Positions 1 to 52,833 of a stretch of DNA of 52,833 nucleotides are shown piece after piece; within the stretch, counting starts at the first letter, position 1; the number at the start of each line of letters is the position of its first letter. This stretch comes from an uncultured bacterium (GTDB lineage Bacteria > Bacillota > Clostridia > Lachnospirales > Lachnospiraceae), in contig CANDBT010000032.1 in assembly GCA_947383005.1 (NCBI GenBank), forward strand, positions 1 through 52,833, read 5' to 3'. A program made the translations under genes and the position numbers. Under the pieces are notes generated by a model that saw nothing but the letters and a program-made list of their open reading frames with translations, ran no database searches and had not been told where the DNA came from.

Positions 1-108
1 GAGATTATACCATGTACTCCGCACATACTCCCTCCGGGGGATGCGCACAGTTCGCTTGGGAATTTGTCCTCCCTCTGGGCGGACGCGAACTGGCGCGGGT
101 ATAATCTC
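1..108. repeat. Terminal-inverted-repeat hairpin element
   Basis: The ends GAGATTATACC (1-11) and GGTATAATCTC (98-108) are perfect complements. Inside, CAGTTCGC (48-55) pairs with GCGAACTG (85-92). Read on the minus strand the inner part has a GTCC/GGAC hairpin followed by AAATTCCC and then the outer stem, which resembles the C-type elements elsewhere in this window. No convincing gene is encoded here. Confidence 0.5.
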
Positions 109-203
109 TGATGAGTTTGGGCGTCAATATTCTTCTGTACTAGTACAGCGTTTATCTTACATAAGATACTCATACAAGATGCTAAAGGGGAAAGGATCAC
201 AAA

Positions 204-422
204 ATGAACGAAAAAAACATAATGAACGGTGAAAACGGCTGGATGACCAAAGAAGAATTTGAAGCCGAATTGATGTACCGGGCAGCCCTCTCCCCGGCAA
301 AAGCCATGATGAAAAAGGGACTGCTTTCACAAGAAGAATACACTCAGATTGACAATACCCTGCTAGACCAATTCCACCCGCCTTTGGGGCTGCTGCTCGC
401 CGGGAAAAAGCAACCGTTCTGA
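204..422 (+). CDS. SHOCT-like small protein, mobile-element associated
   Basis: This encodes 72 residues with the pattern MTKEEFEAEL, then ALSPAKAMMKKGLLSQEEY, close to the short-helix SHOCT-like proteins that often stand next to large serine recombinases in clostridial integrative elements. Their biochemical role is not established. The start at 204 follows a purine-rich stretch (AAAGGGGAAAGGAT). No recombinase lies next to it; the nearest trace is the truncated recombinase at 6701-6883 on the other strand, so this may be a survivor of a decayed element. A C-type repeat begins 11 bp after its stop. The family call comes from memory of similar proteins, not from a search. Confidence 0.6.
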   Translation: MNEKNIMNGENGWMTKEEFEAELMYRAALSPAKAMMKKGLLSQEEYTQIDNTLLDQFHPPLGLLLAGKKQPF

Positions 423-432
423 CGGGAAAAAC

Positions 433-513
433 CGAGTAGGGAAAAGCCATCTTCCCCTACTCGCCGCGCAGCCCGCGTGCTGCGTCAGCAGCAAACTTCC
501 ATATGCGGACCTG
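433..513 (+). repeat. C-type (TTCC-loop) hairpin element, copy 1
   Basis: First hairpin CGAGTAGGG...CCCTACTCG (433-463). The second has the outer stem CCCGCGT/ATGCGGA, inner stem GCTGC(GTCA)GCAGC (479-492) and the one-sided loop AAACTTCC. It lies between the SHOCT-like gene and the 3' end of the convergent LacI-type gene. Confidence 0.75.
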
Positions 514-525
514 TGCATAATCCGA

Positions 526-550
526 CAAAACGCGTCACTGGCGCGTTTTG
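526..550. repeat. CACTGG-core hairpin
   Basis: CAAAACGCG pairs with CGCGTTTTG around TCACTGG. The same core with different arms occurs at 20535-20565 and 28835-28863. It directly follows a C-type element and may act as a terminator between convergent genes. Confidence 0.55.
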
Positions 551-585
551 CTGGATACTTCGTAAGCAAAACTCTGACGGCCATC

Positions 586-1572
586 TCAGCCGCCAGAGCC
601 TTTTACGATAAGAGAATATCCCAATTTTATCTCCCGGGGCGCCATTTCCCCCCCTTTTTTTAATAAATTCAAAAGCATATCTCCTGCCAAAGCCCCACAC
701 TCCTCGTATGAATAATGGACCGTAGTCAAAGTTGGCGTAGTCACATCCGAAAGGGAAGAATCCCCATGTCCTGCCAGCCACATCTCATCCGGTACTGCTA
801 TTTTCTGGCTTTTCAAGTACTGCATAGCGCCTACGGCCAATGTATCTGTAGCGCAGATCATTCCATCCGGGACATCATGCTGTATCAGCCTCCTGGCTGC
901 GGCAATACCTGCATCCAGGGTAAATCCCTCCGCCACCACATAGTTTTCTGTTAGCCGCTCCAATCCAAAATCTTTCACTGCATCACAGTACCCCCGATAA
1001 CGCTCATAGCCCGCTGCCTGATCCTGCATCAACACTCCCATATATCCCAAACGATATCTGCCTTTCTGCAAAAACATCTTTGTCAAATCATAAGTAGCAT
1101 GATAATCATCATGACAAATGCAGTTAGCCCCTGGCAGGCTTTGTCCGGCCAGCACCACAGGCACAGACATCTGTTTCAAAAACTGTTTGTGCTCCGACGT
1201 AAATACTGTAGCAATTAAAATAACCCCATCCACTTGTTTCTCGTTAAAAATCGTCAGGCTTTCCAATTCCTTTTGCGGGTTATTTTGGGTATCGGTCAAC
1301 AGTAAATGATAACCTCCCTCATTGGTCACAGACAAAATTCCCGCCACCATACTGCCAATAGACGCAGAATCAATCCTGGGAAGGATAACCCCAATCAGTT
1401 TGGTCTTTTTCGTCCGCAAAGTCTGCGCCTGCATGGAAGGGCGATAGCCGGTCTGCTCCACCACTTTCCTGATCGCTTCCCTTTTTTCATCCGAAATATA
1501 TCCTTGATTAAAATAGCGGGAAACCGCCGCACTGGATACCCCTGCCAGCCGGGCAATCTCTGCAATATTCAT
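586..1572 (-). CDS. LacI-family sugar-operon repressor
   Basis: This 328-residue protein has an N-terminal LacI helix-turn-helix (residues 1-25, with GVSSAAVSRYFN as recognition helix), a hinge near residue 50 and a periplasmic-binding-protein-like effector domain (about 57-325). The helix resembles sucrose-type repressors (ScrR/SacR). A GAAGGTGG ribosome binding site precedes the ATG. It lies downstream of a PTS permease gene and a HAD phosphatase on the same strand. Three copies of a near-palindrome centred on ATCGAT lie upstream of those genes (3991-4004, 4088-4103, 5122-5135) and are the likely operators. The actual sugar cannot be read from the sequence. Confidence 0.88.
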   Translation of the reverse strand: MNIAEIARLAGVSSAAVSRYFNQGYISDEKREAIRKVVEQTGYRPSMQAQTLRTKKTKLIGVILPRIDSASIGSMVAGILSVTNEGGYHLLLTDTQNNPQKELESLTIFNEKQVDGVILIATVFTSEHKQFLKQMSVPVVLAGQSLPGANCICHDDYHATYDLTKMFLQKGRYRLGYMGVLMQDQAAGYERYRGYCDAVKDFGLERLTENYVVAEGFTLDAGIAAARRLIQHDVPDGMICATDTLAVGAMQYLKSQKIAVPDEMWLAGHGDSSLSDVTTPTLTTVHYSYEECGALAGDMLLNLLKKGGEMAPREIKLGYSLIVKGSGG

Positions 1573-1614
1573 CCTTGTCCACCTTCTTTTTGCAGCATAT
1601 TCGTTAATTATCTA

Positions 1615-1764
1615 TAACCGTTCGGACGGCAGCGGAATTGGATAGGACTTTGGACATCAAACTTGCTTGCAAGCCAAAATTCATATCAAATCCTACATCG
1701 GATAGACAGCCGATGCTTCTTCCCCAGCACATACGGACAAGGAAATGTCCCGCCTGAACAGTTA
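1615..1764. repeat. A-type element, copy 1
   Basis: Ends TAACCGTTCGGACGG (1615-1629) and CCGCCTGAACAGTTA (1750-1764) are near-perfect inverted repeats. The interior shares GCTTGCAAGCCAAAATTCAT with the copy at 5275-5421 and can form a long stem. It fills the gap between the PTS gene and the repressor; no other gene is seen there. Confidence 0.75.
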
Positions 1765-1852
1765 CTATAATTTTACACTATCTTCCGGCCTATAACAAGG
1801 ATTTTCTAAAAGGATACATGGCCTGGATCACTTCCAATTGCTATGACCATCC

Positions 1853-3850
1853 CTATCCTTCTTTTATCGAAATAACCGGCTCCATCCGTTTCATCTTTCC
1901 CGTATTTTTTACAACAAACTGCGGATACATAAAGCTGTTTGCCACCAATACCGCTGTTGTCGTGCTATAACCGGCAGCACGGATTTTATTTAGATCAAAA
2001 GTCAGAAGTTTCTGCCCTGCCTTCACTTTATCGCCTGCCGAGACAAAAGCCTCAAACCCGTCGCCCTTCATGTTGACGGTATCAATACCTACATGAATCA
2101 ACACTTCCATGCCCTCTGCCGAGACCAGCCCAATCGCGTGAAGCGTATCGGTCACAGTAGAAATTTCTCCGTCACAAGGCGCTACCACCAGCCCAATCTC
2201 CGGTTCAATGCCGACACCATCACCCAAAACACCCGAAGCAAACGTCTCATCCGGAATCTCGCTCCTGGCAATCACATTTCCCTGAACCGGCGTATACAAA
2301 ATCCCAGGTTCCCCGGCTTGCCTGGTTGCCTTTGCCTGCTCTTTTTCCTGGCTCGCTTTATGTCCGTCTTCACACCCTGCCGTCTGGCTTACCTTGCCAT
2401 TTTTATCCATGCTGCCGGTATTTCCCGCTCCTGCCCCCGCAGCCGCCAAACCGGCGCCTTCTGTTCCTTGTCCCTCGCTCTCTTCTTTCCAGACTACCCA
2501 GGTCAAGGCAAAAGAAATCACAAAAGCTACTGCCAGTGTCACCGCATACTGCCATGTATAATCCATCGTAATCAAAAAGCCCGGAAGCCCCGTCACCCCG
2601 TAAGAAGTAGCTCCGATGTGGAAAAGCGCCCCCAGCAAAGCACCGCATGCCCCGCCGACCATACCGCAGATCAACGGCTTCATAAACCGCAGGTTTACAC
2701 CGAAAATAGCCGGTTCCGTAATTCCCAGCGCCGCTGACAGGGAAGAAGGAATTGCCACAGCCTTCGTCTTATGATTTTTGGCTTTCAGCCCCACAGCCAG
2801 ACACGCTGCACCTTGGGCAAAATTAGCCGCACTGGCAATAGGCATCCAGATATTCAGTCCGCCTTCCGCCGAAAGCATCCCCGCCTCAATTACATTGTAC
2901 ATATGATGAATGCCGCAAACAACCGTAAACGGATAAAGAGTGCCCATAATTACCGACCCGATGCCGTGCCCCACGGTAATCACCCATTGGGCAAAGCTCA
3001 GCACATAATTCTCTGCCGTGGAAAATACCGGCCCGATGATCCCCAGCGTTAAAAACGCTGTCAGCATCACTGTACACAGAGGGGTTACAAACAAATCAAT
3101 CATTTCCGGTACGTGCTGATGCAGCCATTTTTCCACCTTGCACATCAGCCATACCGCTATAATTACCGGAATTACATGACCCTGATAACCTACCTACCGA
3201 ATGGCAAAACCAAACAAATTCCATACCGGGATTTCCGACGGATCCATGCTGCCTACAGACCAGGCATTAATCAGATTCGGGTGAATCATAATCATGCCGA
3301 TAACCGCGCCCAAAAAAATATTTCCCCCAAACACTCTGGCTGCAGAGACAGAAATCAATACCGGCAAAAAGACAAACGCAGTATTGGCCAGCAAATCTAA
3401 TATGCCATACCAATCGCTGCCCGCGAAAGCAGGCATGGCTTTACCTAATGCCTCCACCAGGCCCATCATCAACCCGGAAGCCACAATTGCCGGAAGGATC
3501 GGTACAAACACATCCCCCATCGCTTTGACGATCCGCTTTATCAGCGGTTGTCTTGCGGCGGCCGCCGCTTTGACCTCCTCTTTGGTAGCCGCACTCATCC
3601 CACTGACTTTCAGGAATTCATCATACACTTTGTTGACTGTACCCGTCCCGATAATCAACTGCAGTTGCCCGTTATTGCTGAATACGCCTTTGACTCCATC
3701 CACATTTTCCAGCTTTTTCCTGTCAATTTTGCCGTTATCTACCGTCACCAGGCGCAACCGAGTGGCACAATGCGCCACACTGACCAAATTCCCCCTGCCG
3801 CCCAGGTTCTCATAGATTTCTTTCGCGCATTTTGCATAATCCATTGCCAT
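1853..3850 (-). pseudogene. PTS EIIBCA sugar permease split by an in-frame TAG
   Basis: Two open segments in the same frame make a complete EIIB-EIIC-EIIA protein of about 664 residues. The first (3850 to 3197) carries EIIB with the phosphorylated Cys in VAHCATRLRL and the first EIIC helices. The second (3193 to 1853) carries the rest of EIIC, including GITEPAIFGV, and EIIA with the active His in VLIHVGIDTV. They are separated by one TAG (3194-3196) inside the conserved stretch ending FGFAIR-stop-VGYQG; no base is gained or lost. The domain order and EIIC sequence fit the sucrose/trehalose class. The gene is either newly inactivated, read through, or affected by a sequencing error. Two operators (3991, 4088) lie upstream. 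Confidence 0.85.
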
Positions 3851-3990
3851 TTTCTCGTTTATCCTCCTTTTTGCTGTTGAGCCCTCTCGGAAACTCTGTT
3901 ATGACTTTTCCAACGCGCTTTCCCGAAAAACCAGTTTCTTCTTCCTATCTTCACTTCTTATCCTTACTTCAAAACATTACGCACGTTATG

Positions 3991-4004
3991 TGAAATCGAT
4001 TACA
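3991..4004. promoter_or_regulatory. LacI-type operator 1 (PTS promoter)
   Basis: TGAAATCGATTACA, a near-palindrome centred on ATCGAT, about 140 bp upstream of the PTS start. It is the reverse complement of the site at 5122-5135. Confidence 0.7.
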
Positions 4005-4087
4005 TCTATATATTCATTATACTCCCATTATTTATCCATGTAAATTTACATTTTATCCAAAATTTTAATCTTATTTTGTGCAATATA

Positions 4088-4103
4088 GTGATATCGATTT
4101 CAC
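4088..4103. promoter_or_regulatory. LacI-type operator 2 (PTS promoter)
   Basis: GTGATATCGATTTCAC, a second near-palindromic site 97 bp from operator 1. The pair could allow repression by looping. The rest of 3851-4245 holds AT-rich promoter sequence and a 15-bp direct repeat CCTGCCCGGACATCT (4135-4149 and 4168-4182). Confidence 0.65.
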
Positions 4104-4245
4104 TTAAGGCTGCAAAATCATCTTCCTGAATCTTCCTGCCCGGACATCTTCCGTCTGTCCCATATGGCCTGCCCGGACATCTGTCTTTTGCCTGTTTTCC
4201 TATTCCGGCTGGTCATCCGCCCCCGTTCAGATACCATCCGCCGGA

Positions 4246-5085
4246 TCAGCAAGCGTCCAGCAGATGGTACCGGGCAAACGCCGTATAAATACCGTCCTCC
4301 TCCACTGACGGGCAAACGGCATCCGCCAATTTTTTCAGCGCCTGGCTTCCGTTATCCATACATATCGAAAGCGCCGCCGTTTCCATCATCTCCCAATCAT
4401 TCATACTGTCACCAAAAGCTACGGTATTCTCCAAAGACACTCCCAGACAGCGGCAGATCCTCCGGACTCCCTGCCCTTTATCAAAACTTTTGTTCAGCAT
4501 CTCCCCATTGATAAACCCGTAAGAATCCGGTTCCTGCACACAAAAAGAAAATTCTTCTCCTAACAGCTCCCTGGCCGTCTCCATCTGCTCTATCTTATGA
4601 CACATCATCACAATCTTATATATCGGCTCATCTTGATAATTGGCCATGGGCTGAATATTCAAAGAATCTTCCAACTGCCTGCGCCACCGCAGCAGTTCAC
4701 TGTTGCCCCCCTCCCCGGCATGACCCTGCAAAAACTCCTTAAATGCTTCGTCCGTAAAAGCTCCATCCCGGCATTCCACCGTCCGGTAAATCCCGTTTTC
4801 TTTAAGAATATCCATAGCTTTGTGCTTTTGCTCTTCAGTCATTGGACAGTCATAAATCTCTTCCCGGCCACACACAATATAACCGCCGGAACTGCTGATA
4901 AACCCGTCAAAACCATACTTAAGCAGCGGCTTAAGCATCCCGTAATTCCTTCCTGTGCAGAGAAATACTTTATGGCCTTGCCGCTGCGCCATCCGTATTG
5001 CCCGCAGCGCCGACTCCGGCGGCTCATTGCACCCCGGCTTCGTCAGGGTGCCGTCAATATCCAAAAAAATTAATTTTCTGCCCAT
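4246..5085 (-). CDS. HAD-IIB (Cof-type) sugar phosphatase
   Basis: This 279-residue protein has the haloacid-dehalogenase motifs FLDIDGTLT near the N-terminus (nucleophile and acid/base Asp), LCTGRN (motif II region), a conserved Lys (NKSFDKGQG) and FGDSMNDWEM for Mg binding. The cap between about residues 85 and 190 is of the Cof/IIB type. Such enzymes dephosphorylate sugar phosphates or related small molecules. The ATG at 5085 follows GGAAGTG; a GTG directly before it is less likely. It precedes the PTS gene on the same strand, and a matching LacI-type operator at 5122-5135 suggests shared control, so it may remove phosphate from the imported sugar or relieve sugar-phosphate stress. Confidence 0.88.
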   Translation of the reverse strand: MGRKLIFLDIDGTLTKPGCNEPPESALRAIRMAQRQGHKVFLCTGRNYGMLKPLLKYGFDGFISSSGGYIVCGREEIYDCPMTEEQKHKAMDILKENGIYRTVECRDGAFTDEAFKEFLQGHAGEGGNSELLRWRRQLEDSLNIQPMANYQDEPIYKIVMMCHKIEQMETARELLGEEFSFCVQEPDSYGFINGEMLNKSFDKGQGVRRICRCLGVSLENTVAFGDSMNDWEMMETAALSICMDNGSQALKKLADAVCPSVEEDGIYTAFARYHLLDAC

Positions 5086-5121
5086 CACACTTCCTGCCTT
5101 TCATCCCTGTATTGCTTTTTG

Positions 5122-5135
5122 TGTAATCGATTTCA
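5122..5135. promoter_or_regulatory. LacI-type operator 3 (HAD phosphatase promoter)
   Basis: TGTAATCGATTTCA lies 37 bp upstream of the HAD gene start and is the exact reverse complement of operator 1. Confidence 0.7.
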
Positions 5136-5274
5136 TATAAATCATATCACATTTTCCTATAATATGACAAGAAGATTTCCTCTGTAATCTTTCACAATTT
5201 TTCTCTGCGAATTTTAGTGACTCTTCACAAGATATCTTAGGAAAGCGTCCAGGCCACCTTTCGGAATATCCTTG

Positions 5275-5421
5275 TAACAGTTCAGACGGCGGGGAATTTA
5301 ACGTGAATTTTTGGCGTCAAGCTTGCTTGTAAGCCAAAATTCATGTTAAATTCCACATTGGATGGACATCCCAGCTTTTATCCGGCGTAAACGTGCAAGA
5401 AGATACCCGTCTGAACAGTTA
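5275..5421. repeat. A-type element, copy 2
   Basis: Ends TAACAGTTCAGACGG (5275-5289) and CCGTCTGAACAGTTA (5407-5421). A roughly 20-bp interior stem starts GAATTTAACGTGAATTTT and returns at AAAATTCATGTTAAATTC. It abuts the B-type copy that starts at 5422. The 582-bp gap 5089-5670 is otherwise promoter sequence. Confidence 0.8.
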
Positions 5422-5565
5422 GTTACTGTTCACAGGTGCCCTGTGAACGTAACTGCATATGCCCATTTAAGATTGCCTACGGCAATGGGGCATATGCTTT
5501 GGCCTCATAACTGCATTGGCCCATGGCTAATCAGCGTGGTGATTAGCCATGGTGTGAACAGTAAC
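5422..5565 (-). repeat. B-type (GTTACTGTTCAC) cloverleaf element, copy 1
   Basis: A 144-bp element bounded by GTTACTGTTCAC and GTGAACAGTAAC. It holds three hairpins: GTTCACAGG/CCTGTGAAC type, GCATATGCCC/GGGCATATGC enclosing ATTGCC/GGCAAT, and CCATGGCTAATCA/TGATTAGCCATGG. It is in the opposite orientation to the copies at 19291, 20434 and 23094. Confidence 0.85.
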
Positions 5566-5603
5566 AACTGTTACAATATCCTTCATATGAACGATTAAAA
5601 CAC

Positions 5604-5632
5604 TTGACATACCACTTTTACAGGTATTATAT
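5604..5632 (+). promoter_or_regulatory. Sigma-A-type promoter of the secreted protein gene
   Basis: TTGACA (5604-5609), 17-bp spacer, TTATAT (5627-5632), about 39 bp before the start at 5671. Confidence 0.65.
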
Positions 5633-5670
5633 TTAAAAAATACAATACTTTTAGTATAAAGGAGGTTCTT

Positions 5671-6528
5671 ATGACAAAAAAAGGAATAACGACCATATTA
5701 TGTGCGGCAGTATTCACTATGCTGGGCGGAACAATCCTCTCTTTTGCAGGTGAATGGAAACCGGATGCGAAAGGCTGGAGGTACGACAAAGGGGATACCT
5801 ATGCCGCTTCTGAATGGATTAAAGATGGTGAAAAGTGGTACTATATTAATGCAGACGGATATATGCTTTCAAACACATGGGTTGGAAACTACTATCTGGG
5901 AACAGACGGGGCCATGCTCGTAAATACGACAACACCCGATGGCTATCAGGTCGGGGCAGACGGGGCATGGCTCCCGGATTCTCAACCCCAAACTTCAGCC
6001 AATCAATACCTTGATGCTTATGCTACGTTTTTACGCTCTTACAAAATTCCCAAAGGCAGCAGCCCCAGATTCCAGTTGCTTTACCTTGACCATGATGCTA
6101 TACCAGAATTGCTGATTTCAGAAAATAGCGGAAGCATGGTACAGGGACAGTTATATCATTACTATCAGGGACAAGTACAGGCACTTGGTTCCTTTGGCGA
6201 AAACGGAGGTATTTCCTACATTCCATCAGCAAACATTTTCTACAGTTCTTCACTGAGCACCGGGATATATTATGCAATATACCATAAAATCCAAGATAAC
6301 ACCTGTATCCCTTTAATTCGTTTTGATTCTTACAGCGCAGGTAATTATTATGAAATTAATGGATCTCCTGTAACAAAAGAGGAATTTAACGGCCAGGAAG
6401 CAACCTGGAAAGCAAACTATCCCATGACCAATAGCGCCGACTATGATAACAGCTATGAGTTAAACGAAACGAACATTAATAGGATGATGGAAAACATTCA
6501 AAACGTAATGCCTGGCAACAACCCGTGA
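5671..6528 (+). CDS. Secreted protein with cell-wall-binding repeats
   Basis: This 285-residue protein starts with a signal peptide (about residues 1-26, basic MTKK then a hydrophobic run). Residues 28-106 are aromatic/glycine repeats of the choline-binding (CW_binding_1) type, for example KWYYINADGYM and NYYLGTDGAML, which anchor proteins to the cell surface. The remaining 175 residues (Tyr- and Ser-rich, containing LLYLDHDAIPELLI) match no domain I can name; that motif is common in clostridial secreted proteins of unknown function. A GGAGG site 5 bases before the ATG and a clear promoter support the start. The upstream gap is filled by A- and B-type repeats. It appears to be a single-gene unit. 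Confidence 0.85.
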   Translation: MTKKGITTILCAAVFTMLGGTILSFAGEWKPDAKGWRYDKGDTYAASEWIKDGEKWYYINADGYMLSNTWVGNYYLGTDGAMLVNTTTPDGYQVGADGAWLPDSQPQTSANQYLDAYATFLRSYKIPKGSSPRFQLLYLDHDAIPELLISENSGSMVQGQLYHYYQGQVQALGSFGENGGISYIPSANIFYSSSLSTGIYYAIYHKIQDNTCIPLIRFDSYSAGNYYEINGSPVTKEEFNGQEATWKANYPMTNSADYDNSYELNETNINRMMENIQNVMPGNNP

Positions 6529-6539
6529 CAAAATTCAAT

Positions 6540-6620
6540 CGAGTAGGGAAAAGCCATCTTCCCCTAATCGACGCGCGGCCCGCGTGCTGCGTCAGCAGCA
6601 AACTTCCATACGCGGGCCTG
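6540..6620 (+). repeat. C-type hairpin element, copy 2
   Basis: First hairpin CGAGTAGGG.../CCCCTAATCG. Second hairpin GGCCCGCGT/ACGCGGGCC enclosing GCTGC(GTCA)GCAGC and the loop AAACTTCCAT. It starts 12 bp after the stop of the secreted protein gene. Confidence 0.8.
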
Positions 6621-6634
6621 TACATTAAAAAAAT

Positions 6635-6674
6635 CGAGTAGGGGAGGATATCCCCTGCTCGCCACGCGGCCCAT
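6635..6674 (+). repeat. C-type element, truncated copy
   Basis: First hairpin CGAGTAGGGGA...TCCCCTGCTCG, then the start of the second hairpin (CCACGCGGCCC), which stops where the recombinase remnant begins. Confidence 0.7.
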
Positions 6675-6700
6675 ATTCATCATTGTATCAATTAAACGGT

Positions 6701-6883
6701 TTATCTATCAATGTATTCATCCACCTCGCAGCCACAAAACTCTTCGTTGTCCTCAATATAGCCGCGCAAAAGTTCTCTCTGCCCTCTGATGCTTTCGCTC
6801 TCTGTTTTGCCCTTCCCCCTGTCTTCCACCGACACACGCAGATACAGTGCCGCAACATAAGTACCGCTGGTTTGTCCACTCAT
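6701..6883 (-). pseudogene. N-terminal fragment of a large serine recombinase
   Basis: About 60 codons read GTYVAALYLRVSVEDRGKG and continue to CEVDEYIDR before a stop. This is the start of the resolvase catalytic domain of large serine recombinases: LYLRVS carries the nucleophilic Ser, and DEYID is normally followed by a DGYSG-like motif that is missing here. The several hundred downstream residues are absent; a truncated C-type repeat lies just beyond the break. The fragment cannot catalyse recombination. Together with the SHOCT-like gene at 204-422 it suggests remains of an integrative element, although the two lie on opposite strands 6.3 kb apart. Confidence 0.8.
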
Positions 6884-7089
6884 TTCCTGCCTCCTCAAAA
6901 TATGGCAATTCCTATTTTAAAACATATGCATCACCTCGAAAAGCTTTCCTTCCAACGTTACTCTTTCTTTCATAAGTATACTCTAAAAAGCAGTTTCTCT
7001 CAATACTCCGGCAGTATTTTTTAGTAGAGTTTTTTAAGTTTTCTGATTTTTATTCATCATTTACACAACATAGCCTTCACCAAAAAAAT

Positions 7090-7123
7090 CCCCTCCAAGG
7101 TGCCTCGCCGCACCTTGGAGGGG
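7090..7123 (-). terminator. Intrinsic terminator of the phosphotransferase gene
   Basis: Perfect 14-bp stem CCCCTCCAAGGTGC/GCACCTTGGAGGGG, followed by seven T on the minus strand. Confidence 0.9.
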
Positions 7124-7149
7124 AAACTATTCCACCTATTATCTACTTC

Positions 7150-7904
7150 CTATTGATACTCAGCCACATCGATCCATCCCATCAGGAAATCTCTCTGCTC
7201 TTCCTTCTTCTTCGTCAACTGTGCTGCGGCCACGATCGGCAGCCAGCGGTTTACATACTGGCGGGCAGTATCCGTTTTTTCGCAGAACATCTTCATATAC
7301 ATATCTGCCTTTTTCTGGTCTTCCAGGCAGAACAGCAAATATGTCATTGCCGCATCGGCGGATGCATTGCCCTGTGCCGCATGAGCCCAGTCGATAATCC
7401 AGCATTTGCCATCTTTATCTACAATCACATTGGAAGGGTTGAAATCACCATGGCAAAGCTTCGTATGTCTTGGCATACTTTCGAGACGGGTAGCCAGCTC
7501 GTAACGGATAGTCGCGCTCACATCCTTAAGGCTGTTGATCTGATCCATTAATTTATGGCGCAGCCTCTTGATCGTTGCCACTTTCTTGCTGTGAACCTCA
7601 AGCTGCAGGTTGACAAACATTTCCATATATTCTTCCAGCTTTTCCGGCTCCTCATCCATCAATTCGGCCAGAGTCTTACCCTCAATTTTGTCACGGACAA
7701 GGCACCATCCCTCCGGCGTCTCGGATACGGATACCAGCGACGGAATATTTAAATCGGTATTATTGTCTACCAGGGCTTCATTACGGGCTTCGTTCAAAAC
7801 TTCTGCTGATGAATACCGGCTATCAAATACTTTGATAATCTTGTCCTCAGTAGCATAAACCGTCTTATGAGGCCGTGTAAATATAACCTTTTTGTTTTCT
7901 TCCA
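7150..7904 (-). CDS. Aminoglycoside phosphotransferase/choline kinase-like protein
   Basis: The protein belongs to the APH/choline kinase fold. LCHGDFNPSNVIV is the catalytic loop (Asp base and metal-binding Asn) and IIDWAHA carries the metal-binding Asp. The substrate is unknown; such genes act on small alcohols or sugars. I prefer the start at 7904 (251 residues, MEENKKVIF), which follows AAGGAGG at a usual spacing. The frame opens further to 7998, but that ATG lacks a ribosome binding site and its extra 31 residues are unlike the family. A strong terminator follows. It lies downstream of adhE on the same strand, with a structured 214-bp leader between them, so it could be read from adhE or from its own promoter. 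Confidence 0.8.
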
Positions 7905-8007
7905 TTACTTTATTTTCCTCCTTAATTTTATTGAGTACTCTCGTAAACTCTTTGTGTCCAGATTTACGAGATGATTTTTTGTCAAAAATGCTGGGCATTA
8001 TGAGGCG

Positions 8008-8094
8008 TACGTGGAGCGTACGTTAATTAAATCTGGGTACTTCTAGTGGGAAACCAGCCGCAAAGACGGATTCAAGGGAGTTTCCCGAGAGTGC
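8008..8094 (-). other. Structured leader between adhE and the phosphotransferase gene
   Basis: On the minus strand CTCGGGAAAC pairs with GTTTCCC across about 40 bases enclosing CCG/CGG, followed by a short GTACG(...)CGTAC hairpin. It resembles a regulatory leader, but I do not recognise a known riboswitch class. Confidence 0.35.
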
Positions 8095-8118
8095 TCTATT
8101 CCTATTGTGTTGCCCGTC

Positions 8119-10740
8119 TTATTTACCGTAATAAGCCCTCAGATACATTTCTTTAATTTCGCTCATCAGCGGATATCTCGGGTTGGCGCCGGTACACTGG
8201 TCATCAAACGCATCCTCGACCATCTGATCAAGATTATCCAGGAATTTCTGCTCATCAACACCATAATCCTTAATACATTTCTTGATGCCGACTCTCTCTT
8301 TCAGCTCGTTGATCTTGTCAATAAACAGATCCAGGGTTTCCTGGTCATCCTTGCCGCATACGCCGCAGAAATGGGCACACTCTGCATAGCGAGCCAGGGT
8401 ATGAGGATATTGATACTGAGAGAACGTACCCATCTTAGGCGGAACCTCTACCGCATTGAAGCGCAGCACCTCACAAATCAGCAGGGCATTGGCTACGCCA
8501 TGGGGAAGGTGATGGTATGCACCCAGCTTATGTGCCATGGAGTGGCAGACGCCTAAGAATGCGTTGGCAAATGCCATACCTGCCATGCAGGAAGCGTCAG
8601 CCATTTTTTCCCTGGCAACCGGGTCATTAGCGCCATTCTCATAGGCTCTCGGCAAGTAATCAAATACACCCTTCATCGCCTTCAAAGCAAGACCATCAGT
8701 ATAATCGGTAGCCATAATGGAAGCGTATGCCTCCAACGCATGCGTTAAGGCATCTACACCGGAAGCGCTGGTCAGGCCTTTAGGCTGATTCATCATATTG
8801 TCCGCGTCGATAATCGCCATGTTCGGCAGCAACTCGTAATCCGCCAACGGATACTTGGTTCCGGTTCTGTCATCGGTAATTACCGCGAAAGGCGTAACCT
8901 CGGAACCTGTACCGGAAGATGTGGGAATTGCCACAAAGTAAGCTTTCTCGCCCATCTTCGGGAAGGTATAAATCCTCTTGCGGATATCCATAAAGCGCAT
9001 AGCCAGATCCAGGAAATCTACATCCGGATGCTCGTACAGTACCCACATGATCTTGCCCGCATCCATTGCGGAACCACCGCCCAAAGCGATAATACAATCC
9101 GGTTCAAAAGCGGACATAGCCTTGGCGCCTGCCAGTGCGGAGCTTAAGTTCGGATCGGGAGCAACCTCAAAGAAGCAGGTATGCTGAATACCCATCTCAT
9201 CTAATTTTTCCTCGATTGGCTTCACATAGCCATTCTTGTACAGGAAGGAATCGGTAACGATAAAGCACTTCTTTTTGCCCATCACGGTTCCCAACTCATC
9301 CAACGCTACAGGCATACATCCCTTCTTGAAGTATACCTTCTGGGGCGCCCTGAACCACAACATATTTTCTCTCCTCTCAGCCACAGTCTTAATGTTAATC
9401 AAATGCTTTACGCCTACATTCTCCGAAACGGAGTTGCCGCCCCAGGAACCGCATCCCAAAGTCAGGGACGGAATTACTTTGAAGTTGTAAAGATCACCGA
9501 TACCGCCATGGGAAGAAGGAGTATTAATGACAATACGGCAGGTTTTCATTGCTGCTGCATGTTTTAAAATCTTTTCTTTCTGAGCCGGATGGATATACAG
9601 GGAAGCCGTATGGCCATAACCGCCGTCTGCTACCAGACGCTCGGCTTTTGCCAACGCATCATCAAAATCAACCGCATGGTACATTGCCAAAACAGGAGAC
9701 AGCTTCTCATGGGCGAATTCTTCAGAAATATCAACGGATTCAACCTCGCCAATCAAAATCTTAGTTGCTTCCGGGACATCTACTCCGGACAGCTTGGCAA
9801 TCGTATAAGCTGATTGTCCTACAATTTTAGCATTTAACGCGCCATTAATCAAGATCGTATGGCGTACCTTATCCAGCTCGTCGTCCTTCAGGAAATAACA
9901 GCCTCTGTACTGGAATTCCTTCTTTACTTCATCATAGATATCTCCCACCACAGTCACCGACTGCTCGGAAGCGCAGATCATACCATTATCAAAAGTCTTG
10001 GAATGGATAACCGAGTTTACCGCCAGCTTGATATCTGCCGTATCGTCAATAATAACCGGTGTATTTCCCGCACCTACGCCCAACGCTGGTTTTCCTGAAG
10101 AATAAGCAGCTTTGACCATACCAGGACCACCCGTGGCCAGGATAATATCCGAATCCCTCATTACTTCATTCGTCAGCTCCAAGCTGGGCACATCAATCCA
10201 ACTGATGATATTTTTCGGCGCACCAGCGGCAACCGCGGCATCTAACACGGTTTTTGCTGCGGCAATTGTACAGTTTTTCGCACGGGGATGGGGGCTGATA
10301 ATAATCGCATTTCTGGTTTTTAAGCAAATCAGCGTTTTGAAAATAGCTGTAGAAGTGGGATTGGTTGTAGGGATAACTGCGGCTACCAGCCCAATAGGCT
10401 CGGCAATCTTCTTGATGCCATAAGCTGCGTCTTCTTCGATCACGCCGCAAGTCTTGGTGTTTCTGTAAGTGTTGTAGATATACTCCGAGGCATAGTGGTT
10501 CTTAATTACCTTATCCTCTACAATACCCATACCGGTTTCCTTTACAGCCATTTTAGCCAAGGGAATCCTTGCCTTGTTTGCCGCCATTGCAGCCGCAAAA
10601 AAGATTTTGTCCACCTGCTCCTGACTGTAGGTAGCAAAAATCTTCTGAGCCTCCCGCATCTCCTTCATACGGGCTTGCAGCGCATCTACATTATCAATAA
10701 TATTCTGCTCCGCTACTGCTTCGTTGGTCAATGTTGCCAT
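8119..10740 (-). CDS. adhE: Bifunctional acetaldehyde-CoA/alcohol dehydrogenase AdhE
   Basis: This 873-residue protein is the usual length for AdhE. The N-terminal half is a CoA-acylating aldehyde dehydrogenase with catalytic Cys256 in NGMICASEQ and the loop GVGAGNTPV. The C-terminal half (from about 450) is an iron-dependent alcohol dehydrogenase with GGGSAMDAGK for NAD and the metal-binding His cluster in MAHKLGAYHHLPHG. It reduces acetyl-CoA to ethanol in two NADH-consuming steps, regenerating NAD during fermentation; AdhE commonly forms filaments (spirosomes). An AGGAGG site precedes the ATG. The promoter at 10858-10886 and overlapping Rex-like operators at 10823-10852 point to control by the NADH/NAD ratio. 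Confidence 0.97.
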   Translation of the reverse strand: MATLTNEAVAEQNIIDNVDALQARMKEMREAQKIFATYSQEQVDKIFFAAAMAANKARIPLAKMAVKETGMGIVEDKVIKNHYASEYIYNTYRNTKTCGVIEEDAAYGIKKIAEPIGLVAAVIPTTNPTSTAIFKTLICLKTRNAIIISPHPRAKNCTIAAAKTVLDAAVAAGAPKNIISWIDVPSLELTNEVMRDSDIILATGGPGMVKAAYSSGKPALGVGAGNTPVIIDDTADIKLAVNSVIHSKTFDNGMICASEQSVTVVGDIYDEVKKEFQYRGCYFLKDDELDKVRHTILINGALNAKIVGQSAYTIAKLSGVDVPEATKILIGEVESVDISEEFAHEKLSPVLAMYHAVDFDDALAKAERLVADGGYGHTASLYIHPAQKEKILKHAAAMKTCRIVINTPSSHGGIGDLYNFKVIPSLTLGCGSWGGNSVSENVGVKHLINIKTVAERRENMLWFRAPQKVYFKKGCMPVALDELGTVMGKKKCFIVTDSFLYKNGYVKPIEEKLDEMGIQHTCFFEVAPDPNLSSALAGAKAMSAFEPDCIIALGGGSAMDAGKIMWVLYEHPDVDFLDLAMRFMDIRKRIYTFPKMGEKAYFVAIPTSSGTGSEVTPFAVITDDRTGTKYPLADYELLPNMAIIDADNMMNQPKGLTSASGVDALTHALEAYASIMATDYTDGLALKAMKGVFDYLPRAYENGANDPVAREKMADASCMAGMAFANAFLGVCHSMAHKLGAYHHLPHGVANALLICEVLRFNAVEVPPKMGTFSQYQYPHTLARYAECAHFCGVCGKDDQETLDLFIDKINELKERVGIKKCIKDYGVDEQKFLDNLDQMVEDAFDDQCTGANPRYPLMSEIKEMYLRAYYGK

Positions 10741-10822
10741 CCTTTTTTTCCTCCTGTTTTAGATTTGTTGGTTGGTTGATTAGATTTTTTCGCATTGTTA
10801 CGGGCGATTCGCCAAAATCAAC

Positions 10823-10852
10823 GTTAAAAAATTAACGTTAATTTTTTAACAA
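10823..10852. promoter_or_regulatory. Overlapping Rex-like operators at adhE
   Basis: GTTAATTTTTTAACAA (10837-10852) and GTTAAAAAATTAAC (10823-10836) each match the Rex pattern TTGTTAA-N4-TTAACAA and together form a 28-bp perfect palindrome just downstream of the -10 box. Rex is a known redox repressor of adhE in Firmicutes; its gene is not in this window. Confidence 0.75.
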
Positions 10853-10857
10853 TTATT

Positions 10858-10886
10858 ATTATATATCTATCTTTCCCAAATGTCAA
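10858..10886 (-). promoter_or_regulatory. adhE promoter
   Basis: Minus-strand TTGACA (10886-10881), exactly 17 bp, TATAAT (10863-10858): a consensus sigma-A promoter about 115 bp before adhE. The rest of 10741-11188 is AT-rich leader and upstream sequence plus the hairpin element at 11059-11156. Confidence 0.85.
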
Positions 10887-11058
10887 GAAAAAAATTTAAT
10901 TTTAGCAAAATATTAGCGCCGAAAACTATCAGCTATTTTTAAGAAATTTTGTATATTATTACCAATATGTTAAAACAGCCAATTTTCTTGCAGCCTGCAT
11001 ACGGTGACATGTATATGATGACAGCATCTGCCTTCCATGCGCAGGCCTGAGTATAAAA

Positions 11059-11156
11059 GGGGCTGTTGTAAAATTCAGTGTTTCTACAATATATGGCAGA
11101 AGCTTTTTAGTTTCTATGCTATATATTGTATAAATCTGCTATTTTGCAACAGCCCC
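11059..11156. repeat. 98-bp MITE-like hairpin element
   Basis: GGGGCTGTTGTAAAA (11059-11073) pairs with TTTTGCAACAGCCCC (11142-11156); inside, CAATATAT pairs with ATATATTG. No open frame. The same GGGGCTGTTGCAAA arm forms a short terminator at 20364-20396. Read on the minus strand it follows the gene at 11189-12271 and may terminate it. Confidence 0.6.
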
Positions 11157-11188
11157 TCTTCTATGGCAACGGTTCGGGCAAGTATCTT

Positions 11189-12271
11189 CTATGACTGTAT
11201 ATCTATGGCGGCCGGCTGCTTCCTCCCCAGCAAATTCGACCACATTTTTTCCATCCGATTAAAAATTCCTCCTGTTTCTTCCACAGCGCGCTGGCGAACC
11301 GTCTGCTTTTCGCTGCCTTTCGTCACATAATCCAAAAACGTGCTTTGTATCTGTTTCCAAATATTATTCCAATCCACCGTTGGTTGTTTTATCTGGCCAA
11401 TCAGGGAGGTGATTTCCGATTGGTACTTGTCTTCCTCCTCCTCGCTGTGCGTCACATCAACCAAATACCGGGAAGCTTCCAGCGTATCTGCATTAGCCAT
11501 CTGCAAACTCGGCAGTCTATGCGGCCGCGGCACATAATTTTTCCGTGCCAGATCAAGACCCTCCTCTGCCGACCGATAACCTTTCATCATTTCCAGGTTA
11601 TGATCATAAAAACGGCTGATAAGCTGGTCAAACTCTTTTTTCAATCCCTCGTCCTCAATATAATTCTCACTGTAATAATGAAGCGCTTCTGTAGCTGATT
11701 CCAATTCCAGCCGCATCGCATGGGAACCCATCTTTACCGGATTGAAACTACCCATTACGAAACTGCAATATGGACTGTCAAAAGAAACCATCCTTTTGTC
11801 TACTACCTGATAAAGATTGAAGCCATCCAGACAACTGGTAATATTTCTTAAATCCCCATCTGAACTGCTGGCCTCGGACATGGTTTTATCATCATAAAAA
11901 CCGTTATTATATAAAAATTTACTGAATACCAACCACTGCTGCCCTACATTTCCCATAAAAGGATCATCAGGATTGAGCTTCTGCAGTTCCTGGCCAAACT
12001 TAGCATTCTGTTTGGCTATCTCCTCTTCGACATCGAAAGATTCCAGCTCCACAATCTGGTCACTGATATGGAACCCCCTGCCTTCTTCAGAAATCGTGGC
12101 ATAGTCATAATCCTCGCCAAACAGCTTGTACTTTACTGCTGCTTCATTCATTCCGGAAACAATCTGCGCCTTCTGCTTTTCTGTCAGCTCGTAAACTCCT
12201 CTTTTCTCGCCATTCTGAATCCTTTTTGCATCATATGCTCCAACGTACAAAAAATCATTGCCTATCCTCAT
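11189..12271 (-). CDS. Unrecognised cytoplasmic protein
   Basis: This encodes 360 residues, rich in charged and aromatic residues, without signal peptide or membrane segment. I recognise no family. The N-terminus (MRIGNDFLYVGAYDAKRI) is short and soluble; a segment around residues 200-250 has helical, acidic character (ALHYYSENYIEDEGLKKEF), and the last 60 residues are amphipathic and basic. The length and even codon use argue for a real gene rather than a chance frame. Neighbours are the adhE promoter region downstream and a broken DacF-like gene upstream, which give no clear hint. It stands alone on the minus strand and may use the 98-bp hairpin at 11059-11156 as terminator. Confidence 0.7.
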   Translation of the reverse strand: MRIGNDFLYVGAYDAKRIQNGEKRGVYELTEKQKAQIVSGMNEAAVKYKLFGEDYDYATISEEGRGFHISDQIVELESFDVEEEIAKQNAKFGQELQKLNPDDPFMGNVGQQWLVFSKFLYNNGFYDDKTMSEASSSDGDLRNITSCLDGFNLYQVVDKRMVSFDSPYCSFVMGSFNPVKMGSHAMRLELESATEALHYYSENYIEDEGLKKEFDQLISRFYDHNLEMMKGYRSAEEGLDLARKNYVPRPHRLPSLQMANADTLEASRYLVDVTHSEEEEDKYQSEITSLIGQIKQPTVDWNNIWKQIQSTFLDYVTKGSEKQTVRQRAVEETGGIFNRMEKMWSNLLGRKQPAAIDIQS

Positions 12272-12456
12272 GCTGTCAACCTCCTCGCCGCAGGCTCTGT
12301 TCCCTCAGTTGCCGGCTGATAAAAGCGCATATTTCTGCGCCATAAGTCTGGCGGAACAATCCGTATTTTCCGCCGTCTGAACCCTTATGCCTTCTTATAA
12401 ATATATCGGCTGATGCCAAAAAATCATAAACCGCTCATGCAAATTATCCGTTTAAT

Positions 12457-12532
12457 CGAGTAGGGGGCTACTTCCCCTACTCGCCGCGCCGGGCGCCCGT
12501 CAGCTTTAGCTGACATCTTCCTTGGAGTGCCC
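12457..12532 (+). repeat. C-type hairpin element, copy 3
   Basis: CGAGTAGGGG.../CCCCTACTCG, then a second hairpin with the novel inner stem GTCAGC(TTTA)GCTGAC and loop ATCTTCC closed by GGGC/GCCC. It is read antisense within the tail of the broken DacF-like gene. Confidence 0.75.
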
Positions 12533-12544
12533 ATGTGCATAAAC

Positions 12545-12640
12545 ATTACTGTCCACAGGTATCCTGTAAACATAATTGTATACGCCTGATTACCAGTTGC
12601 CTGCGGCAAAGAGGCATATTTACGTCCTGTTATCACAGCA
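12545..12640 (-). repeat. B-type element, truncated copy 2
   Basis: ATTACTGTCCACAGG begins a degenerate B-type copy with GTTGCC/GGCAAA and TATACGCC/GGCATATT stems. The CCATGGCTAATCA hairpin end is missing. Its inner boundary coincides with the point where DacF homology stops. Confidence 0.75.
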
Positions 12641-13256
12641 CCCTCCAAAAACACCTGAGAACCGCCCATAGACTTCGCATAAGCACTGGTCACCACTTCG
12701 TCGTCCATTTTAATTTTCCCCGAATCGATGGCATCAAAAATCAAAATTAACGTCATAATCTTGGTTATGCTGGCAGGGCTTCGCTGTTTATCTGCATTTT
12801 TCTCATAAATCACCTGACCGGTAGAAGCTTCCATAAGCAGCGCGCTGGGCGCTGAGATTTCCGGCCCTTCCGGAATTTCATTGGCTGTCTCTTCCTCAAG
12901 TCCTGCCTCTACTGACGCACGGGCAGCACCGGCCTCTGCAGAAACGGGAGCAGCTTCCGCCAGTGCAGGCACGGCTTCATCCGATATGGGGGCCGCTTCT
13001 GCTTCTGCCGATGCCAAAACAGCTTCCTGGCTCTCCGGCGCCATATCCTCCATTCTCCAAATATCCCGCAGCATACCTGGCTGCTCCGGCGCTGCCAGTG
13101 ATAATAGCAATCCTGCTCCTAACGCAACCAAACTCTTTTTCATTATCCATTCCTCATTTTTTTCTTCTCTATATTTAATGTATGGCTATTTTTTCAAATC
13201 TATGTTATGATGTTAGAGTTGAACATCCTGCGGATGTTTATCGCCTTAAAAACAAT

Positions 13257-13332
13257 CGAGTAGGGAAGATTTTCCCCTATTCACCGCGCGACCCGCACGC
13301 CGCTTTAGCAGCATATTCCTCTGTGTGGGCCT
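13257..13332 (+). repeat. C-type hairpin element, copy 4
   Basis: CGAGTAGGGAA.../TTCCCCTATTC, then ACCCGCAC/GTGTGGGC enclosing GCCGC(TTTA)GCAGC and loop ATATTCCTCT. It fills most of the gap between the divergent DacF-like and deacetylase genes. Confidence 0.75.
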
Positions 13333-13425
13333 GTGCATACAAAATCTGCCCTGTCAGGCTGTTTAAAAACAGAAACCGAAAAACTTTTAATCAATTATTC
13401 TTTTAATATACGGAGTATTTTCAAT

Positions 13426-14892
13426 ATGTATGAACATAATCATCCCCGCTACAATCATCACCACTATAACCATCAACATCGTCATCCTTTCAGACGGGCT
13501 GTCACGCTTATCGGCTGTCTGATTTTAATTGGCGCAGGCAGCACCGGCCTGGTATTTTTCAGTAAAAAGTTCCTGATGCCTGCCGAAGATCCCCAAAACG
13601 TCTCTATTGTCATTGAACAACCCCAATCGGAAAACCTCCCATCCTCAGAGGATGGATCTTCCCAACTTTCACCGGAGGTAATCCTGACGGATTCTCCCCT
13701 CGGGCAATTGCTGGCCCAGGCCAACCTGCTGGCCATGCAGTATGATTATGATGGTGCTATCGCTCTGCTCAAAGGCGACAGCCAATATGCCGACGACCAA
13801 TCAGTGGCGGCTGTCATCTCTGAATACGAATCCATAAAATCCACACTGGTGGAAGCAAAAATCAGTGAAATCACCCATGTGTTTTTTCACTCCCTTGTTA
13901 TGGATACCAGCAAAGCTTTTGACGGCGACCACGATTCTTTTGGCTATAACCAGGTTATGACTACCGTCGGCGAATTCGAAAAAATCCTGCAATCAATGTA
14001 TGACAAGGGGTTCGTGCTGGTACGTCTTCATGACATGGCCTATGAAACTGCCGACGAAAACGGCAATATGATCATGAAACCTGGTTCTATCCTGCTGCCG
14101 GAAGGGAAAATCCCTTTTGTCATGTCCCAGGATGACGTTTGCTATTATCCTTACATGGCAGATGACGGCTTTGCTACCCGCATGATTATCGGAGAAGACG
14201 GAAAACCCACCTGCGAAATGCGCATAGACAAGGATACAACCCTGGTTGGTTCTTATGACCTGGTCCCTCTCTTGGAAGATTTTATCCAAAAACATCCGGA
14301 TTTCTCCTACAAGGGCGCCAGGGCAGTCATTGCTTTCACCGGTTATGAGGGTATTCTCGGATATCGGACTGCGGAAAAATACGCAGATGACCCCAATTAT
14401 GATTATGAACAGGAACGGCAGGAGGCCGCCAAAGTAGCCCAATGCTTAAGGGACAATGGCTGGGAGCTGGCCTCCCACAGTTGGGGGCATTTAAATATGG
14501 GAACGATTGAATGGGAACGATTTGCCGCAGACACGGACAATTGGGAAGCCCAGGTAGAAACCCTGATCGGCCCTACGGATATTATCCTTTTCCCCTTCGG
14601 GGCCGATATCAATGACTGGCACCCTTACACACTGGAAAATGAACGGTTCGTTTATCTGCATAAAGCCGGTTTCCGCTACTTCTGCAATGTGGATTCCAAC
14701 CAGCACTGGATTCAGTTTGGGGAAGATCATATCCGCCAGGGACGCCGGAACTTGGACGGATACCGAATGTGGAAGGATATCACAGCAGAAAGTGAAGGCC
14801 GCGAGCGAAAGCTGGCAGACCTTTTCCGTGCGGAAGAGGTATTTGACCCGGCCAGGCCCACGCCTGTCCCGGAAATGGACGGGGGGACGTAA
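13426..14892 (+). CDS. Membrane-anchored polysaccharide deacetylase (NodB-like)
   Basis: Starting at 13426 this is 488 residues. The N-terminus is His-rich (MYEHNHPRYNHHHYNHQHRH), followed by a membrane helix (about 27-47) that would place the rest outside the cell. The C-terminal part has the NodB fold: Asp236-Asp237 in MSQDDVCYY fits motif 1, and HSWGH (His351, His355) is the metal-binding motif 2. Such enzymes remove acetyl groups from peptidoglycan or surface glycans. Residues 95-200 are helical and may be a spacer. The start is chosen because GGAG precedes it and the upstream frame runs through a C-type repeat. The His-rich tract could bind metal, which is inference. It converges on the amidase gene across a shared terminator. 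Confidence 0.87.
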   Translation: MYEHNHPRYNHHHYNHQHRHPFRRAVTLIGCLILIGAGSTGLVFFSKKFLMPAEDPQNVSIVIEQPQSENLPSSEDGSSQLSPEVILTDSPLGQLLAQANLLAMQYDYDGAIALLKGDSQYADDQSVAAVISEYESIKSTLVEAKISEITHVFFHSLVMDTSKAFDGDHDSFGYNQVMTTVGEFEKILQSMYDKGFVLVRLHDMAYETADENGNMIMKPGSILLPEGKIPFVMSQDDVCYYPYMADDGFATRMIIGEDGKPTCEMRIDKDTTLVGSYDLVPLLEDFIQKHPDFSYKGARAVIAFTGYEGILGYRTAEKYADDPNYDYEQERQEAAKVAQCLRDNGWELASHSWGHLNMGTIEWERFAADTDNWEAQVETLIGPTDIILFPFGADINDWHPYTLENERFVYLHKAGFRYFCNVDSNQHWIQFGEDHIRQGRRNLDGYRMWKDITAESEGRERKLADLFRAEEVFDPARPTPVPEMDGGT

Positions 14893-14903
14893 TCGAATGT
14901 TAT

Positions 14904-14946
14904 CTTTTCCGCCCAATCATGCCATGCCGCTGATCGGGCGGAAAAG
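14904..14946. terminator. Bidirectional terminator
   Basis: CTTTTCCGCCC pairs with GGGCGGAAAAG; it serves the convergent deacetylase and amidase genes. Confidence 0.85.
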
Positions 14947-14958
14947 GATTATACTGGC

Positions 14959-15738
14959 TTAAGTATTTGCTTCCTCACGGACCATATAGGTATTATACCC
15001 GTAATTCCGCAAAGTTTGCTCCATCCGTGCCGCATTATCCAAATTTAAAAATGCGCCTGCCCGGACTTTATAATAGCCGTCATCCGCCACTACAAACCCC
15101 GGGAATCCTTGGCTATGCAGTTGCGCTACCAACTGATCCGCCATTTGCTTATCGGGAAATGCCCCTACCTGAATCTGATAATATTCAGGTTCCCTGTCTT
15201 CCTGACGGATCGTATTCAAAACTCCGTCGGCAATGGCTTGGGCAATGTGTTCAAAATGTGCGTCAAAATACCGATTGTCTGCCGGATTATCAATAAATCC
15301 GGCTTCTACCAATACTGCCGGCATTTGAGTTCTCCGCAGTACGATAATACCTGGCCGTTCACTAATGCCCAAATCGGCGAAACCAGCCTCACTAAGGGCT
15401 TGATTAATATTTTGTGCCATCAACCCGGCTGCTCCCGTATTTTCATATACCAGGCTTAATGCCCCGGAAGCTGTTCCGGGAACCGGCATAGCATTTCGGT
15501 GGATAGACAGAAAATAATCTGCATCTGATCTATTGGCAATCTGTGCCTTCTCCAACGGGCTTTGATAAATATCCGTCACCCGGGTATACATTACCTCCAC
15601 GCCGTTTTTGCTTAAAATCTGCCCTACAGCAAGCGCCAGGCGCAAATTGTCGTTTTTTTCCTGACGGCCTTCAAATATGGCGCCCGGTTCCTGGCCGCCA
15701 TGGCCTGCATCAATAATTACTTTTCTTACTTCAGCCAA
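14959..15738 (-). CDS. N-acetylmuramoyl-L-alanine amidase with SPOR domain
   Basis: This 259-residue protein has an Amidase_3 domain (about 5-175): DAGHGG with the zinc His, a metal-site Glu after it, SIHRNA with the second His, and VEAGFIDN with the catalytic Glu. A SPOR peptidoglycan-binding domain (about 187-257, YYQIQVGAFPDKQMADQL) recognises denuded glycan, typical at division septa or in spores. No signal peptide is visible, so export is uncertain. The start is TTG at 15738, chosen because AAGGAG stands 7 bases upstream. That site is inside the stem of a hairpin (15743-15790), which could limit translation. It lies downstream of dapF. Confidence 0.9.
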   Translation of the reverse strand: MAEVRKVIIDAGHGGQEPGAIFEGRQEKNDNLRLALAVGQILSKNGVEVMYTRVTDIYQSPLEKAQIANRSDADYFLSIHRNAMPVPGTASGALSLVYENTGAAGLMAQNINQALSEAGFADLGISERPGIIVLRRTQMPAVLVEAGFIDNPADNRYFDAHFEHIAQAIADGVLNTIRQEDREPEYYQIQVGAFPDKQMADQLVAQLHSQGFPGFVVADDGYYKVRAGAFLNLDNAARMEQTLRNYGYNTYMVREEANT

Positions 15739-15742
15739 AATA

Positions 15743-15790
15743 AAACTCCTTCCGCATACAGCTCTCTATTACCGTATGCACAAGGAGTTT
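15743..15790 (-). terminator. Hairpin holding the amidase ribosome binding site
   Basis: AAACTCCTT and GCATAC pair with GTATGC and AAGGAGTTT; on the minus strand a T-rich run follows. It may terminate dapF transcripts and also hide the amidase AAGGAG site. The gap to dapF also holds an 18-bp imperfect tandem repeat (15853-15905, unit CTGCCYGCRCCGGAYAAG). Confidence 0.6.
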
Positions 15791-15911
15791 GTCCGTTGCC
15801 TGACTGACACGTTCATTTAAAAACCGCCGTTTTCACATAATATTTTCTGCCTGCGCCAGACAAGCTGCCCGCGCCGGATAAGCTGCCTGCACCGGACAAG
15901 GAACACCGGCT

Positions 15912-16712
15912 TTAAAAGAAAATCTCTCCCTGAAATACCTCTGCCGCCGGTCCGGTCATATACGCATGGCCATTTTGCCGATTCCAATAAATCTGCAGTT
16001 TTCCGCCCTTAAGCCAGACTTCCGTCCTGTCTTCAATCAATCCCAGCATTATGCCAGCGACCACGCTGGCCGTTGCGCCAGTGCCACATGCCAATGTTTC
16101 TCCACTGCCTCTTTCCCACACCCGCATCTGAATATGGCTCCGGTCATTTACCCGGACGAATTCCGTATTTACCCGATCGGGAAACCGGGGATGATTTTCA
16201 AACTCCGGGCCGATTTTATCGAGTTCCAGCCCGTCTATCTGATCGCAAAAATAAACCGCATGGGGATTTCCCATATCAATGCCTACAAACTCCCGTTCCC
16301 TGCCGCCTACTAAGATTTTTTCCGGAAGCTGGCTGGTCAGCTTCGGCGCCCCCATATCAACGGTTACCGATATCACCTTTTCCTCCCGAACCTGCATATC
16401 CAGCGTCTTGATTCCCGCTAAAGTCTCTACGGTAATATGCGTCCGTTTCACGATCCCGTGATCATAGACATATTTCCCTACGCAGCGGATCCCGTTACCG
16501 CACATGGCGCCCTCGCTTCCGTCTTCGTTGAACATCCTCATCCGGCAGTCGGCAATATCCGAAGGACAAATCAAAATCAGCCCGTCGGAACCAATGCCAA
16601 AATGACGGTCACTGACTAAACGAGCCACCCGCCCTGGCTCCTCTATCTTTTCTTCAAAACAATTGACATATATGTAATCATTGCCAAGCCCCTGCATCTT
16701 TGTAAATCTCAT
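15912..16712 (-). CDS. dapF: Diaminopimelate epimerase
   Basis: This 266-residue enzyme interconverts LL- and meso-diaminopimelate, the last steps of lysine and peptidoglycan precursor synthesis in the cytoplasm. The two catalytic cysteines are visible in MCGNGIRC (Cys71) and ACGTGATAS near residue 211. The N-terminal MQGLGNDY and the GSEGAMCGNG context are diagnostic. Length is normal for the family. The ATG follows a GAGATGAT purine run. It is followed by the amidase gene, so wall precursor synthesis and wall cutting are neighbours, and preceded by the ANTAR regulator, all on the minus strand. Confidence 0.96.
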   Translation of the reverse strand: MRFTKMQGLGNDYIYVNCFEEKIEEPGRVARLVSDRHFGIGSDGLILICPSDIADCRMRMFNEDGSEGAMCGNGIRCVGKYVYDHGIVKRTHITVETLAGIKTLDMQVREEKVISVTVDMGAPKLTSQLPEKILVGGREREFVGIDMGNPHAVYFCDQIDGLELDKIGPEFENHPRFPDRVNTEFVRVNDRSHIQMRVWERGSGETLACGTGATASVVAGIMLGLIEDRTEVWLKGGKLQIYWNRQNGHAYMTGPAAEVFQGEIFF

Positions 16713-16763
16713 ATCATCTCTCCATTCCCGTCGGCAATGCTGCCACCGCCCATTCTTCCATTG

Positions 16764-17309
16764 CTAAAGAATCAGACTAATCACCATCTGGGCTGTCTCC
16801 GCCATATTCGTACCACTGTCCATACTGCATTTTTGCATATAGCGGTGAGCCTCTTCTTCACTCATGCCGTTTCTTTCTATCAAAAGCTTTTTGGCCTGAT
16901 CAATCAGCTTTTGCTCTTCGTCACTTCGTTTTTTCGGCAACTGACGCTGCTTTTTACGCCGCCGGTCCAGCGCCTGAGCCATCATTTCCAAAGTGGAAAC
17001 CAAATCATGAACCTTCAGCGGCATAGGAAGGCACATCACATTTTCCGGCAGACGGGATTCCCACCTGCTGGGAGAAGCAACCACCAGCAGGGAAAATTCA
17101 GAAGACAAGTTATTGCGAAGTTCCTCATAAAGCATATCCGTAAGCTGATATCCACACACAATCAGTCCACTGTTTAAATCCTCTGCCTGTGCCAACACTT
17201 GTGCTCCCGAATTACACACCGCCACCACTGAAAATCCGCTTCTCATCAAAACATTTTTGATATTTCGGGCATCCGTCGATTTAGAAAACGCCACAATTAC
17301 ATTAGCCAT
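16764..17309 (-). CDS. ANTAR-domain RNA-binding regulator with degenerate receiver
   Basis: This is 181 residues from the ATG at 17309, which follows GGAGGTGAGGG; an upstream ATG at 17342 is less likely. Residues 1-115 resemble a response-regulator receiver, but the usual phosphorylated Asp is replaced (LIVCGYQL), so phosphorylation is unlikely. The C-terminal 55 residues are an ANTAR domain (QAKKLLIERNGMSEEEAHRYMQ), which binds paired hexaloop hairpins in nascent RNA to prevent termination. It lies 71 bp after glnA on the same strand. The glnA leader contains a terminator-like hairpin (18793-18847), so antitermination of glnA in response to nitrogen is the natural guess. A partner sensor kinase is not seen. 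Confidence 0.88.
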   Translation of the reverse strand: MANVIVAFSKSTDARNIKNVLMRSGFSVVAVCNSGAQVLAQAEDLNSGLIVCGYQLTDMLYEELRNNLSSEFSLLVVASPSRWESRLPENVMCLPMPLKVHDLVSTLEMMAQALDRRRKKQRQLPKKRSDEEQKLIDQAKKLLIERNGMSEEEAHRYMQKCSMDSGTNMAETAQMVISLIL

Positions 17310-17380
17310 GCCCTCACCTCCAAGCAGATTTTTCCCCACCAAACCATGCTCAACCCTGCGGAATAGTTATCCTTACTTGC

Positions 17381-18718
17381 TCAAAACTTATACAAATACT
17401 CCTCAACCTCCCAATCTGTAACCTCCGCACGGAATTTTTTCCATTCCGCGTTTTTCGCCTCCAGATATTTGGTAAAAATATGGTTTCCCAAAAGCTTCTT
17501 CACAAATTCACTTTCCGTGTAAATGTCAAGCGCTTCTCCCAAAGTTTCCGGAAGCCACTCGATTCCTCTCTTTTTCAGCTCGTCATAGCTCATCGCATAA
17601 ATATTGTCATCAACGCTCGCCGGCGGCTCCATCTGCTTTTTGATTCCATCCAGCCCGGCGGCCAGGCACGCGGCCAGCGCCAGATAAGGATTGACCGCCG
17701 AGTCCGGACATCGCAATTCAATCCGGGTACTGCTCCCTCTGGTTGAGGGAATCCTGATTAGTGGGCTGCGATTAGAAGAAGCAGACCAGGCAATGTAAAC
17801 TGGCGCGTCATATCCGGGAACTAAACGTTTATAAGAATTTACCAAAGGATTGGTCAGCACGGTTATTTCTTTAATATGGGTTAAAATACCTGCCATAAAC
17901 TGATATGCTTCCCTGCTTAATCCCAAACGGTCAGACGCATCCACAAACACATTATTACCGTCTTTATCCGCCAGAGACATATTGATGTGCATGCCCGAAC
18001 CATTGACTCCCGCTTTAGGCTTAGGCATAAAGGTAGCATGAAGCCCATGGCGCCGGGCGATTGTCTTTACCGCCATCTTAAACGTCATAATATTATCTGC
18101 CGTGGACAGAGCATCTGCATACTGTAAATCAATCTCATGCTGAGCCGGGGCAATCTCATGATGGGAAGCTTCGATTTCAAAACCCATAGCCTCCAGATTA
18201 AGCACAATATCCCTGCGCACATTTTCAGCCATATCAATAGGGCCCACATCAAAATACCCTGCCATCTCATGGCTTTTTGTCGTGGGCCTTCCCTCTTCAT
18301 CCATATAGAATAAAAAGAACTCGCATTCCGGCCCCACAAGAAAAGTATAACCCATGTCCGCGGCTTCTTTCAATACCCTTTTAAGCACAAAACGCGGATC
18401 TCCCTCAAAAGGTTCTCCGTTAGGCCGGTATACATCGCACACCAGCCGGGCCACTTTTCCCTGCTGCGGCCGCCAGGGAAATATCTCGAAAGTATCCAGA
18501 TCCGGATGCAGAAACATATCGGATTCCTCTATACGGACAAATCCCTCAATCGCAGAACCATCAAACATACATCGGTTATCCAGCGCTTTTTCCAGCTGGC
18601 TGGAAGTAATGGCTACATTTTTCAGCATGCCAAAAATATCCGTAAACTGAAGACGGATAAATTCCACATCCTCTTGATCTACTAAACGAAGAATATCTTC
18701 TTTACTGTATTTGTTCAT
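17381..18718 (-). CDS. glnA: Glutamine synthetase type I
   Basis: This 445-residue enzyme joins ammonium to glutamate using ATP, the main route of nitrogen assimilation. Typical motifs are [11 protein letters not shown] near the N-terminus, GPECEFFLF, the metal site in [21 protein letters not shown] for the active site and [16 protein letters not shown] near the end. Length matches the GSI-alpha type of Firmicutes, which lacks the adenylylation loop. GGAAGGAAGAG precedes the ATG. A consensus promoter (18861-18889) gives a leader of about 135 bases with a terminator hairpin, and the next gene is an ANTAR regulator. A small A-type repeat remnant (18750-18787) is lodged between the terminator and the start codon. 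Confidence 0.97.
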
Positions 18719-18749
18719 CTCACTCTTCCTTCCTTAATTCTTTGCATCA

Positions 18750-18787
18750 ATTCAGACGGGGCAGGCAAGAAGGCTCGCGTCTGAACT
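18750..18787. repeat. A-type element remnant in the glnA leader
   Basis: TTCAGACGGGGC...GCTCGCGTCTGAACTG forms a short hairpin with A-type ends but without the usual interior. Confidence 0.55.
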
Positions 18788-18792
18788 GCTGC

Positions 18793-18847
18793 AAAAAAAT
18801 AAAGGGCAACAAAAAAGCCAATACCATGGCCTTTATGCAACGCCCTC
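18793..18847 (-). terminator. Leader terminator of glnA (possible ANTAR target)
   Basis: On the minus strand GAGGGC pairs with GCCCTTT, enclosing an 8-bp stem AAAGGCCA/TGGCTTTT with a six-base loop, then a T-rich run. A terminator between promoter and start suggests attenuation; ANTAR binding is inferred from the neighbouring regulator gene. Confidence 0.6.
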
Positions 18848-18860
18848 GTTCCATAGACTG

Positions 18861-18889
18861 ATCATAACAGTTCTATCATTTTTTGTCAA
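18861..18889 (-). promoter_or_regulatory. glnA promoter
   Basis: Minus-strand TTGACA (18889-18884), 17 bp, TATGAT (18866-18861). The remaining part of 18719-19030 holds the leader and the divergent upstream region of the BFD gene. Confidence 0.8.
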
Positions 18890-19030
18890 CATCTTCTCTG
18901 CCAAACAACCACGAATACAAGGGAAAAAATTTGTACATACTATAAAAGCTTCAACACAAAACAGATGTATTTTCGGTAACGGTTTGTATCAAAAGCGCTG
19001 CCAGTTCTCATTTTTCAGGAGGAAAACGTT

Positions 19031-19213
19031 ATGGATCGAGATGAAATTATTTGTCATTGCATGGAAGTTTCAGCCGGAACAATTATCGATGCCGCAAAAG
19101 CAGGCGCTAAAACCGTGGAGGAAATCCAGGAAGCCACTGGCGCCGGGACAGTCTGCGGAGGTTGTATCGATGATATCCAGATGATTTTAGATTCTCTTGA
19201 AGGCGCAGATTAG
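19031..19213 (+). CDS. BFD-type [2Fe-2S] small protein
   Basis: This 60-residue protein has four cysteines in the bacterioferritin-associated ferredoxin (BFD) pattern: ICHCMEV (Cys8, Cys10) and VCGGC (Cys42, Cys45), which bind a [2Fe-2S] cluster. The single BFD fold occurs alone or fused to oxidoreductases and is used for electron transfer or iron release. A strong AGGAGG site stands 7 bases before the ATG. It is divergent from glnA and followed by a B-type repeat, so it looks like a monocistronic gene. No bacterioferritin or NifU partner is in the window, so the electron partner is unknown. Confidence 0.9.
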   Translation: MDRDEIICHCMEVSAGTIIDAAKAGAKTVEEIQEATGAGTVCGGCIDDIQMILDSLEGAD

Positions 19214-19290
19214 TTAATGTGTTACCCTATAGTCGGATTTACAGTACGAAAAGCTGTGCCTTTTATCGGAAATCGCTGGGAAATTTCCGA

Positions 19291-19434
19291 GTTACTGTTC
19301 ACACCATGGCTAATCACTTCGCTGATTAGCCGTGGGCAGATATCATTATGGGAGCAAAGCATATGCCCCATTGCTGAAGGCAATTTAACATGGGCATATG
19401 CGGTTACGTTCACAGAGTACCTGTGAACAGTAAC
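19291..19434 (+). repeat. B-type cloverleaf element, copy 3
   Basis: 144 bp from GTTACTGTTCAC to GTGAACAGTAAC with the three expected hairpins. The stretch 19435-19617 then holds a TTGACA-like promoter, a CAGCTAA/TTAGCTG hairpin with a T-run and a palindromic site at 19549. Confidence 0.85.
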
Positions 19435-19548
19435 ATTTCCAATAAAAGACACATTATTGACAGGATATTGTAATAGTATTATCAATAAAAATTTGCTATA
19501 ATAAAAATGTACCCGCAACAGCTAATGCTATTTTAGCTGCTGCTTTTA

Positions 19549-19563
19549 TTGAAACGCTTTCAA
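19549..19563. promoter_or_regulatory. Palindromic site, possibly cre-like
   Basis: TTGAAA-CGC-TTTCAA is a perfect dyad of LacI/CcpA style 55 bp upstream of the secreted protein gene. The spacing differs by one base from the usual cre consensus. Confidence 0.35.
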
Positions 19564-19617
19564 TTCAACTCAACAGCATAAACAGGCTATTTTTACAAAA
19601 AGGAAAGGATAACATTC

Positions 19618-20295
19618 ATGAAAAAATTAAGAAAAGAGATTTTGTTAGCTGTTTGTTGCGCCGGGATACTCGCCCTAGGGTGCGTTGGGCTTGCACAGGC
19701 GCAATCCCCTGTCATTTCCGCCGGCAATGCCCAGGCACAGCCGTCAGGCGGGCCGGGAGCAAAACCGCAGGAACAAGATGCTGCGGAGATCTTTCGGATC
19801 TGGGGGCCTGTTATCGGCATAGAAGACGATTCCGTAATTATCGATAACCAGTCAGGAATTTCCAGTGCAGGGGAAATTGTTCTGCATATTGACCCCGAAC
19901 ATTCCCGGGTTCTTGATGCGGTAAACGGTTATCCGATAGAAATCGCCTCTTTGCAGAAAGGGGAAGTGATTTATGCTTATATCGGACCGGCCATGACGAT
20001 GAGCCTTCCCCCACAGACTACCGCAGAAATGATTATCGGCCAGATCCCGGCAGATTTTAAAGTGCCGGATTATGTACAGGTAAAAAGCATGGAACAACGG
20101 GAAGATGGCAATTGGAAGCTGACCGGCGCTGACGGAACCGTTTATTCTGTCCCGGCTGACTGCCAGATCCTGCCTTATCTGACCAGGAACATTGTGACTC
20201 TGGCGGATGTGAATAAAGGCAGCACCTGTCTGGTTTGGAGCGATGAAGCAGGAAATGTACAGAAAATTGTTCTTTTTGCTTCGGATGAAAAATAA
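19618..20295 (+). CDS. Secreted protein of unknown function
   Basis: This 225-residue protein starts MKKLRKEILLAVCCAGILALG with a hydrophobic core and an AQA-type signal peptidase site near residue 28. The mature part is beta-rich by appearance: short segments such as DDSVIIDNQSG, GEVIYAYIGPAMTMS and GTVYSVPADC. MSLPPQTTAEMIIGQIP recurs in clostridial secreted proteins, but I cannot name a domain. A GGAAAGGA site precedes the ATG. The stop codon lies inside the first unit of an 18-bp tandem repeat (20283-20354), so the repeat has duplicated the gene's 3' end. A terminator follows. Confidence 0.75.
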   Translation: MKKLRKEILLAVCCAGILALGCVGLAQAQSPVISAGNAQAQPSGGPGAKPQEQDAAEIFRIWGPVIGIEDDSVIIDNQSGISSAGEIVLHIDPEHSRVLDAVNGYPIEIASLQKGEVIYAYIGPAMTMSLPPQTTAEMIIGQIPADFKVPDYVQVKSMEQREDGNWKLTGADGTVYSVPADCQILPYLTRNIVTLADVNKGSTCLVWSDEAGNVQKIVLFASDEK

Positions 20296-20354
20296 AACCA
20301 GGATGAAAAATAAAACCGGGATGAGAAATGAAACCAGAATGAGAAATGAAACCG
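20283..20354. repeat. Four 18-bp tandem repeats across a stop codon
   Basis: Units of the form GGATGARAAATRAAACCR at 20283, 20301, 20319 and 20337. The first contains the TAA stop of the preceding gene. Confidence 0.9.
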
Positions 20355-20363
20355 AAAGCCAAA

Positions 20364-20396
20364 GATGGGGCTGTTGCAAATTGCGACAGCCCCATC
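20364..20396 (+). terminator. Terminator-like hairpin of the secreted protein gene
   Basis: GATGGGGCTGT pairs with ACAGCCCCATC around TGCAAATTGCG. It shares its arm with the 98-bp element at 11059-11156. Confidence 0.75.
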
Positions 20397-20433
20397 TCTA
20401 TGCACACGGGCACCCAAAGGAATATTTTCAATC

Positions 20434-20626
20434 GTTACTGTTCACACCATGGCTAATCACTCCGCTGATTAGCCATGCGCAGATATCATTATGGGAGCAA
20501 AGCATATGCCCCCGTCTACACTCCGTTCCGGTCGGTTCTAAACAAGCGCCACTGGCGCTTAGAACCCGAAGGCAATTTAAAATGGGCATGTGCAGTTACG
20601 TTCACAGGGTACCTGTGAACAGTAAC
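20434..20626 (+). repeat. B-type element, copy 4, carrying an inserted hairpin
   Basis: Normal B-type ends and stems, but the ATTGCC/GGCAAT tip is replaced by about 56 bp (20513-20568) containing a hairpin GTTCTAA...GCGCCACTGGCGC...TTAGAAC, of the CACTGG-core type. The element is 193 bp. The gap 20296-20827 is thus tandem repeat, terminator, B-type element and the nrdD promoter. Confidence 0.85.
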
Positions 20627-20665
20627 CTTCAATCATCCAATACATGATTCAATAAAATATTCCCC

Positions 20666-20694
20666 TTGCATTTCTCTTCCAAAAGAGCTATAAT
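20666..20694 (+). promoter_or_regulatory. nrdD promoter
   Basis: TTGCAT (20666-20671), 17 bp, TATAAT (20689-20694), 134 bp before the nrdD start. Confidence 0.75.
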
Positions 20695-20706
20695 AGGAAG
20701 GCGCTC

Positions 20707-20773
20707 CCACTATATCTTGTGGTTTGTCGCACGAATAAAACTATTTATGGGTTTTCAGACACTATATCCTGTA
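20707..20773. promoter_or_regulatory. Two NrdR-like boxes
   Basis: ACTATATCTTGT (20709-20720) and ACTATATCCTGT (20761-20772) resemble the NrdR box (ACACTATATATTGTGT-like) and lie downstream of the -10 box, where a repressor would block transcription. They are 52 bp apart, about five helical turns. The nrdR gene is not in the window. Confidence 0.6.
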
Positions 20774-20827
20774 AACTCAGCAAATTCTATACAATATTTA
20801 CAACAACACATACCCGGGAGGTACGCC

Positions 20828-23005
20828 ATGCTTTTAAAAGTCATTAAACGAAATGGAGAAGAAGTCCCCTTTGAAATTTCAAAAATCCAAAACGCCATTA
20901 CGAAGGCCAACAATGAGATTTCAAAGCTTCATCAGCTTAATCGCTATCAGATTGACGCCATTGCCGACACGATAGAAAAGCAGCTTCTTGAACTGCCCCA
21001 CGCCGCCAATGTGGAAGATATTCAGGATATGGTAGAAAAAGGCATTATGGAAATGCGGGGCTATGAAGTCGCCCAGAAATATGTCCGTTACCGTTTCAGA
21101 CGCGAACTGGCCCGCAAAGCCAACACAACAGACAACGGTATCCTGGCGCTGATCGACCGGATGAATGAGGAAGTTAAACAGGAAAATTCCAACAAAAACC
21201 CTGTCATCAATTCCACTCAGAGAGACTATATGGCCGGTGAAGTCAGTAAGGATCTGACCATGCGCCTGCTGCTCCCCGAAGATGTGGTCCAGTCCCACCG
21301 GGAAGGAATCATTCACTTTCACGATTCGGACTATTTTGCCCAAAGGGAACACAACTGTGATTTGATTGATTTGGAAGATATGCTGCAGAACGGGACGGTT
21401 ATCAGCGAAACCATGATCGAAAAACCTCATTCTTTCTATACGGCCTGCAATATTACCACCCAGATTGTCGCCCAGGTAGCCAGCAATCAATATGGCGGCC
21501 AGACTTTTACCCTCTCCCATTTAGCGCCCTTTGTGGAAATCAGCCGCAAAAAGATCCGGGAGAACACCGTCAAGCTGCGCAAAGAACTCAACGAGGCACT
21601 GGATGACCGGATTATCGACCGGATTACCGAAGAACAGTTGAAGGATGAAATTACCCGCGGCATCCAAACCATCCAGTATCAGTTGATTACCTTGATGACC
21701 TGCAACGGACAGGCTCCTTTTGTCACGGTTTTCATGTATCTGGATGAAGTGCCGGAAGGCCAGACCCGCAGAGACCTGGCGATGATTATTGAAGAAGTGC
21801 TTCGCCAGCGGATGCAGGGCGTGAAAAACCAAAACGGCGTCTGGATTACCCCCGCTTTCCCCAAACTGATCTATGTGTTGGATGAGGATAACATAACCCC
21901 TGAATCCCCGTACTGGTATCTGACGGAATTAGCTGCCCAATGCACAGCCAAACGAATGGTGCCAGACTATATTTCCGCCAAAGTCATGAAGGAATTAAAA
22001 CGGGGTGACGTGTATCCCTGTATGGGATGCCGTTCTTTTTTGACTGTCGAAGATTCCCAGCAAACCAACGACGGCCATCATAAATTCTACGGCCGGTTTA
22101 ACCAGGGCGTTGTCACCATAAACCTGGTAGATGCAGCCTGCAGCTCCGAAGGAGACATTGACAAGTTCTGGCAGATATTGGATGAGCGGCTGGAACTGTG
22201 CCACCGTGCCCTGCGCTGCCGCCATGAAAGGCTTCTTGGCACCCCTTCGGATGTCGCTCCGATTCTCTGGCAGAATGGCGCTTTAGCCCGGCTGGAAAAA
22301 GGCGAAAAAATCGATCGCTTGCTGTATAACGGATATTCCACCATTTCACTAGGATATGCTGGCCTGTGCGAGATGACCATGCGGATGATGGGCAAACCCC
22401 ATACTGACCCGGAGGCAAAAGAGTTCGCCCTCAAGGTCATGCAGCACCTCAATGACCGCTGCGCCCAATGGAAGGCCGCCGAAAATATCAGCTATTCCGT
22501 ATACGGCACTCCTATGGAATCCACGACCTACCGTTTCGCCAAATGCCTGCAAAAACGCTTTGGTATTATTCCCGGCGTGACAGATAAAAACTATATCACC
22601 AACAGTTACCATGTTCACGTAAGCGAACAAATTGACGCCTTTACCAAACTGAAATTTGAATCCGAATTTCAAAGGCTTTCTCCCGGCGGGGCTATCAGCT
22701 ATGTGGAAGTCCCTAATATGCAGCACAATATCCCCGCAGTATTAAGCGTCATGCAGTTTATCTACGACAATATTATGTATGCGGAGTTAAACACCAAAAG
22801 CGACTACTGTGAATGCTGCGGCTTTGACGGGGAAATCCTGATCAAAGAAGACGCTTCCGGAAAACTGGTATGGGAATGTCCAAACTGCGGCAATCGCGAC
22901 CAAAACAAGCTTACCGTAGCCCGCCGTACCTGCGGTTACATCGGAACCCAGTTCTGGAATCAGGGCCGCACACAGGAAATTCGCGACCGGGTACTGCATC
23001 TGTAA
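20828..23005 (+). CDS. nrdD: Anaerobic ribonucleoside-triphosphate reductase (class III)
   Basis: This 725-residue enzyme makes deoxyribonucleotides without oxygen by glycyl-radical chemistry. It has an N-terminal ATP-cone (residues 1-95, VIKRNGEEVPFEISKI), the (beta/alpha) barrel with MGCRSF, a C-terminal zinc site (CECC and CPNC) and the radical glycine in RRTCGYIG, about Gly703. The start at 20828 is chosen because GGGAGG precedes it and homology begins at MLLKVIKRNG; the frame opens 54 codons earlier in promoter sequence. Two NrdR-like boxes lie upstream. The activating radical-SAM enzyme NrdG, often the next gene, is absent here, so it must be encoded elsewhere. Confidence 0.97.
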   Translation: MLLKVIKRNGEEVPFEISKIQNAITKANNEISKLHQLNRYQIDAIADTIEKQLLELPHAANVEDIQDMVEKGIMEMRGYEVAQKYVRYRFRRELARKANTTDNGILALIDRMNEEVKQENSNKNPVINSTQRDYMAGEVSKDLTMRLLLPEDVVQSHREGIIHFHDSDYFAQREHNCDLIDLEDMLQNGTVISETMIEKPHSFYTACNITTQIVAQVASNQYGGQTFTLSHLAPFVEISRKKIRENTVKLRKELNEALDDRIIDRITEEQLKDEITRGIQTIQYQLITLMTCNGQAPFVTVFMYLDEVPEGQTRRDLAMIIEEVLRQRMQGVKNQNGVWITPAFPKLIYVLDEDNITPESPYWYLTELAAQCTAKRMVPDYISAKVMKELKRGDVYPCMGCRSFLTVEDSQQTNDGHHKFYGRFNQGVVTINLVDAACSSEGDIDKFWQILDERLELCHRALRCRHERLLGTPSDVAPILWQNGALARLEKGEKIDRLLYNGYSTISLGYAGLCEMTMRMMGKPHTDPEAKEFALKVMQHLNDRCAQWKAAENISYSVYGTPMESTTYRFAKCLQKRFGIIPGVTDKNYITNSYHVHVSEQIDAFTKLKFESEFQRLSPGGAISYVEVPNMQHNIPAVLSVMQFIYDNIMYAELNTKSDYCECCGFDGEILIKEDASGKLVWECPNCGNRDQNKLTVARRTCGYIGTQFWNQGRTQEIRDRVLHL

Positions 23006-23029
23006 TCTTTTATCCGGCTATTATCACTT

Positions 23030-23052
23030 GGGGATGCTGTCAAACATCCCCC
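23030..23052 (+). terminator. nrdD terminator
   Basis: GGGGATG pairs with CATCCCC, followed by a T-rich run (TTTCTTTTAT). Confidence 0.85.
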
Positions 23053-23093
23053 TTTCTTTTATCTTCGCCTTTTTTCCAAAACAGAACCTATCC

Positions 23094-23237
23094 GTTACTG
23101 TTCACACCATGGCTAATCACCACGCCGATTAGCCATGGGCCAATACAGTTATGGGGGCAAAGCATATGCCCCATTGCCGTAGGCAATCTTAAATGGGCAT
23201 ATGCAGTTACGTTCACAGGGCACCTGTGAACAGTAAC
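23094..23237 (+). repeat. B-type cloverleaf element, copy 5
   Basis: A complete 144-bp copy 41 bp after the nrdD terminator and 126 bp before the next gene; nearly identical to the inverted copy at 5422-5565. Confidence 0.88.
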
Positions 23238-23363
23238 ACCTATCCCACTCTTTTCCCCATTCAATAAAATAAACACTTTCCCTTTTTCATCGAAAGTGAT
23301 ACAATATTCGTAACCGTTCAAACGTCAGAGAATTTGGCATGAAAAGAGACAGGAGCGCTAATT

Positions 23364-26300
23364 ATGGAGCATTCGTTAATTTTTCATATCCTGGGTATTC
23401 AGGAGACATCCGATGAGGCGGCTATTAAATCTGCCTATTTAAATCTTTTAAAAACCACCAATCCGGAAGACGACCCGGAAGGTTTCAAGCGCCTGCGGGA
23501 AGCCTATGAGGGCGCCATTACCTATGCCCGGCAGCCTCAGCAAGAAGAGCAGAAAGACAAGTCTGAGATTGACTTATGGATCGATCGGGTTGATCAGATC
23601 TATCAGGACATCCGTTTGAGAAGACAGCCTGAGCTATGGAAAGAAGTTCTGTCCGATCCGCTTTGTGATGATCTGGATACTTCTTTGCAGACCCGGGAAG
23701 CCATGATTGCCTATTTGATGGACCATATTTACTTACCTCAAGCTGTATGGCAGATGCTGGACAATACTTTTCAACTTTCCGAAGACCGAGAAGGGCTAAG
23801 TCAGCAATTTCCGGAAAATTTTTTAAATTATATGTTTTACTATATAGAAAATCCCCAGGCAATCAGTTACGATTTATTCCAGGTTGTCGATGAAGCACAT
23901 ATGGCGGCGGATGACTATATCCGTTCTTATTTGGATATCCGCCGACTAATAAGCTGGCAGCAATTTGAAGGCTGTGCAGCAAAGCTGAACGATTTGGATG
24001 CTTTTGGCCTTCATCATCCTTACGCCGATATAGAACGCCTGCGGATATTGACGGCCATGCTGGATGCCGGCAAATCGGACAAAGCATCTGTCCGGGACGA
24101 AGAAAAGGAAGCAAGTCTAAGAAAAGAAGCCGCGATCTGCATCGCAAGGGTTTTTTCCCACAAAGAACCTTCCCTGACGTCACAACATGCGGATTTATCT
24201 GTCGCATCCGACGCTGCAAGGCATTTGATTAACAGGTTTTCTCCCTTGTTTTCAAAAACCAGCGGCAATACGCCTGCCAAGGAATACGATGACTATATCA
24301 TGCTTTACTGTGCCTATGGTTTATGGACCTTGGATCAAAAAGAAGAAGCTTATGAGCTTTGGCAAAATATTCTTGACCGCATGCCTTCTCATTACATGGC
24401 CAAACTGGGCGTTTCCCATTATCTGGTAGAAAAAGCAAAATATCATGAAGCCAAAGAGTTGATGCTGCAGCTATTGGACAAGGACGGACAAGACGAAGAG
24501 GTTTTGGATTTGATGCGTCAGGTCAACGACGCCCTCATAGAAGAATACCGGGCACGCATCTCTCAGCCCGATTCTTATCTTGAAGAAAACGAAACCCAAG
24601 ATTCAAAAACCATTGATACAAGACGTAAGGAAGATATCATTGAACTCGGATGGTGCCTGTTTCAAAACGAACAGCCGGAAGAGGCCGTCACTTTAATGGA
24701 AACCTTTCAGCCGAATGAAGATACCCGTTATTCCTATGAGAATCTGTTTGGCCGTCTCCTTTACCGGATAGACCGGTATGAGGAAGCATTGCCCCATCTT
24801 CTTCAATGGCTGGAAATGATTCGTCACACAGAGGATGACGGATCTGCCGAAAACAGCAAACGTATTTCCCGGGAATTCCAGGCATGTCACCTGCTGAGCG
24901 GATGTTATCATGAACTGAAAAACCAGGAACAAGCATTAAGCTATGTCGACATGGCTGTCGCCGCCGCAAAAAACCTGCGGGATAAGCTGGCTGCCATGCA
25001 GTATCGGGCATACCTGCTGTTTTGTTACAAGGAATATACCCGTTGCATTGATGCCTGCGACCAGGTTATTCAAGACGACGATGAATATTATCCGGCATAT
25101 GTACAACGCCAGGAAGCCGCTTTCGAACTGCACAAAGGCCAGCAGGTAGTGGACGACTATTATCGTGCCATCCGCATTTATGCCGGCCACTATAAACCTT
25201 ACTTGCTGGCTCTTCGGGTGTTTTTCTATCATGATCAGTTTGAAGATGCCAAGGGTGTTTTGGATCGGGCCAGAGAGAATCAGGTGGAATTCAGTCCGTA
25301 TCTGCGGCTTTACGAAGTAAAAGTTCTCCGGAACCTGGCGGAAAATCCCGAAGATAGAGAAAAACCCCTGGCTATTGCCAACGAATTAATGGCAGAACAC
25401 AACAATCCCGATACGGATATTGAAGATCTGTCGGAAATCGAATATGAAATTGCTCTGCTTCATTGGGATAATGATCACCTGGAAGAAGCCCTGAAACACA
25501 TGGAGGCCGCTATCGGTGAAAATCCCAACCGCATGCAGTATCGGATGATCCGCGGCCATATTTATCTGGATCACGGCGAACATAAAAAGGCGTTGGCCGA
25601 ATATACCGCCGCCAAAGAGGTCTATTCCGATTCTCCTGTGCTCCACTATAACAGCGGCTTGTGCCAGGAAGCCCTGGGCATGAAGGTTCTGGCCATAGAA
25701 TGTTATGAAGAAACCCTGAAATACCGCCAGGTTCACCGGGAAGCCTGTGAAAAGCTGGCTAACTTTTACCGCGACCGTTATCAAGACTCCAACGACCCGG
25801 AGGATTTCCGCAAAGCTATCGGCTATATGGACCGGCAGATTGAAGCCAAACCTACCTGCCACGACTTGGTGCATCGGGGGCTGTTTTACATGTACAACAT
25901 GGATATTGAGCTTGCCGTCAAGGATTTTGAGGAAGCCTTAAAATATGGCCCGGACGAATGGGTAATCTACAACAATCTGGGATGTTGCTATGAACGGACG
26001 AATGAATACGAAAAAGCCATCGGTTATTTTGAACAGGCTTTAGAGCATTTGGGAGACAAGAAGAGCCTGCTTCCCTACAGCAACTTAGCTGACTGTTATG
26101 AGGCTTTGGGCGATTACCGCAAAGCTATCGAATGCTACCAAAAGAACCTGGCCATAGAGCCGGATAATAAAAATACGTTTAAAGAATTATCGTTTTTATA
26201 CCGATATTTGGGAGATTATAAAAACGCTGTTAGATATATTGAAAAAGATCCGGACAATGACAATTATTATGCCCGTCTGGGAGATATCCAATTTCTTGAA

Positions 26301-26909
26301 GGCCAGACTTTAAGAGCTCTTTCAACTTATAAGAAAGGGGTGCGGACTGCCGACAAGGAAGATAAAGCCGACCGTTACAGTGATCTGGCCTCCTATTACC
26401 GGGACCAGTTGCTGGATTTCAAAAAAGCGGAAACATACTATCTGAAAGCATTGGCTCTGGAAACTGACGAAGACGAACTTCATGAACTGGAATGGGAATT
26501 AGCCGTAATCTGCTTCCGCATGAAACGTTTTACGGAAGCCAAGGCCCATGCCCAAAAATCTCTGCAGCATTTTGACCATACTAAATGGAAGAGTGAAGAT
26601 ATCTACCTCAATTACCGGCCTTACCGTCCGGCCCGTTTGTTCCGCCATGGCTGGCTGTATATCTGTCTGGGAGAGACAGAAAAAGGCTTAAGCTACCTTA
26701 ACCAAATGCGGGAATGTATGCGCTGCAAGCAATGCCGTCACAGAGAATGTTTCGAAAGTTATCTGTATCTGGCTATATATTATGAGGCTATTGAGGATTA
26801 CCAGACAGCTTCCCAGTATTACGAAAAAGCGCTCAAAGCCAATCCACACAGTATCACTGCCCAGGCCACCTGGGAACACTTACGAAAAAAAATGGGCAAT
26901 CCTGTTTAA
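23364..26909 (+). CDS. Giant TPR protein with a J-like N-terminus
   Basis: This 1181-residue protein begins with about 55 residues of J-domain character (FHILGIQETSDEAAIKSAY, then FKRLREAYEGAI), but the Hsp70-stimulating HPD triad is replaced by NPEDDP. The rest is largely tetratricopeptide repeats, clearest from residue 700 on (YNNLGCCYERTNEYEKAIGY, NLADCYEALGDYRKAIECY). A Cys-rich patch (CMRCKQCRHREC) lies near residue 1115. No signal or membrane segment is visible. The next gene, 139 bp downstream on the same strand, encodes an HscC-type Hsp70, so this is probably its client adaptor or co-chaperone. A GGAGCG site precedes the ATG. Its clients are unknown. Confidence 0.85.
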   Translation: MEHSLIFHILGIQETSDEAAIKSAYLNLLKTTNPEDDPEGFKRLREAYEGAITYARQPQQEEQKDKSEIDLWIDRVDQIYQDIRLRRQPELWKEVLSDPLCDDLDTSLQTREAMIAYLMDHIYLPQAVWQMLDNTFQLSEDREGLSQQFPENFLNYMFYYIENPQAISYDLFQVVDEAHMAADDYIRSYLDIRRLISWQQFEGCAAKLNDLDAFGLHHPYADIERLRILTAMLDAGKSDKASVRDEEKEASLRKEAAICIARVFSHKEPSLTSQHADLSVASDAARHLINRFSPLFSKTSGNTPAKEYDDYIMLYCAYGLWTLDQKEEAYELWQNILDRMPSHYMAKLGVSHYLVEKAKYHEAKELMLQLLDKDGQDEEVLDLMRQVNDALIEEYRARISQPDSYLEENETQDSKTIDTRRKEDIIELGWCLFQNEQPEEAVTLMETFQPNEDTRYSYENLFGRLLYRIDRYEEALPHLLQWLEMIRHTEDDGSAENSKRISREFQACHLLSGCYHELKNQEQALSYVDMAVAAAKNLRDKLAAMQYRAYLLFCYKEYTRCIDACDQVIQDDDEYYPAYVQRQEAAFELHKGQQVVDDYYRAIRIYAGHYKPYLLALRVFFYHDQFEDAKGVLDRARENQVEFSPYLRLYEVKVLRNLAENPEDREKPLAIANELMAEHNNPDTDIEDLSEIEYEIALLHWDNDHLEEALKHMEAAIGENPNRMQYRMIRGHIYLDHGEHKKALAEYTAAKEVYSDSPVLHYNSGLCQEALGMKVLAIECYEETLKYRQVHREACEKLANFYRDRYQDSNDPEDFRKAIGYMDRQIEAKPTCHDLVHRGLFYMYNMDIELAVKDFEEALKYGPDEWVIYNNLGCCYERTNEYEKAIGYFEQALEHLGDKKSLLPYSNLADCYEALGDYRKAIECYQKNLAIEPDNKNTFKELSFLYRYLGDYKNAVRYIEKDPDNDNYYARLGDIQFLEGQTLRALSTYKKGVRTADKEDKADRYSDLASYYRDQLLDFKKAETYYLKALALETDEDELHELEWELAVICFRMKRFTEAKAHAQKSLQHFDHTKWKSEDIYLNYRPYRPARLFRHGWLYICLGETEKGLSYLNQMRECMRCKQCRHRECFESYLYLAIYYEAIEDYQTASQYYEKALKANPHSITAQATWEHLRKKMGNPV

Positions 26910-26926
26910 AGATTATGGAAACGTCA

Positions 26927-26980
26927 CCCAGGCTTTTGTCCGGTGCAGGTGGGAAAAAGATCACCCGTCTGAACTGTTAC
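26927..26980. repeat. A-type element, right-end remnant
   Basis: CCAGGCTTTTGTCCGG through CCCGTCTGAACTGTTAC matches the right part of the copy at 5275-5421. It lies between the TPR and Hsp70 genes and is followed by a second short TTCAG/CTGAA hairpin. Confidence 0.65.
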
Positions 26981-27048
26981 AATAAGTCTTCACAAAAATG
27001 TTCAGATTGTCTGAACTGCTACCAAAACGAAGGAATGAAAGGTAAACT

Positions 27049-28740
27049 ATGATTATTGGAATTGATTTGGGAACCACCAACAGCCTGGTGGCCTGCTTTA
27101 CGGAAAACGGGCCAAAGATTATCCCCAATCGGCTCGGCAAACATCTGACCCCGTCCGTAGTCAGCATTGATGAGGAAGAACAGATTTATGTAGGAGAATC
27201 AGCCGTGGAACGGGGGCTTTTATACCCGGGAAGTACGGCTTCCGTCTTCAAACGGGATATGGGCAGCAAAAAACAATTTAAGCTGCTCCATAAGACTTTT
27301 TTGGCAGAGGAATTGTCTGCCCTGGTACTGCGTGCCTTAAAAGAAGACGCAGAAAGCTATTTGGGTGAAGAGGTAACGGAAGCTATCATCAGCGTCCCCG
27401 CCTATTTCAATGACCAGCGGCGCAAAGCCACCAAACGTGCCGGGGAAATGGCCGGCCTTAAGGTAGAGCGGATCATCAGCGAACCTACCGCCGCTGCCGT
27501 GGCATATGGCCTGTACCAAAGCCAGGGCAACGCCCGTTTTCTGGTATTCGACCTTGGAGGCGGCACTTTTGATGTATCCATTTTGGAATTATTTGATACC
27601 ATTTTAGAGGTTCGGGCCGTGGCGGGAGACAATTTCCTGGGCGGCGAAGATTTTACCGCTGTTTTGGAAACCATGTTTTTTGACCATTATTCTGACCTGG
27701 ACAGGCTGTCGCTCAGCGAAAAGACGCTGCGTCATATTCACAAGCAGGCTGAAGCCTGCAAGCTTGGTTTTTCTGACAAAAAGACATCGGTAATGCGATG
27801 CAAGATTAACGAAGAGATATATGAGCTGGAAATAGAACTGCCTCAATATGAAGAAGCCTGCAGCGATTTATTAGATCGGATACGCAAGCCAGTAAAGCGA
27901 AGCTTAGCCGATGCCCACGTACGCCTGTCGGATATCAACAAGGTGGTATTAGTAGGCGGCGCCACAAAAAGCCCCATTATCCGCCGTTTTGTCAGCAAAC
28001 TGTTCAAAATGCTTCCGGATACCAACATTAACCCTGATGAAGCCGTAGCTTTAGGCGCCGCCATCCAGGGAGCCATGAAAGAACGCAAGGATGCTATCAA
28101 GGAGGTCATCCTGACCGATGTCTGTCCCTTCACTTTAGGTACGGAAGTAGTTCGGGAATGGGAAGAGAACCGGTATGAGAATGGTGTTTTCTGCCCCATT
28201 ATCGACCGCAATACGGTAATTCCCGCCAGCCGCACGGAACGGCTCTATACTGTCCGGGACAACCAAAACAAAATACGCATCAACGTCCTCCAGGGTGAAA
28301 GCCGCTTTGCTGCCAACAATTTGTCCCTCGGCGAACTACTGATTGATATTCCCCCTGCCAAGGCCGGCGAAGAAGCCGTAGACGTGACCTATACCTATGA
28401 CATCAATTCTCTTTTGGAGGTGGAAGTAAAAGTTGTCTCTACCCAAAAAATAATGAAAAAAGTTTTCTTTGGCCGGGATGTGGACATGACTCCAGAGGAA
28501 ATTGAAGAACGCTTAAAGACCCTCTCCTATCTGAAAATCCACCCCAGGGACAGGGAAGAAAACAAATACCTGCTGCTGCGGGGGGAGCGGATTTATGAGG
28601 AAAGCCTGGGCGATGACCGGCTATACGTAGAATCGGCAATCCGAAAATTTGAAAAAGCGCTGAATACTTATGACCAGGGAATTATCGAAGAAGCAAAAGA
28701 AGCTTTTAAAGAATTTTTAGAAATGATGGAAGAGACATAA
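27049..28740 (+). CDS. hscC: HscC-type Hsp70 chaperone
   Basis: This 563-residue protein has a complete Hsp70 ATPase domain (IGIDLGTTNSLVA, VPAYFNDQRRKATKRAG, VFDLGGGTFDVS, VLVGGATKSP) and a short beta-type substrate-binding domain (about 385-480) with a reduced helical lid. It is about 50 residues shorter than DnaK and fits the HscC branch, which in other bacteria works with unusual J proteins. The preceding gene encodes a J-like TPR protein, a matching partner. No GrpE is nearby. GAAAGG precedes the ATG. A hairpin at 28760-28792 probably ends the unit. That the two genes form one operon is an inference from spacing and order. Confidence 0.88.
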   Translation: MIIGIDLGTTNSLVACFTENGPKIIPNRLGKHLTPSVVSIDEEEQIYVGESAVERGLLYPGSTASVFKRDMGSKKQFKLLHKTFLAEELSALVLRALKEDAESYLGEEVTEAIISVPAYFNDQRRKATKRAGEMAGLKVERIISEPTAAAVAYGLYQSQGNARFLVFDLGGGTFDVSILELFDTILEVRAVAGDNFLGGEDFTAVLETMFFDHYSDLDRLSLSEKTLRHIHKQAEACKLGFSDKKTSVMRCKINEEIYELEIELPQYEEACSDLLDRIRKPVKRSLADAHVRLSDINKVVLVGGATKSPIIRRFVSKLFKMLPDTNINPDEAVALGAAIQGAMKERKDAIKEVILTDVCPFTLGTEVVREWEENRYENGVFCPIIDRNTVIPASRTERLYTVRDNQNKIRINVLQGESRFAANNLSLGELLIDIPPAKAGEEAVDVTYTYDINSLLEVEVKVVSTQKIMKKVFFGRDVDMTPEEIEERLKTLSYLKIHPRDREENKYLLLRGERIYEESLGDDRLYVESAIRKFEKALNTYDQGIIEEAKEAFKEFLEMMEET

Positions 28741-28759
28741 CAGCCGGAGTACGGCGGAT

Positions 28760-28792
28760 ACAAAATAGTCTGTAAACCGCAGGCTATTTTGT
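28760..28792 (+). terminator. Terminator-like hairpin after the Hsp70 gene
   Basis: ACAAAATAG pairs with CTATTTTGT, with CTG/CAG inside. Confidence 0.65.
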
Positions 28793-28834
28793 TCATCGGA
28801 AATTGTGTCCTATGAATTAAAAACGCTCCGCGAA

Positions 28835-28863
28835 GTTGCTGAGTGCCAGTGGCACTCAGCAAC
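28835..28863. repeat. CACTGG-core hairpin
   Basis: GTTGCTGAGTGCC pairs with GGCACTCAGCAAC around AGT. In reverse complement it carries the GCCACTGGC core and a flanking CGGTCG shared with the insert at 20513-20568. Confidence 0.7.
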
Positions 28864-28923
28864 GACCGAAGTGGAACATAGAACGCACTCCGTGCAAAAG
28901 GAAATGGCTGCTGACGCGCCATA

Positions 28924-29793
28924 CTAATAATACTTTTTATTCATGGAAAACCCTCTTCCCCGTACTTCACTGACGCGGCTGATAACCAAAAAACTTTCCG
29001 GGTCGATTTCATGAATAAGCCTTTCCATTTTCGGCAATTCCCGATTGGAAATCACACTGAATACCACCTTAAGCTCCATCTGAAGATAACCGCTCTCCGC
29101 GTTAAGCAGAGTGACGCCTCTGTCCATTTTCGTCAAAACTGCCCTCCTCACTTCATCCGGATAACGGGTCACTACCTTGACCTCCGTGCGGGAAGCTCCC
29201 ATCAGCATCAGCTTATCCAATACGATCGTATAAGTCAGCACCAGCAAAATCCCATACAATAACTTTTCCGGAGTACTCCAAAACCCTTGAGCCAGCAAAA
29301 TACAAAAATCAAATATATACAGGCTAAGTGATATCGGAATACGGAAATAGCGGTTTAATACCAGCGGCGGGATATCCATGCCGCCCGTAGAAGCTCCTGC
29401 CCGAATGACTATGCCCAAAGCAGCGCCGATACCTAAACCGGAAAACAATGTACACAACAGAATATCCTGCGTAATGACCCAATCGCCAAATATCTGATCA
29501 AATATTTCCAGCGCTATCGGATAGACAAATGTACTGATTATCGTTGATACTGCAAAAGCTCTTCCCAACAGGCAGTAACCGGTTATCAGCATAAGAATAT
29601 TGAATATTAACACAAATAGCGATACCGGCACTCCGACAGCATTGTTTATGGCCAAGGCAATTCCCGTCGTACCTCCTGTAACCAGCCCTACAGGAATCAA
29701 AAATAACTTAACCGCCAAAGCATATAAAATATTCCCTGCTATCACCGACAAAAGAATAATCCATTTTTGATTGGTTCTTTTTCGCATATCCAT
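28924..29793 (-). CDS. YitT-family membrane protein
   Basis: This encodes 289 residues from the ATG at 29793 (MDMRKRTNQKW). Five to six membrane helices in residues 10-195 form the YitT (DUF161) module, with GLVTGGTTGIALAINN and RAGASTGGMD typical. The C-terminal 80 residues (VVTRYPDEVRRAVLTKMDRGVTLLNAESGY) are the DUF2179 cytosolic domain. The family is widespread in Firmicutes but its transport or sensing role is unsettled. The frame opens upstream to 29970, but that extension is translated C-type repeat and has no ribosome binding site, so it is rejected. It converges on the hscC unit. Confidence 0.9.
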   Translation of the reverse strand: MDMRKRTNQKWIILLSVIAGNILYALAVKLFLIPVGLVTGGTTGIALAINNAVGVPVSLFVLIFNILMLITGYCLLGRAFAVSTIISTFVYPIALEIFDQIFGDWVITQDILLCTLFSGLGIGAALGIVIRAGASTGGMDIPPLVLNRYFRIPISLSLYIFDFCILLAQGFWSTPEKLLYGILLVLTYTIVLDKLMLMGASRTEVKVVTRYPDEVRRAVLTKMDRGVTLLNAESGYLQMELKVVFSVISNRELPKMERLIHEIDPESFLVISRVSEVRGRGFSMNKKYY

Positions 29794-29827
29794 AAAAATA
29801 CACCCTTCTTCAATCAAATAGAGGAAA

Positions 29828-29908
29828 CGAGTAGGGAAGAGCCATCTTCCCCTACTCTCCGCGCGGCCCGCACGCCGCTTTAGCGGCATATTCCTCTGTG
29901 CGGGCCTG
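29828..29908 (+). repeat. C-type hairpin element, copy 5
   Basis: CGAGTAGGGAAGA.../TTCCCCTACTC, then GGCCCGCAC/GTGCGGGCC enclosing GCCGC(TTTA)GCGGC and loop ATATTCCTCT. This is the clearest copy. Confidence 0.85.
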
Positions 29909-29919
29909 TACATAAAAAA

Positions 29920-30168
29920 GAATCCTGCTTCGCAGGATTCTTCGCCTGCGGCGGGTCGCTTTAGCGACATGATTCCTTTCCGCCGCAGTGCAATCCTGCC
30001 CGGAGGGCTTTTGCTTTATAGGATGCACTTTCCTATAAAGTAAAAAAGAATCCTGCTTCGCAGGATTCTCCGCCTGCGGCGGGTCGCTTTAGCGACATAA
30101 TTCCTTTCCGCCGCGGTGCGATCCTAAGCGGAGCGTTTTTGTATCATAGGACGCACTTTCCTATGATA
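29920..30168 (+). repeat. Two tandem C-type variant elements
   Basis: Two copies about 127 bp apart, each with GAATCCTGCTTCGCAGGATTC-like hairpin, then CTGCGGCGG/CCGCCGCAG enclosing GTCGC(TTTA)GCGAC and loop ATNATTCCTTT, then a TATAGGA/TCCTATA-type hairpin (ATCATAGGA/TCCTATGAT in the second). The stem differs between copies only where pairing is kept. They account for the gap 29794-30248 with the previous element. Confidence 0.85.
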
Positions 30169-30175
30169 TAAAAAA

Positions 30176-30207
30176 ACGCCTGTCAAAGAAATTTTCCCTG
30201 ACAGACG
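30176..30207 (-). terminator. Terminator of the subtilisin-like protease gene
   Basis: On the minus strand CGTCTGTCA pairs with TGACAGGCG, followed by seven T. Confidence 0.85.
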
Positions 30208-30248
30208 TGGATCGAGGCATCAAACCTAATACTTTTCAAAATATTAAT

Positions 30249-31883
30249 TTAGTAGACAAAGCTCCCGCTCTTTTTCGTATCCCCATAAGTTATTTCATAA
30301 TGATGGGTACCATGGCCCAGATTAGACAACGCCACTTCATAATTTCCATCCCCTTTATTCAATATTGAACCATTATACGGGATATCGTCAATCTTTATAG
30401 CAAGCTGGCTTCCGTCCTTCTTTGTTTTAATCACAAGGTTCGCTTTCGTCTTGCCATTGACTGTGGTAGTCTTCACCGAAACAGAAATCGCATACATAGG
30501 CACTTCCGGGGTATCTTCCGGAGGAGCAGGCGGCTGCCATCCCTTCCAGGGCTTATCCGAATCCGGCTGTGTCTCTGGCTCCGTCGGCGCTGGGGTGGTC
30601 TCCGGCTCGGTTGGCTCCGGAGCAGTATTTCCTGTAGATACATTAGCCAGATTCAACACTCCATAGCCAAAATAAGCATCCCAGCCGCTGCTCCCCCGGT
30701 CATCGCTTCCATCCTGCAATGTCTGCTTCACCGCGGCAGGATCTGCCCCAAAATTCGTGGCCTTCACCAATGCCGCTGCGGCGGATACGTGAGGCGCTGC
30801 CATAGACGTACCGCTTTTTGTCGTATAACCGGTGCGTCCGGCACTGACTATATTAACGCCGGGAGCAGCTATGCTTACATTATTGCCGTAATTGGAAAAC
30901 GAGGCCCGCTGGTCATTGGAATCTATCGCGCTGACGCATATCAGCTCCTTAATATGAGCAGGGCAAAACCGGTCTGTGCTGGCATTATCATTGCCCGCTG
31001 ATGCTACTACAACTACCCCTGAATTAATCGCGCTCTGGATAACCGTATCCAGGTAGTGAGAAGACGACGGGTCATAACCGCCAAGGCTGAGATTAATCAC
31101 GTTGGCGCCATGCTCTACCGCCCACTGGACGCCAGCCGCAATCGTAAGGTTAGAACCTGTACCATTGGCATCCAACGCCTGAATCGGCATAATCTGAACA
31201 TTGGTTCCCTTTGTAATATCAGCAATCGTTCCGGCCACATGAGTACCATGGCCATTGCCGTCTTCCGAACTACCGCCGCTGTGCATACCTGTTCCGCCTA
31301 CCATCCTGCCGGAGAAAAGCTCATGTGAACTGGTCACTCCGGTATCAATAACGGCAACGATAACCTGCTTGCCGCGCTGCTCGTCAGACATCCTGCTGAT
31401 AAAATCATCGGCGCCCATCCGGTCAGCTCCCCAGGTACGATGACTGGAACTGGCTGCTTTAAAACTGGTTGCGGCAAAAGGCTCGCAGACAGTAACCAGC
31501 GAATCTGTCTCCACGCTGGCAACACCGGACATGGAAGAAAGTTTCTCATAAGCCTTCTTTACTGTCTCCAGCTTATCAAACTGCAGGATACAGTATCCGT
31601 TATTATCCAGCAAAAACTGGGACGCACCTATAGCTTTGGCAACAGCGGCGCCTGTTTCGGTTTTGACAATCAGACGCTTTGTCGAGAAATCCTTCAGACT
31701 GCCGTCATTGGCCTGCTCGGGCTTGATCGGGGTATAATCCCCGCTTGCCCAATATGCGGCAAGAAGCTCCCGGATCTTTGCGTAATACGCTTCGTGATCA
31801 GCCGCCTGCGCGGTCTTTGGGGTAACGATTATGCTGGACAATGCCAACATTCCTGACAACATGAAACAAAGCAGTTTCTTCAT
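30249..31883 (-). CDS. Secreted subtilisin-like serine protease (S8)
   Basis: This 544-residue precursor has a signal peptide (1-27, ending AQA), an inhibitor-like propeptide (about 40-135) and a peptidase S8 domain with the complete triad: Asp180 (VIDTG), His212 (NGHGTHVAG) and Ser360 (SGTSMAAPH); the oxyanion Asn lies in ASAGND. After the catalytic domain a Pro/Glu/Thr linker (about 417-460) leads to a C-terminal beta-type domain of about 80 residues. It probably acts outside the cell as a general or processing protease. The AGGAGG-type site precedes the ATG at 31883. Several TCAGAAAACA-type direct repeats lie upstream (31989-32088) and may be regulatory. Confidence 0.94.
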   Translation of the reverse strand: MKKLLCFMLSGMLALSSIIVTPKTAQAADHEAYYAKIRELLAAYWASGDYTPIKPEQANDGSLKDFSTKRLIVKTETGAAVAKAIGASQFLLDNNGYCILQFDKLETVKKAYEKLSSMSGVASVETDSLVTVCEPFAATSFKAASSSHRTWGADRMGADDFISRMSDEQRGKQVIVAVIDTGVTSSHELFSGRMVGGTGMHSGGSSEDGNGHGTHVAGTIADITKGTNVQIMPIQALDANGTGSNLTIAAGVQWAVEHGANVINLSLGGYDPSSSHYLDTVIQSAINSGVVVVASAGNDNASTDRFCPAHIKELICVSAIDSNDQRASFSNYGNNVSIAAPGVNIVSAGRTGYTTKSGTSMAAPHVSAAAALVKATNFGADPAAVKQTLQDGSDDRGSSGWDAYFGYGVLNLANVSTGNTAPEPTEPETTPAPTEPETQPDSDKPWKGWQPPAPPEDTPEVPMYAISVSVKTTTVNGKTKANLVIKTKKDGSQLAIKIDDIPYNGSILNKGDGNYEVALSNLGHGTHHYEITYGDTKKSGSFVY

Positions 31884-31988
31884 AAGCTTTCTTTTCCTCC
31901 TTAAATTTCTACAGATAACTTTACACCAAATATCTTACTCACATCGGCCGTACCTGCTCCTGCTAAACAAACCCTGCAGGCAGCCATA

Positions 31989-32088
31989 TCAGAAAATCAT
32001 CAGAAAACAACAATGGTACAAAAATAACCTTATCAGAAGAAAACAATCACCATTCAGAAGAAAACATACACTTTATTTCAGAAAACAA
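31989..32088. promoter_or_regulatory. Cluster of TCAGAAAACA direct repeats
   Basis: TCAGAAAA or TCAGAAGAAAACA occurs at about 31989, 32000, 32033, 32054 and 32079, all in one orientation, in the 300-bp gap upstream of the protease gene. No gene is seen in 31884-32183. A role as activator sites is only a suggestion. Confidence 0.4.
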
Positions 32089-32183
32089 TGCCTCCAATCA
32101 CTTGCTTATCATCAGTGTAGCAAATATGGAAATCATTGTCAAGGATAAACAAAACATGTAATGGAACTGTAAGCTTTTGGTAA

Positions 32184-34025
32184 TCATTTTGCCTGATTAG
32201 CCCTTATGCAGGCCAGAAATCTTTCTCCGTACTTTTCATATTTATATTCGCCGACGCCGGTAACGGACAGCATCTGCTGCTTATTTCCCGGCTTCACTAT
32301 ACACATGTGAGTCAGGGTTTTATCCGAAAACACGATATACGGCGGCACCTTTTCTTCTTTAGCGATTTCTGTCCGCAGCGCACGCAGCTTTTCAAATAAT
32401 CCCTCGTCCCGGCCTTCGGATAAAACGTCCCTCTTTCCTTCCTTCCCTCCTGGCCGCTCGGCTTTTGCCGCTCTTTCCGTATCTTTAGCCAGCTTCATCA
32501 GCAGCGGCTTGCCTTCCTTCAGGATTTCTTTAAAACGCCGCGCCAGCTTTACCACAGCATAATCGTCATTGGTAACAAGCAAATAATCTTCCATCTGCAG
32601 ATAATTCAGCACCTGCCGTATCCGGTACACCGGTATCTTTGCCAAACTTCCATAGTAAGGATTTTCATTCATCCGGTAATTTTTGATTTTCGCCGTACTG
32701 GCCCCATGAACCGTATCTACGATAACCGTCGTGCCGTATCTCTGATTACTGCTTTCCACACATCCAATCAAAGCCCTGGCAATCTCCGTCACATCTGTCT
32801 CCTCAAACTGAGTCAGGCAGTTAGAACAATTTCCGCAATAATTGCCCCGGTATTCCCCAAAATATTTTAAAATATAATCCCGCAGGCAATCGTTGGTAAA
32901 ACAATAAAATGTCATCTTTTTCAGACGCTGCTGGTCACGTTCCCTGATGATTCCCATAACTGCCGGGTCAAGATCCTGGCTGTCCTGACTATGTTCGATA
33001 AGAAACTGGTTTGTAACCACATCACGGCCATGATAATACAATATGCACTCGGCCGCCTCGCCGTCACGTCCTGCCCTTCCTGCCTCCTGATAATAAGATT
33101 CCAGATTTTTCGGCATCCCATAATGAAGCACAAACCTCACATTTGACTTGTCAATCCCCATGCCAAAAGCATTGGTGCTTATCATAACCGCCGCCCGGTC
33201 ATAGATAAAATCTTCCTGATTCTTTTTTCGCTCCTCATCACTTAATCCGGCATGATACCGAGTTACCGAAAAACCGTCCGTTGCCAGACGTTCACAAACT
33301 TCTTCCACCTGTTTTCTGGTCAGGCAGTAGACGATGCCGCTGTCTCCCCGATGGACATCCAAATAATTACGAATAGAGGCATACCTGTCCTTTACCGCCA
33401 TCACCCCAAAATACAGGTTCTCTCTGTCAAATCCCGTTGTCATCACCGTGGGACTCTGCATTTGCAGCAAATCAATAATGTCTTCCCGCACCTCTTTGGT
33501 CGCCGTAGCGGTAAACGCACTGACGACAGGGCGTTTGGGCAATCGATCAATAAACTCAATAATTTTCAGATAACTCGGCCGAAAATCCTGGCCCCATTGG
33601 GACACACAATGAGCTTCATCCACGGCTACCATCACAATACTGCTATGTAAAGCAAAATCCAAAAACTCATCCGTAACCAGCCTTTCCGGCGCAACATAAA
33701 TGATCGGATATCTTCCCTGCCTGGCAAATCCAAGTGCCTTATAATACTGATTCATTGTCAGGGAACTGTTCAAAAATGCCGCATGTATACCTGCCTGGTT
33801 TAAGCTTCCCACTTGGTCCTTCATCAAAGAAATCAAAGGGGAAATCACCAAAGTAATTCCCCCCAGCATCAATGCAGGTATCTGATAGCACAATGATTTT
33901 CCGGCACCTGTGGGCATAATGCCCAATGTGTCCTTTCCATCCAAAATACTGTCTATCAGAATCTCCTGGGCATTGCGGAAAGTGTCATATCCAAAATATT
34001 TTTTTAATATCTCATATTTATCCAC
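32184..34025 (-). CDS. recQ: ATP-dependent DNA helicase RecQ
   Basis: This 613-residue protein is a full RecQ: Walker A MPTGAGKS (37-44), VDEAHC, SAFTATAT, motif V/VI in STNAFGMGIDK and QEAGRAGRDG, a zinc-binding RQC part with CLRDY...CGNCSNC, and a C-terminal HRDC domain (about 530-613) for DNA binding. It unwinds recombination and replication intermediates 3' to 5'. The charged linker (KAERPGGKEGKRD) before HRDC is usual. It lies 10 bp downstream of tyrS on the same strand and has no clear ribosome binding site of its own beyond GGAATAACG, so it may be co-transcribed with tyrS and thus depend on the tyrosyl T-box. Confidence 0.96.
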   Translation of the reverse strand: MDKYEILKKYFGYDTFRNAQEILIDSILDGKDTLGIMPTGAGKSLCYQIPALMLGGITLVISPLISLMKDQVGSLNQAGIHAAFLNSSLTMNQYYKALGFARQGRYPIIYVAPERLVTDEFLDFALHSSIVMVAVDEAHCVSQWGQDFRPSYLKIIEFIDRLPKRPVVSAFTATATKEVREDIIDLLQMQSPTVMTTGFDRENLYFGVMAVKDRYASIRNYLDVHRGDSGIVYCLTRKQVEEVCERLATDGFSVTRYHAGLSDEERKKNQEDFIYDRAAVMISTNAFGMGIDKSNVRFVLHYGMPKNLESYYQEAGRAGRDGEAAECILYYHGRDVVTNQFLIEHSQDSQDLDPAVMGIIRERDQQRLKKMTFYCFTNDCLRDYILKYFGEYRGNYCGNCSNCLTQFEETDVTEIARALIGCVESSNQRYGTTVIVDTVHGASTAKIKNYRMNENPYYGSLAKIPVYRIRQVLNYLQMEDYLLVTNDDYAVVKLARRFKEILKEGKPLLMKLAKDTERAAKAERPGGKEGKRDVLSEGRDEGLFEKLRALRTEIAKEEKVPPYIVFSDKTLTHMCIVKPGNKQQMLSVTGVGEYKYEKYGERFLACIRANQAK

Positions 34026-34035
34026 TATAATTACG

Positions 34036-35268
34036 TTATTCCTCCAAAGTCACCCTCATAAAGTTTTTCTTGCCCCTCTTGATTATCATACCTTCACCGG
34101 CAAACGCCTCTTTGCCAAAAAATGCCTTAATGTCCTTTAGTTGCACCCCATTTACGGAAACTCCTCCCTGCTCCACATTTCTCCTGGCCTCGGAACGGGA
34201 AGCCGCCAGGCCGGATTTGTGCAGTATTGCCAATATATCGATTTTCCCGTCTGTAAAATCATCTTCGGACAATGAAAATCCCGGCATGTTTTCCAGACTC
34301 CCCTGGCCGCCAAATAATGCTCTGGCCGCCGTCTGCGCTTTTTCGGCCTCTTCTTTGCCATGAACAAGATCCGTCAGCTCATAGGCCAATATTTCTTTTG
34401 CCCGGTTAAGCTGGCTTCCTTCCCATTTGTCCATCTCATCAATCTGCTCAAGAGGAAGGAATGTCAAAAGGCGCAGGCATTTCAGCACATCTGCATCATC
34501 CACATTGCGCCAATACTGATAAAAATCAAAAGGCGACGTTTTCTTCGGATCAAGCCACAAAGCGCCGGCCTGTGTCTTACCCATTTTCTTTCCTTCTGAA
34601 TTCAGCAGCAAAGTAATCGTCATGGCATGGGCGTCTTTTCCCAGTTTCCGGCGAATAAGCTCAGTGCCGCCCAACATATTGCTCCACTGGTCATCGCCGC
34701 CAAACTGCATATTACAGCCATATTTCTGGTATAACATATAGAAATCGTAGCTCTGCATAATCATATAATTAAATTCCAAAAAGCTTAACCCTTTTTCCAT
34801 CCTTTGTTTATAGCACTCTGCCCGCAGCATATTGTTGACCGAAAAACAGGAACCCACTTCCCGCAAGAGTTCCACATAATTCAGATTCAGCAGCCAATCC
34901 GCATTGTTTACCATCAATGCCTTACCATCAGAAAAATCAATGAACCGGCTCATCTGCTTCTTAAAGCAGTCGCAATTATGCTGGATTGTTTCCTCCGTCA
35001 TCATCTGGCGCATATCCGTCCTTCCGGAAGGATCGCCGACCATACCCGTACCGCCGCCAATCAAAGCAATCGGCTTGTTGCCTGCCATCTGCAGGCGCTT
35101 CATCAGGCACAATGCCATAAAATGGCCTACATGGAGACTGTCCGCGGTCGGATCAAACCCAATATAAAAGGTCGCCTTTCCCGCATTGATCATCTCTTTG
35201 ATTTCCTGTTCGTTAGTAACCTGGGCAATCAGCCCCCGGGCTACCAGCTCTTCATAACAATTCATCAT
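34036..35268 (-). CDS. tyrS: Tyrosyl-tRNA synthetase
   Basis: This 410-residue class I enzyme charges tRNA-Tyr. It shows the HIGH-type motif in SLHVGHF (46-49), the tyrosine-pocket YDFYMLYQKYGC, the KMSKS-type KKMGKT, and a C-terminal S4-like RNA-binding domain (about 345-405, SRSEARRNVEQGGVSVNG). An AGGAGGG site precedes ATGATG; either could start. Expression is expected to be controlled by a tyrosine-specific T-box leader at 35525-35880. Unusually, about 200 bp of C-type repeat lies between the T-box terminator and the start codon. RecQ follows 10 bp after its stop. Confidence 0.97.
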   Translation of the reverse strand: MMNCYEELVARGLIAQVTNEQEIKEMINAGKATFYIGFDPTADSLHVGHFMALCLMKRLQMAGNKPIALIGGGTGMVGDPSGRTDMRQMMTEETIQHNCDCFKKQMSRFIDFSDGKALMVNNADWLLNLNYVELLREVGSCFSVNNMLRAECYKQRMEKGLSFLEFNYMIMQSYDFYMLYQKYGCNMQFGGDDQWSNMLGGTELIRRKLGKDAHAMTITLLLNSEGKKMGKTQAGALWLDPKKTSPFDFYQYWRNVDDADVLKCLRLLTFLPLEQIDEMDKWEGSQLNRAKEILAYELTDLVHGKEEAEKAQTAARALFGGQGSLENMPGFSLSEDDFTDGKIDILAILHKSGLAASRSEARRNVEQGGVSVNGVQLKDIKAFFGKEAFAGEGMIIKRGKKNFMRVTLEE

Positions 35269-35317
35269 TTTCCCTCCTGCTTTGCTCCTATCATTAATAT
35301 ATTCACCCTGTCATAAT

Positions 35318-35400
35318 CAAGTAGGAAGAGCCATCTTCTCCTACTCGCCGCGCACCCCATGCGCCGCTTCTGCGGCATACTTCCTCTCCATGGGGCTGCG
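35318..35400 (+). repeat. C-type hairpin element, copy 8
   Basis: CAAGTAGGAAGA.../TCTCCTACTCG, then a fully different outer stem CCCCATG/CATGGGG enclosing GCCGC(TTCT)GCGGC and loop ATACTTCCTCT. It is strong covariation evidence. Confidence 0.85.
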
Positions 35401-35411
35401 CAGAAAAAAGT

Positions 35412-35510
35412 GTGAGTTTTGACGCACACTCACGCCGGAGCGCGGTTGCGACAGCAACCATCTTCCTTTGCGCGAAGTGCGCATCCACACAGAGCGTTTT
35501 GTATCATAGG
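35412..35510 (+). repeat. C-type hairpin element, copy 9 (variant)
   Basis: GTGAG/CTCAC hairpin, then GCGC/GCGC enclosing GGTTGC(GACA)GCAACC and loop ATCTTCCTTT, then GCGTTTTGTATCATAGGACG as in the tandem copies at 29920. It abuts the T-box terminator. Confidence 0.75.
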
Positions 35511-35524
35511 ACGCCCCTATGAAA

Positions 35525-35880
35525 CGAAAAAATCCCGCCCCCTGCCTGCGCAAAAGGACGAGATCGATTCCCGTGTTACCACCTTTTTTTATAAATAACT
35601 CACGTCATTTACCTCTAAAGCCATCAAATCACCTGCTCATCACAAAGTACCTGATGCCCATACATGATAACGGATGCAAATACCGTCACAGCCTACTTAA
35701 TCCGGCAATCCCTGGCTTTGCCGCTCCATGGAGTTTCCTCCTGATTGCTCTATGTTCGGTGTGAAGCTCAAAGATGTATTCACAATCCGCTTTCCACGCG
35801 CCTCTCAGCCACCGGCAGCTCTCTGTGCGGAGCCAGATTGTTACTCTTTCTTCTCATCGCCTGTTCTATTAACTTTTATA
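35525..35880 (-). ncRNA. Tyrosyl T-box leader riboswitch
   Basis: On the minus strand the T-box itself reads AAGGTGGTAACACGG (around 35570-35585), followed by a terminator in which TCTCGTCC pairs with GGGCGGGA before a T-run. Stem I elements GCGATGAGAAGAAAGAGTAA and the specifier region GAATACATCTTTGAGC are present; the specifier codon TAC (35778-35776) is tyrosine. Uncharged tRNA-Tyr would pair with it and favour antitermination. The upstream stretch 35881-36120 holds its promoter region and nothing else I recognise. Confidence 0.92.
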
Positions 35881-36120
35881 TACGTTTTCGCCATAACTGC
35901 TTTTGGCAATTCTCCTGCCTCCGGCAAATCGCCGATAAGACGGATCATTTATGATTTACCGTTTTGCCGGCACAAGTAGTAACGATTATAAATGGATCCG
36001 GGTATTTGCTTACCTGGATAATGACACTGACATAGGACTTACTGTTGGTGTTTTTATCTTAGGGTGTTTTTTTATCTTAGCATATGCGGAATAGCTTGTC
36101 AAGGCTGCTGTAAAAACCTC

Positions 36121-36263
36121 GTTACTGTTCACTCCCAGGTCAAGCACCACGCTGCTTGGCATGGGGGATGCACGTAATGGCAGCGAACCAGACCGCCCAG
36201 CGCCGCAGGCTATTTTAAATGGCGGTCTGAGTTGCTGTTCGCTGAGTACCTGTGAACAGTAAC
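36121..36263 (+). repeat. B-type element, divergent copy 6
   Basis: Ends are as in the other copies, but the interior differs: CAAGC/GCTTG replaces the CTAATCA hairpin, and CAGACCGCC/GGCGGTCTG enclosing GCC/GGC replaces the CATATGCCC stem, while the linker TTTAAATGG is kept. Pairing is preserved although the sequence is not. Confidence 0.8.
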
Positions 36264-36433
36264 AAAACCTTCCCACTGCCCCCCTCTATCTTATTAAAAT
36301 TCAATACATGTCCGAAATACGTAATAAAAATCATTTTTTTCCATAAATCCACTGCCTCCATCCGTATTGTTAATAAAGGACGGTATCCATACCAGAAATT
36401 CCTAATTATTTACCACATAAGGGAGGATATATA

Positions 36434-37747
36434 ATGAAAAAGAACAGATTTTACTATTCCATGCCATTAATCCTGGCCACAGCTTTAACCGTCGGAATAA
36501 TTACCGCCTGCGGAGGCGGCAAAGCCTCATACCCATCCTATGATATGGCGGCTGCCGAAACCACCGCTGCTTCTGACATCATGTACGAGGACAGCGGCGA
36601 ATACGGCAACCCTTTTTGGAATTATAAAGAAGAAGATATGGCGCCGCTTGCCGCGCCCCAGGAAACAGAAGCGGCAGCGGTTGCCAACACAGCAATAAAT
36701 GGGGATATCGAAGGCGGAATGGAGTCCCCAAACCCTGCCGGCAATGAATCAGGACAGCCCACCCTGAATCGGAAACTTATCCGCACAATTAACCTGGATG
36801 TAGAAACTACCAGTTTTGATCAATTGCTGGCATCCCTTCGGAAATCCTCCTCGGAAAAAGGCGGATATATCCAGGAGTCCAGCATTTCCGGCAACAGTAT
36901 CTCTTCATCCCAGGCCGGACGCCGTTATGCCTACTTTGTTATACGGATCCCCGCCATCCATTTGGATTCGTTTCTTCAACAAGTAGACGAACAAAGCAAT
37001 ATCACCAACCGATCTGAAAATGTCCAGGATGTCACTTTGCAGTATGCAGATATTGAAAGCCGCAAAAAAACGCTTACGGTTGAGCAGGAAAGATTATGGG
37101 CTTTGCTGGAAAAGGCCGACACTTTGGAAGCGGTTATCGCCCTGGAAGAACGACTGTCGGAAATCCGCTATGAGCTGGAATCTTTCGAATCACAGCTTCG
37201 CACCTATGACAACCAGGTAGACTACAGTACGATATACTTGGACATTCAGGAAGTTGGCGTGTTTACCCCCACGGCCCCCGATTCGGTTGCCACCCGCATT
37301 CAGAAAGGCTTTAACCGCAATTTGGAAGGTATTTTCAATTTCGGGGTTGACTTTATCGTGGGCTTTTTATCCAGCACTCCAATTTTAATTCTGTTGGCAA
37401 TTATTTTCGGTGCCGCCGTTATTCTGGGAAAAATTTTGTATAAGTTCCTGAAAAAGAAATTTTTTGCTGTTGCCAGTCCTGCCACCCCTATAACTAAATC
37501 GACAATAAAACCTAATACAACAACTAAACCAATTACAGCAGAACAATCCAACACAACAATAAATCCCGATACAACAGCAAAACCTGATATGGCAGCTAAA
37601 TCCAACACGGCAACAAACCCCGACATGGTAGCGAGCCCCGACACGGCAGCGAAATCCAATACAGAAGCTAAACCTGATCCAACGGAAAAATCCGCTACAA
37701 CAACAAATTCCGGTACAACAGCCGATTCAACAAAAAACAACATCTAA
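36434..37747 (+). CDS. DUF4349 lipoprotein with low-complexity tail
   Basis: This 437-residue protein has a lipoprotein signal (MKKNRFYYSM..., lipobox GIITAC, Cys26). Residues about 113-285 form the DUF4349 domain with NRKLIRTINLDVET, ending in coiled-coil helices (RKKTLTVEQERLWALLEKAD). A membrane helix follows (about 310-335, STPILILLAIIFGAAV). The last 95 residues, beyond a Lys-rich stretch, are a Thr/Lys/Pro/Asp repeat tail (NTTTKP, PDTTAKPDMAAKSN, and so on) that may be extended. The family is of unknown function. GGGAGG precedes the ATG. A B-type repeat lies upstream and a terminator downstream. Confidence 0.88.
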   Translation: MKKNRFYYSMPLILATALTVGIITACGGGKASYPSYDMAAAETTAASDIMYEDSGEYGNPFWNYKEEDMAPLAAPQETEAAAVANTAINGDIEGGMESPNPAGNESGQPTLNRKLIRTINLDVETTSFDQLLASLRKSSSEKGGYIQESSISGNSISSSQAGRRYAYFVIRIPAIHLDSFLQQVDEQSNITNRSENVQDVTLQYADIESRKKTLTVEQERLWALLEKADTLEAVIALEERLSEIRYELESFESQLRTYDNQVDYSTIYLDIQEVGVFTPTAPDSVATRIQKGFNRNLEGIFNFGVDFIVGFLSSTPILILLAIIFGAAVILGKILYKFLKKKFFAVASPATPITKSTIKPNTTTKPITAEQSNTTINPDTTAKPDMAAKSNTATNPDMVASPDTAAKSNTEAKPDPTEKSATTTNSGTTADSTKNNI

Positions 37748-37761
37748 AAAAATAATCCCTG

Positions 37762-37805
37762 AAAAGCTGTGGGATATCCAAGACAAGGATATCTCACAGC
37801 TTTTT
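37762..37805 (+). terminator. Terminator of the DUF4349 gene
   Basis: AAAAGCTGTGGGATATCC pairs with GGATATCTCACAGCTTTT, followed by TATT. Confidence 0.92.
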
Positions 37806-37884
37806 ATTGTCATCGTTTCTGCCTGCTGCATATAATTCCTTCTATTTTCATAAACTGTAATAATTTCCTGACACCGGAGTCCCT

Positions 37885-39426
37885 ATGAACCCTACCATCC
37901 AGCTATCTCCCAAAAAACGCGCCTTTTTGACTGGAACCCTGCTGCTGACCGGCACCGGCATTGCCTGCCGGGTTCTTGGCTTTTTCTATCGAATTTTCCT
38001 GTCACGAACCATCGGCGCGGAAGGACTCGGTGTTTACAATATGGTTCACCCTATTTTTGGTATCTGCTTTGCCCTCTGTGCCGGTTCTATCCAGACCGCC
38101 CTCTCTCAGCATATCGCTTCCCACACAGAAAAGGGCCGTTCTATTTTCCACACGGGATTGGCTATTTCCATGGCTATGTCGTTCGTCCTGGCATTAGGGA
38201 TTTGCCATTATCATGAATTTCTTGCCACCTATTTGCTTATGGAACCAAGATGCAGCCCTTATCTGCCGATTATGGGCATCGCCGTACCTTTTGCCGCTTT
38301 TCACGCCTGCATCAACGGATATTATTATGGAGTACAAAAATCCAAAGTACCTGCACTTTCCCAAATAGCCGAGCAGCTCATACGAATGTCTTTGGTCTTT
38401 TTTCTGGCTGGTTTCTGGGTCAGCCATGGACAGGAAATCACGGTAATGCTGGCAGTAATCGGCCATCTCATTGGCGAAATAGCTGCTGCCGTATTCACTT
38501 TGTTTTGTTTGTGCGTCTTTCCTCCACAGCCTCGCACGTCCAATTTGTCCTCTAATCACGGACAAATCGCTACTTCCGGTTCCCTGATGGCTCTGGCTCT
38601 TCCGCTCATGGGCAATCGTTTAATACTGAATATTTTATCCGGTGCAGAAGCCATCTGGATACCCAGCCGCCTGCAAATGTCCGGCCTTAATCCCTCCGGA
38701 GCCTTTGCCATATATGGAGTGCTGACGGGAATGGCTCTGCCTTTTATCCTCTTTCCTTCTGCGATTACCAACTCTTTAGCCGTCCTGCTACTCCCCAGTG
38801 TAGCCAAAGATCAGGCTGAAGGCCGCAAAGGCAGTATAGCTTCCAGCATGTCTGTTTCCCTGCGCTACAGTCTGTACATGGGCATCTTGTGTATCGGCAT
38901 TTTTACTTTGTTTGGCGAGGAACTTGGCTCCGGCGTCTTTCATGACCCGGATGCCGGACAATTTATCCGTATCCTGGCTTGGCTCTGTCCGTTCCTTTAT
39001 CTTGCTACTACCATGGGCAGCATCCTCAACGGTTTGGGCAAAACCAGGACTACTTTTCTACAAAATACGGCTTCCTTGCTGCTACGAATCGCTTTTGTCC
39101 TCGTTGGCATCCCCAAATTCGGCATTTTAGCCTATCTGTGGGGAATGTTAGCCAGCGAGCTTTTATTGGCAATTTTACATTTATGGTCTTTGAAAAGGCT
39201 AATCGCCTTTACTTGGAACGCCTGGGAAATGATTGTCAAGCCTTCCCTAATATTGTTAATTTCTATAGGCGTCCACTATTTCACGCAGGGGCTCTCTCCC
39301 GTTACCCACTTACCTTCATTCGTGGATACAGGTATCCAAATCCTGTTTTTATGCTTCTGCTATAGCGGCCTTCTTTTGGTTTTTCACTTTGCTAAAACAA
39401 AGACTCAAAAACTCAAATTTTTTTAA
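37885..39426 (+). CDS. SpoVB-like lipid/polysaccharide flippase
   Basis: This 513-residue membrane protein has about 14 hydrophobic helices and the N-terminal pattern KKRAFLTGTLLLTGTGIACRVLGFFYRIFLSRTIG (helix 1 onward), typical of the MOP/MVF superfamily branch containing SpoVB and related flippases. It carries lipid-linked sugars or peptidoglycan precursors across the membrane, in some relatives during spore cortex formation. The ATG at 37885 follows CCGGAG. It is a single gene between a terminator upstream and its own hairpin (39435-39463) downstream. Sporulation use is inferred from the family; no sporulation promoter was recognised. Confidence 0.88.
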   Translation: MNPTIQLSPKKRAFLTGTLLLTGTGIACRVLGFFYRIFLSRTIGAEGLGVYNMVHPIFGICFALCAGSIQTALSQHIASHTEKGRSIFHTGLAISMAMSFVLALGICHYHEFLATYLLMEPRCSPYLPIMGIAVPFAAFHACINGYYYGVQKSKVPALSQIAEQLIRMSLVFFLAGFWVSHGQEITVMLAVIGHLIGEIAAAVFTLFCLCVFPPQPRTSNLSSNHGQIATSGSLMALALPLMGNRLILNILSGAEAIWIPSRLQMSGLNPSGAFAIYGVLTGMALPFILFPSAITNSLAVLLLPSVAKDQAEGRKGSIASSMSVSLRYSLYMGILCIGIFTLFGEELGSGVFHDPDAGQFIRILAWLCPFLYLATTMGSILNGLGKTRTTFLQNTASLLLRIAFVLVGIPKFGILAYLWGMLASELLLAILHLWSLKRLIAFTWNAWEMIVKPSLILLISIGVHYFTQGLSPVTHLPSFVDTGIQILFLCFCYSGLLLVFHFAKTKTQKLKFF

Positions 39427-39434
39427 CCGAAAAT

Positions 39435-39463
39435 CGGGCTGGCTCCCATACGGAACCAACCCG
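39435..39463 (+). terminator. Terminator of the flippase gene
   Basis: CGGGCTGG pairs with CCAACCCG, followed by a T-rich run. Confidence 0.75.
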
Positions 39464-39469
39464 GTTTGA

Positions 39470-39690
39470 TGTTTCCCAATAAATTCAATAGCGTCTGTAT
39501 AGCAACTGCCACGAATAAAGAGTCCGGCCTGCGGGACCTGCACCTGAACAGTAACCCCTAAGTAGTCATGGCTGGAATTGCTGAGAGATATAATCTCCAC
39601 AATCCAGTCTGGCGCTCCGGTACAGCCTCGGTCTGTCAGCTTATTAGGGCCGCAGATCACACTGATATCGGATTCCACAACGTTCTGTCA
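39470..39690 (-). pseudogene. Uma2-family endonuclease remnant
   Basis: On the minus strand the frame reads ESDISVICGPNKLTDRGC then GAPDWIVEIISLSNSSHDY, the core of the Uma2 (DUF820) restriction-endonuclease-like fold with the catalytic Asp and the E-x-x acidic strand. The N-terminal half is missing, and after HDY the sequence jumps to a short end-like VTV segment, so the core Lys/Tyr region is deleted. A possible B-type scrap (CACCTGAACAGTAAC, 39541-39555) sits at that jump. The fragment is not functional. It marks the left edge of the accessory region. Confidence 0.65.
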
Positions 39691-39705
39691 TTATCGGAAA
39701 ACAGC

Positions 39706-41043
39706 TTAACGGCAAAAGGAGCCGGGTAGACTATATTTTAAAAACATAAAAACAGACAATACAAGCGCCATCAATTCCGCTGCAGGAGTTGCCATCCAGA
39801 TTCCATTTACGCCTAAAATAATCGGAAGCACGATCATCGTGATCAGCATAAATACAAATGACCTTGAAAATGCCAAAACAGCCGAAACTACTCCGTTGGA
39901 TAATGCGGTAAACATCCCACTGGCAAAAATATTAAAACCAATAAAGAACAATGCTACCGTACATATCCTGTTTCCCGTTACTGCCAGATCATACACTGGA
40001 TTATCCGGCCGGGCAAATACGGATACCAGCGGTCTTGTCAGCATAAAGGAAGCCGCAACCGTGACCACGGAAATCACTGCGATCACCTTTATGCTCAACG
40101 CAACCAGCTTTTTTAATTTTTCACGGTTCTGCTCCCCATAATAAAAACTCAGCATGGGTGCGACCCCGTAAGAATACCCTGTATATAAAGAACTTGCAAA
40201 CATCAGCACATACATGATGATGGTAACAGCAGCAACTCCATCTTCCCCGACATAATGAAGCATCGTCCAGTTGAACATCATTGTAATGATCCCGGTAACA
40301 AGCGCAGTCGCCATCTCTGAGCATCCGTTTGTAGCCGCGCTCGCAAGAACCTTGAATCGAAATACAGGCTTTTTAAAATGAAGCAGACTTTTTTTCCTGC
40401 TGAAAACAAACAGGCCCACCACTGCTGTTACAGAATATCCAAGCCCCGTTGCAATCGCCGCACCGCTAATCCCCATATCAAATCCGGCAATAAACACATA
40501 ATCAAGTACCATATTCAAAACACCTCCCATCACCGAACAGATCAGGGAAAGGTTCGCTTTTTCGCTGGCAATCATGTAAAGCGTAAAATTGTTCATCAGA
40601 AGAATTGGCACCGTGAACACCAGATAACGGCTTAAATATTCCACACAGTACCCTTCCACATCAGCAGAAAGGTTCATACCGGCAAAAATATGATCCATTG
40701 CCAGATACCCGACTACGCACATGACAATCCCCACAATGACATTTACCAAAATCAGGAACGTAAAATCTTCCTTTGCCTCATCCGTTTTCTGCTCACCCAT
40801 CTTTTTCATAATGACCGCACTTCCTCCGGTGGCAAGCATGGTTGAAATTGCCGTGACAAGCTGGATGACAGGCGCCGTCAGATTGATTGCCGAGAGAGCG
40901 TTTGTCCCAATCAGGTTCGAAACAAACAGACCGTCTACCATTGTGTAAAAGGACATAAACACTGTCATCGCAATAGTAGGTACGGCAAATTTCAGGATAT
41001 TTTTTAATGTTACAGGTTTTTCATATACATTTGAGTTTTCCAT
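39706..41043 (-). CDS. MATE-family multidrug efflux pump
   Basis: This is 445 residues from the ATG at 41043 (MENSNVYEKPVT), which follows GGAGG at 7 bases; an upstream ATG is less likely. It has 12 hydrophobic helices in two homologous halves; the MATE signature lies in TIAMTVFMSFYTMVDGLFVSN-type sequence of helix 1 and in the internal SYGVAPMLSFYYGEQN motif. It probably exports cationic drugs using a sodium or proton gradient. It is transcribed divergently from a MerR regulator, and its promoter (41087-41117) has the 19-bp spacer typical of MerR control, so it is probably a drug-induced pump. Confidence 0.93.
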   Translation of the reverse strand: MENSNVYEKPVTLKNILKFAVPTIAMTVFMSFYTMVDGLFVSNLIGTNALSAINLTAPVIQLVTAISTMLATGGSAVIMKKMGEQKTDEAKEDFTFLILVNVIVGIVMCVVGYLAMDHIFAGMNLSADVEGYCVEYLSRYLVFTVPILLMNNFTLYMIASEKANLSLICSVMGGVLNMVLDYVFIAGFDMGISGAAIATGLGYSVTAVVGLFVFSRKKSLLHFKKPVFRFKVLASAATNGCSEMATALVTGIITMMFNWTMLHYVGEDGVAAVTIIMYVLMFASSLYTGYSYGVAPMLSFYYGEQNREKLKKLVALSIKVIAVISVVTVAASFMLTRPLVSVFARPDNPVYDLAVTGNRICTVALFFIGFNIFASGMFTALSNGVVSAVLAFSRSFVFMLITMIVLPIILGVNGIWMATPAAELMALVLSVFMFLKYSLPGSFCR

Positions 41044-41086
41044 AAATTTTCCTCCATTCATCTTGTATTTGTTTCCTGTGTATGAT

Positions 41087-41117
41087 ACTATAAACCGTAC
41101 AGTTACTGTTTAGTCAA
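41087..41117 (-). promoter_or_regulatory. MerR-type promoter of the MATE gene
   Basis: Minus-strand TTGACT (41117-41112) and TATAGT (41092-41087) are separated by 19 bp, two more than optimal. The spacer holds the dyad AAACNGTA-N4-TACNGTTT (41092-41111). MerR proteins bend such DNA to activate. Confidence 0.88.
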
Positions 41118-41146
41118 TACAATATTTAAATTTTTATGAGGTGACC

Positions 41147-41965
41147 ATGAATAAGAACGATAAACTTCTCACAATCGGGCAGTTTGCAGCCATGCACGGC
41201 ATCAATAAGAAAACGCTTATGTGGTATGATGAAATCGGACTGTTCAAGCCGATCACCATCAACCCTGAAAACGGATACCGCTGTTACACTTACTATCAGA
41301 GCCCTATCCTTGAAACCATCCTTCTTTTACGAGAGTTGGACGTTTCTATTCATGAAATACAGGATTTCATGGAAAACCGATCAGCGGACAACTTAAAACA
41401 CCTCCTGGAAGAAAAAATAACATCCCTTGACATGCAGATCACCCATCTGCAGGCAGTCCGGACAACTTTATGTACGCATCACCAGAATATGGACACCTTA
41501 CTTACCATGGACTTATCCAAAATCAGCATCGTTGAAAAGAAGGAACACTGTCTGGTTACTGTATCGGTAGACCAGAATACCACCTTCGAACAGGAAGTGG
41601 AACTGATTACTGCCGAAACGGAAAAATACCAGCTTGGGCGTCTCCATAAAGCCTCTTATGGTTCCATGATCTCCGTTAACAGCCTGCTGAACGGCAACTT
41701 TGACGATTATTCCAAACTTTTCATTGAAATCCCTTTTCTTCCCTATCAGGCTGGTCTGCACATCATGCCCAGCGGAAAATACCTGCGGGCTTTCCATAAA
41801 GGGGCGTGGGACGGAATTCCAAAGCGGTATCAGGAAATTCTTGATTATGCGGAAAAGCATAAACTGAACCTCCATGGATTTTCCTATGAAATGGGCATTA
41901 ATGAAAATGTCATTGACCGGATTGAGGATTATATTGTGCAGATTGAAATCCACATTGACGGGTAA
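41147..41965 (+). CDS. MerR-family regulator with GyrI-like drug-sensing domain
   Basis: This encodes 272 residues from the ATG at 41147 (GAGGTG 5 bases before; a GTG at 41141 is possible). The N-terminus is a MerR helix-turn-helix with wing (LLTIGQFAAMHGINKKTLMWYDEIGLFKP...GYRCYTYYQ), then a dimerising coiled coil (about 75-115), then a GyrI-like effector domain (about 120-272) as in the multidrug sensor BmrR. It is divergent from the MATE pump and its dyad site lies between them, so it probably activates the pump on drug binding. Confidence 0.93.
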   Translation: MNKNDKLLTIGQFAAMHGINKKTLMWYDEIGLFKPITINPENGYRCYTYYQSPILETILLLRELDVSIHEIQDFMENRSADNLKHLLEEKITSLDMQITHLQAVRTTLCTHHQNMDTLLTMDLSKISIVEKKEHCLVTVSVDQNTTFEQEVELITAETEKYQLGRLHKASYGSMISVNSLLNGNFDDYSKLFIEIPFLPYQAGLHIMPSGKYLRAFHKGAWDGIPKRYQEILDYAEKHKLNLHGFSYEMGINENVIDRIEDYIVQIEIHIDG

Positions 41966-42335
41966 CCTAAAAAACTGCCCGCATAAATCATGCTTCTTTC
42001 ATCAAAAACCCGTGTTGCTTTATCATTCATATTTTACAAGGACTGTTTCTATGATAACCAGCCTTACTTACAGCTCCAACATAGCTAAGTTGCGCCCAGT
42101 TTATGGTCAAGCCGTTGTCCTGTGCGTCACGGGGGAGAAGCCGCCCATTTTTATCAAGAGCGGGAATTTCTTTCTATCCCCCTTTGCATGGCATAATACT
42201 GGCGATTTTGAAAATGCCAAAAATGGGCGAAAAAACAGGAAACCTTTTCCTGATTTCCTGTCTTGGTGTGCCGTTCTGTATGTACGGCGGTTATTCAGTT
42301 CCTTTTACAAATATAATTTTACAGAAATTTATTCA
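41966..42335. other. Gap without recognised gene
   Basis: This stretch of 370 bp holds no frame I can support. Its composition is richer in G and C than the following genes, and it includes small inverted segments. It could be a remnant of a conjugative element, but that is only an impression. Confidence 0.3.
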
Positions 42336-42500
42336 TCATTTGTATTTTCGATAAACAGAAATAGAAATCAATGCAAAAACCATAGGTATACAAGCGTACC
42401 CTGCATTAACCTTTCCACCATTAAAGAGAACATATCCAGCTCCAATAAATGTTAAAATGATGAATACTACACTTAATGTTAAAGCTAATTTTTTTATCAT
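42336..42500 (-). CDS. Small membrane protein
   Basis: From the ATG at 42500, preceded by GGAGG, this encodes 54 residues with two hydrophobic helices (LALTLSVVFIILTFIGAGY and AGYACIPMVFALISISVY) and a basic tail (RKYK). I recognise no family. It follows the DUF2000 gene by 74 bp and may be the last gene of the AraC-EamA-DUF2000 unit. A longer frame up to 42578 lacks a ribosome binding site. Confidence 0.6.
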   Translation of the reverse strand: MIKKLALTLSVVFIILTFIGAGYVLFNGGKVNAGYACIPMVFALISISVYRKYK

Positions 42501-42574
42501 AATGTCCTCCGTTGATTTGAATTTGCCATTGGCTTTATTTATATCTATTTTCTCATTGTCCTGCACCTTACCAT

Positions 42575-42997
42575 TCATCGCAGTAAAGCCATATTTCCAG
42601 TCAATTTATTAACTTTCTTCTTTGTTCCGCAAATCGCAATCCCAAAATAATTCAAGTCAATTTCTGACACTTCTTTCATCTTCTCTATAAATTCATCATA
42701 AGTCTTGCAGCCTTGCGCCAAATCTGAAAAATCAACGACTGTTAAATCCGAAAAATCCGGCTCATACAATTTCTCACGGATAGTTTTAATAATATCTGCA
42801 TTGCCTTTCAAAATGGGTACGGGAAATTCAATAATCCCTAAATGTTCATTCCCGGTTCTGTCATATACATCAGCACCAACAACTTCCGGCATTTTCCTTC
42901 CCAAAGTGATACCCATGATAGCCGCTGTATTTGCGATAATTCCCAGCGGCAGATTCTCGTCAATTACCATGACGCACTTCTCATTTTGCAAATTCAT
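42575..42997 (-). CDS. DUF2000-family protein
   Basis: This 140-residue cytoplasmic protein has the DUF2000 pattern: KCVMVIDENLPLGIIANTAAIMGITLG near the N-terminus, then VVGADVYD and FPVPILKG. The fold is related to peptidyl-tRNA hydrolase PTH2, but its substrate is unknown. Its start overlaps the stop of the EamA transporter gene by 4 bp (ATGA-type coupling), so the two are translated together. The AraC gene precedes. Because the family is often next to transporters and AraC regulators, it may process what the transporter carries, but this is inference. Confidence 0.85.
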   Translation of the reverse strand: MNLQNEKCVMVIDENLPLGIIANTAAIMGITLGRKMPEVVGADVYDRTGNEHLGIIEFPVPILKGNADIIKTIREKLYEPDFSDLTVVDFSDLAQGCKTYDEFIEKMKEVSEIDLNYFGIAICGTKKKVNKLTGNMALLR

Positions 42998-43908
42998 TTT
43001 TTAGCCCTCCTGTTGTATTCAGAAAGAAACAGCCCGACAACAGTTAATATTGTTCCGGTTATAGAAAAAAATGTAACCGTTTCTTTCAGAACCAGCATAG
43101 ACGTTATAACGGTTATGACAGGAACCATGTATATGTAAATACTTGTTCTAACTGCCCCTAATACTTTTACCGCATAATTCCATGTTACAAAGCAGAGTGC
43201 AGACGCTCCGATTCCCAAATACAAAATATTGAGCAGATTTTTCGTATCCATAAAACGAGGCAAATCTAACTGAAAATCAAACAGGAATAATGTAGGTATC
43301 ATAAATAAAATGCCATAGAAAAATGTCCTGCGTGTAGTAAGGATAACAGGAAGCCCGAAACTTCCTATCCTTTTTGTCAAGATAGAATAGCAAGCCCACA
43401 CAAAAGCGGCGGCAAACGCTAAAATATCTCCAACAGGATTCACTTTTAGCTGTGAGCCATTAAAGCTAATCAATATGATTCCTGCCATTGCAACGATAAA
43501 GCCAATAAAAAAATTTATCCGTAATCTTTCTTCCGACTTTACAGTGTGCCCCGTTTTATCGGGCATAAACAGATGCGCCAATATTGCGGTGATGAACGGG
43601 GCTACGGATATAATCACGCCTACATTGGAAGCCATTGTATAAGTCAGTGCAACATTTTCCAACAAATAGTATAGACATACTCCACAAAAACCCGCAGCGG
43701 CAAAGGTCATTTCCTGTTTCTGGCTTAACCTCTTTATACTGTGCGGATATGCTATCAGCAAAATCAAATAGCCCATAATAAAACGGAAAAATAAGATTTC
43801 CACCGGCTGAAAATTTTTAAGCAGGATTTTTGTGGAAATAAATGTAGTTCCCCATATAAAGATTGTGAGCAGAGCCGCCAAATGCCCTGTGCGCCTTTCT
43901 GTAACCAT
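42994..43908 (-). CDS. EamA/DMT-family transporter
   Basis: This 304-residue membrane protein has ten helices in two EamA repeats (first: LLTIFIWGTTFISTKILLKN; second: DILAFAAAFVWACYSILTKR), typical of drug/metabolite exporters that move amino acids or other small metabolites. The ATG at 43908 lies just past the stop of the AraC gene, with GGGCGGTG as ribosome binding site. The DUF2000 gene overlaps its end. The AraC-EamA-DUF2000 order suggests an inducible export unit. The substrate is unknown. Confidence 0.9.
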   Translation of the reverse strand: MVTERRTGHLAALLTIFIWGTTFISTKILLKNFQPVEILFFRFIMGYLILLIAYPHSIKRLSQKQEMTFAAAGFCGVCLYYLLENVALTYTMASNVGVIISVAPFITAILAHLFMPDKTGHTVKSEERLRINFFIGFIVAMAGIILISFNGSQLKVNPVGDILAFAAAFVWACYSILTKRIGSFGLPVILTTRRTFFYGILFMIPTLFLFDFQLDLPRFMDTKNLLNILYLGIGASALCFVTWNYAVKVLGAVRTSIYIYMVPVITVITSMLVLKETVTFFSITGTILTVVGLFLSEYNRRAKK

Positions 43909-43909
43909 T

Positions 43910-44740
43910 CTATTCACCGCCCTTATCTTTTTCAAAAAAGATTTCACGGTACACTCCCGGCGCAAGCCCGATAAAGCTGGTAAAATAGTTTGTAAAGTGG
44001 CTTTGGTCGGAAAACCCTGTCCTTATTGCTGCGTCAAGCGGAGAGACGCCGTTTGACAATAATTTCTTTGCTTCATTGATACGGATTGTTTCTAAATAAC
44101 GGTACGGGGTAATCCCTTTTGCCTTTGTAAATGCTCTAAGTAGCGTTGACTTGCTTAGTCCTGCCTGGCGGCAAATCTGGTCTAAATAAATGCGCTCTGT
44201 AAAATGCTGCTCCATAAACATACAAGCTTTTTCAATTTCCTGTCTGTACTCTGGAATACAGCTTTCAAAAGGCTTGCTGTAATTCTGAATTAGGCTGGAC
44301 AACAGAAACAACAGATTTTCCTCTTTTCCGAAGTCACTGTTTCCATTCATCACCATTTCATGCAACGGGCGCAGATAGCAGATTACTTCATCATCACCAA
44401 TCACGTTCTCTGAAAATCCCGGAAGTTCCCTTTTCCCTGTCACTTCTTCTGCCAAATCAAGCATAATTTCTTTGCTGATATTAAAGCCACGGTAGTCCAA
44501 TGTGCCGTCATCAGACTGTACGCAGGCATGGTTATCGCCCGGATTGAACAAAACAACACTTCCCTGTCCAATCGTGTAGTCTATGTTCCTGCAAGACAGA
44601 CATCGTTCGCCGTTCTCCACAAAACCAATCACATAATGCTCATGGAAATGGTTTGGAAACGGCTGGACGATTCCCTCAAAGCGGTAGGCTTCAATCCGCA
44701 ATGATTCATCATAAACAACAGTTCTGATTTCTTTCTTCAT
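43910..44740 (-). CDS. AraC-family regulator with cupin sensor
   Basis: This 276-residue protein has an N-terminal cupin effector domain (HFHEHYVIGF, about 32-41, and NPGDNHA) and a C-terminal double helix-turn-helix (about 175-270: ICRQAGLSKSTLLRAFTKAKGITPYRYLETIRI, with GFSDQSHFTNYF in the second). AraC proteins of this type activate neighbouring transport genes on binding a small ligand. The stop overlaps the EamA start region. AGGAGG precedes the ATG. It heads the unit and is likely its regulator. Confidence 0.93.
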   Translation of the reverse strand: MKKEIRTVVYDESLRIEAYRFEGIVQPFPNHFHEHYVIGFVENGERCLSCRNIDYTIGQGSVVLFNPGDNHACVQSDDGTLDYRGFNISKEIMLDLAEEVTGKRELPGFSENVIGDDEVICYLRPLHEMVMNGNSDFGKEENLLFLLSSLIQNYSKPFESCIPEYRQEIEKACMFMEQHFTERIYLDQICRQAGLSKSTLLRAFTKAKGITPYRYLETIRINEAKKLLSNGVSPLDAAIRTGFSDQSHFTNYFTSFIGLAPGVYREIFFEKDKGGE

Positions 44741-44963
44741 TCAAATTTCCTCCTTGCCAAAAACCATTATAAATCAAAGATTTTCAAAAGTCTTGTAAAA
44801 TATCTTCATTTTTCGGCAATAGGGGCTGTTACTTGAATTTTCCATATTTTGTGAATTCTATATAAAATGATGTGAGGAATGAGAGGGATTTCGCCGCCTT
44901 CGGCATTGCGGGAAAATTCAAAAGTTTTGATTTTCCGATAATGCTTGTCTTTTGTCCTTTTCT

Positions 44964-45812
44964 TTATTCTTTCCCATAAAAGGCTTCAATCGCCTGTGCG
45001 AAAAAATCCGAAGCCCCATCTCCGTACTTTTCATCCGTCATCGGCTTGATTTTTTCATTGCGGTAATATTGCGCCTGCGCCAGCATGAATCCTTTTTCCT
45101 CTTTTACCTGCGAGAGTTGTTTCATAACAAAGCCGTATTCCCCGACTATCTCTTTTACTTCAAAAGAATCCACGGCACAATCCCGTTTAGCGATTAGTTT
45201 TTGCAGAATTGCCTCAATCCGTTTGTTATAGCTTTCTGCAACTTCTTTGCTGATGGGATTCTGGGCGGCAGATAAAAATTTGTCTTTCCCGCCATACCAT
45301 TCAACTACCTTTGCATATCCTTTCTGCATTTTTTCAGAAGATACGGCTTCCATGTAATGCTTTTTCCATTGTTCAATGCTCCCAAATTCTTTTATTGCGA
45401 TGTTTCTCATGTTTTCCGGCATATGCTCCACCATAGTCTGGAACATTTCCTCGATCTCTGTTTTACTGAAAACTGCAAAATCCATTTTGTTTTCTCCTTT
45501 CAGGATGTCGTCAATGCTGGCAATCAGGCGTTCCATGCGCTCTTTTTTCGCTGTCAGCATTTTCCTCTGCATTTGTAAAATCTGGTTCCTGTCAAAAGCC
45601 GGGTTCGCCATAACTGCTTTGATTTCCTTCAAGGGAATATCAAACTCACGGAAGAACAGCACTTGCTGTAACGTTTCCAATGCTTTATCGTCATAAAGCC
45701 GGTATCCTGCTTCACTTTTCCCAGTCGGCTTTAACAGCCCGATTTCATCATAATAATGGAGCGTGCGCACACTGATACCTGTTAAGTTTGATACTTCTTT
45801 TACTGTCCTCAT
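44964..45812 (-). CDS. MerR-family regulator with TipAS domain
   Basis: This 282-residue protein has the MerR helix-turn-helix (MRTVKEVSNLTGISVRTLHYYDEIGLLKP, 1-30) and coiled coil, then a TipAS antibiotic-recognition domain (about 110-282; SIEQWKKHYMEAVSSE, AQAQYYRNEKIKPM). TipAS proteins trap thiopeptide and similar antibiotics and change their own transcription. AGGAGG precedes the ATG. Its own promoter (45843-45873) has a 19-bp spacer, consistent with autoactivation. No other gene of the regulon is obvious. Confidence 0.92.
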   Translation of the reverse strand: MRTVKEVSNLTGISVRTLHYYDEIGLLKPTGKSEAGYRLYDDKALETLQQVLFFREFDIPLKEIKAVMANPAFDRNQILQMQRKMLTAKKERMERLIASIDDILKGENKMDFAVFSKTEIEEMFQTMVEHMPENMRNIAIKEFGSIEQWKKHYMEAVSSEKMQKGYAKVVEWYGGKDKFLSAAQNPISKEVAESYNKRIEAILQKLIAKRDCAVDSFEVKEIVGEYGFVMKQLSQVKEEKGFMLAQAQYYRNEKIKPMTDEKYGDGASDFFAQAIEAFYGKE

Positions 45813-45842
45813 AGCTGTCGGCCTCCTGTTCTTGATATATAC

Positions 45843-45873
45843 ACTCTAACCCATGACGTTCCGTGAGGGTCAA
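45843..45873 (-). promoter_or_regulatory. MerR-type promoter of the TipAS gene
   Basis: Minus-strand TTGACC (45873-45868), 19 bp, TAGAGT (45848-45843), with an imperfect dyad ACG-GAA-CGT in the spacer. Confidence 0.75.
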
Positions 45874-46018
45874 TAGGTGATTTCAAATATTTTTGAATAT
45901 ACCACATTTCAAGAATGGCGAAAAGAATTCCGGCCAGACTTGCCATTGCGGGAAATTTTACGGTTCCTGCAACGGCTGTCTCTTAATATCATATTCTGTT
46001 TTCGGAAATAGCGCATGG

Positions 46019-46411
46019 TTAAGTTCCCATAAGCAACGAAGTGATTTGACCATATCCTTGCTGCTGTGCCAGTCTTTTAATTCCATCCAACGCTTCCTCT
46101 TTGGAGTAGTTGTGTGCTGCCAGAAAATCATCATCCTTTTCGCTTACATATTGATAGAATAATATTGCGGCAAGAACCTCCTCTTTTTTGGTATAGTCAA
46201 TGCTTTCCAACAGTATATTTTCCGCTTCGTTTATGAGACCGGCGTCAACCATTTTTTCAAATTCCTCTAATGCTTTACCAGAAACCTCATATTTATTTTC
46301 TTCCGGCAGTTCAACAGACTTATATTGTTTTCCTAATATTAGAGAAAAAAGTACCCTTACCATCTCTTTGATTATACGCATAATGTAGTCTTTTTCGTCA
46401 TTAAAATCCAT
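46019..46411 (-). CDS. DUF6483-like protein
   Basis: This 130-residue soluble protein starts MDFNDEKDYIMRIIKEMVRVLF, a pattern I associate with DUF6483 proteins of Clostridia; the rest is helical (LINEAENILLESIDY, KEEVLAAILFYQY), perhaps TPR-like. The function is unknown. Its start overlaps the end of the broken HAD frame by 11 bp. Conservation was not tested. Confidence 0.6.
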   Translation of the reverse strand: MDFNDEKDYIMRIIKEMVRVLFSLILGKQYKSVELPEENKYEVSGKALEEFEKMVDAGLINEAENILLESIDYTKKEEVLAAILFYQYVSEKDDDFLAAHNYSKEEALDGIKRLAQQQGYGQITSLLMGT

Positions 46412-46679
46412 AGTTTGCCCTCCCGCAAATCCATTTCAATTTGTCGGACTTTCTCTGAGAAAGATATGCAAGTTCTCTAAGTAAAAAGTATGATATTATC
46501 GAAAAAACAATGAAAAAACAAACTGCTATCCCGGTAATCCCTAACGCAAATTTTAGTTCAGAGCATGGTATCTCTCTCCCCGACAATACCCTTATGGTTT
46601 CTTGTAAGGAATGTAAGACAGCATATTCCGTATCAATCAGAGTGCCGTCAATATCAAAAACGATATGCTTATATTTCAT
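46401..46679 (-). pseudogene. HAD phosphatase N-terminus joined to a membrane segment
   Basis: From the ATG at 46679 the frame reads YKHIVFDIDGTLIDTEYAVL, motif I of HAD phosphatases (phosphoglycolate-phosphatase branch), and about 52 residues of cap. After KFALGITG it changes to a hydrophobic, unrelated sequence (CFFIVFSIISYFLL) and stops. Motifs II to IV are missing, so catalysis is not possible. The gene is truncated by deletion or replacement of its 3' part. Its ATG overlaps the end of the acetyltransferase gene by 11 bp, as in an operon. Confidence 0.75.
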
Positions 46680-47271
46680 GCAGCCGCCTTTCTCTGTCTG
46701 TATCAAAATAACGTATCACCCTGCATGGATTCCCTGCTGCAACACAATTAGGCGGGATAGGGCGGTTTACCACACTTCCGGCTCCGATCACGCTGTTTTC
46801 CCCTATGGTAACTCCCGGCAGAAGAATACAGCCACCGCCAATCCAGACATTATTCTCTATCTCTATCGGACGAGCATAGGTTCTGAAAAATGTTGTCCGG
46901 CGTTCCCTCCAATCCGGCACAAGTCTTTCCTGTGGCAGAACCGGGTGTGAAGAAGTATAAATCTGCACGTTTGACGCAATCAAAACCCTGTCGCCAATTC
47001 GGATCGTTTTGTTATCCACAAAGGTACAATTCATATTGATTATCACATCATTTCCCAAAAAAATATTTTTTCCATAGTCGCAATGAAAAGGCGTGTCGAT
47101 TGCCACATTTTCCCCCATTCCCCCCAACAACTCATAGAGAATGGCAGCCCTTTTCTCCGTATCTTCATAATCAGAAAAATAATATTCTCTTGTCAATTCC
47201 CTTGTACGGGCAATCCGCTTTAACGTATCGCTGTCCGCAGTTTCCAAAAAATCACCTGCTTCGTAATACAT
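46669..47271 (-). CDS. Sugar O-acetyltransferase (Maa/LacA type)
   Basis: This 200-residue protein is a left-handed beta-helix acetyltransferase. It has an N-terminal Mac domain (about 1-55), hexapeptide repeats (NIFLGNDVIINMNC, IRIGDRVLIASN) and the catalytic-His region SSHPVLP, then WIGGGCILLPGVTIGENSVIGAGSVV. It transfers acetyl from acetyl-CoA to sugars such as maltose, glucose or galactosides, which may remove excess sugar. It lies 13 bp after the HD gene stop on the same strand, and the truncated HAD gene overlaps its end. Confidence 0.92.
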   Translation of the reverse strand: MYYEAGDFLETADSDTLKRIARTRELTREYYFSDYEDTEKRAAILYELLGGMGENVAIDTPFHCDYGKNIFLGNDVIINMNCTFVDNKTIRIGDRVLIASNVQIYTSSHPVLPQERLVPDWRERRTTFFRTYARPIEIENNVWIGGGCILLPGVTIGENSVIGAGSVVNRPIPPNCVAAGNPCRVIRYFDTDRERRLHEI

Positions 47272-47283
47272 GATACCCCTCCC

Positions 47284-47883
47284 TCAACGAAAACAGTTTT
47301 CCACAACGCCCGGAAGCAACGTATAAATGGAACAGCCAATCTGTTTTTCAAACAGTTCTTTCAGATCTAAAATCTTTTTCCACCGGTCTATTGTCGCCGG
47401 GTGGAAGCCGTACCGCATTGTCACGTCTACAAATCTCTTTTCCAAAAGGCAGAACCCCGTAGGCATAGCCAATGCGTCACATAGCTGCACCAAACGGTCA
47501 TAATCATCATATACCGCCTCCTCGACAAACTTTTTCATAAACAGGTAATCCTCATCACTGACATCAAACTCTCCGATAGAAGTATCAATATCCTGTATCA
47601 TAAATGCGTGAGAGATACAGATCTGTGCAGCTTTTCCCCACCCGCGCTCCATACAGTAACGATAGCCGTCGATCAGATGCCGTTCCGAACTCACTCCGGC
47701 ATAACGTCCAATATCGTGTAACAGCCCGAAAAGATACGCCTGTTCAGAAGATAAATCTTTACAGTGTGACGCAATGTTTTTACAGGCTTGGGCTACATAC
47801 CGGGAATGGTCTGTCCATGGCCCCGGATTGGATTCTGACGCTTCCTTTAATGCCAGTTCTGCGGTCTGAATGGTTAGTTCCAT
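47284..47883 (-). CDS. HD-domain phosphohydrolase
   Basis: From the ATG at 47883 (AAAGGAG 4-5 bases before) this is 199 residues. The HD metal site is visible as HSRYVAQ, then LLHDIGRYAG (His-Asp), the ISHAF histidine and a later Asp in QLCDALAM. Such proteins hydrolyse phosphate esters of nucleotides or other small molecules. The substrate is unknown. The acetyltransferase follows closely. The upstream frame to 47898 lacks a ribosome binding site. Confidence 0.85.
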   Translation of the reverse strand: MELTIQTAELALKEASESNPGPWTDHSRYVAQACKNIASHCKDLSSEQAYLFGLLHDIGRYAGVSSERHLIDGYRYCMERGWGKAAQICISHAFMIQDIDTSIGEFDVSDEDYLFMKKFVEEAVYDDYDRLVQLCDALAMPTGFCLLEKRFVDVTMRYGFHPATIDRWKKILDLKELFEKQIGCSIYTLLPGVVENCFR

Positions 47884-47959
47884 GTTAACTCCTTTCAAAA
47901 AAGGCGGGGCTGGCAGAGTAACCGTCCAGCCCCTTTATGATGAAATAGTTACAGACAAA

Positions 47960-48199
47960 TCAGCAATCCCCGGCATAATAGGAAACAATGTTCATATAGT
48001 CCGTTGGATTGGGGATTTCTAAAACAAGCCGCAGGCAGTTTTTGTTTTGGAAATACTGCTGCCGCAAACTGTCCTGTATCTTTTCTTCCCCATTGATGTT
48101 CCGTTTTCTACCGTCCGGGCAGAGCATATTTACTTTGCCGGTACAGGCATTGACCGTATTTAAAAAATTTTTCATGTTCAGAATGTTCAATTTTAACAT
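47960..48199 (-). CDS. Conserved small protein (MLKLNILNMKNFL type)
   Basis: From the ATG at 48199, preceded by an excellent AGGAGGTG site, this encodes 79 residues: MLKLNILNMKNFLNTVNAC, a central CPDGRKRNINGEEKIQ and an end NPTDYMNIVSYYAGDC. I recall similar short proteins of unknown function, sometimes misnamed poly(A) polymerase, in clostridial accessory regions. Three Cys may bind metal. The frame opens to 48364, but that extension lacks a ribosome binding site and overlaps the AraC gene. Confidence 0.7.
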   Translation of the reverse strand: MLKLNILNMKNFLNTVNACTGKVNMLCPDGRKRNINGEEKIQDSLRQQYFQNKNCLRLVLEIPNPTDYMNIVSYYAGDC

Positions 48200-48287
48200 T
48201 TTGCACTCACCTCCTGTAAATAGCTGATTTACTTTACAGGTATCATTATAATGCAAACAGCGTAAGAAAAATATTTTATTTCTGCCC

Positions 48288-49199
48288 TTATCTATCACGA
48301 TTCTGCCATTTTCTTCGATATTCTGTGGGTGAACAATGTGCGTATTCCCGAAAAACTTTTCCAAAATAACTGCTGCTTCCTAAACCGCAGTCATGGCTGA
48401 TAACGGTAACAGGTTCCTGTCCATTTGCTAACATCTGACAGGCGGCTTGCAGACGGTATGTCTTTATATACTCTACGGGTGTCATGTGCAGACAGTCATG
48501 AAATACTCTATAGCATTCTCTTTCGCTCAGGTATGCTGCCGCCGCAAGTTCCGGGATAGATATTTTCTCCCCGTAATGCTCATGAATGTATATCATCATC
48601 AGCTTTATTTTATCGTTGCTTTTGTTATGTTCTCCTTTCTTTTCACGCATAGGGCGGGATAGTTCAAATAACATTAGCCATATTTCCGTCAGGGCTTCCC
48701 GCAGTTTTATTTCATACCCAAATTCATCGCTGGACAAAGGAAATGATGCGGCAATAAGATTTAAAATCCTTTCTTCTGCTGGATTGCCTGGAAAAAGCGG
48801 GATTACCTCAAGCTGCGGGGCTGCTATGACAGGTGCAATATATTTTTGTTCAATCCTGCTTCCCTGTTCCCCGGCAAGCAGGGAAACATCGAAAATATGA
48901 AGCAGCTGTATATTCTGTTCTCTCTGCGACATTGCTTTTGTCATATGGAGTACATTGGAATTTACCATGCCGCCGCTCCCGGCAGGAAACACTAATTTTC
49001 CTCCCGGCGTAGTATATTCAACACTGCCGCTTTCCATGTAAAAGAGTTCCACCGTCTTGTGCCAATGCCAGGGCACATAACGCCCTGTATACTTGTCAAG
49101 TTCTGCCCTTGAAGCGATATAGGGAAAATCTTTTTCATAATCGGGAAACAATTCTTCCTTGCTTCCAGTATAAAATTCAATGCTATGGATATTTTTCAT
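48288..49199 (-). CDS. AraC-family regulator with cupin domain
   Basis: This 303-residue protein has an N-terminal cupin (PWHWHKTVELFYMESGSVEY, about 44-63) and a C-terminal AraC helix-turn-helix pair (about 200-300: IPELAAAAYLSERECYRVFH, then CGLGSSSYFGKVFREY). It is typical of regulators of sugar or surface functions. No obvious target operon is adjacent; the small protein gene follows it on the same strand. A hairpin at about 49311-49348 (GGAATG/CATTCC) lies upstream, towards the IS remnant. Confidence 0.92.
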   Translation of the reverse strand: MKNIHSIEFYTGSKEELFPDYEKDFPYIASRAELDKYTGRYVPWHWHKTVELFYMESGSVEYTTPGGKLVFPAGSGGMVNSNVLHMTKAMSQREQNIQLLHIFDVSLLAGEQGSRIEQKYIAPVIAAPQLEVIPLFPGNPAEERILNLIAASFPLSSDEFGYEIKLREALTEIWLMLFELSRPMREKKGEHNKSNDKIKLMMIYIHEHYGEKISIPELAAAAYLSERECYRVFHDCLHMTPVEYIKTYRLQAACQMLANGQEPVTVISHDCGLGSSSYFGKVFREYAHCSPTEYRRKWQNRDR

Positions 49200-49428
49200 G
49201 TCTGTTCACCTGCACATCTGCGGTTTTGCCTGTTTTATGAATTAAATATACTGGAATAGCTCTGTGATTGTCAATCAATATAGCGTGTTCTTTACTGCAA
49301 AAAAGACAGGAATGAGTGGAATTCCGTAGTAATCCCACCCATTCCTTCCTACTTTATTATATAAATCTAAAAAAATTCTTACAGACAAGACCATATTCCT
49401 GTAATATAGTCTACAAATCCATAAAAAA

Positions 49429-49477
49429 GTGCCTTCGGCACATCAACTCCCCCCTGCCCCCTCAATCTTTGAGGGGG
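49429..49477. repeat. Hairpins at the left end of the IS91-type remnant
   Basis: GTGCCTTCGGCAC (49429-49441) and CCCCCTC/GAGGGGG (49457-49477) just upstream of the transposase fragment. IS91-type elements end in hairpins, so these may be an element end, or simply a terminator. Confidence 0.45.
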
Positions 49478-49514
49478 TATTGCTTTCTGCGCTACTTTAT
49501 TGCATAATAGTCAT

Positions 49515-50143
49515 ATGAATATCTTACAACGTATTTTTGCAGATCATTTTGAAGAAATGGTTTATACTTTGCATCCCCGGGATTCCATCATAGAAAATGT
49601 TGATAAAATGATCAACTGCGGCGATCCCTCTTTTGGTGGTGCCATGTATGGCTGTCCTCATTGCGGCAAGCTTAAATTTGTTCCTTTCCGCTGCCGCAAC
49701 CGCTTCTGCCCTACCTGTGGCAATCTTTATTCCATGCAGCGCACTACCTCTATGGCTTTTAAACTCATCAACGTGACTCACCGACACTGTGTCTTTACCA
49801 TTGATGAAAACCTCCGAGATTTTTTTCTTCTTGACCGTTCCCTCCTTGACTGCCTGTTTCATGCTGTCACCAGCGTGGTCTCACGCATGTTCTCTAAGCA
49901 GAACAAATCTATGAACTTCACTCATGGTTTCCTTATGGTCCTGCATACCTTGGCAGAGACCTCAAATGGAACCCTCATATCCACTGCCTCATTTCCGAAG
50001 GCGGCTACAGCGATAACGGCTTTTGGCGTAATGTCAAACATTTTAATTACAACTTCCTCCGCAATGCTTTCCGTACCGCTCTTCTTATTCAAATTTCCTG
50101 CTTGGATGTGCCGCTGGTAAGCAGCAGATATTTAGTTTTTTGA
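49515..50143 (+). pseudogene. IS91-family transposase remnant, frameshifted and truncated
   Basis: The frame begins MNILQRIFADHFEEMV and has the zinc-binding N-terminus of IS91-type transposases (YGCPHCGKLK, CRNRFCPTCGN). At about 49949 one base is missing: the reading frame runs off after VLHT, while in the next frame LGRDLKWNPHIHCLISEGG continues the IS91 pattern (HIH of the HUH active site) until a TGA at 50141. The C-terminal catalytic tyrosine part is absent. The gene is therefore dead. It sits among accessory genes, as IS91-type elements often do. Confidence 0.8.
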
Positions 50144-50204
50144 TGACCTGTCAGTTCGACAAACTGGAATATCTAATTTTAAAAGAAACGACAGACTATG
50201 AACC

Positions 50205-50495
50205 TTATTCCATTGTGCGGAGTTGCGCTAACTGATTGATTAAATCCTCGTTGTTTTCTTCGAGAGTCTTTGTGGGGTCAGAACCATTATACTTGTCACA
50301 AGGAACTTTCTCACATTTTCCACAATGCTTTATTTTTTTAGTATTTACACAACAATCATATATTCCGCATATTTTTTCGCCGGTATATTCCAACCAGAAT
50401 ACCTGTCCTTTGATTATCGGACAACCTTTGCAATCTATCGGATAATACTCACATTTAGAGCATATAACACCACAACAACTAATAATTTTATTCAT
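50205..50495 (-). CDS. DUF3795 cysteine-rich protein
   Basis: This 96-residue protein has cysteines spaced as in the DUF3795 family: ISCCGVICSKCEYYPIDCKGC, then CGIYDCCVNTK and HCGKCEKVPCDKY, suggesting binding of zinc or an iron-sulfur cluster. The function is unknown. It stands between the IS91 remnant and the FRG fragment, on the minus strand. Base composition is AT-rich compared with the left part of the window. Confidence 0.85.
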   Translation of the reverse strand: MNKIISCCGVICSKCEYYPIDCKGCPIIKGQVFWLEYTGEKICGIYDCCVNTKKIKHCGKCEKVPCDKYNGSDPTKTLEENNEDLINQLAQLRTME

Positions 50496-50577
50496 TCCCT
50501 TACAACACCTCTTTACAAACGAAAAGTTTCAGGAATGTTAATATCTAATTACAGTATATCTCTGCTGAATTAATATT

Positions 50578-51180
50578 TCAATAAATATATTTAGCAATAG
50601 TATTAACTGTATCATCAAATAAATCGTTTCTACTCAGCAGAACATCGTAACCTTGGTCAAATGCAGGAGATGGAAATAGATTTTCTACAGACAATAATTT
50701 ACCATCACCTAACCAGTCTGCAACAAGGTCAGTTCTTATTCTTATAATACAAATAACATTTTTTGCTAAATCATAGTTATCATCAGGTCTATGTGTGTTT
50801 TTCCTTATAATCCAACCATGTTGTGCATGAGGTCGTAGAAATGTTGATGGTAATGCAGACCTTAAATCTATTGTAATAGTATTATAAGTAATAGAAATCC
50901 CATTACTTTCATTACTATATTCTGTTGCCAACAAAATAATATATTGATATAATTCTTCATCATTTTTCGGAATATCAATCAATTCATAAACACTTTTCTT
51001 TCGTGATTGATATTGGAAATATGTATTCAACATTTTTCTTTTAATACACTTATTTTGCCCAAACCACAACGCTATCCAATGATTATCCACAACATCAATA
51101 CAATGCGTAGATATTCCATAATGTTGTAACACAGATTCTAATATAAATCTATCTTGATAGTCTGCTTTACTTGCCTATTC
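50578..51180 (-). pseudogene. FRG-domain protein, N-truncated
   Basis: On the minus strand the frame opens after a stop near 51180 and reads DYQDRFILESVLQHYGIST followed by HWIALWFG, the core of the FRG domain (Phe-Arg-Gly proteins, often in phage-defence and mobile regions). The N-terminal Arg/Glu part is missing and there is no good ATG; the first possible start is a GTG at 51132 without a ribosome binding site. The remaining 180 residues are AT-rich. It is likely a 5'-truncated gene, although initiation at the GTG cannot be excluded. Confidence 0.65.
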
Positions 51181-51270
51181 CCGATATAGGCAAATGCGGC
51201 TATCCATTTTGAACATCTCCTTTGCTTTTCCACTTGACAGTATAGGTTGTTCAACTTTTCCTGTCCACAC

Positions 51271-51420
51271 TTATATACTAACACCAACCCTGTTTTCCAG
51301 ACAGAAATACAAATCTCCCGCATGGACTTCTGTCAATTGGGAATCGACTTCAAGTGAGAGAGTAGAAATAGAAGCAACGAAACACTCTCTTTCTTCTTTT
51401 GCCAGGACATATTGATCAAT
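51271..51420 (-). pseudogene. Unrecognised short coding fragment
   Basis: A 49-codon frame without a start (AKEERECFVASISTLSLEVD, then TEVHAGDLYFCLENRVGVSI) looks protein-like but has no start and no identified family. It may be a decayed 3' end. The gap 51181-51599 holds nothing else I can support. Confidence 0.25.
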
Positions 51421-51599
51421 TCACGCTTCTGCCTCGTGTTCAGAAGCGTGAATAATTTCCCGACAATCTGTTCGCCCGATTTCGATAAATCAAATACCGT
51501 TAATTTCCCAGCATGACCACCACCCACTCAATCCTACTCTCTTTTGCCAAACCAGCCCGCGATATTGCTTGTACGAGGATGAATGACATATGAAAAGCA

Positions 51600-52235
51600 T
51601 CATTCAAAAATTCGAAGTTGTTCTGCGATTCTCTGCATCTTGACATCTGTTTTAGAAAGCATATCAGCACATTCCAGCAGTTCGCGGTCAATCTCCGGGC
51701 CGCAGGGCCTATCCTTTTTGTAGCGCAGGCTATGTTCCAACGCCGCCCAGGTGTCCATCGCTGTTGTTCGAAGCTGTAATTCACAAATCACTTTCTGAAC
51801 GCCGGTCTTAAAAGGAACAGGGACAGCGATAATCAGATGCAGGCTCCGATAACCGTTTGGCTTTGGTGTTTTGATATAATCCTTTTCCAGCAGAAGTTCC
51901 ATGAAACCGTCCGCAAGCAGATTGTCCCGCACTTTATAAACATCTGATAAATACTCGCAGATAATCCGCACTCCTGCTACATCGTGCAAGTTCTCCATAA
52001 TGGATTTCGTTGTGAGCGGCATCCCCCTATTTCGCAGTTTACGATTGATGCTGAGAGGCTGCTTGATGCGGCTGGAAATGGAGCGAATCGGATTGTGCTT
52101 ACCGCTGACGCCCGCTTCTTTTTCCATAATATTCAGGCGCATGGAAACACACTGGATGGCACTTTCATACAAAGCCATAATCTGCTGGTAGTGTAGGTGG
52201 AATCTTGTAAATTCTTCATCATCGGGGAGGAACAT
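51600..52235 (-). CDS. Small alarmone synthetase (RelA/SpoT domain)
   Basis: From the ATG at 52235 (AAAGGTG 8 bases before) this is 211 residues, the usual size of RelQ-type synthetases that make (p)ppGpp from GTP/GDP and ATP. The RelA_SpoT domain is complete: DVAGVRIICEYLSDVYKV, KTPKPNGYRSLHL, ELQLRTTAMDTWAALEHSLRYK. It has no hydrolase or regulatory domains. An upstream ATG at 52265 would overlap the MATE gene end. The two genes are 7 bp apart on the same strand, so a pump and an alarmone enzyme are probably co-transcribed. Confidence 0.92.
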   Translation of the reverse strand: MFLPDDEEFTRFHLHYQQIMALYESAIQCVSMRLNIMEKEAGVSGKHNPIRSISSRIKQPLSINRKLRNRGMPLTTKSIMENLHDVAGVRIICEYLSDVYKVRDNLLADGFMELLLEKDYIKTPKPNGYRSLHLIIAVPVPFKTGVQKVICELQLRTTAMDTWAALEHSLRYKKDRPCGPEIDRELLECADMLSKTDVKMQRIAEQLRIFE

Positions 52236-52242
52236 ATCAGTT

Positions 52243-52833
52243 TCACCTTTTATCTCGTTCATCATACCGCAGTTCCTTAGTTCCTTTCATCATCTTTTTG
52301 GATGTGCATAGATACAGCAAAGCGACTAATGCGGTGGAGAGAATATCCGCCACTGGCTGCGCCCACACAAGGCCGACCACGCCCAGCCATGCTTGCAGGA
52401 TGAATAGAGCGGGGATATAGATGATTCCCTGACGGCTCAAATTGACGATCAGAGCCGGGGTGGCGGCTCCCATAGCCTGCAAGGAATTACACAACACATA
52501 GAACAAGCCAAACAAGATACTTGTAGTCAGTAGAATGTTGGTAAAATTCACCGCATAGTCAAAGGCGGCTGGTTCCGTCAGAAATGCGCCTACGATTTGA
52601 TTGCGGAGCAGATAGCAGAGGGCAGTCATAACGGCGCTAAGCCCCAGAGAAAAGATACCGGAACACCGCATTATTTTCTTGAACCGCTCCCACAATTTTG
52701 CGCCGACACAGTACCCCAGCAAAGGTTGAATACCCTGCCCAAAGCCAATACAGACCATTCCAGTCATCATTGTTACTTTCATAGCTACCCCGATACCGGC
52801 CACGGCCATATCGTCATAGTTCGCCATCTGTGC
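52243..52833 (-). CDS. MATE-family efflux pump, partial (C-terminal part)
   Basis: The reading frame enters from the right edge and gives 196 residues with about five to six membrane helices; GFGQGIQPLLGYCVGAK and LLTTSILFGLFYVLCNSLQAMG are typical of the second half of MATE transporters. The 5' part lies outside the window. The alarmone synthetase gene follows within 7 bp. It is distinct in sequence from the MATE gene at 39706-41043. Confidence 0.9.
   Translation of the reverse strand, partial: AQMANYDDMAVAGIGVAMKVTMMTGMVCIGFGQGIQPLLGYCVGAKLWERFKKIMRCSGIFSLGLSAVMTALCYLLRNQIVGAFLTEPAAFDYAVNFTNILLTTSILFGLFYVLCNSLQAMGAATPALIVNLSRQGIIYIPALFILQAWLGVVGLVWAQPVADILSTALVALLYLCTSKKMMKGTKELRYDERDKR

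Follow-up and report, generated by a model that had tools for sequence, protein, structure and literature searches.

Copies of the element in the window

The window, i.e. the whole analysed stretch of 52,833 nucleotides from an uncultured member of the Lachnospiraceae (GenBank assembly GCA_947383005.1, contig CANDBT010000032.1), carries a recurring element of about 85 nt that comprises two hairpins, hp1 on the 5' side and then hp2 (Table 1). On the forward strand its 5' part reads (A)AT, hp1, CCGC and hp2, and hp2 itself runs from a GCGC foot through an outer stem of 8-9 bp, an inner hairpin of 5-6 bp, a one-sided loop of 10-11 nt and the returning outer stem to a T and a GTGC foot; the 4-bp foot GCGC/GTGC, with its unpaired T, closes the structure. 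The 3' edge consists of an A after this foot, followed mostly by TAAAA. The junctions at the edges are constant (AAT and GTGCA/TA); no empty site could be aligned to them. The constant hairpin hp1, which in type A is CGAGTAGGG..CCCTACTCG, precedes the one described in the initial annotation and belongs to the unit: both hairpins were found in nearly all copies that were folded, which places a hairpin near each end.

Table 1. Elements, palindromes and a fragment located in the window
Feature	Position	Strand	Evidence
Type A, subtype ii, full length	433..517	+	covariance model 92.5 bits, folding
Type A, subtype ii, full length	6540..6624	+	covariance model 89.8 bits, folding
Type A, subtype iii	12457..12539	+	covariance model 63.3 bits
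Type A, subtype i, hp1 short	13257..13337	+	covariance model 81.1 bits
Fragment, 3' tail of subtype-iii element only	20399..20425	-	reading of the copy
Type A, subtype i, full length	29828..29912	+	covariance model 102.2 bits
Type B	29919..29992	+	covariance model 40.9 bits
Palindrome TTTTGCTTTATAGGA..TCCTATAAAGTAAAA, after first type-B element	30009..30045	.	inverted repeat
Type B, second copy	30047..30121	+	covariance model 43.1 bits
Palindrome hpX TTTTTGTATCATAGGA..TCCTATGATATAAAAA, after second type-B element	30136..30174	.	inverted repeat
Type A, subtype iv, full length	35318..35402	+	covariance model 81.4 bits
Type C, GGTTGC GACA GCAACC + TTCC	35409..35483	+	weak match, 13.8 bits, E=0.65

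The initial annotation listed nine copies, as a minimum, with a single architecture. The sequences that it described were indeed found at all nine positions, and they fall into at least three types: A (433, 6540, 12457, 13257, 29828 and 35318), B (29920 and 30047) and C (35412). When single sequences are folded, eight adopt the noted hp2 shape and only that at 35412 folds otherwise. A covariance model (R1), run with filters off, recovered eight of the nine at E<1e-5, with 63-102 bits for the six type-A copies, which were in its training set and so match by construction, and 41-43 bits for the two type-B copies, which were outside it. The ninth (E=0.65) is either a distant type or unproven; the type-C motif occurs nine times in 833 kb of DNA from the same genome. 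To call TTCC in the one-sided loop invariant was too strong, as it is present in 114 of 135 own-genome matches and in 72 of the 79 from other genomes, among which 30 loci had been obtained with a TTCC-containing pattern. The inner loop of hp2 usually, but not in every copy, has the four bases ascribed to it.

The 433..517 copy is followed, on the side of the gene at 586-1572 (-), by an inverted repeat (520-556) that is terminator-like by eye but fails the strict terminator rule. Another hp1-like stretch begins at about 6635, 3' of the 6540 copy (6635-6687, 20 bits). The 12457..12539 copy is located inside a truncated D-Ala-D-Ala carboxypeptidase-like gene whose 3' part, with the copy in it, is rearranged; a simple insertion was considered there and rejected, the site being a larger rearrangement. 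The TAAAAAA 3' end of the 29828..29912 copy abuts hp1 of the type-B copy at 29920 (hp1 GAATCCTG..CAGGATTC, hp2 CTGCGGCGG..CCGCCGCAG), and the 3' end of the 35318..35402 copy abuts hp1 of the type-C copy at 35412.

Copy number and distribution

A search for further copies, as proposed in the initial annotation, brought the genome total to at least 146, and revealed elements in 11 of 60 further genomes (of 23 congeners, 7 had a match and 16 had none) and in 29 of 298 other genomes of the family, a patchy distribution. A structural descriptor gave 159 hits in the 833 kb of own-genome DNA, a sample picked for its richness in elements, versus 24 in block-shuffled DNA. The closest equal-length match among own-genome copies has a median of 0.90 and a maximum of 0.976 (66 copies), and by this comparison the copies are not very young. 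No named family had been recognized before and we also found none: an Rfam scan of the whole window reported a T-box elsewhere only and no family above the gathering threshold at the elements, a scan of 29700-30300 at a relaxed threshold gave E=0.78 at best, and no description of the family was found in the full text of open-access papers, a scope that leaves out most subscription journals. The data point to a small parasitic mobile element, unmatched to described families.

Covariation and decay

The claim that the sequence changes while pairing is kept was borne out across the other genomes, with 433 double-changed cells versus 133.6±10.5 in shuffles, and a covariation score of 0.528 versus 0.182 in shuffled and at most 0.092 in slid controls. 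In the own genome alone it holds in part: there are 55 double-changed cells versus 15.6±4.1 in shuffles, but two of five covariation measures are no higher than in shuffles. Covariation above the controls, further copies and the absence of a match in Rfam together leave the initial proposal of a structured family standing.

Within subtypes (36 full-length copies without gaps, each with 80% identity or more to a subtype consensus) changes amount to 53/940 in hp1 stems, 73/1300 in hp2 stems and 37/682 in loops, and among 118 altered pairs 68 are broken, 42 are changed on one side yet paired, and 8 are compensated. Since stems mutate as fast as loops and pair changes are mostly single-sided, single copies decay, and it is only the copying lineage that keeps the structure. 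G-T and A-C mismatches in stems are nearly balanced (112 versus 96, one foot pair set aside), hence there is no sign of either strand folding as RNA.

Terminators as target sites

An intrinsic terminator abuts the 3' end of the element at 56 of 84 sites and the 5' end at 2 of 84, as compared with 117 of 4000 random points; ten of 94 sites, with a 3' end not intact or a short flank, were omitted. A recount over all model matches, type B and damaged copies included, found terminators at 50 of 96 three-prime and 0 of 96 five-prime flanks, and in other genomes the values are 51/79 versus 2/79 (79 of 98 hits, with eight array-internal ones dropped and the rest being same-site repeats or near a contig end). 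The element prefers one target, the T-tract side of an intrinsic terminator, where its other strand points the same way as the terminated gene; it lies downstream of the neighbouring gene's terminator, and the gene that flanks it 3' runs towards it at 68 of 86 sites. Among intergenic TA(A/C)AAA sites as a whole, with those of the elements counted in, a terminator-like hairpin follows 141 of 570. A flank hairpin score that ignores the T-tract has a median of 5 on either side and does not discriminate, and the terminator test was used instead.

The C-rich strand carries 112 of 131 elements, a bias equal to that of genes (554/662), and where flanking genes converge or diverge the strands split 18 versus 7. 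The bias follows from terminator orientation, which mostly accounts for the replication-strand preference that we had also considered. No clean empty site was found: four relatives have likely orthologues of the gene next to the 433 copy with no element beside them, but the intergenic DNA there is too diverged for alignment.

Different subtypes are stacked head-to-tail, with AT as the joint in 25 of 34 cases; two to four copies are present at 28 of 97 sites, 25 of these 28 being of mixed subtype. Array and strand counts were made on model matches, with 4 overlapping weaker hits of 135 dropped, and supersede BLAST-based counts, in which a copy was in some cases divided between two pieces (31 arrays, 107/131, 66/83). 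The initial annotation left a choice between selection on structure and a structure-copying mobile element, and the latter is favoured by pairing-blind decay within subtypes, a single target and orientation, and arrays of mixed subtype. We interpret it as a non-autonomous mobile element that homes to terminators. Reading of the 40 descriptor hits that lack hp1 turned up no autonomous version, in the form of hp2 with an intervening ORF and no hp1.

Mechanism of spread

Our best candidate for the mechanism, held with rather less than even confidence, is single-strand transposition in trans by a transposase of the IS200/IS605 type (Y1). The element would spread as a folded single strand, which an HUH-Y1 transposase of this kind would cut and join in trans; the enzyme may recognize the end hairpins, as IS200/IS605 transposases do according to PMC6006769, and join them 3' of a short T-rich target (TTTTAT/GCAC...CTCGATT, with the joint at the slash). 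We prefer Y1 because IS200-type copies here use the same site. Copies of one such element (left end GGGCTTTAGCCTGTTGA) begin behind T-tracts that belong to three different hairpins (L094, L105, L270), one of which is a type-B-like element's own, and further IS200-type copies that have a (G)TGTCA-like left end in common likewise follow terminators (L003, L111, L276, L280, L289, L294). Sense terminators are present upstream of 16 of 36 IS200-type genes, antisense ones by the same rule upstream of 19, and a farther 560-nt stretch has them in 5 of 36, which proves nothing alone, so that the argument rests on the shared left ends behind different terminators. All seven genomes with at least nine element matches in the 298-genome survey have a Y1 match, an observation made post hoc. 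Y1 genes nevertheless fail to track element carriers (13 of 27 element-positive genomes versus 8 of 18 without the element among the matches listed): G006, with 48 element matches, has only a 60-aa Y1 fragment, and G019, with 57, has stops in its two longest Y1 matches. No Y1 element with the same ends was found among the Y1 loci searched with R1; 24 stretches gave one match (L094) and 35 more gave one at E<0.5 (L270), both of which are type-B-like elements that adjoin an IS200 and do not form its ends. The element's hairpins lie at its extreme ends, with no linker between end and hairpin. A group II-like intron (L242) uses the same kind of site, hence the target does not single out Y1.

We regard it as rather unlikely that some enzyme other than Y1 or a reverse transcriptase (RT) moves an element of the same anatomy; it could be another HUH nuclease, a tyrosine recombinase that acts on folded strands or an enzyme outside the known kinds. 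Head-to-tail arrays with a constant joint would then represent repeated site-specific joining beside the terminator, and the signs of mobility (terminator target, subtype decay, mixed arrays) agree with this, as do the lack of a Y1 sharing the ends in the searched loci and the 14 of 27 element-positive genomes without a Y1 match; however, the search, whose scope was Y1 and RVT_1, yielded no candidate, and loss of the helper would equally explain its absence; own-genome copies are, moreover, not very young. Spread through RNA, with the transcript inserted at the terminator T-tract by an RT as in group II introns, appears improbable. It would account for an intron in G019, which we take to be group II-like from its GTGCG start (an RT was observed downstream), that begins right after the T-tract of a type-B-like element, for about ten copies, by reading, that have lost their 5' part and retain the 3' end versus about three of the opposite kind, and for RTs in several carriers. 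A ribozyme, however, would not fit into so small a unit, RVT_1 has no match in carriers G036 and G043, the truncations are few and could reflect terminator-side protection, and the balanced mismatches carry no RNA-strand signature. RTs of several congeners, presumably retron-like, were rejected as partners: they also occur in G016, which has no element match, and are absent among the RTs read from element-rich G006 and G019.

Two further explanations seem to us very improbable. REP elements that depend on a RAYT (TnpA-REP) transposase would likewise be intergenic, palindromic, numerous and patchy, and carriers G027, G043, G127, G157, G337, G338 and G344 have Y1 proteins of RAYT length (235-271 aa); but so do G033 and G062 (279-283 aa), without the element among the matches listed, no model match adjoins the genes of RAYT length in G027 and G043 or lies in L290, L291 and L293, and the three Y1 matches of the own genome do not exceed 149 aa. 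The GT[AG]G motif, located 5' of the REP hairpin foot according to PMC6006769, is absent from the foot in the copies read. Selection at each site for an RNA structure of the host, be it a 3' UTR, antisense or attenuator element, would fit the strong covariation and the fixed position beside terminators, but stems are unprotected within subtypes, where most changed pairs are broken, 16 of 23 congeners have no match, arrays are of mixed subtype, and the element lies downstream of the neighbour's terminator.

Comparison with known systems

Short elements derived from IS200/IS605 (PATEs; ends only), as portrayed in PMC7290912, resemble the present ones in being short, noncoding and presumably mobilized in trans, with hairpins at the ends, and IS200-type copies in these genomes share the element's kind of target. 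In contrast to PATEs, our element has no parent IS with the same ends in the searched loci and no linker at its end hairpins, and it displays many copies, several subtypes, stacked arrays and a one-sided loop usually with TTCC. REP/BIME/REPIN repeats with RAYT are similarly intergenic, palindromic, present in hundreds and patchy among relatives, whereas our element lacks the GT[AG]G guide in the copies read and, in the searched loci, a RAYT beside it, is arranged in direct head-to-tail order and not in inverted pairs, and touches terminator T-tracts. Group IIC introns target terminators and enter at the same place, behind the terminator hairpin and in the direction of the gene; our element, however, has 85 nt, no ribozyme domains that we could see and no RT, with no Rfam intron match in the window, nor at the relaxed threshold in 29700-30300, and no GTGYG start in the copies read. 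Double-hairpin elements of organelle DNA also have two hairpins and many copies and are presumed mobile, but by their descriptions come from the organelles of fungi, algae and others; we know of no terminator target for them.

Significance

New here are the contact with a terminator at the 3' end, the stacking of mixed subtypes and the pairing-blind decay within subtypes. There is some chance, which we would not put high, that these elements are a class of their own, double-hairpin transposons of Lachnospiraceae that home to terminators, with an unnamed single-strand enzyme, mixed-subtype arrays at gene ends and hairpins of their own that serve as entry sites for other elements. If the mobile-element reading is true, these repeats converge on one kind of target with IS200-type elements and a group II-like intron, and they offer a clean case for telling whether selection acts on a mobile structure or on a host RNA. 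Gut Lachnospiraceae would then carry an abundant, undescribed mobile element with terminators as safe landing sites, which may supplement or replace termination and 3' ends genome-wide.

Architecture, copy number and novelty of the repeat

The repeat, an element of about 85 nt, is present with the described sequences at all nine positions of the window reported in the initial annotation, which had, however, assigned one hairpin to each unit where folding gives two. The 5' hairpin (hp1; CGAGTAGGG..CCCTACTCG in type A, one of the sequence types A-D) is followed by the linker CCGC and the 3' hairpin (hp2), in which a foot of 4 bp (GCGC/GTGC) and an outer stem of 8-9 bp enclose an inner hairpin of 5-6 bp and a one-sided loop of 10-11 nt. 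A covariance model (R1), built from 30 copies in the genome of the window (own genome; alignment A3), recovers eight of the nine copies at E<1e-5, six of these eight being in its training set, while the ninth is reached only at E=0.65. The TTCC motif, previously regarded as invariant, occurs in 114 of 135 own-genome matches and in 72 of 79 from other genomes. Two copies in the window lie directly against hp1 of another element, the one at 29828 next to type B and the one at 35318 next to type C, with T-tracts on the opposite strand; in these cases one repeat has inserted at another's terminator-like hairpin. In composite gene-end structures, elements of types B, C and D, each with a T-tract of its own that follows hp1 on the opposite strand, alternate with a CATAGGA..TCCTATG-like palindrome.

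The covariance search revealed further copies in other Lachnospiraceae and at least 146 matches (E<=0.1) in the own genome (4.99 Mb, 136 contigs), the latter count being a floor, with 150 of 1809 candidates scored. A structural descriptor gave 159 matches in 833 kb (41 own-genome stretches picked for their richness in elements) against 24 in block-shuffled DNA. In a survey of 60 genomes beyond the own one, 11 contained matches; the counts among congeners (G-numbers denote genomes) were 57 in G019, 48 in G006, 13 in G008, 7 in G023, 5 in G022 and 1 each in G001 and G010, with none in 16 of 23. A survey across the family, comprising about one genome per genus and at most 15 scored candidates in each, yielded matches in 29 of 298 other genomes, and a pattern scan of a named species collection returned 30 stretches, mostly metagenome-assembled, with titles of Lachnospiraceae, Hungatella, Roseburia or Clostridiales only.

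The initial annotation knew of no named family, and indeed no Rfam family matches the element. Membership of the REP sequences fails for want of the guide motif and, at the loci tested, of the partner gene; for PATEs (short non-autonomous derivatives of IS200/IS605) the mismatch is in the ends, which are common to no element with a Y1 transposase (the HUH enzyme of IS200/IS605) among the loci searched. No description of the repeat was found in open full-text papers, a scope that excludes most subscription journals. We class the element as an undescribed form of bacterial non-autonomous hairpin repeat.

Covariation

In the own genome the paired state is kept in 92.1% of pair cells, and both partners differ in 55 cells where shuffles give 15.6; pairs showing any double change (9, shuffled 7.7) and further pair types (28, shuffled 27.2) are not in excess, and double changes in hp1 are absent. 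The 79 matches from other genomes come from 60 loci and give 74 distinct rows, a few of which are weak matches or have the wrong strand; among them the paired cells amount to 92.3%, double changes affect 27 of 31 pairs, and hp1 covaries. Double-changed cells number 433 there, compared with 133.6±10.5 in shuffles, and the covariation score is 0.528, compared with 0.182 when shuffled and at most 0.092 when slid; the alignment was fitted to R1 and is thus biased towards the model, but the margin is large nonetheless, and none of 500 shuffles attained any of five covariation measures. The covariation described in the initial annotation is well above both kinds of control in other genomes.

Insertion site

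In the 833 kb, 131 non-overlapping R1 matches define 97 sites, 69 with single copies and 28 with arrays of 2-4, of which 25 are of mixed subtype. AT is found at 25 of 34 array joints, between GTGCA-like and CGAG-like ends, and most remaining joints lead into type-B or -D units or are decayed. Among BLAST-defined copies, about 73 of 78 have AAT at the left (5') junction, and the right (3') one is mostly TA, followed by A-rich DNA. Of 84 sites whose 3' end is intact, 56 exhibit an A-tract and a hairpin in the right flank, compared with 2 of 84 in the mirrored test on the left flank, 117 of 4000 random intergenic points and, as a stricter control, 141 of 570 intergenic TA(A/C)AAA sites, element sites among them. 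When all R1-defined sites are counted, also those of type B or with damage, the right flank scores at 50 of 96 and the left at 0 of 96; for other genomes the counts are 51 on the right and 2 on the left, of 79. This flanking structure corresponds to the terminator, with its T-tract, of a gene arriving from the right, and some negative sites look like terminators with too little A for the rule. Gene calls from a simple script place the 3' end of the right-hand gene on the element's side at 68 of 86 sites; gene orientation accounts for the strand bias, save for a weak remainder (18 vs 7).

Possible mode of movement

The element is below coding size for a transposase. Y1 transposases of IS200/IS605 are described in PMC6006769 as acting on single strands and recognising end hairpins. 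One IS200-type element has its left end behind three different T-tract hairpins (loci L094, L105 and L270), that at L270 being a type-B-like repeat, and further terminators precede other IS200-type left ends (L003, L111, L276, L280, L289, L294). These Lachnospiraceae IS200-type elements apparently home to intrinsic terminators, in the gene sense. When both are read in one sense, the junctions (at the slash) are similar, TTTTAT/GGGC in the IS (TATATAT/GGGC at L094) and TTTTTAT/GCAC in the repeat. Because of these shared terminator sites and similar junctions, we tentatively favour, as the most likely mechanism, mobilisation of the element in trans by a Y1 enzyme of IS200/IS605 type.

The evidence on Y1 is mixed, which is why this preference is a guarded one and why a mover of another enzymatic kind, rather less probable, has to be weighed against it. 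R1 run over the Y1 loci searched found no Y1 element with the repeat's own ends, and Y1 genes do not track carriers (13 of 27 carriers have them, as do 8 of 18 genomes with no match listed), both of which count against a Y1 enzyme. Y1 matches were found in all 7 family-survey genomes with at least 9 element matches; the element-rich G006, however, has only a Y1 fragment, and G019 has stop-containing copies among its best Y1 matches. Also against Y1 is the entry of a group II-like intron at this type of site, which thus attracts unrelated elements.

Features near copies of the repeat
Feature	Location	Strand	Remark
Shortened gene	window 12424-13143	-	type-A element in its rearranged end
Composite gene-end structure	window 30009-30045		
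Composite gene-end structure	window 30136-30174		
Composite gene-end structure	L249 2370-2640		
T-box leader (Rfam RF00230, 106 bits)	window 35551-35866	-	adjoins 35318/35412 element pair
IS200-type element	L270 1180-1245 (G019)		directly after hairpin and T-tract of type-B-like element
Group II-like intron	L242 1330-1290 (G019)	-	directly after hairpin and T-tract of type-B-like element

Neighbouring repeats and genes

Another repeat family, or two, of about 150 nt occupies 5271-5425, 5422-5565 and 19288-19435 of the window and has many copies in G008 and G022; its palindrome CCATGGCTAATCA..TGATTAGCCATGG lies at 5521 and 19304, and also at 20448 and 23107. Palindromic elements at 11052-11163 and 20363-20397, with GGGGCTGTTG(T/C)AA ends in common, possibly form a further small family. 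The shortened gene, presumably D-Ala-D-Ala carboxypeptidase-like, has long open frames in six relatives. Several congeners encode reverse transcriptases of about 350-410 aa (L235, L241, L243, L244, L246, L254), which we take to be retron-like; R1 matches are absent from these stretches.

Decay of the copies

Within subtypes, substitutions in 36 ungapped copies affect 53 of 940 positions in hp1 stems, 73 of 1300 in hp2 stems, 37 of 682 elsewhere and 2 of 144 in TTCC, where the low rate is suggestive only. Of the 118 pairs altered within subtypes, 68 no longer pair, 42 still do after a change on one side, and in 8 both sides have changed with pairing kept. According to these counts, the stems of single copies are unprotected. 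The nearest copy of equal length is at the median 90% and at most 97.6% identical (66 own-genome copies), which means that this genome's last burst is not recent. Pairing is retained between subtypes and species, and the pattern is that of a mobile element, whose structure is needed for copying and not for persistence.
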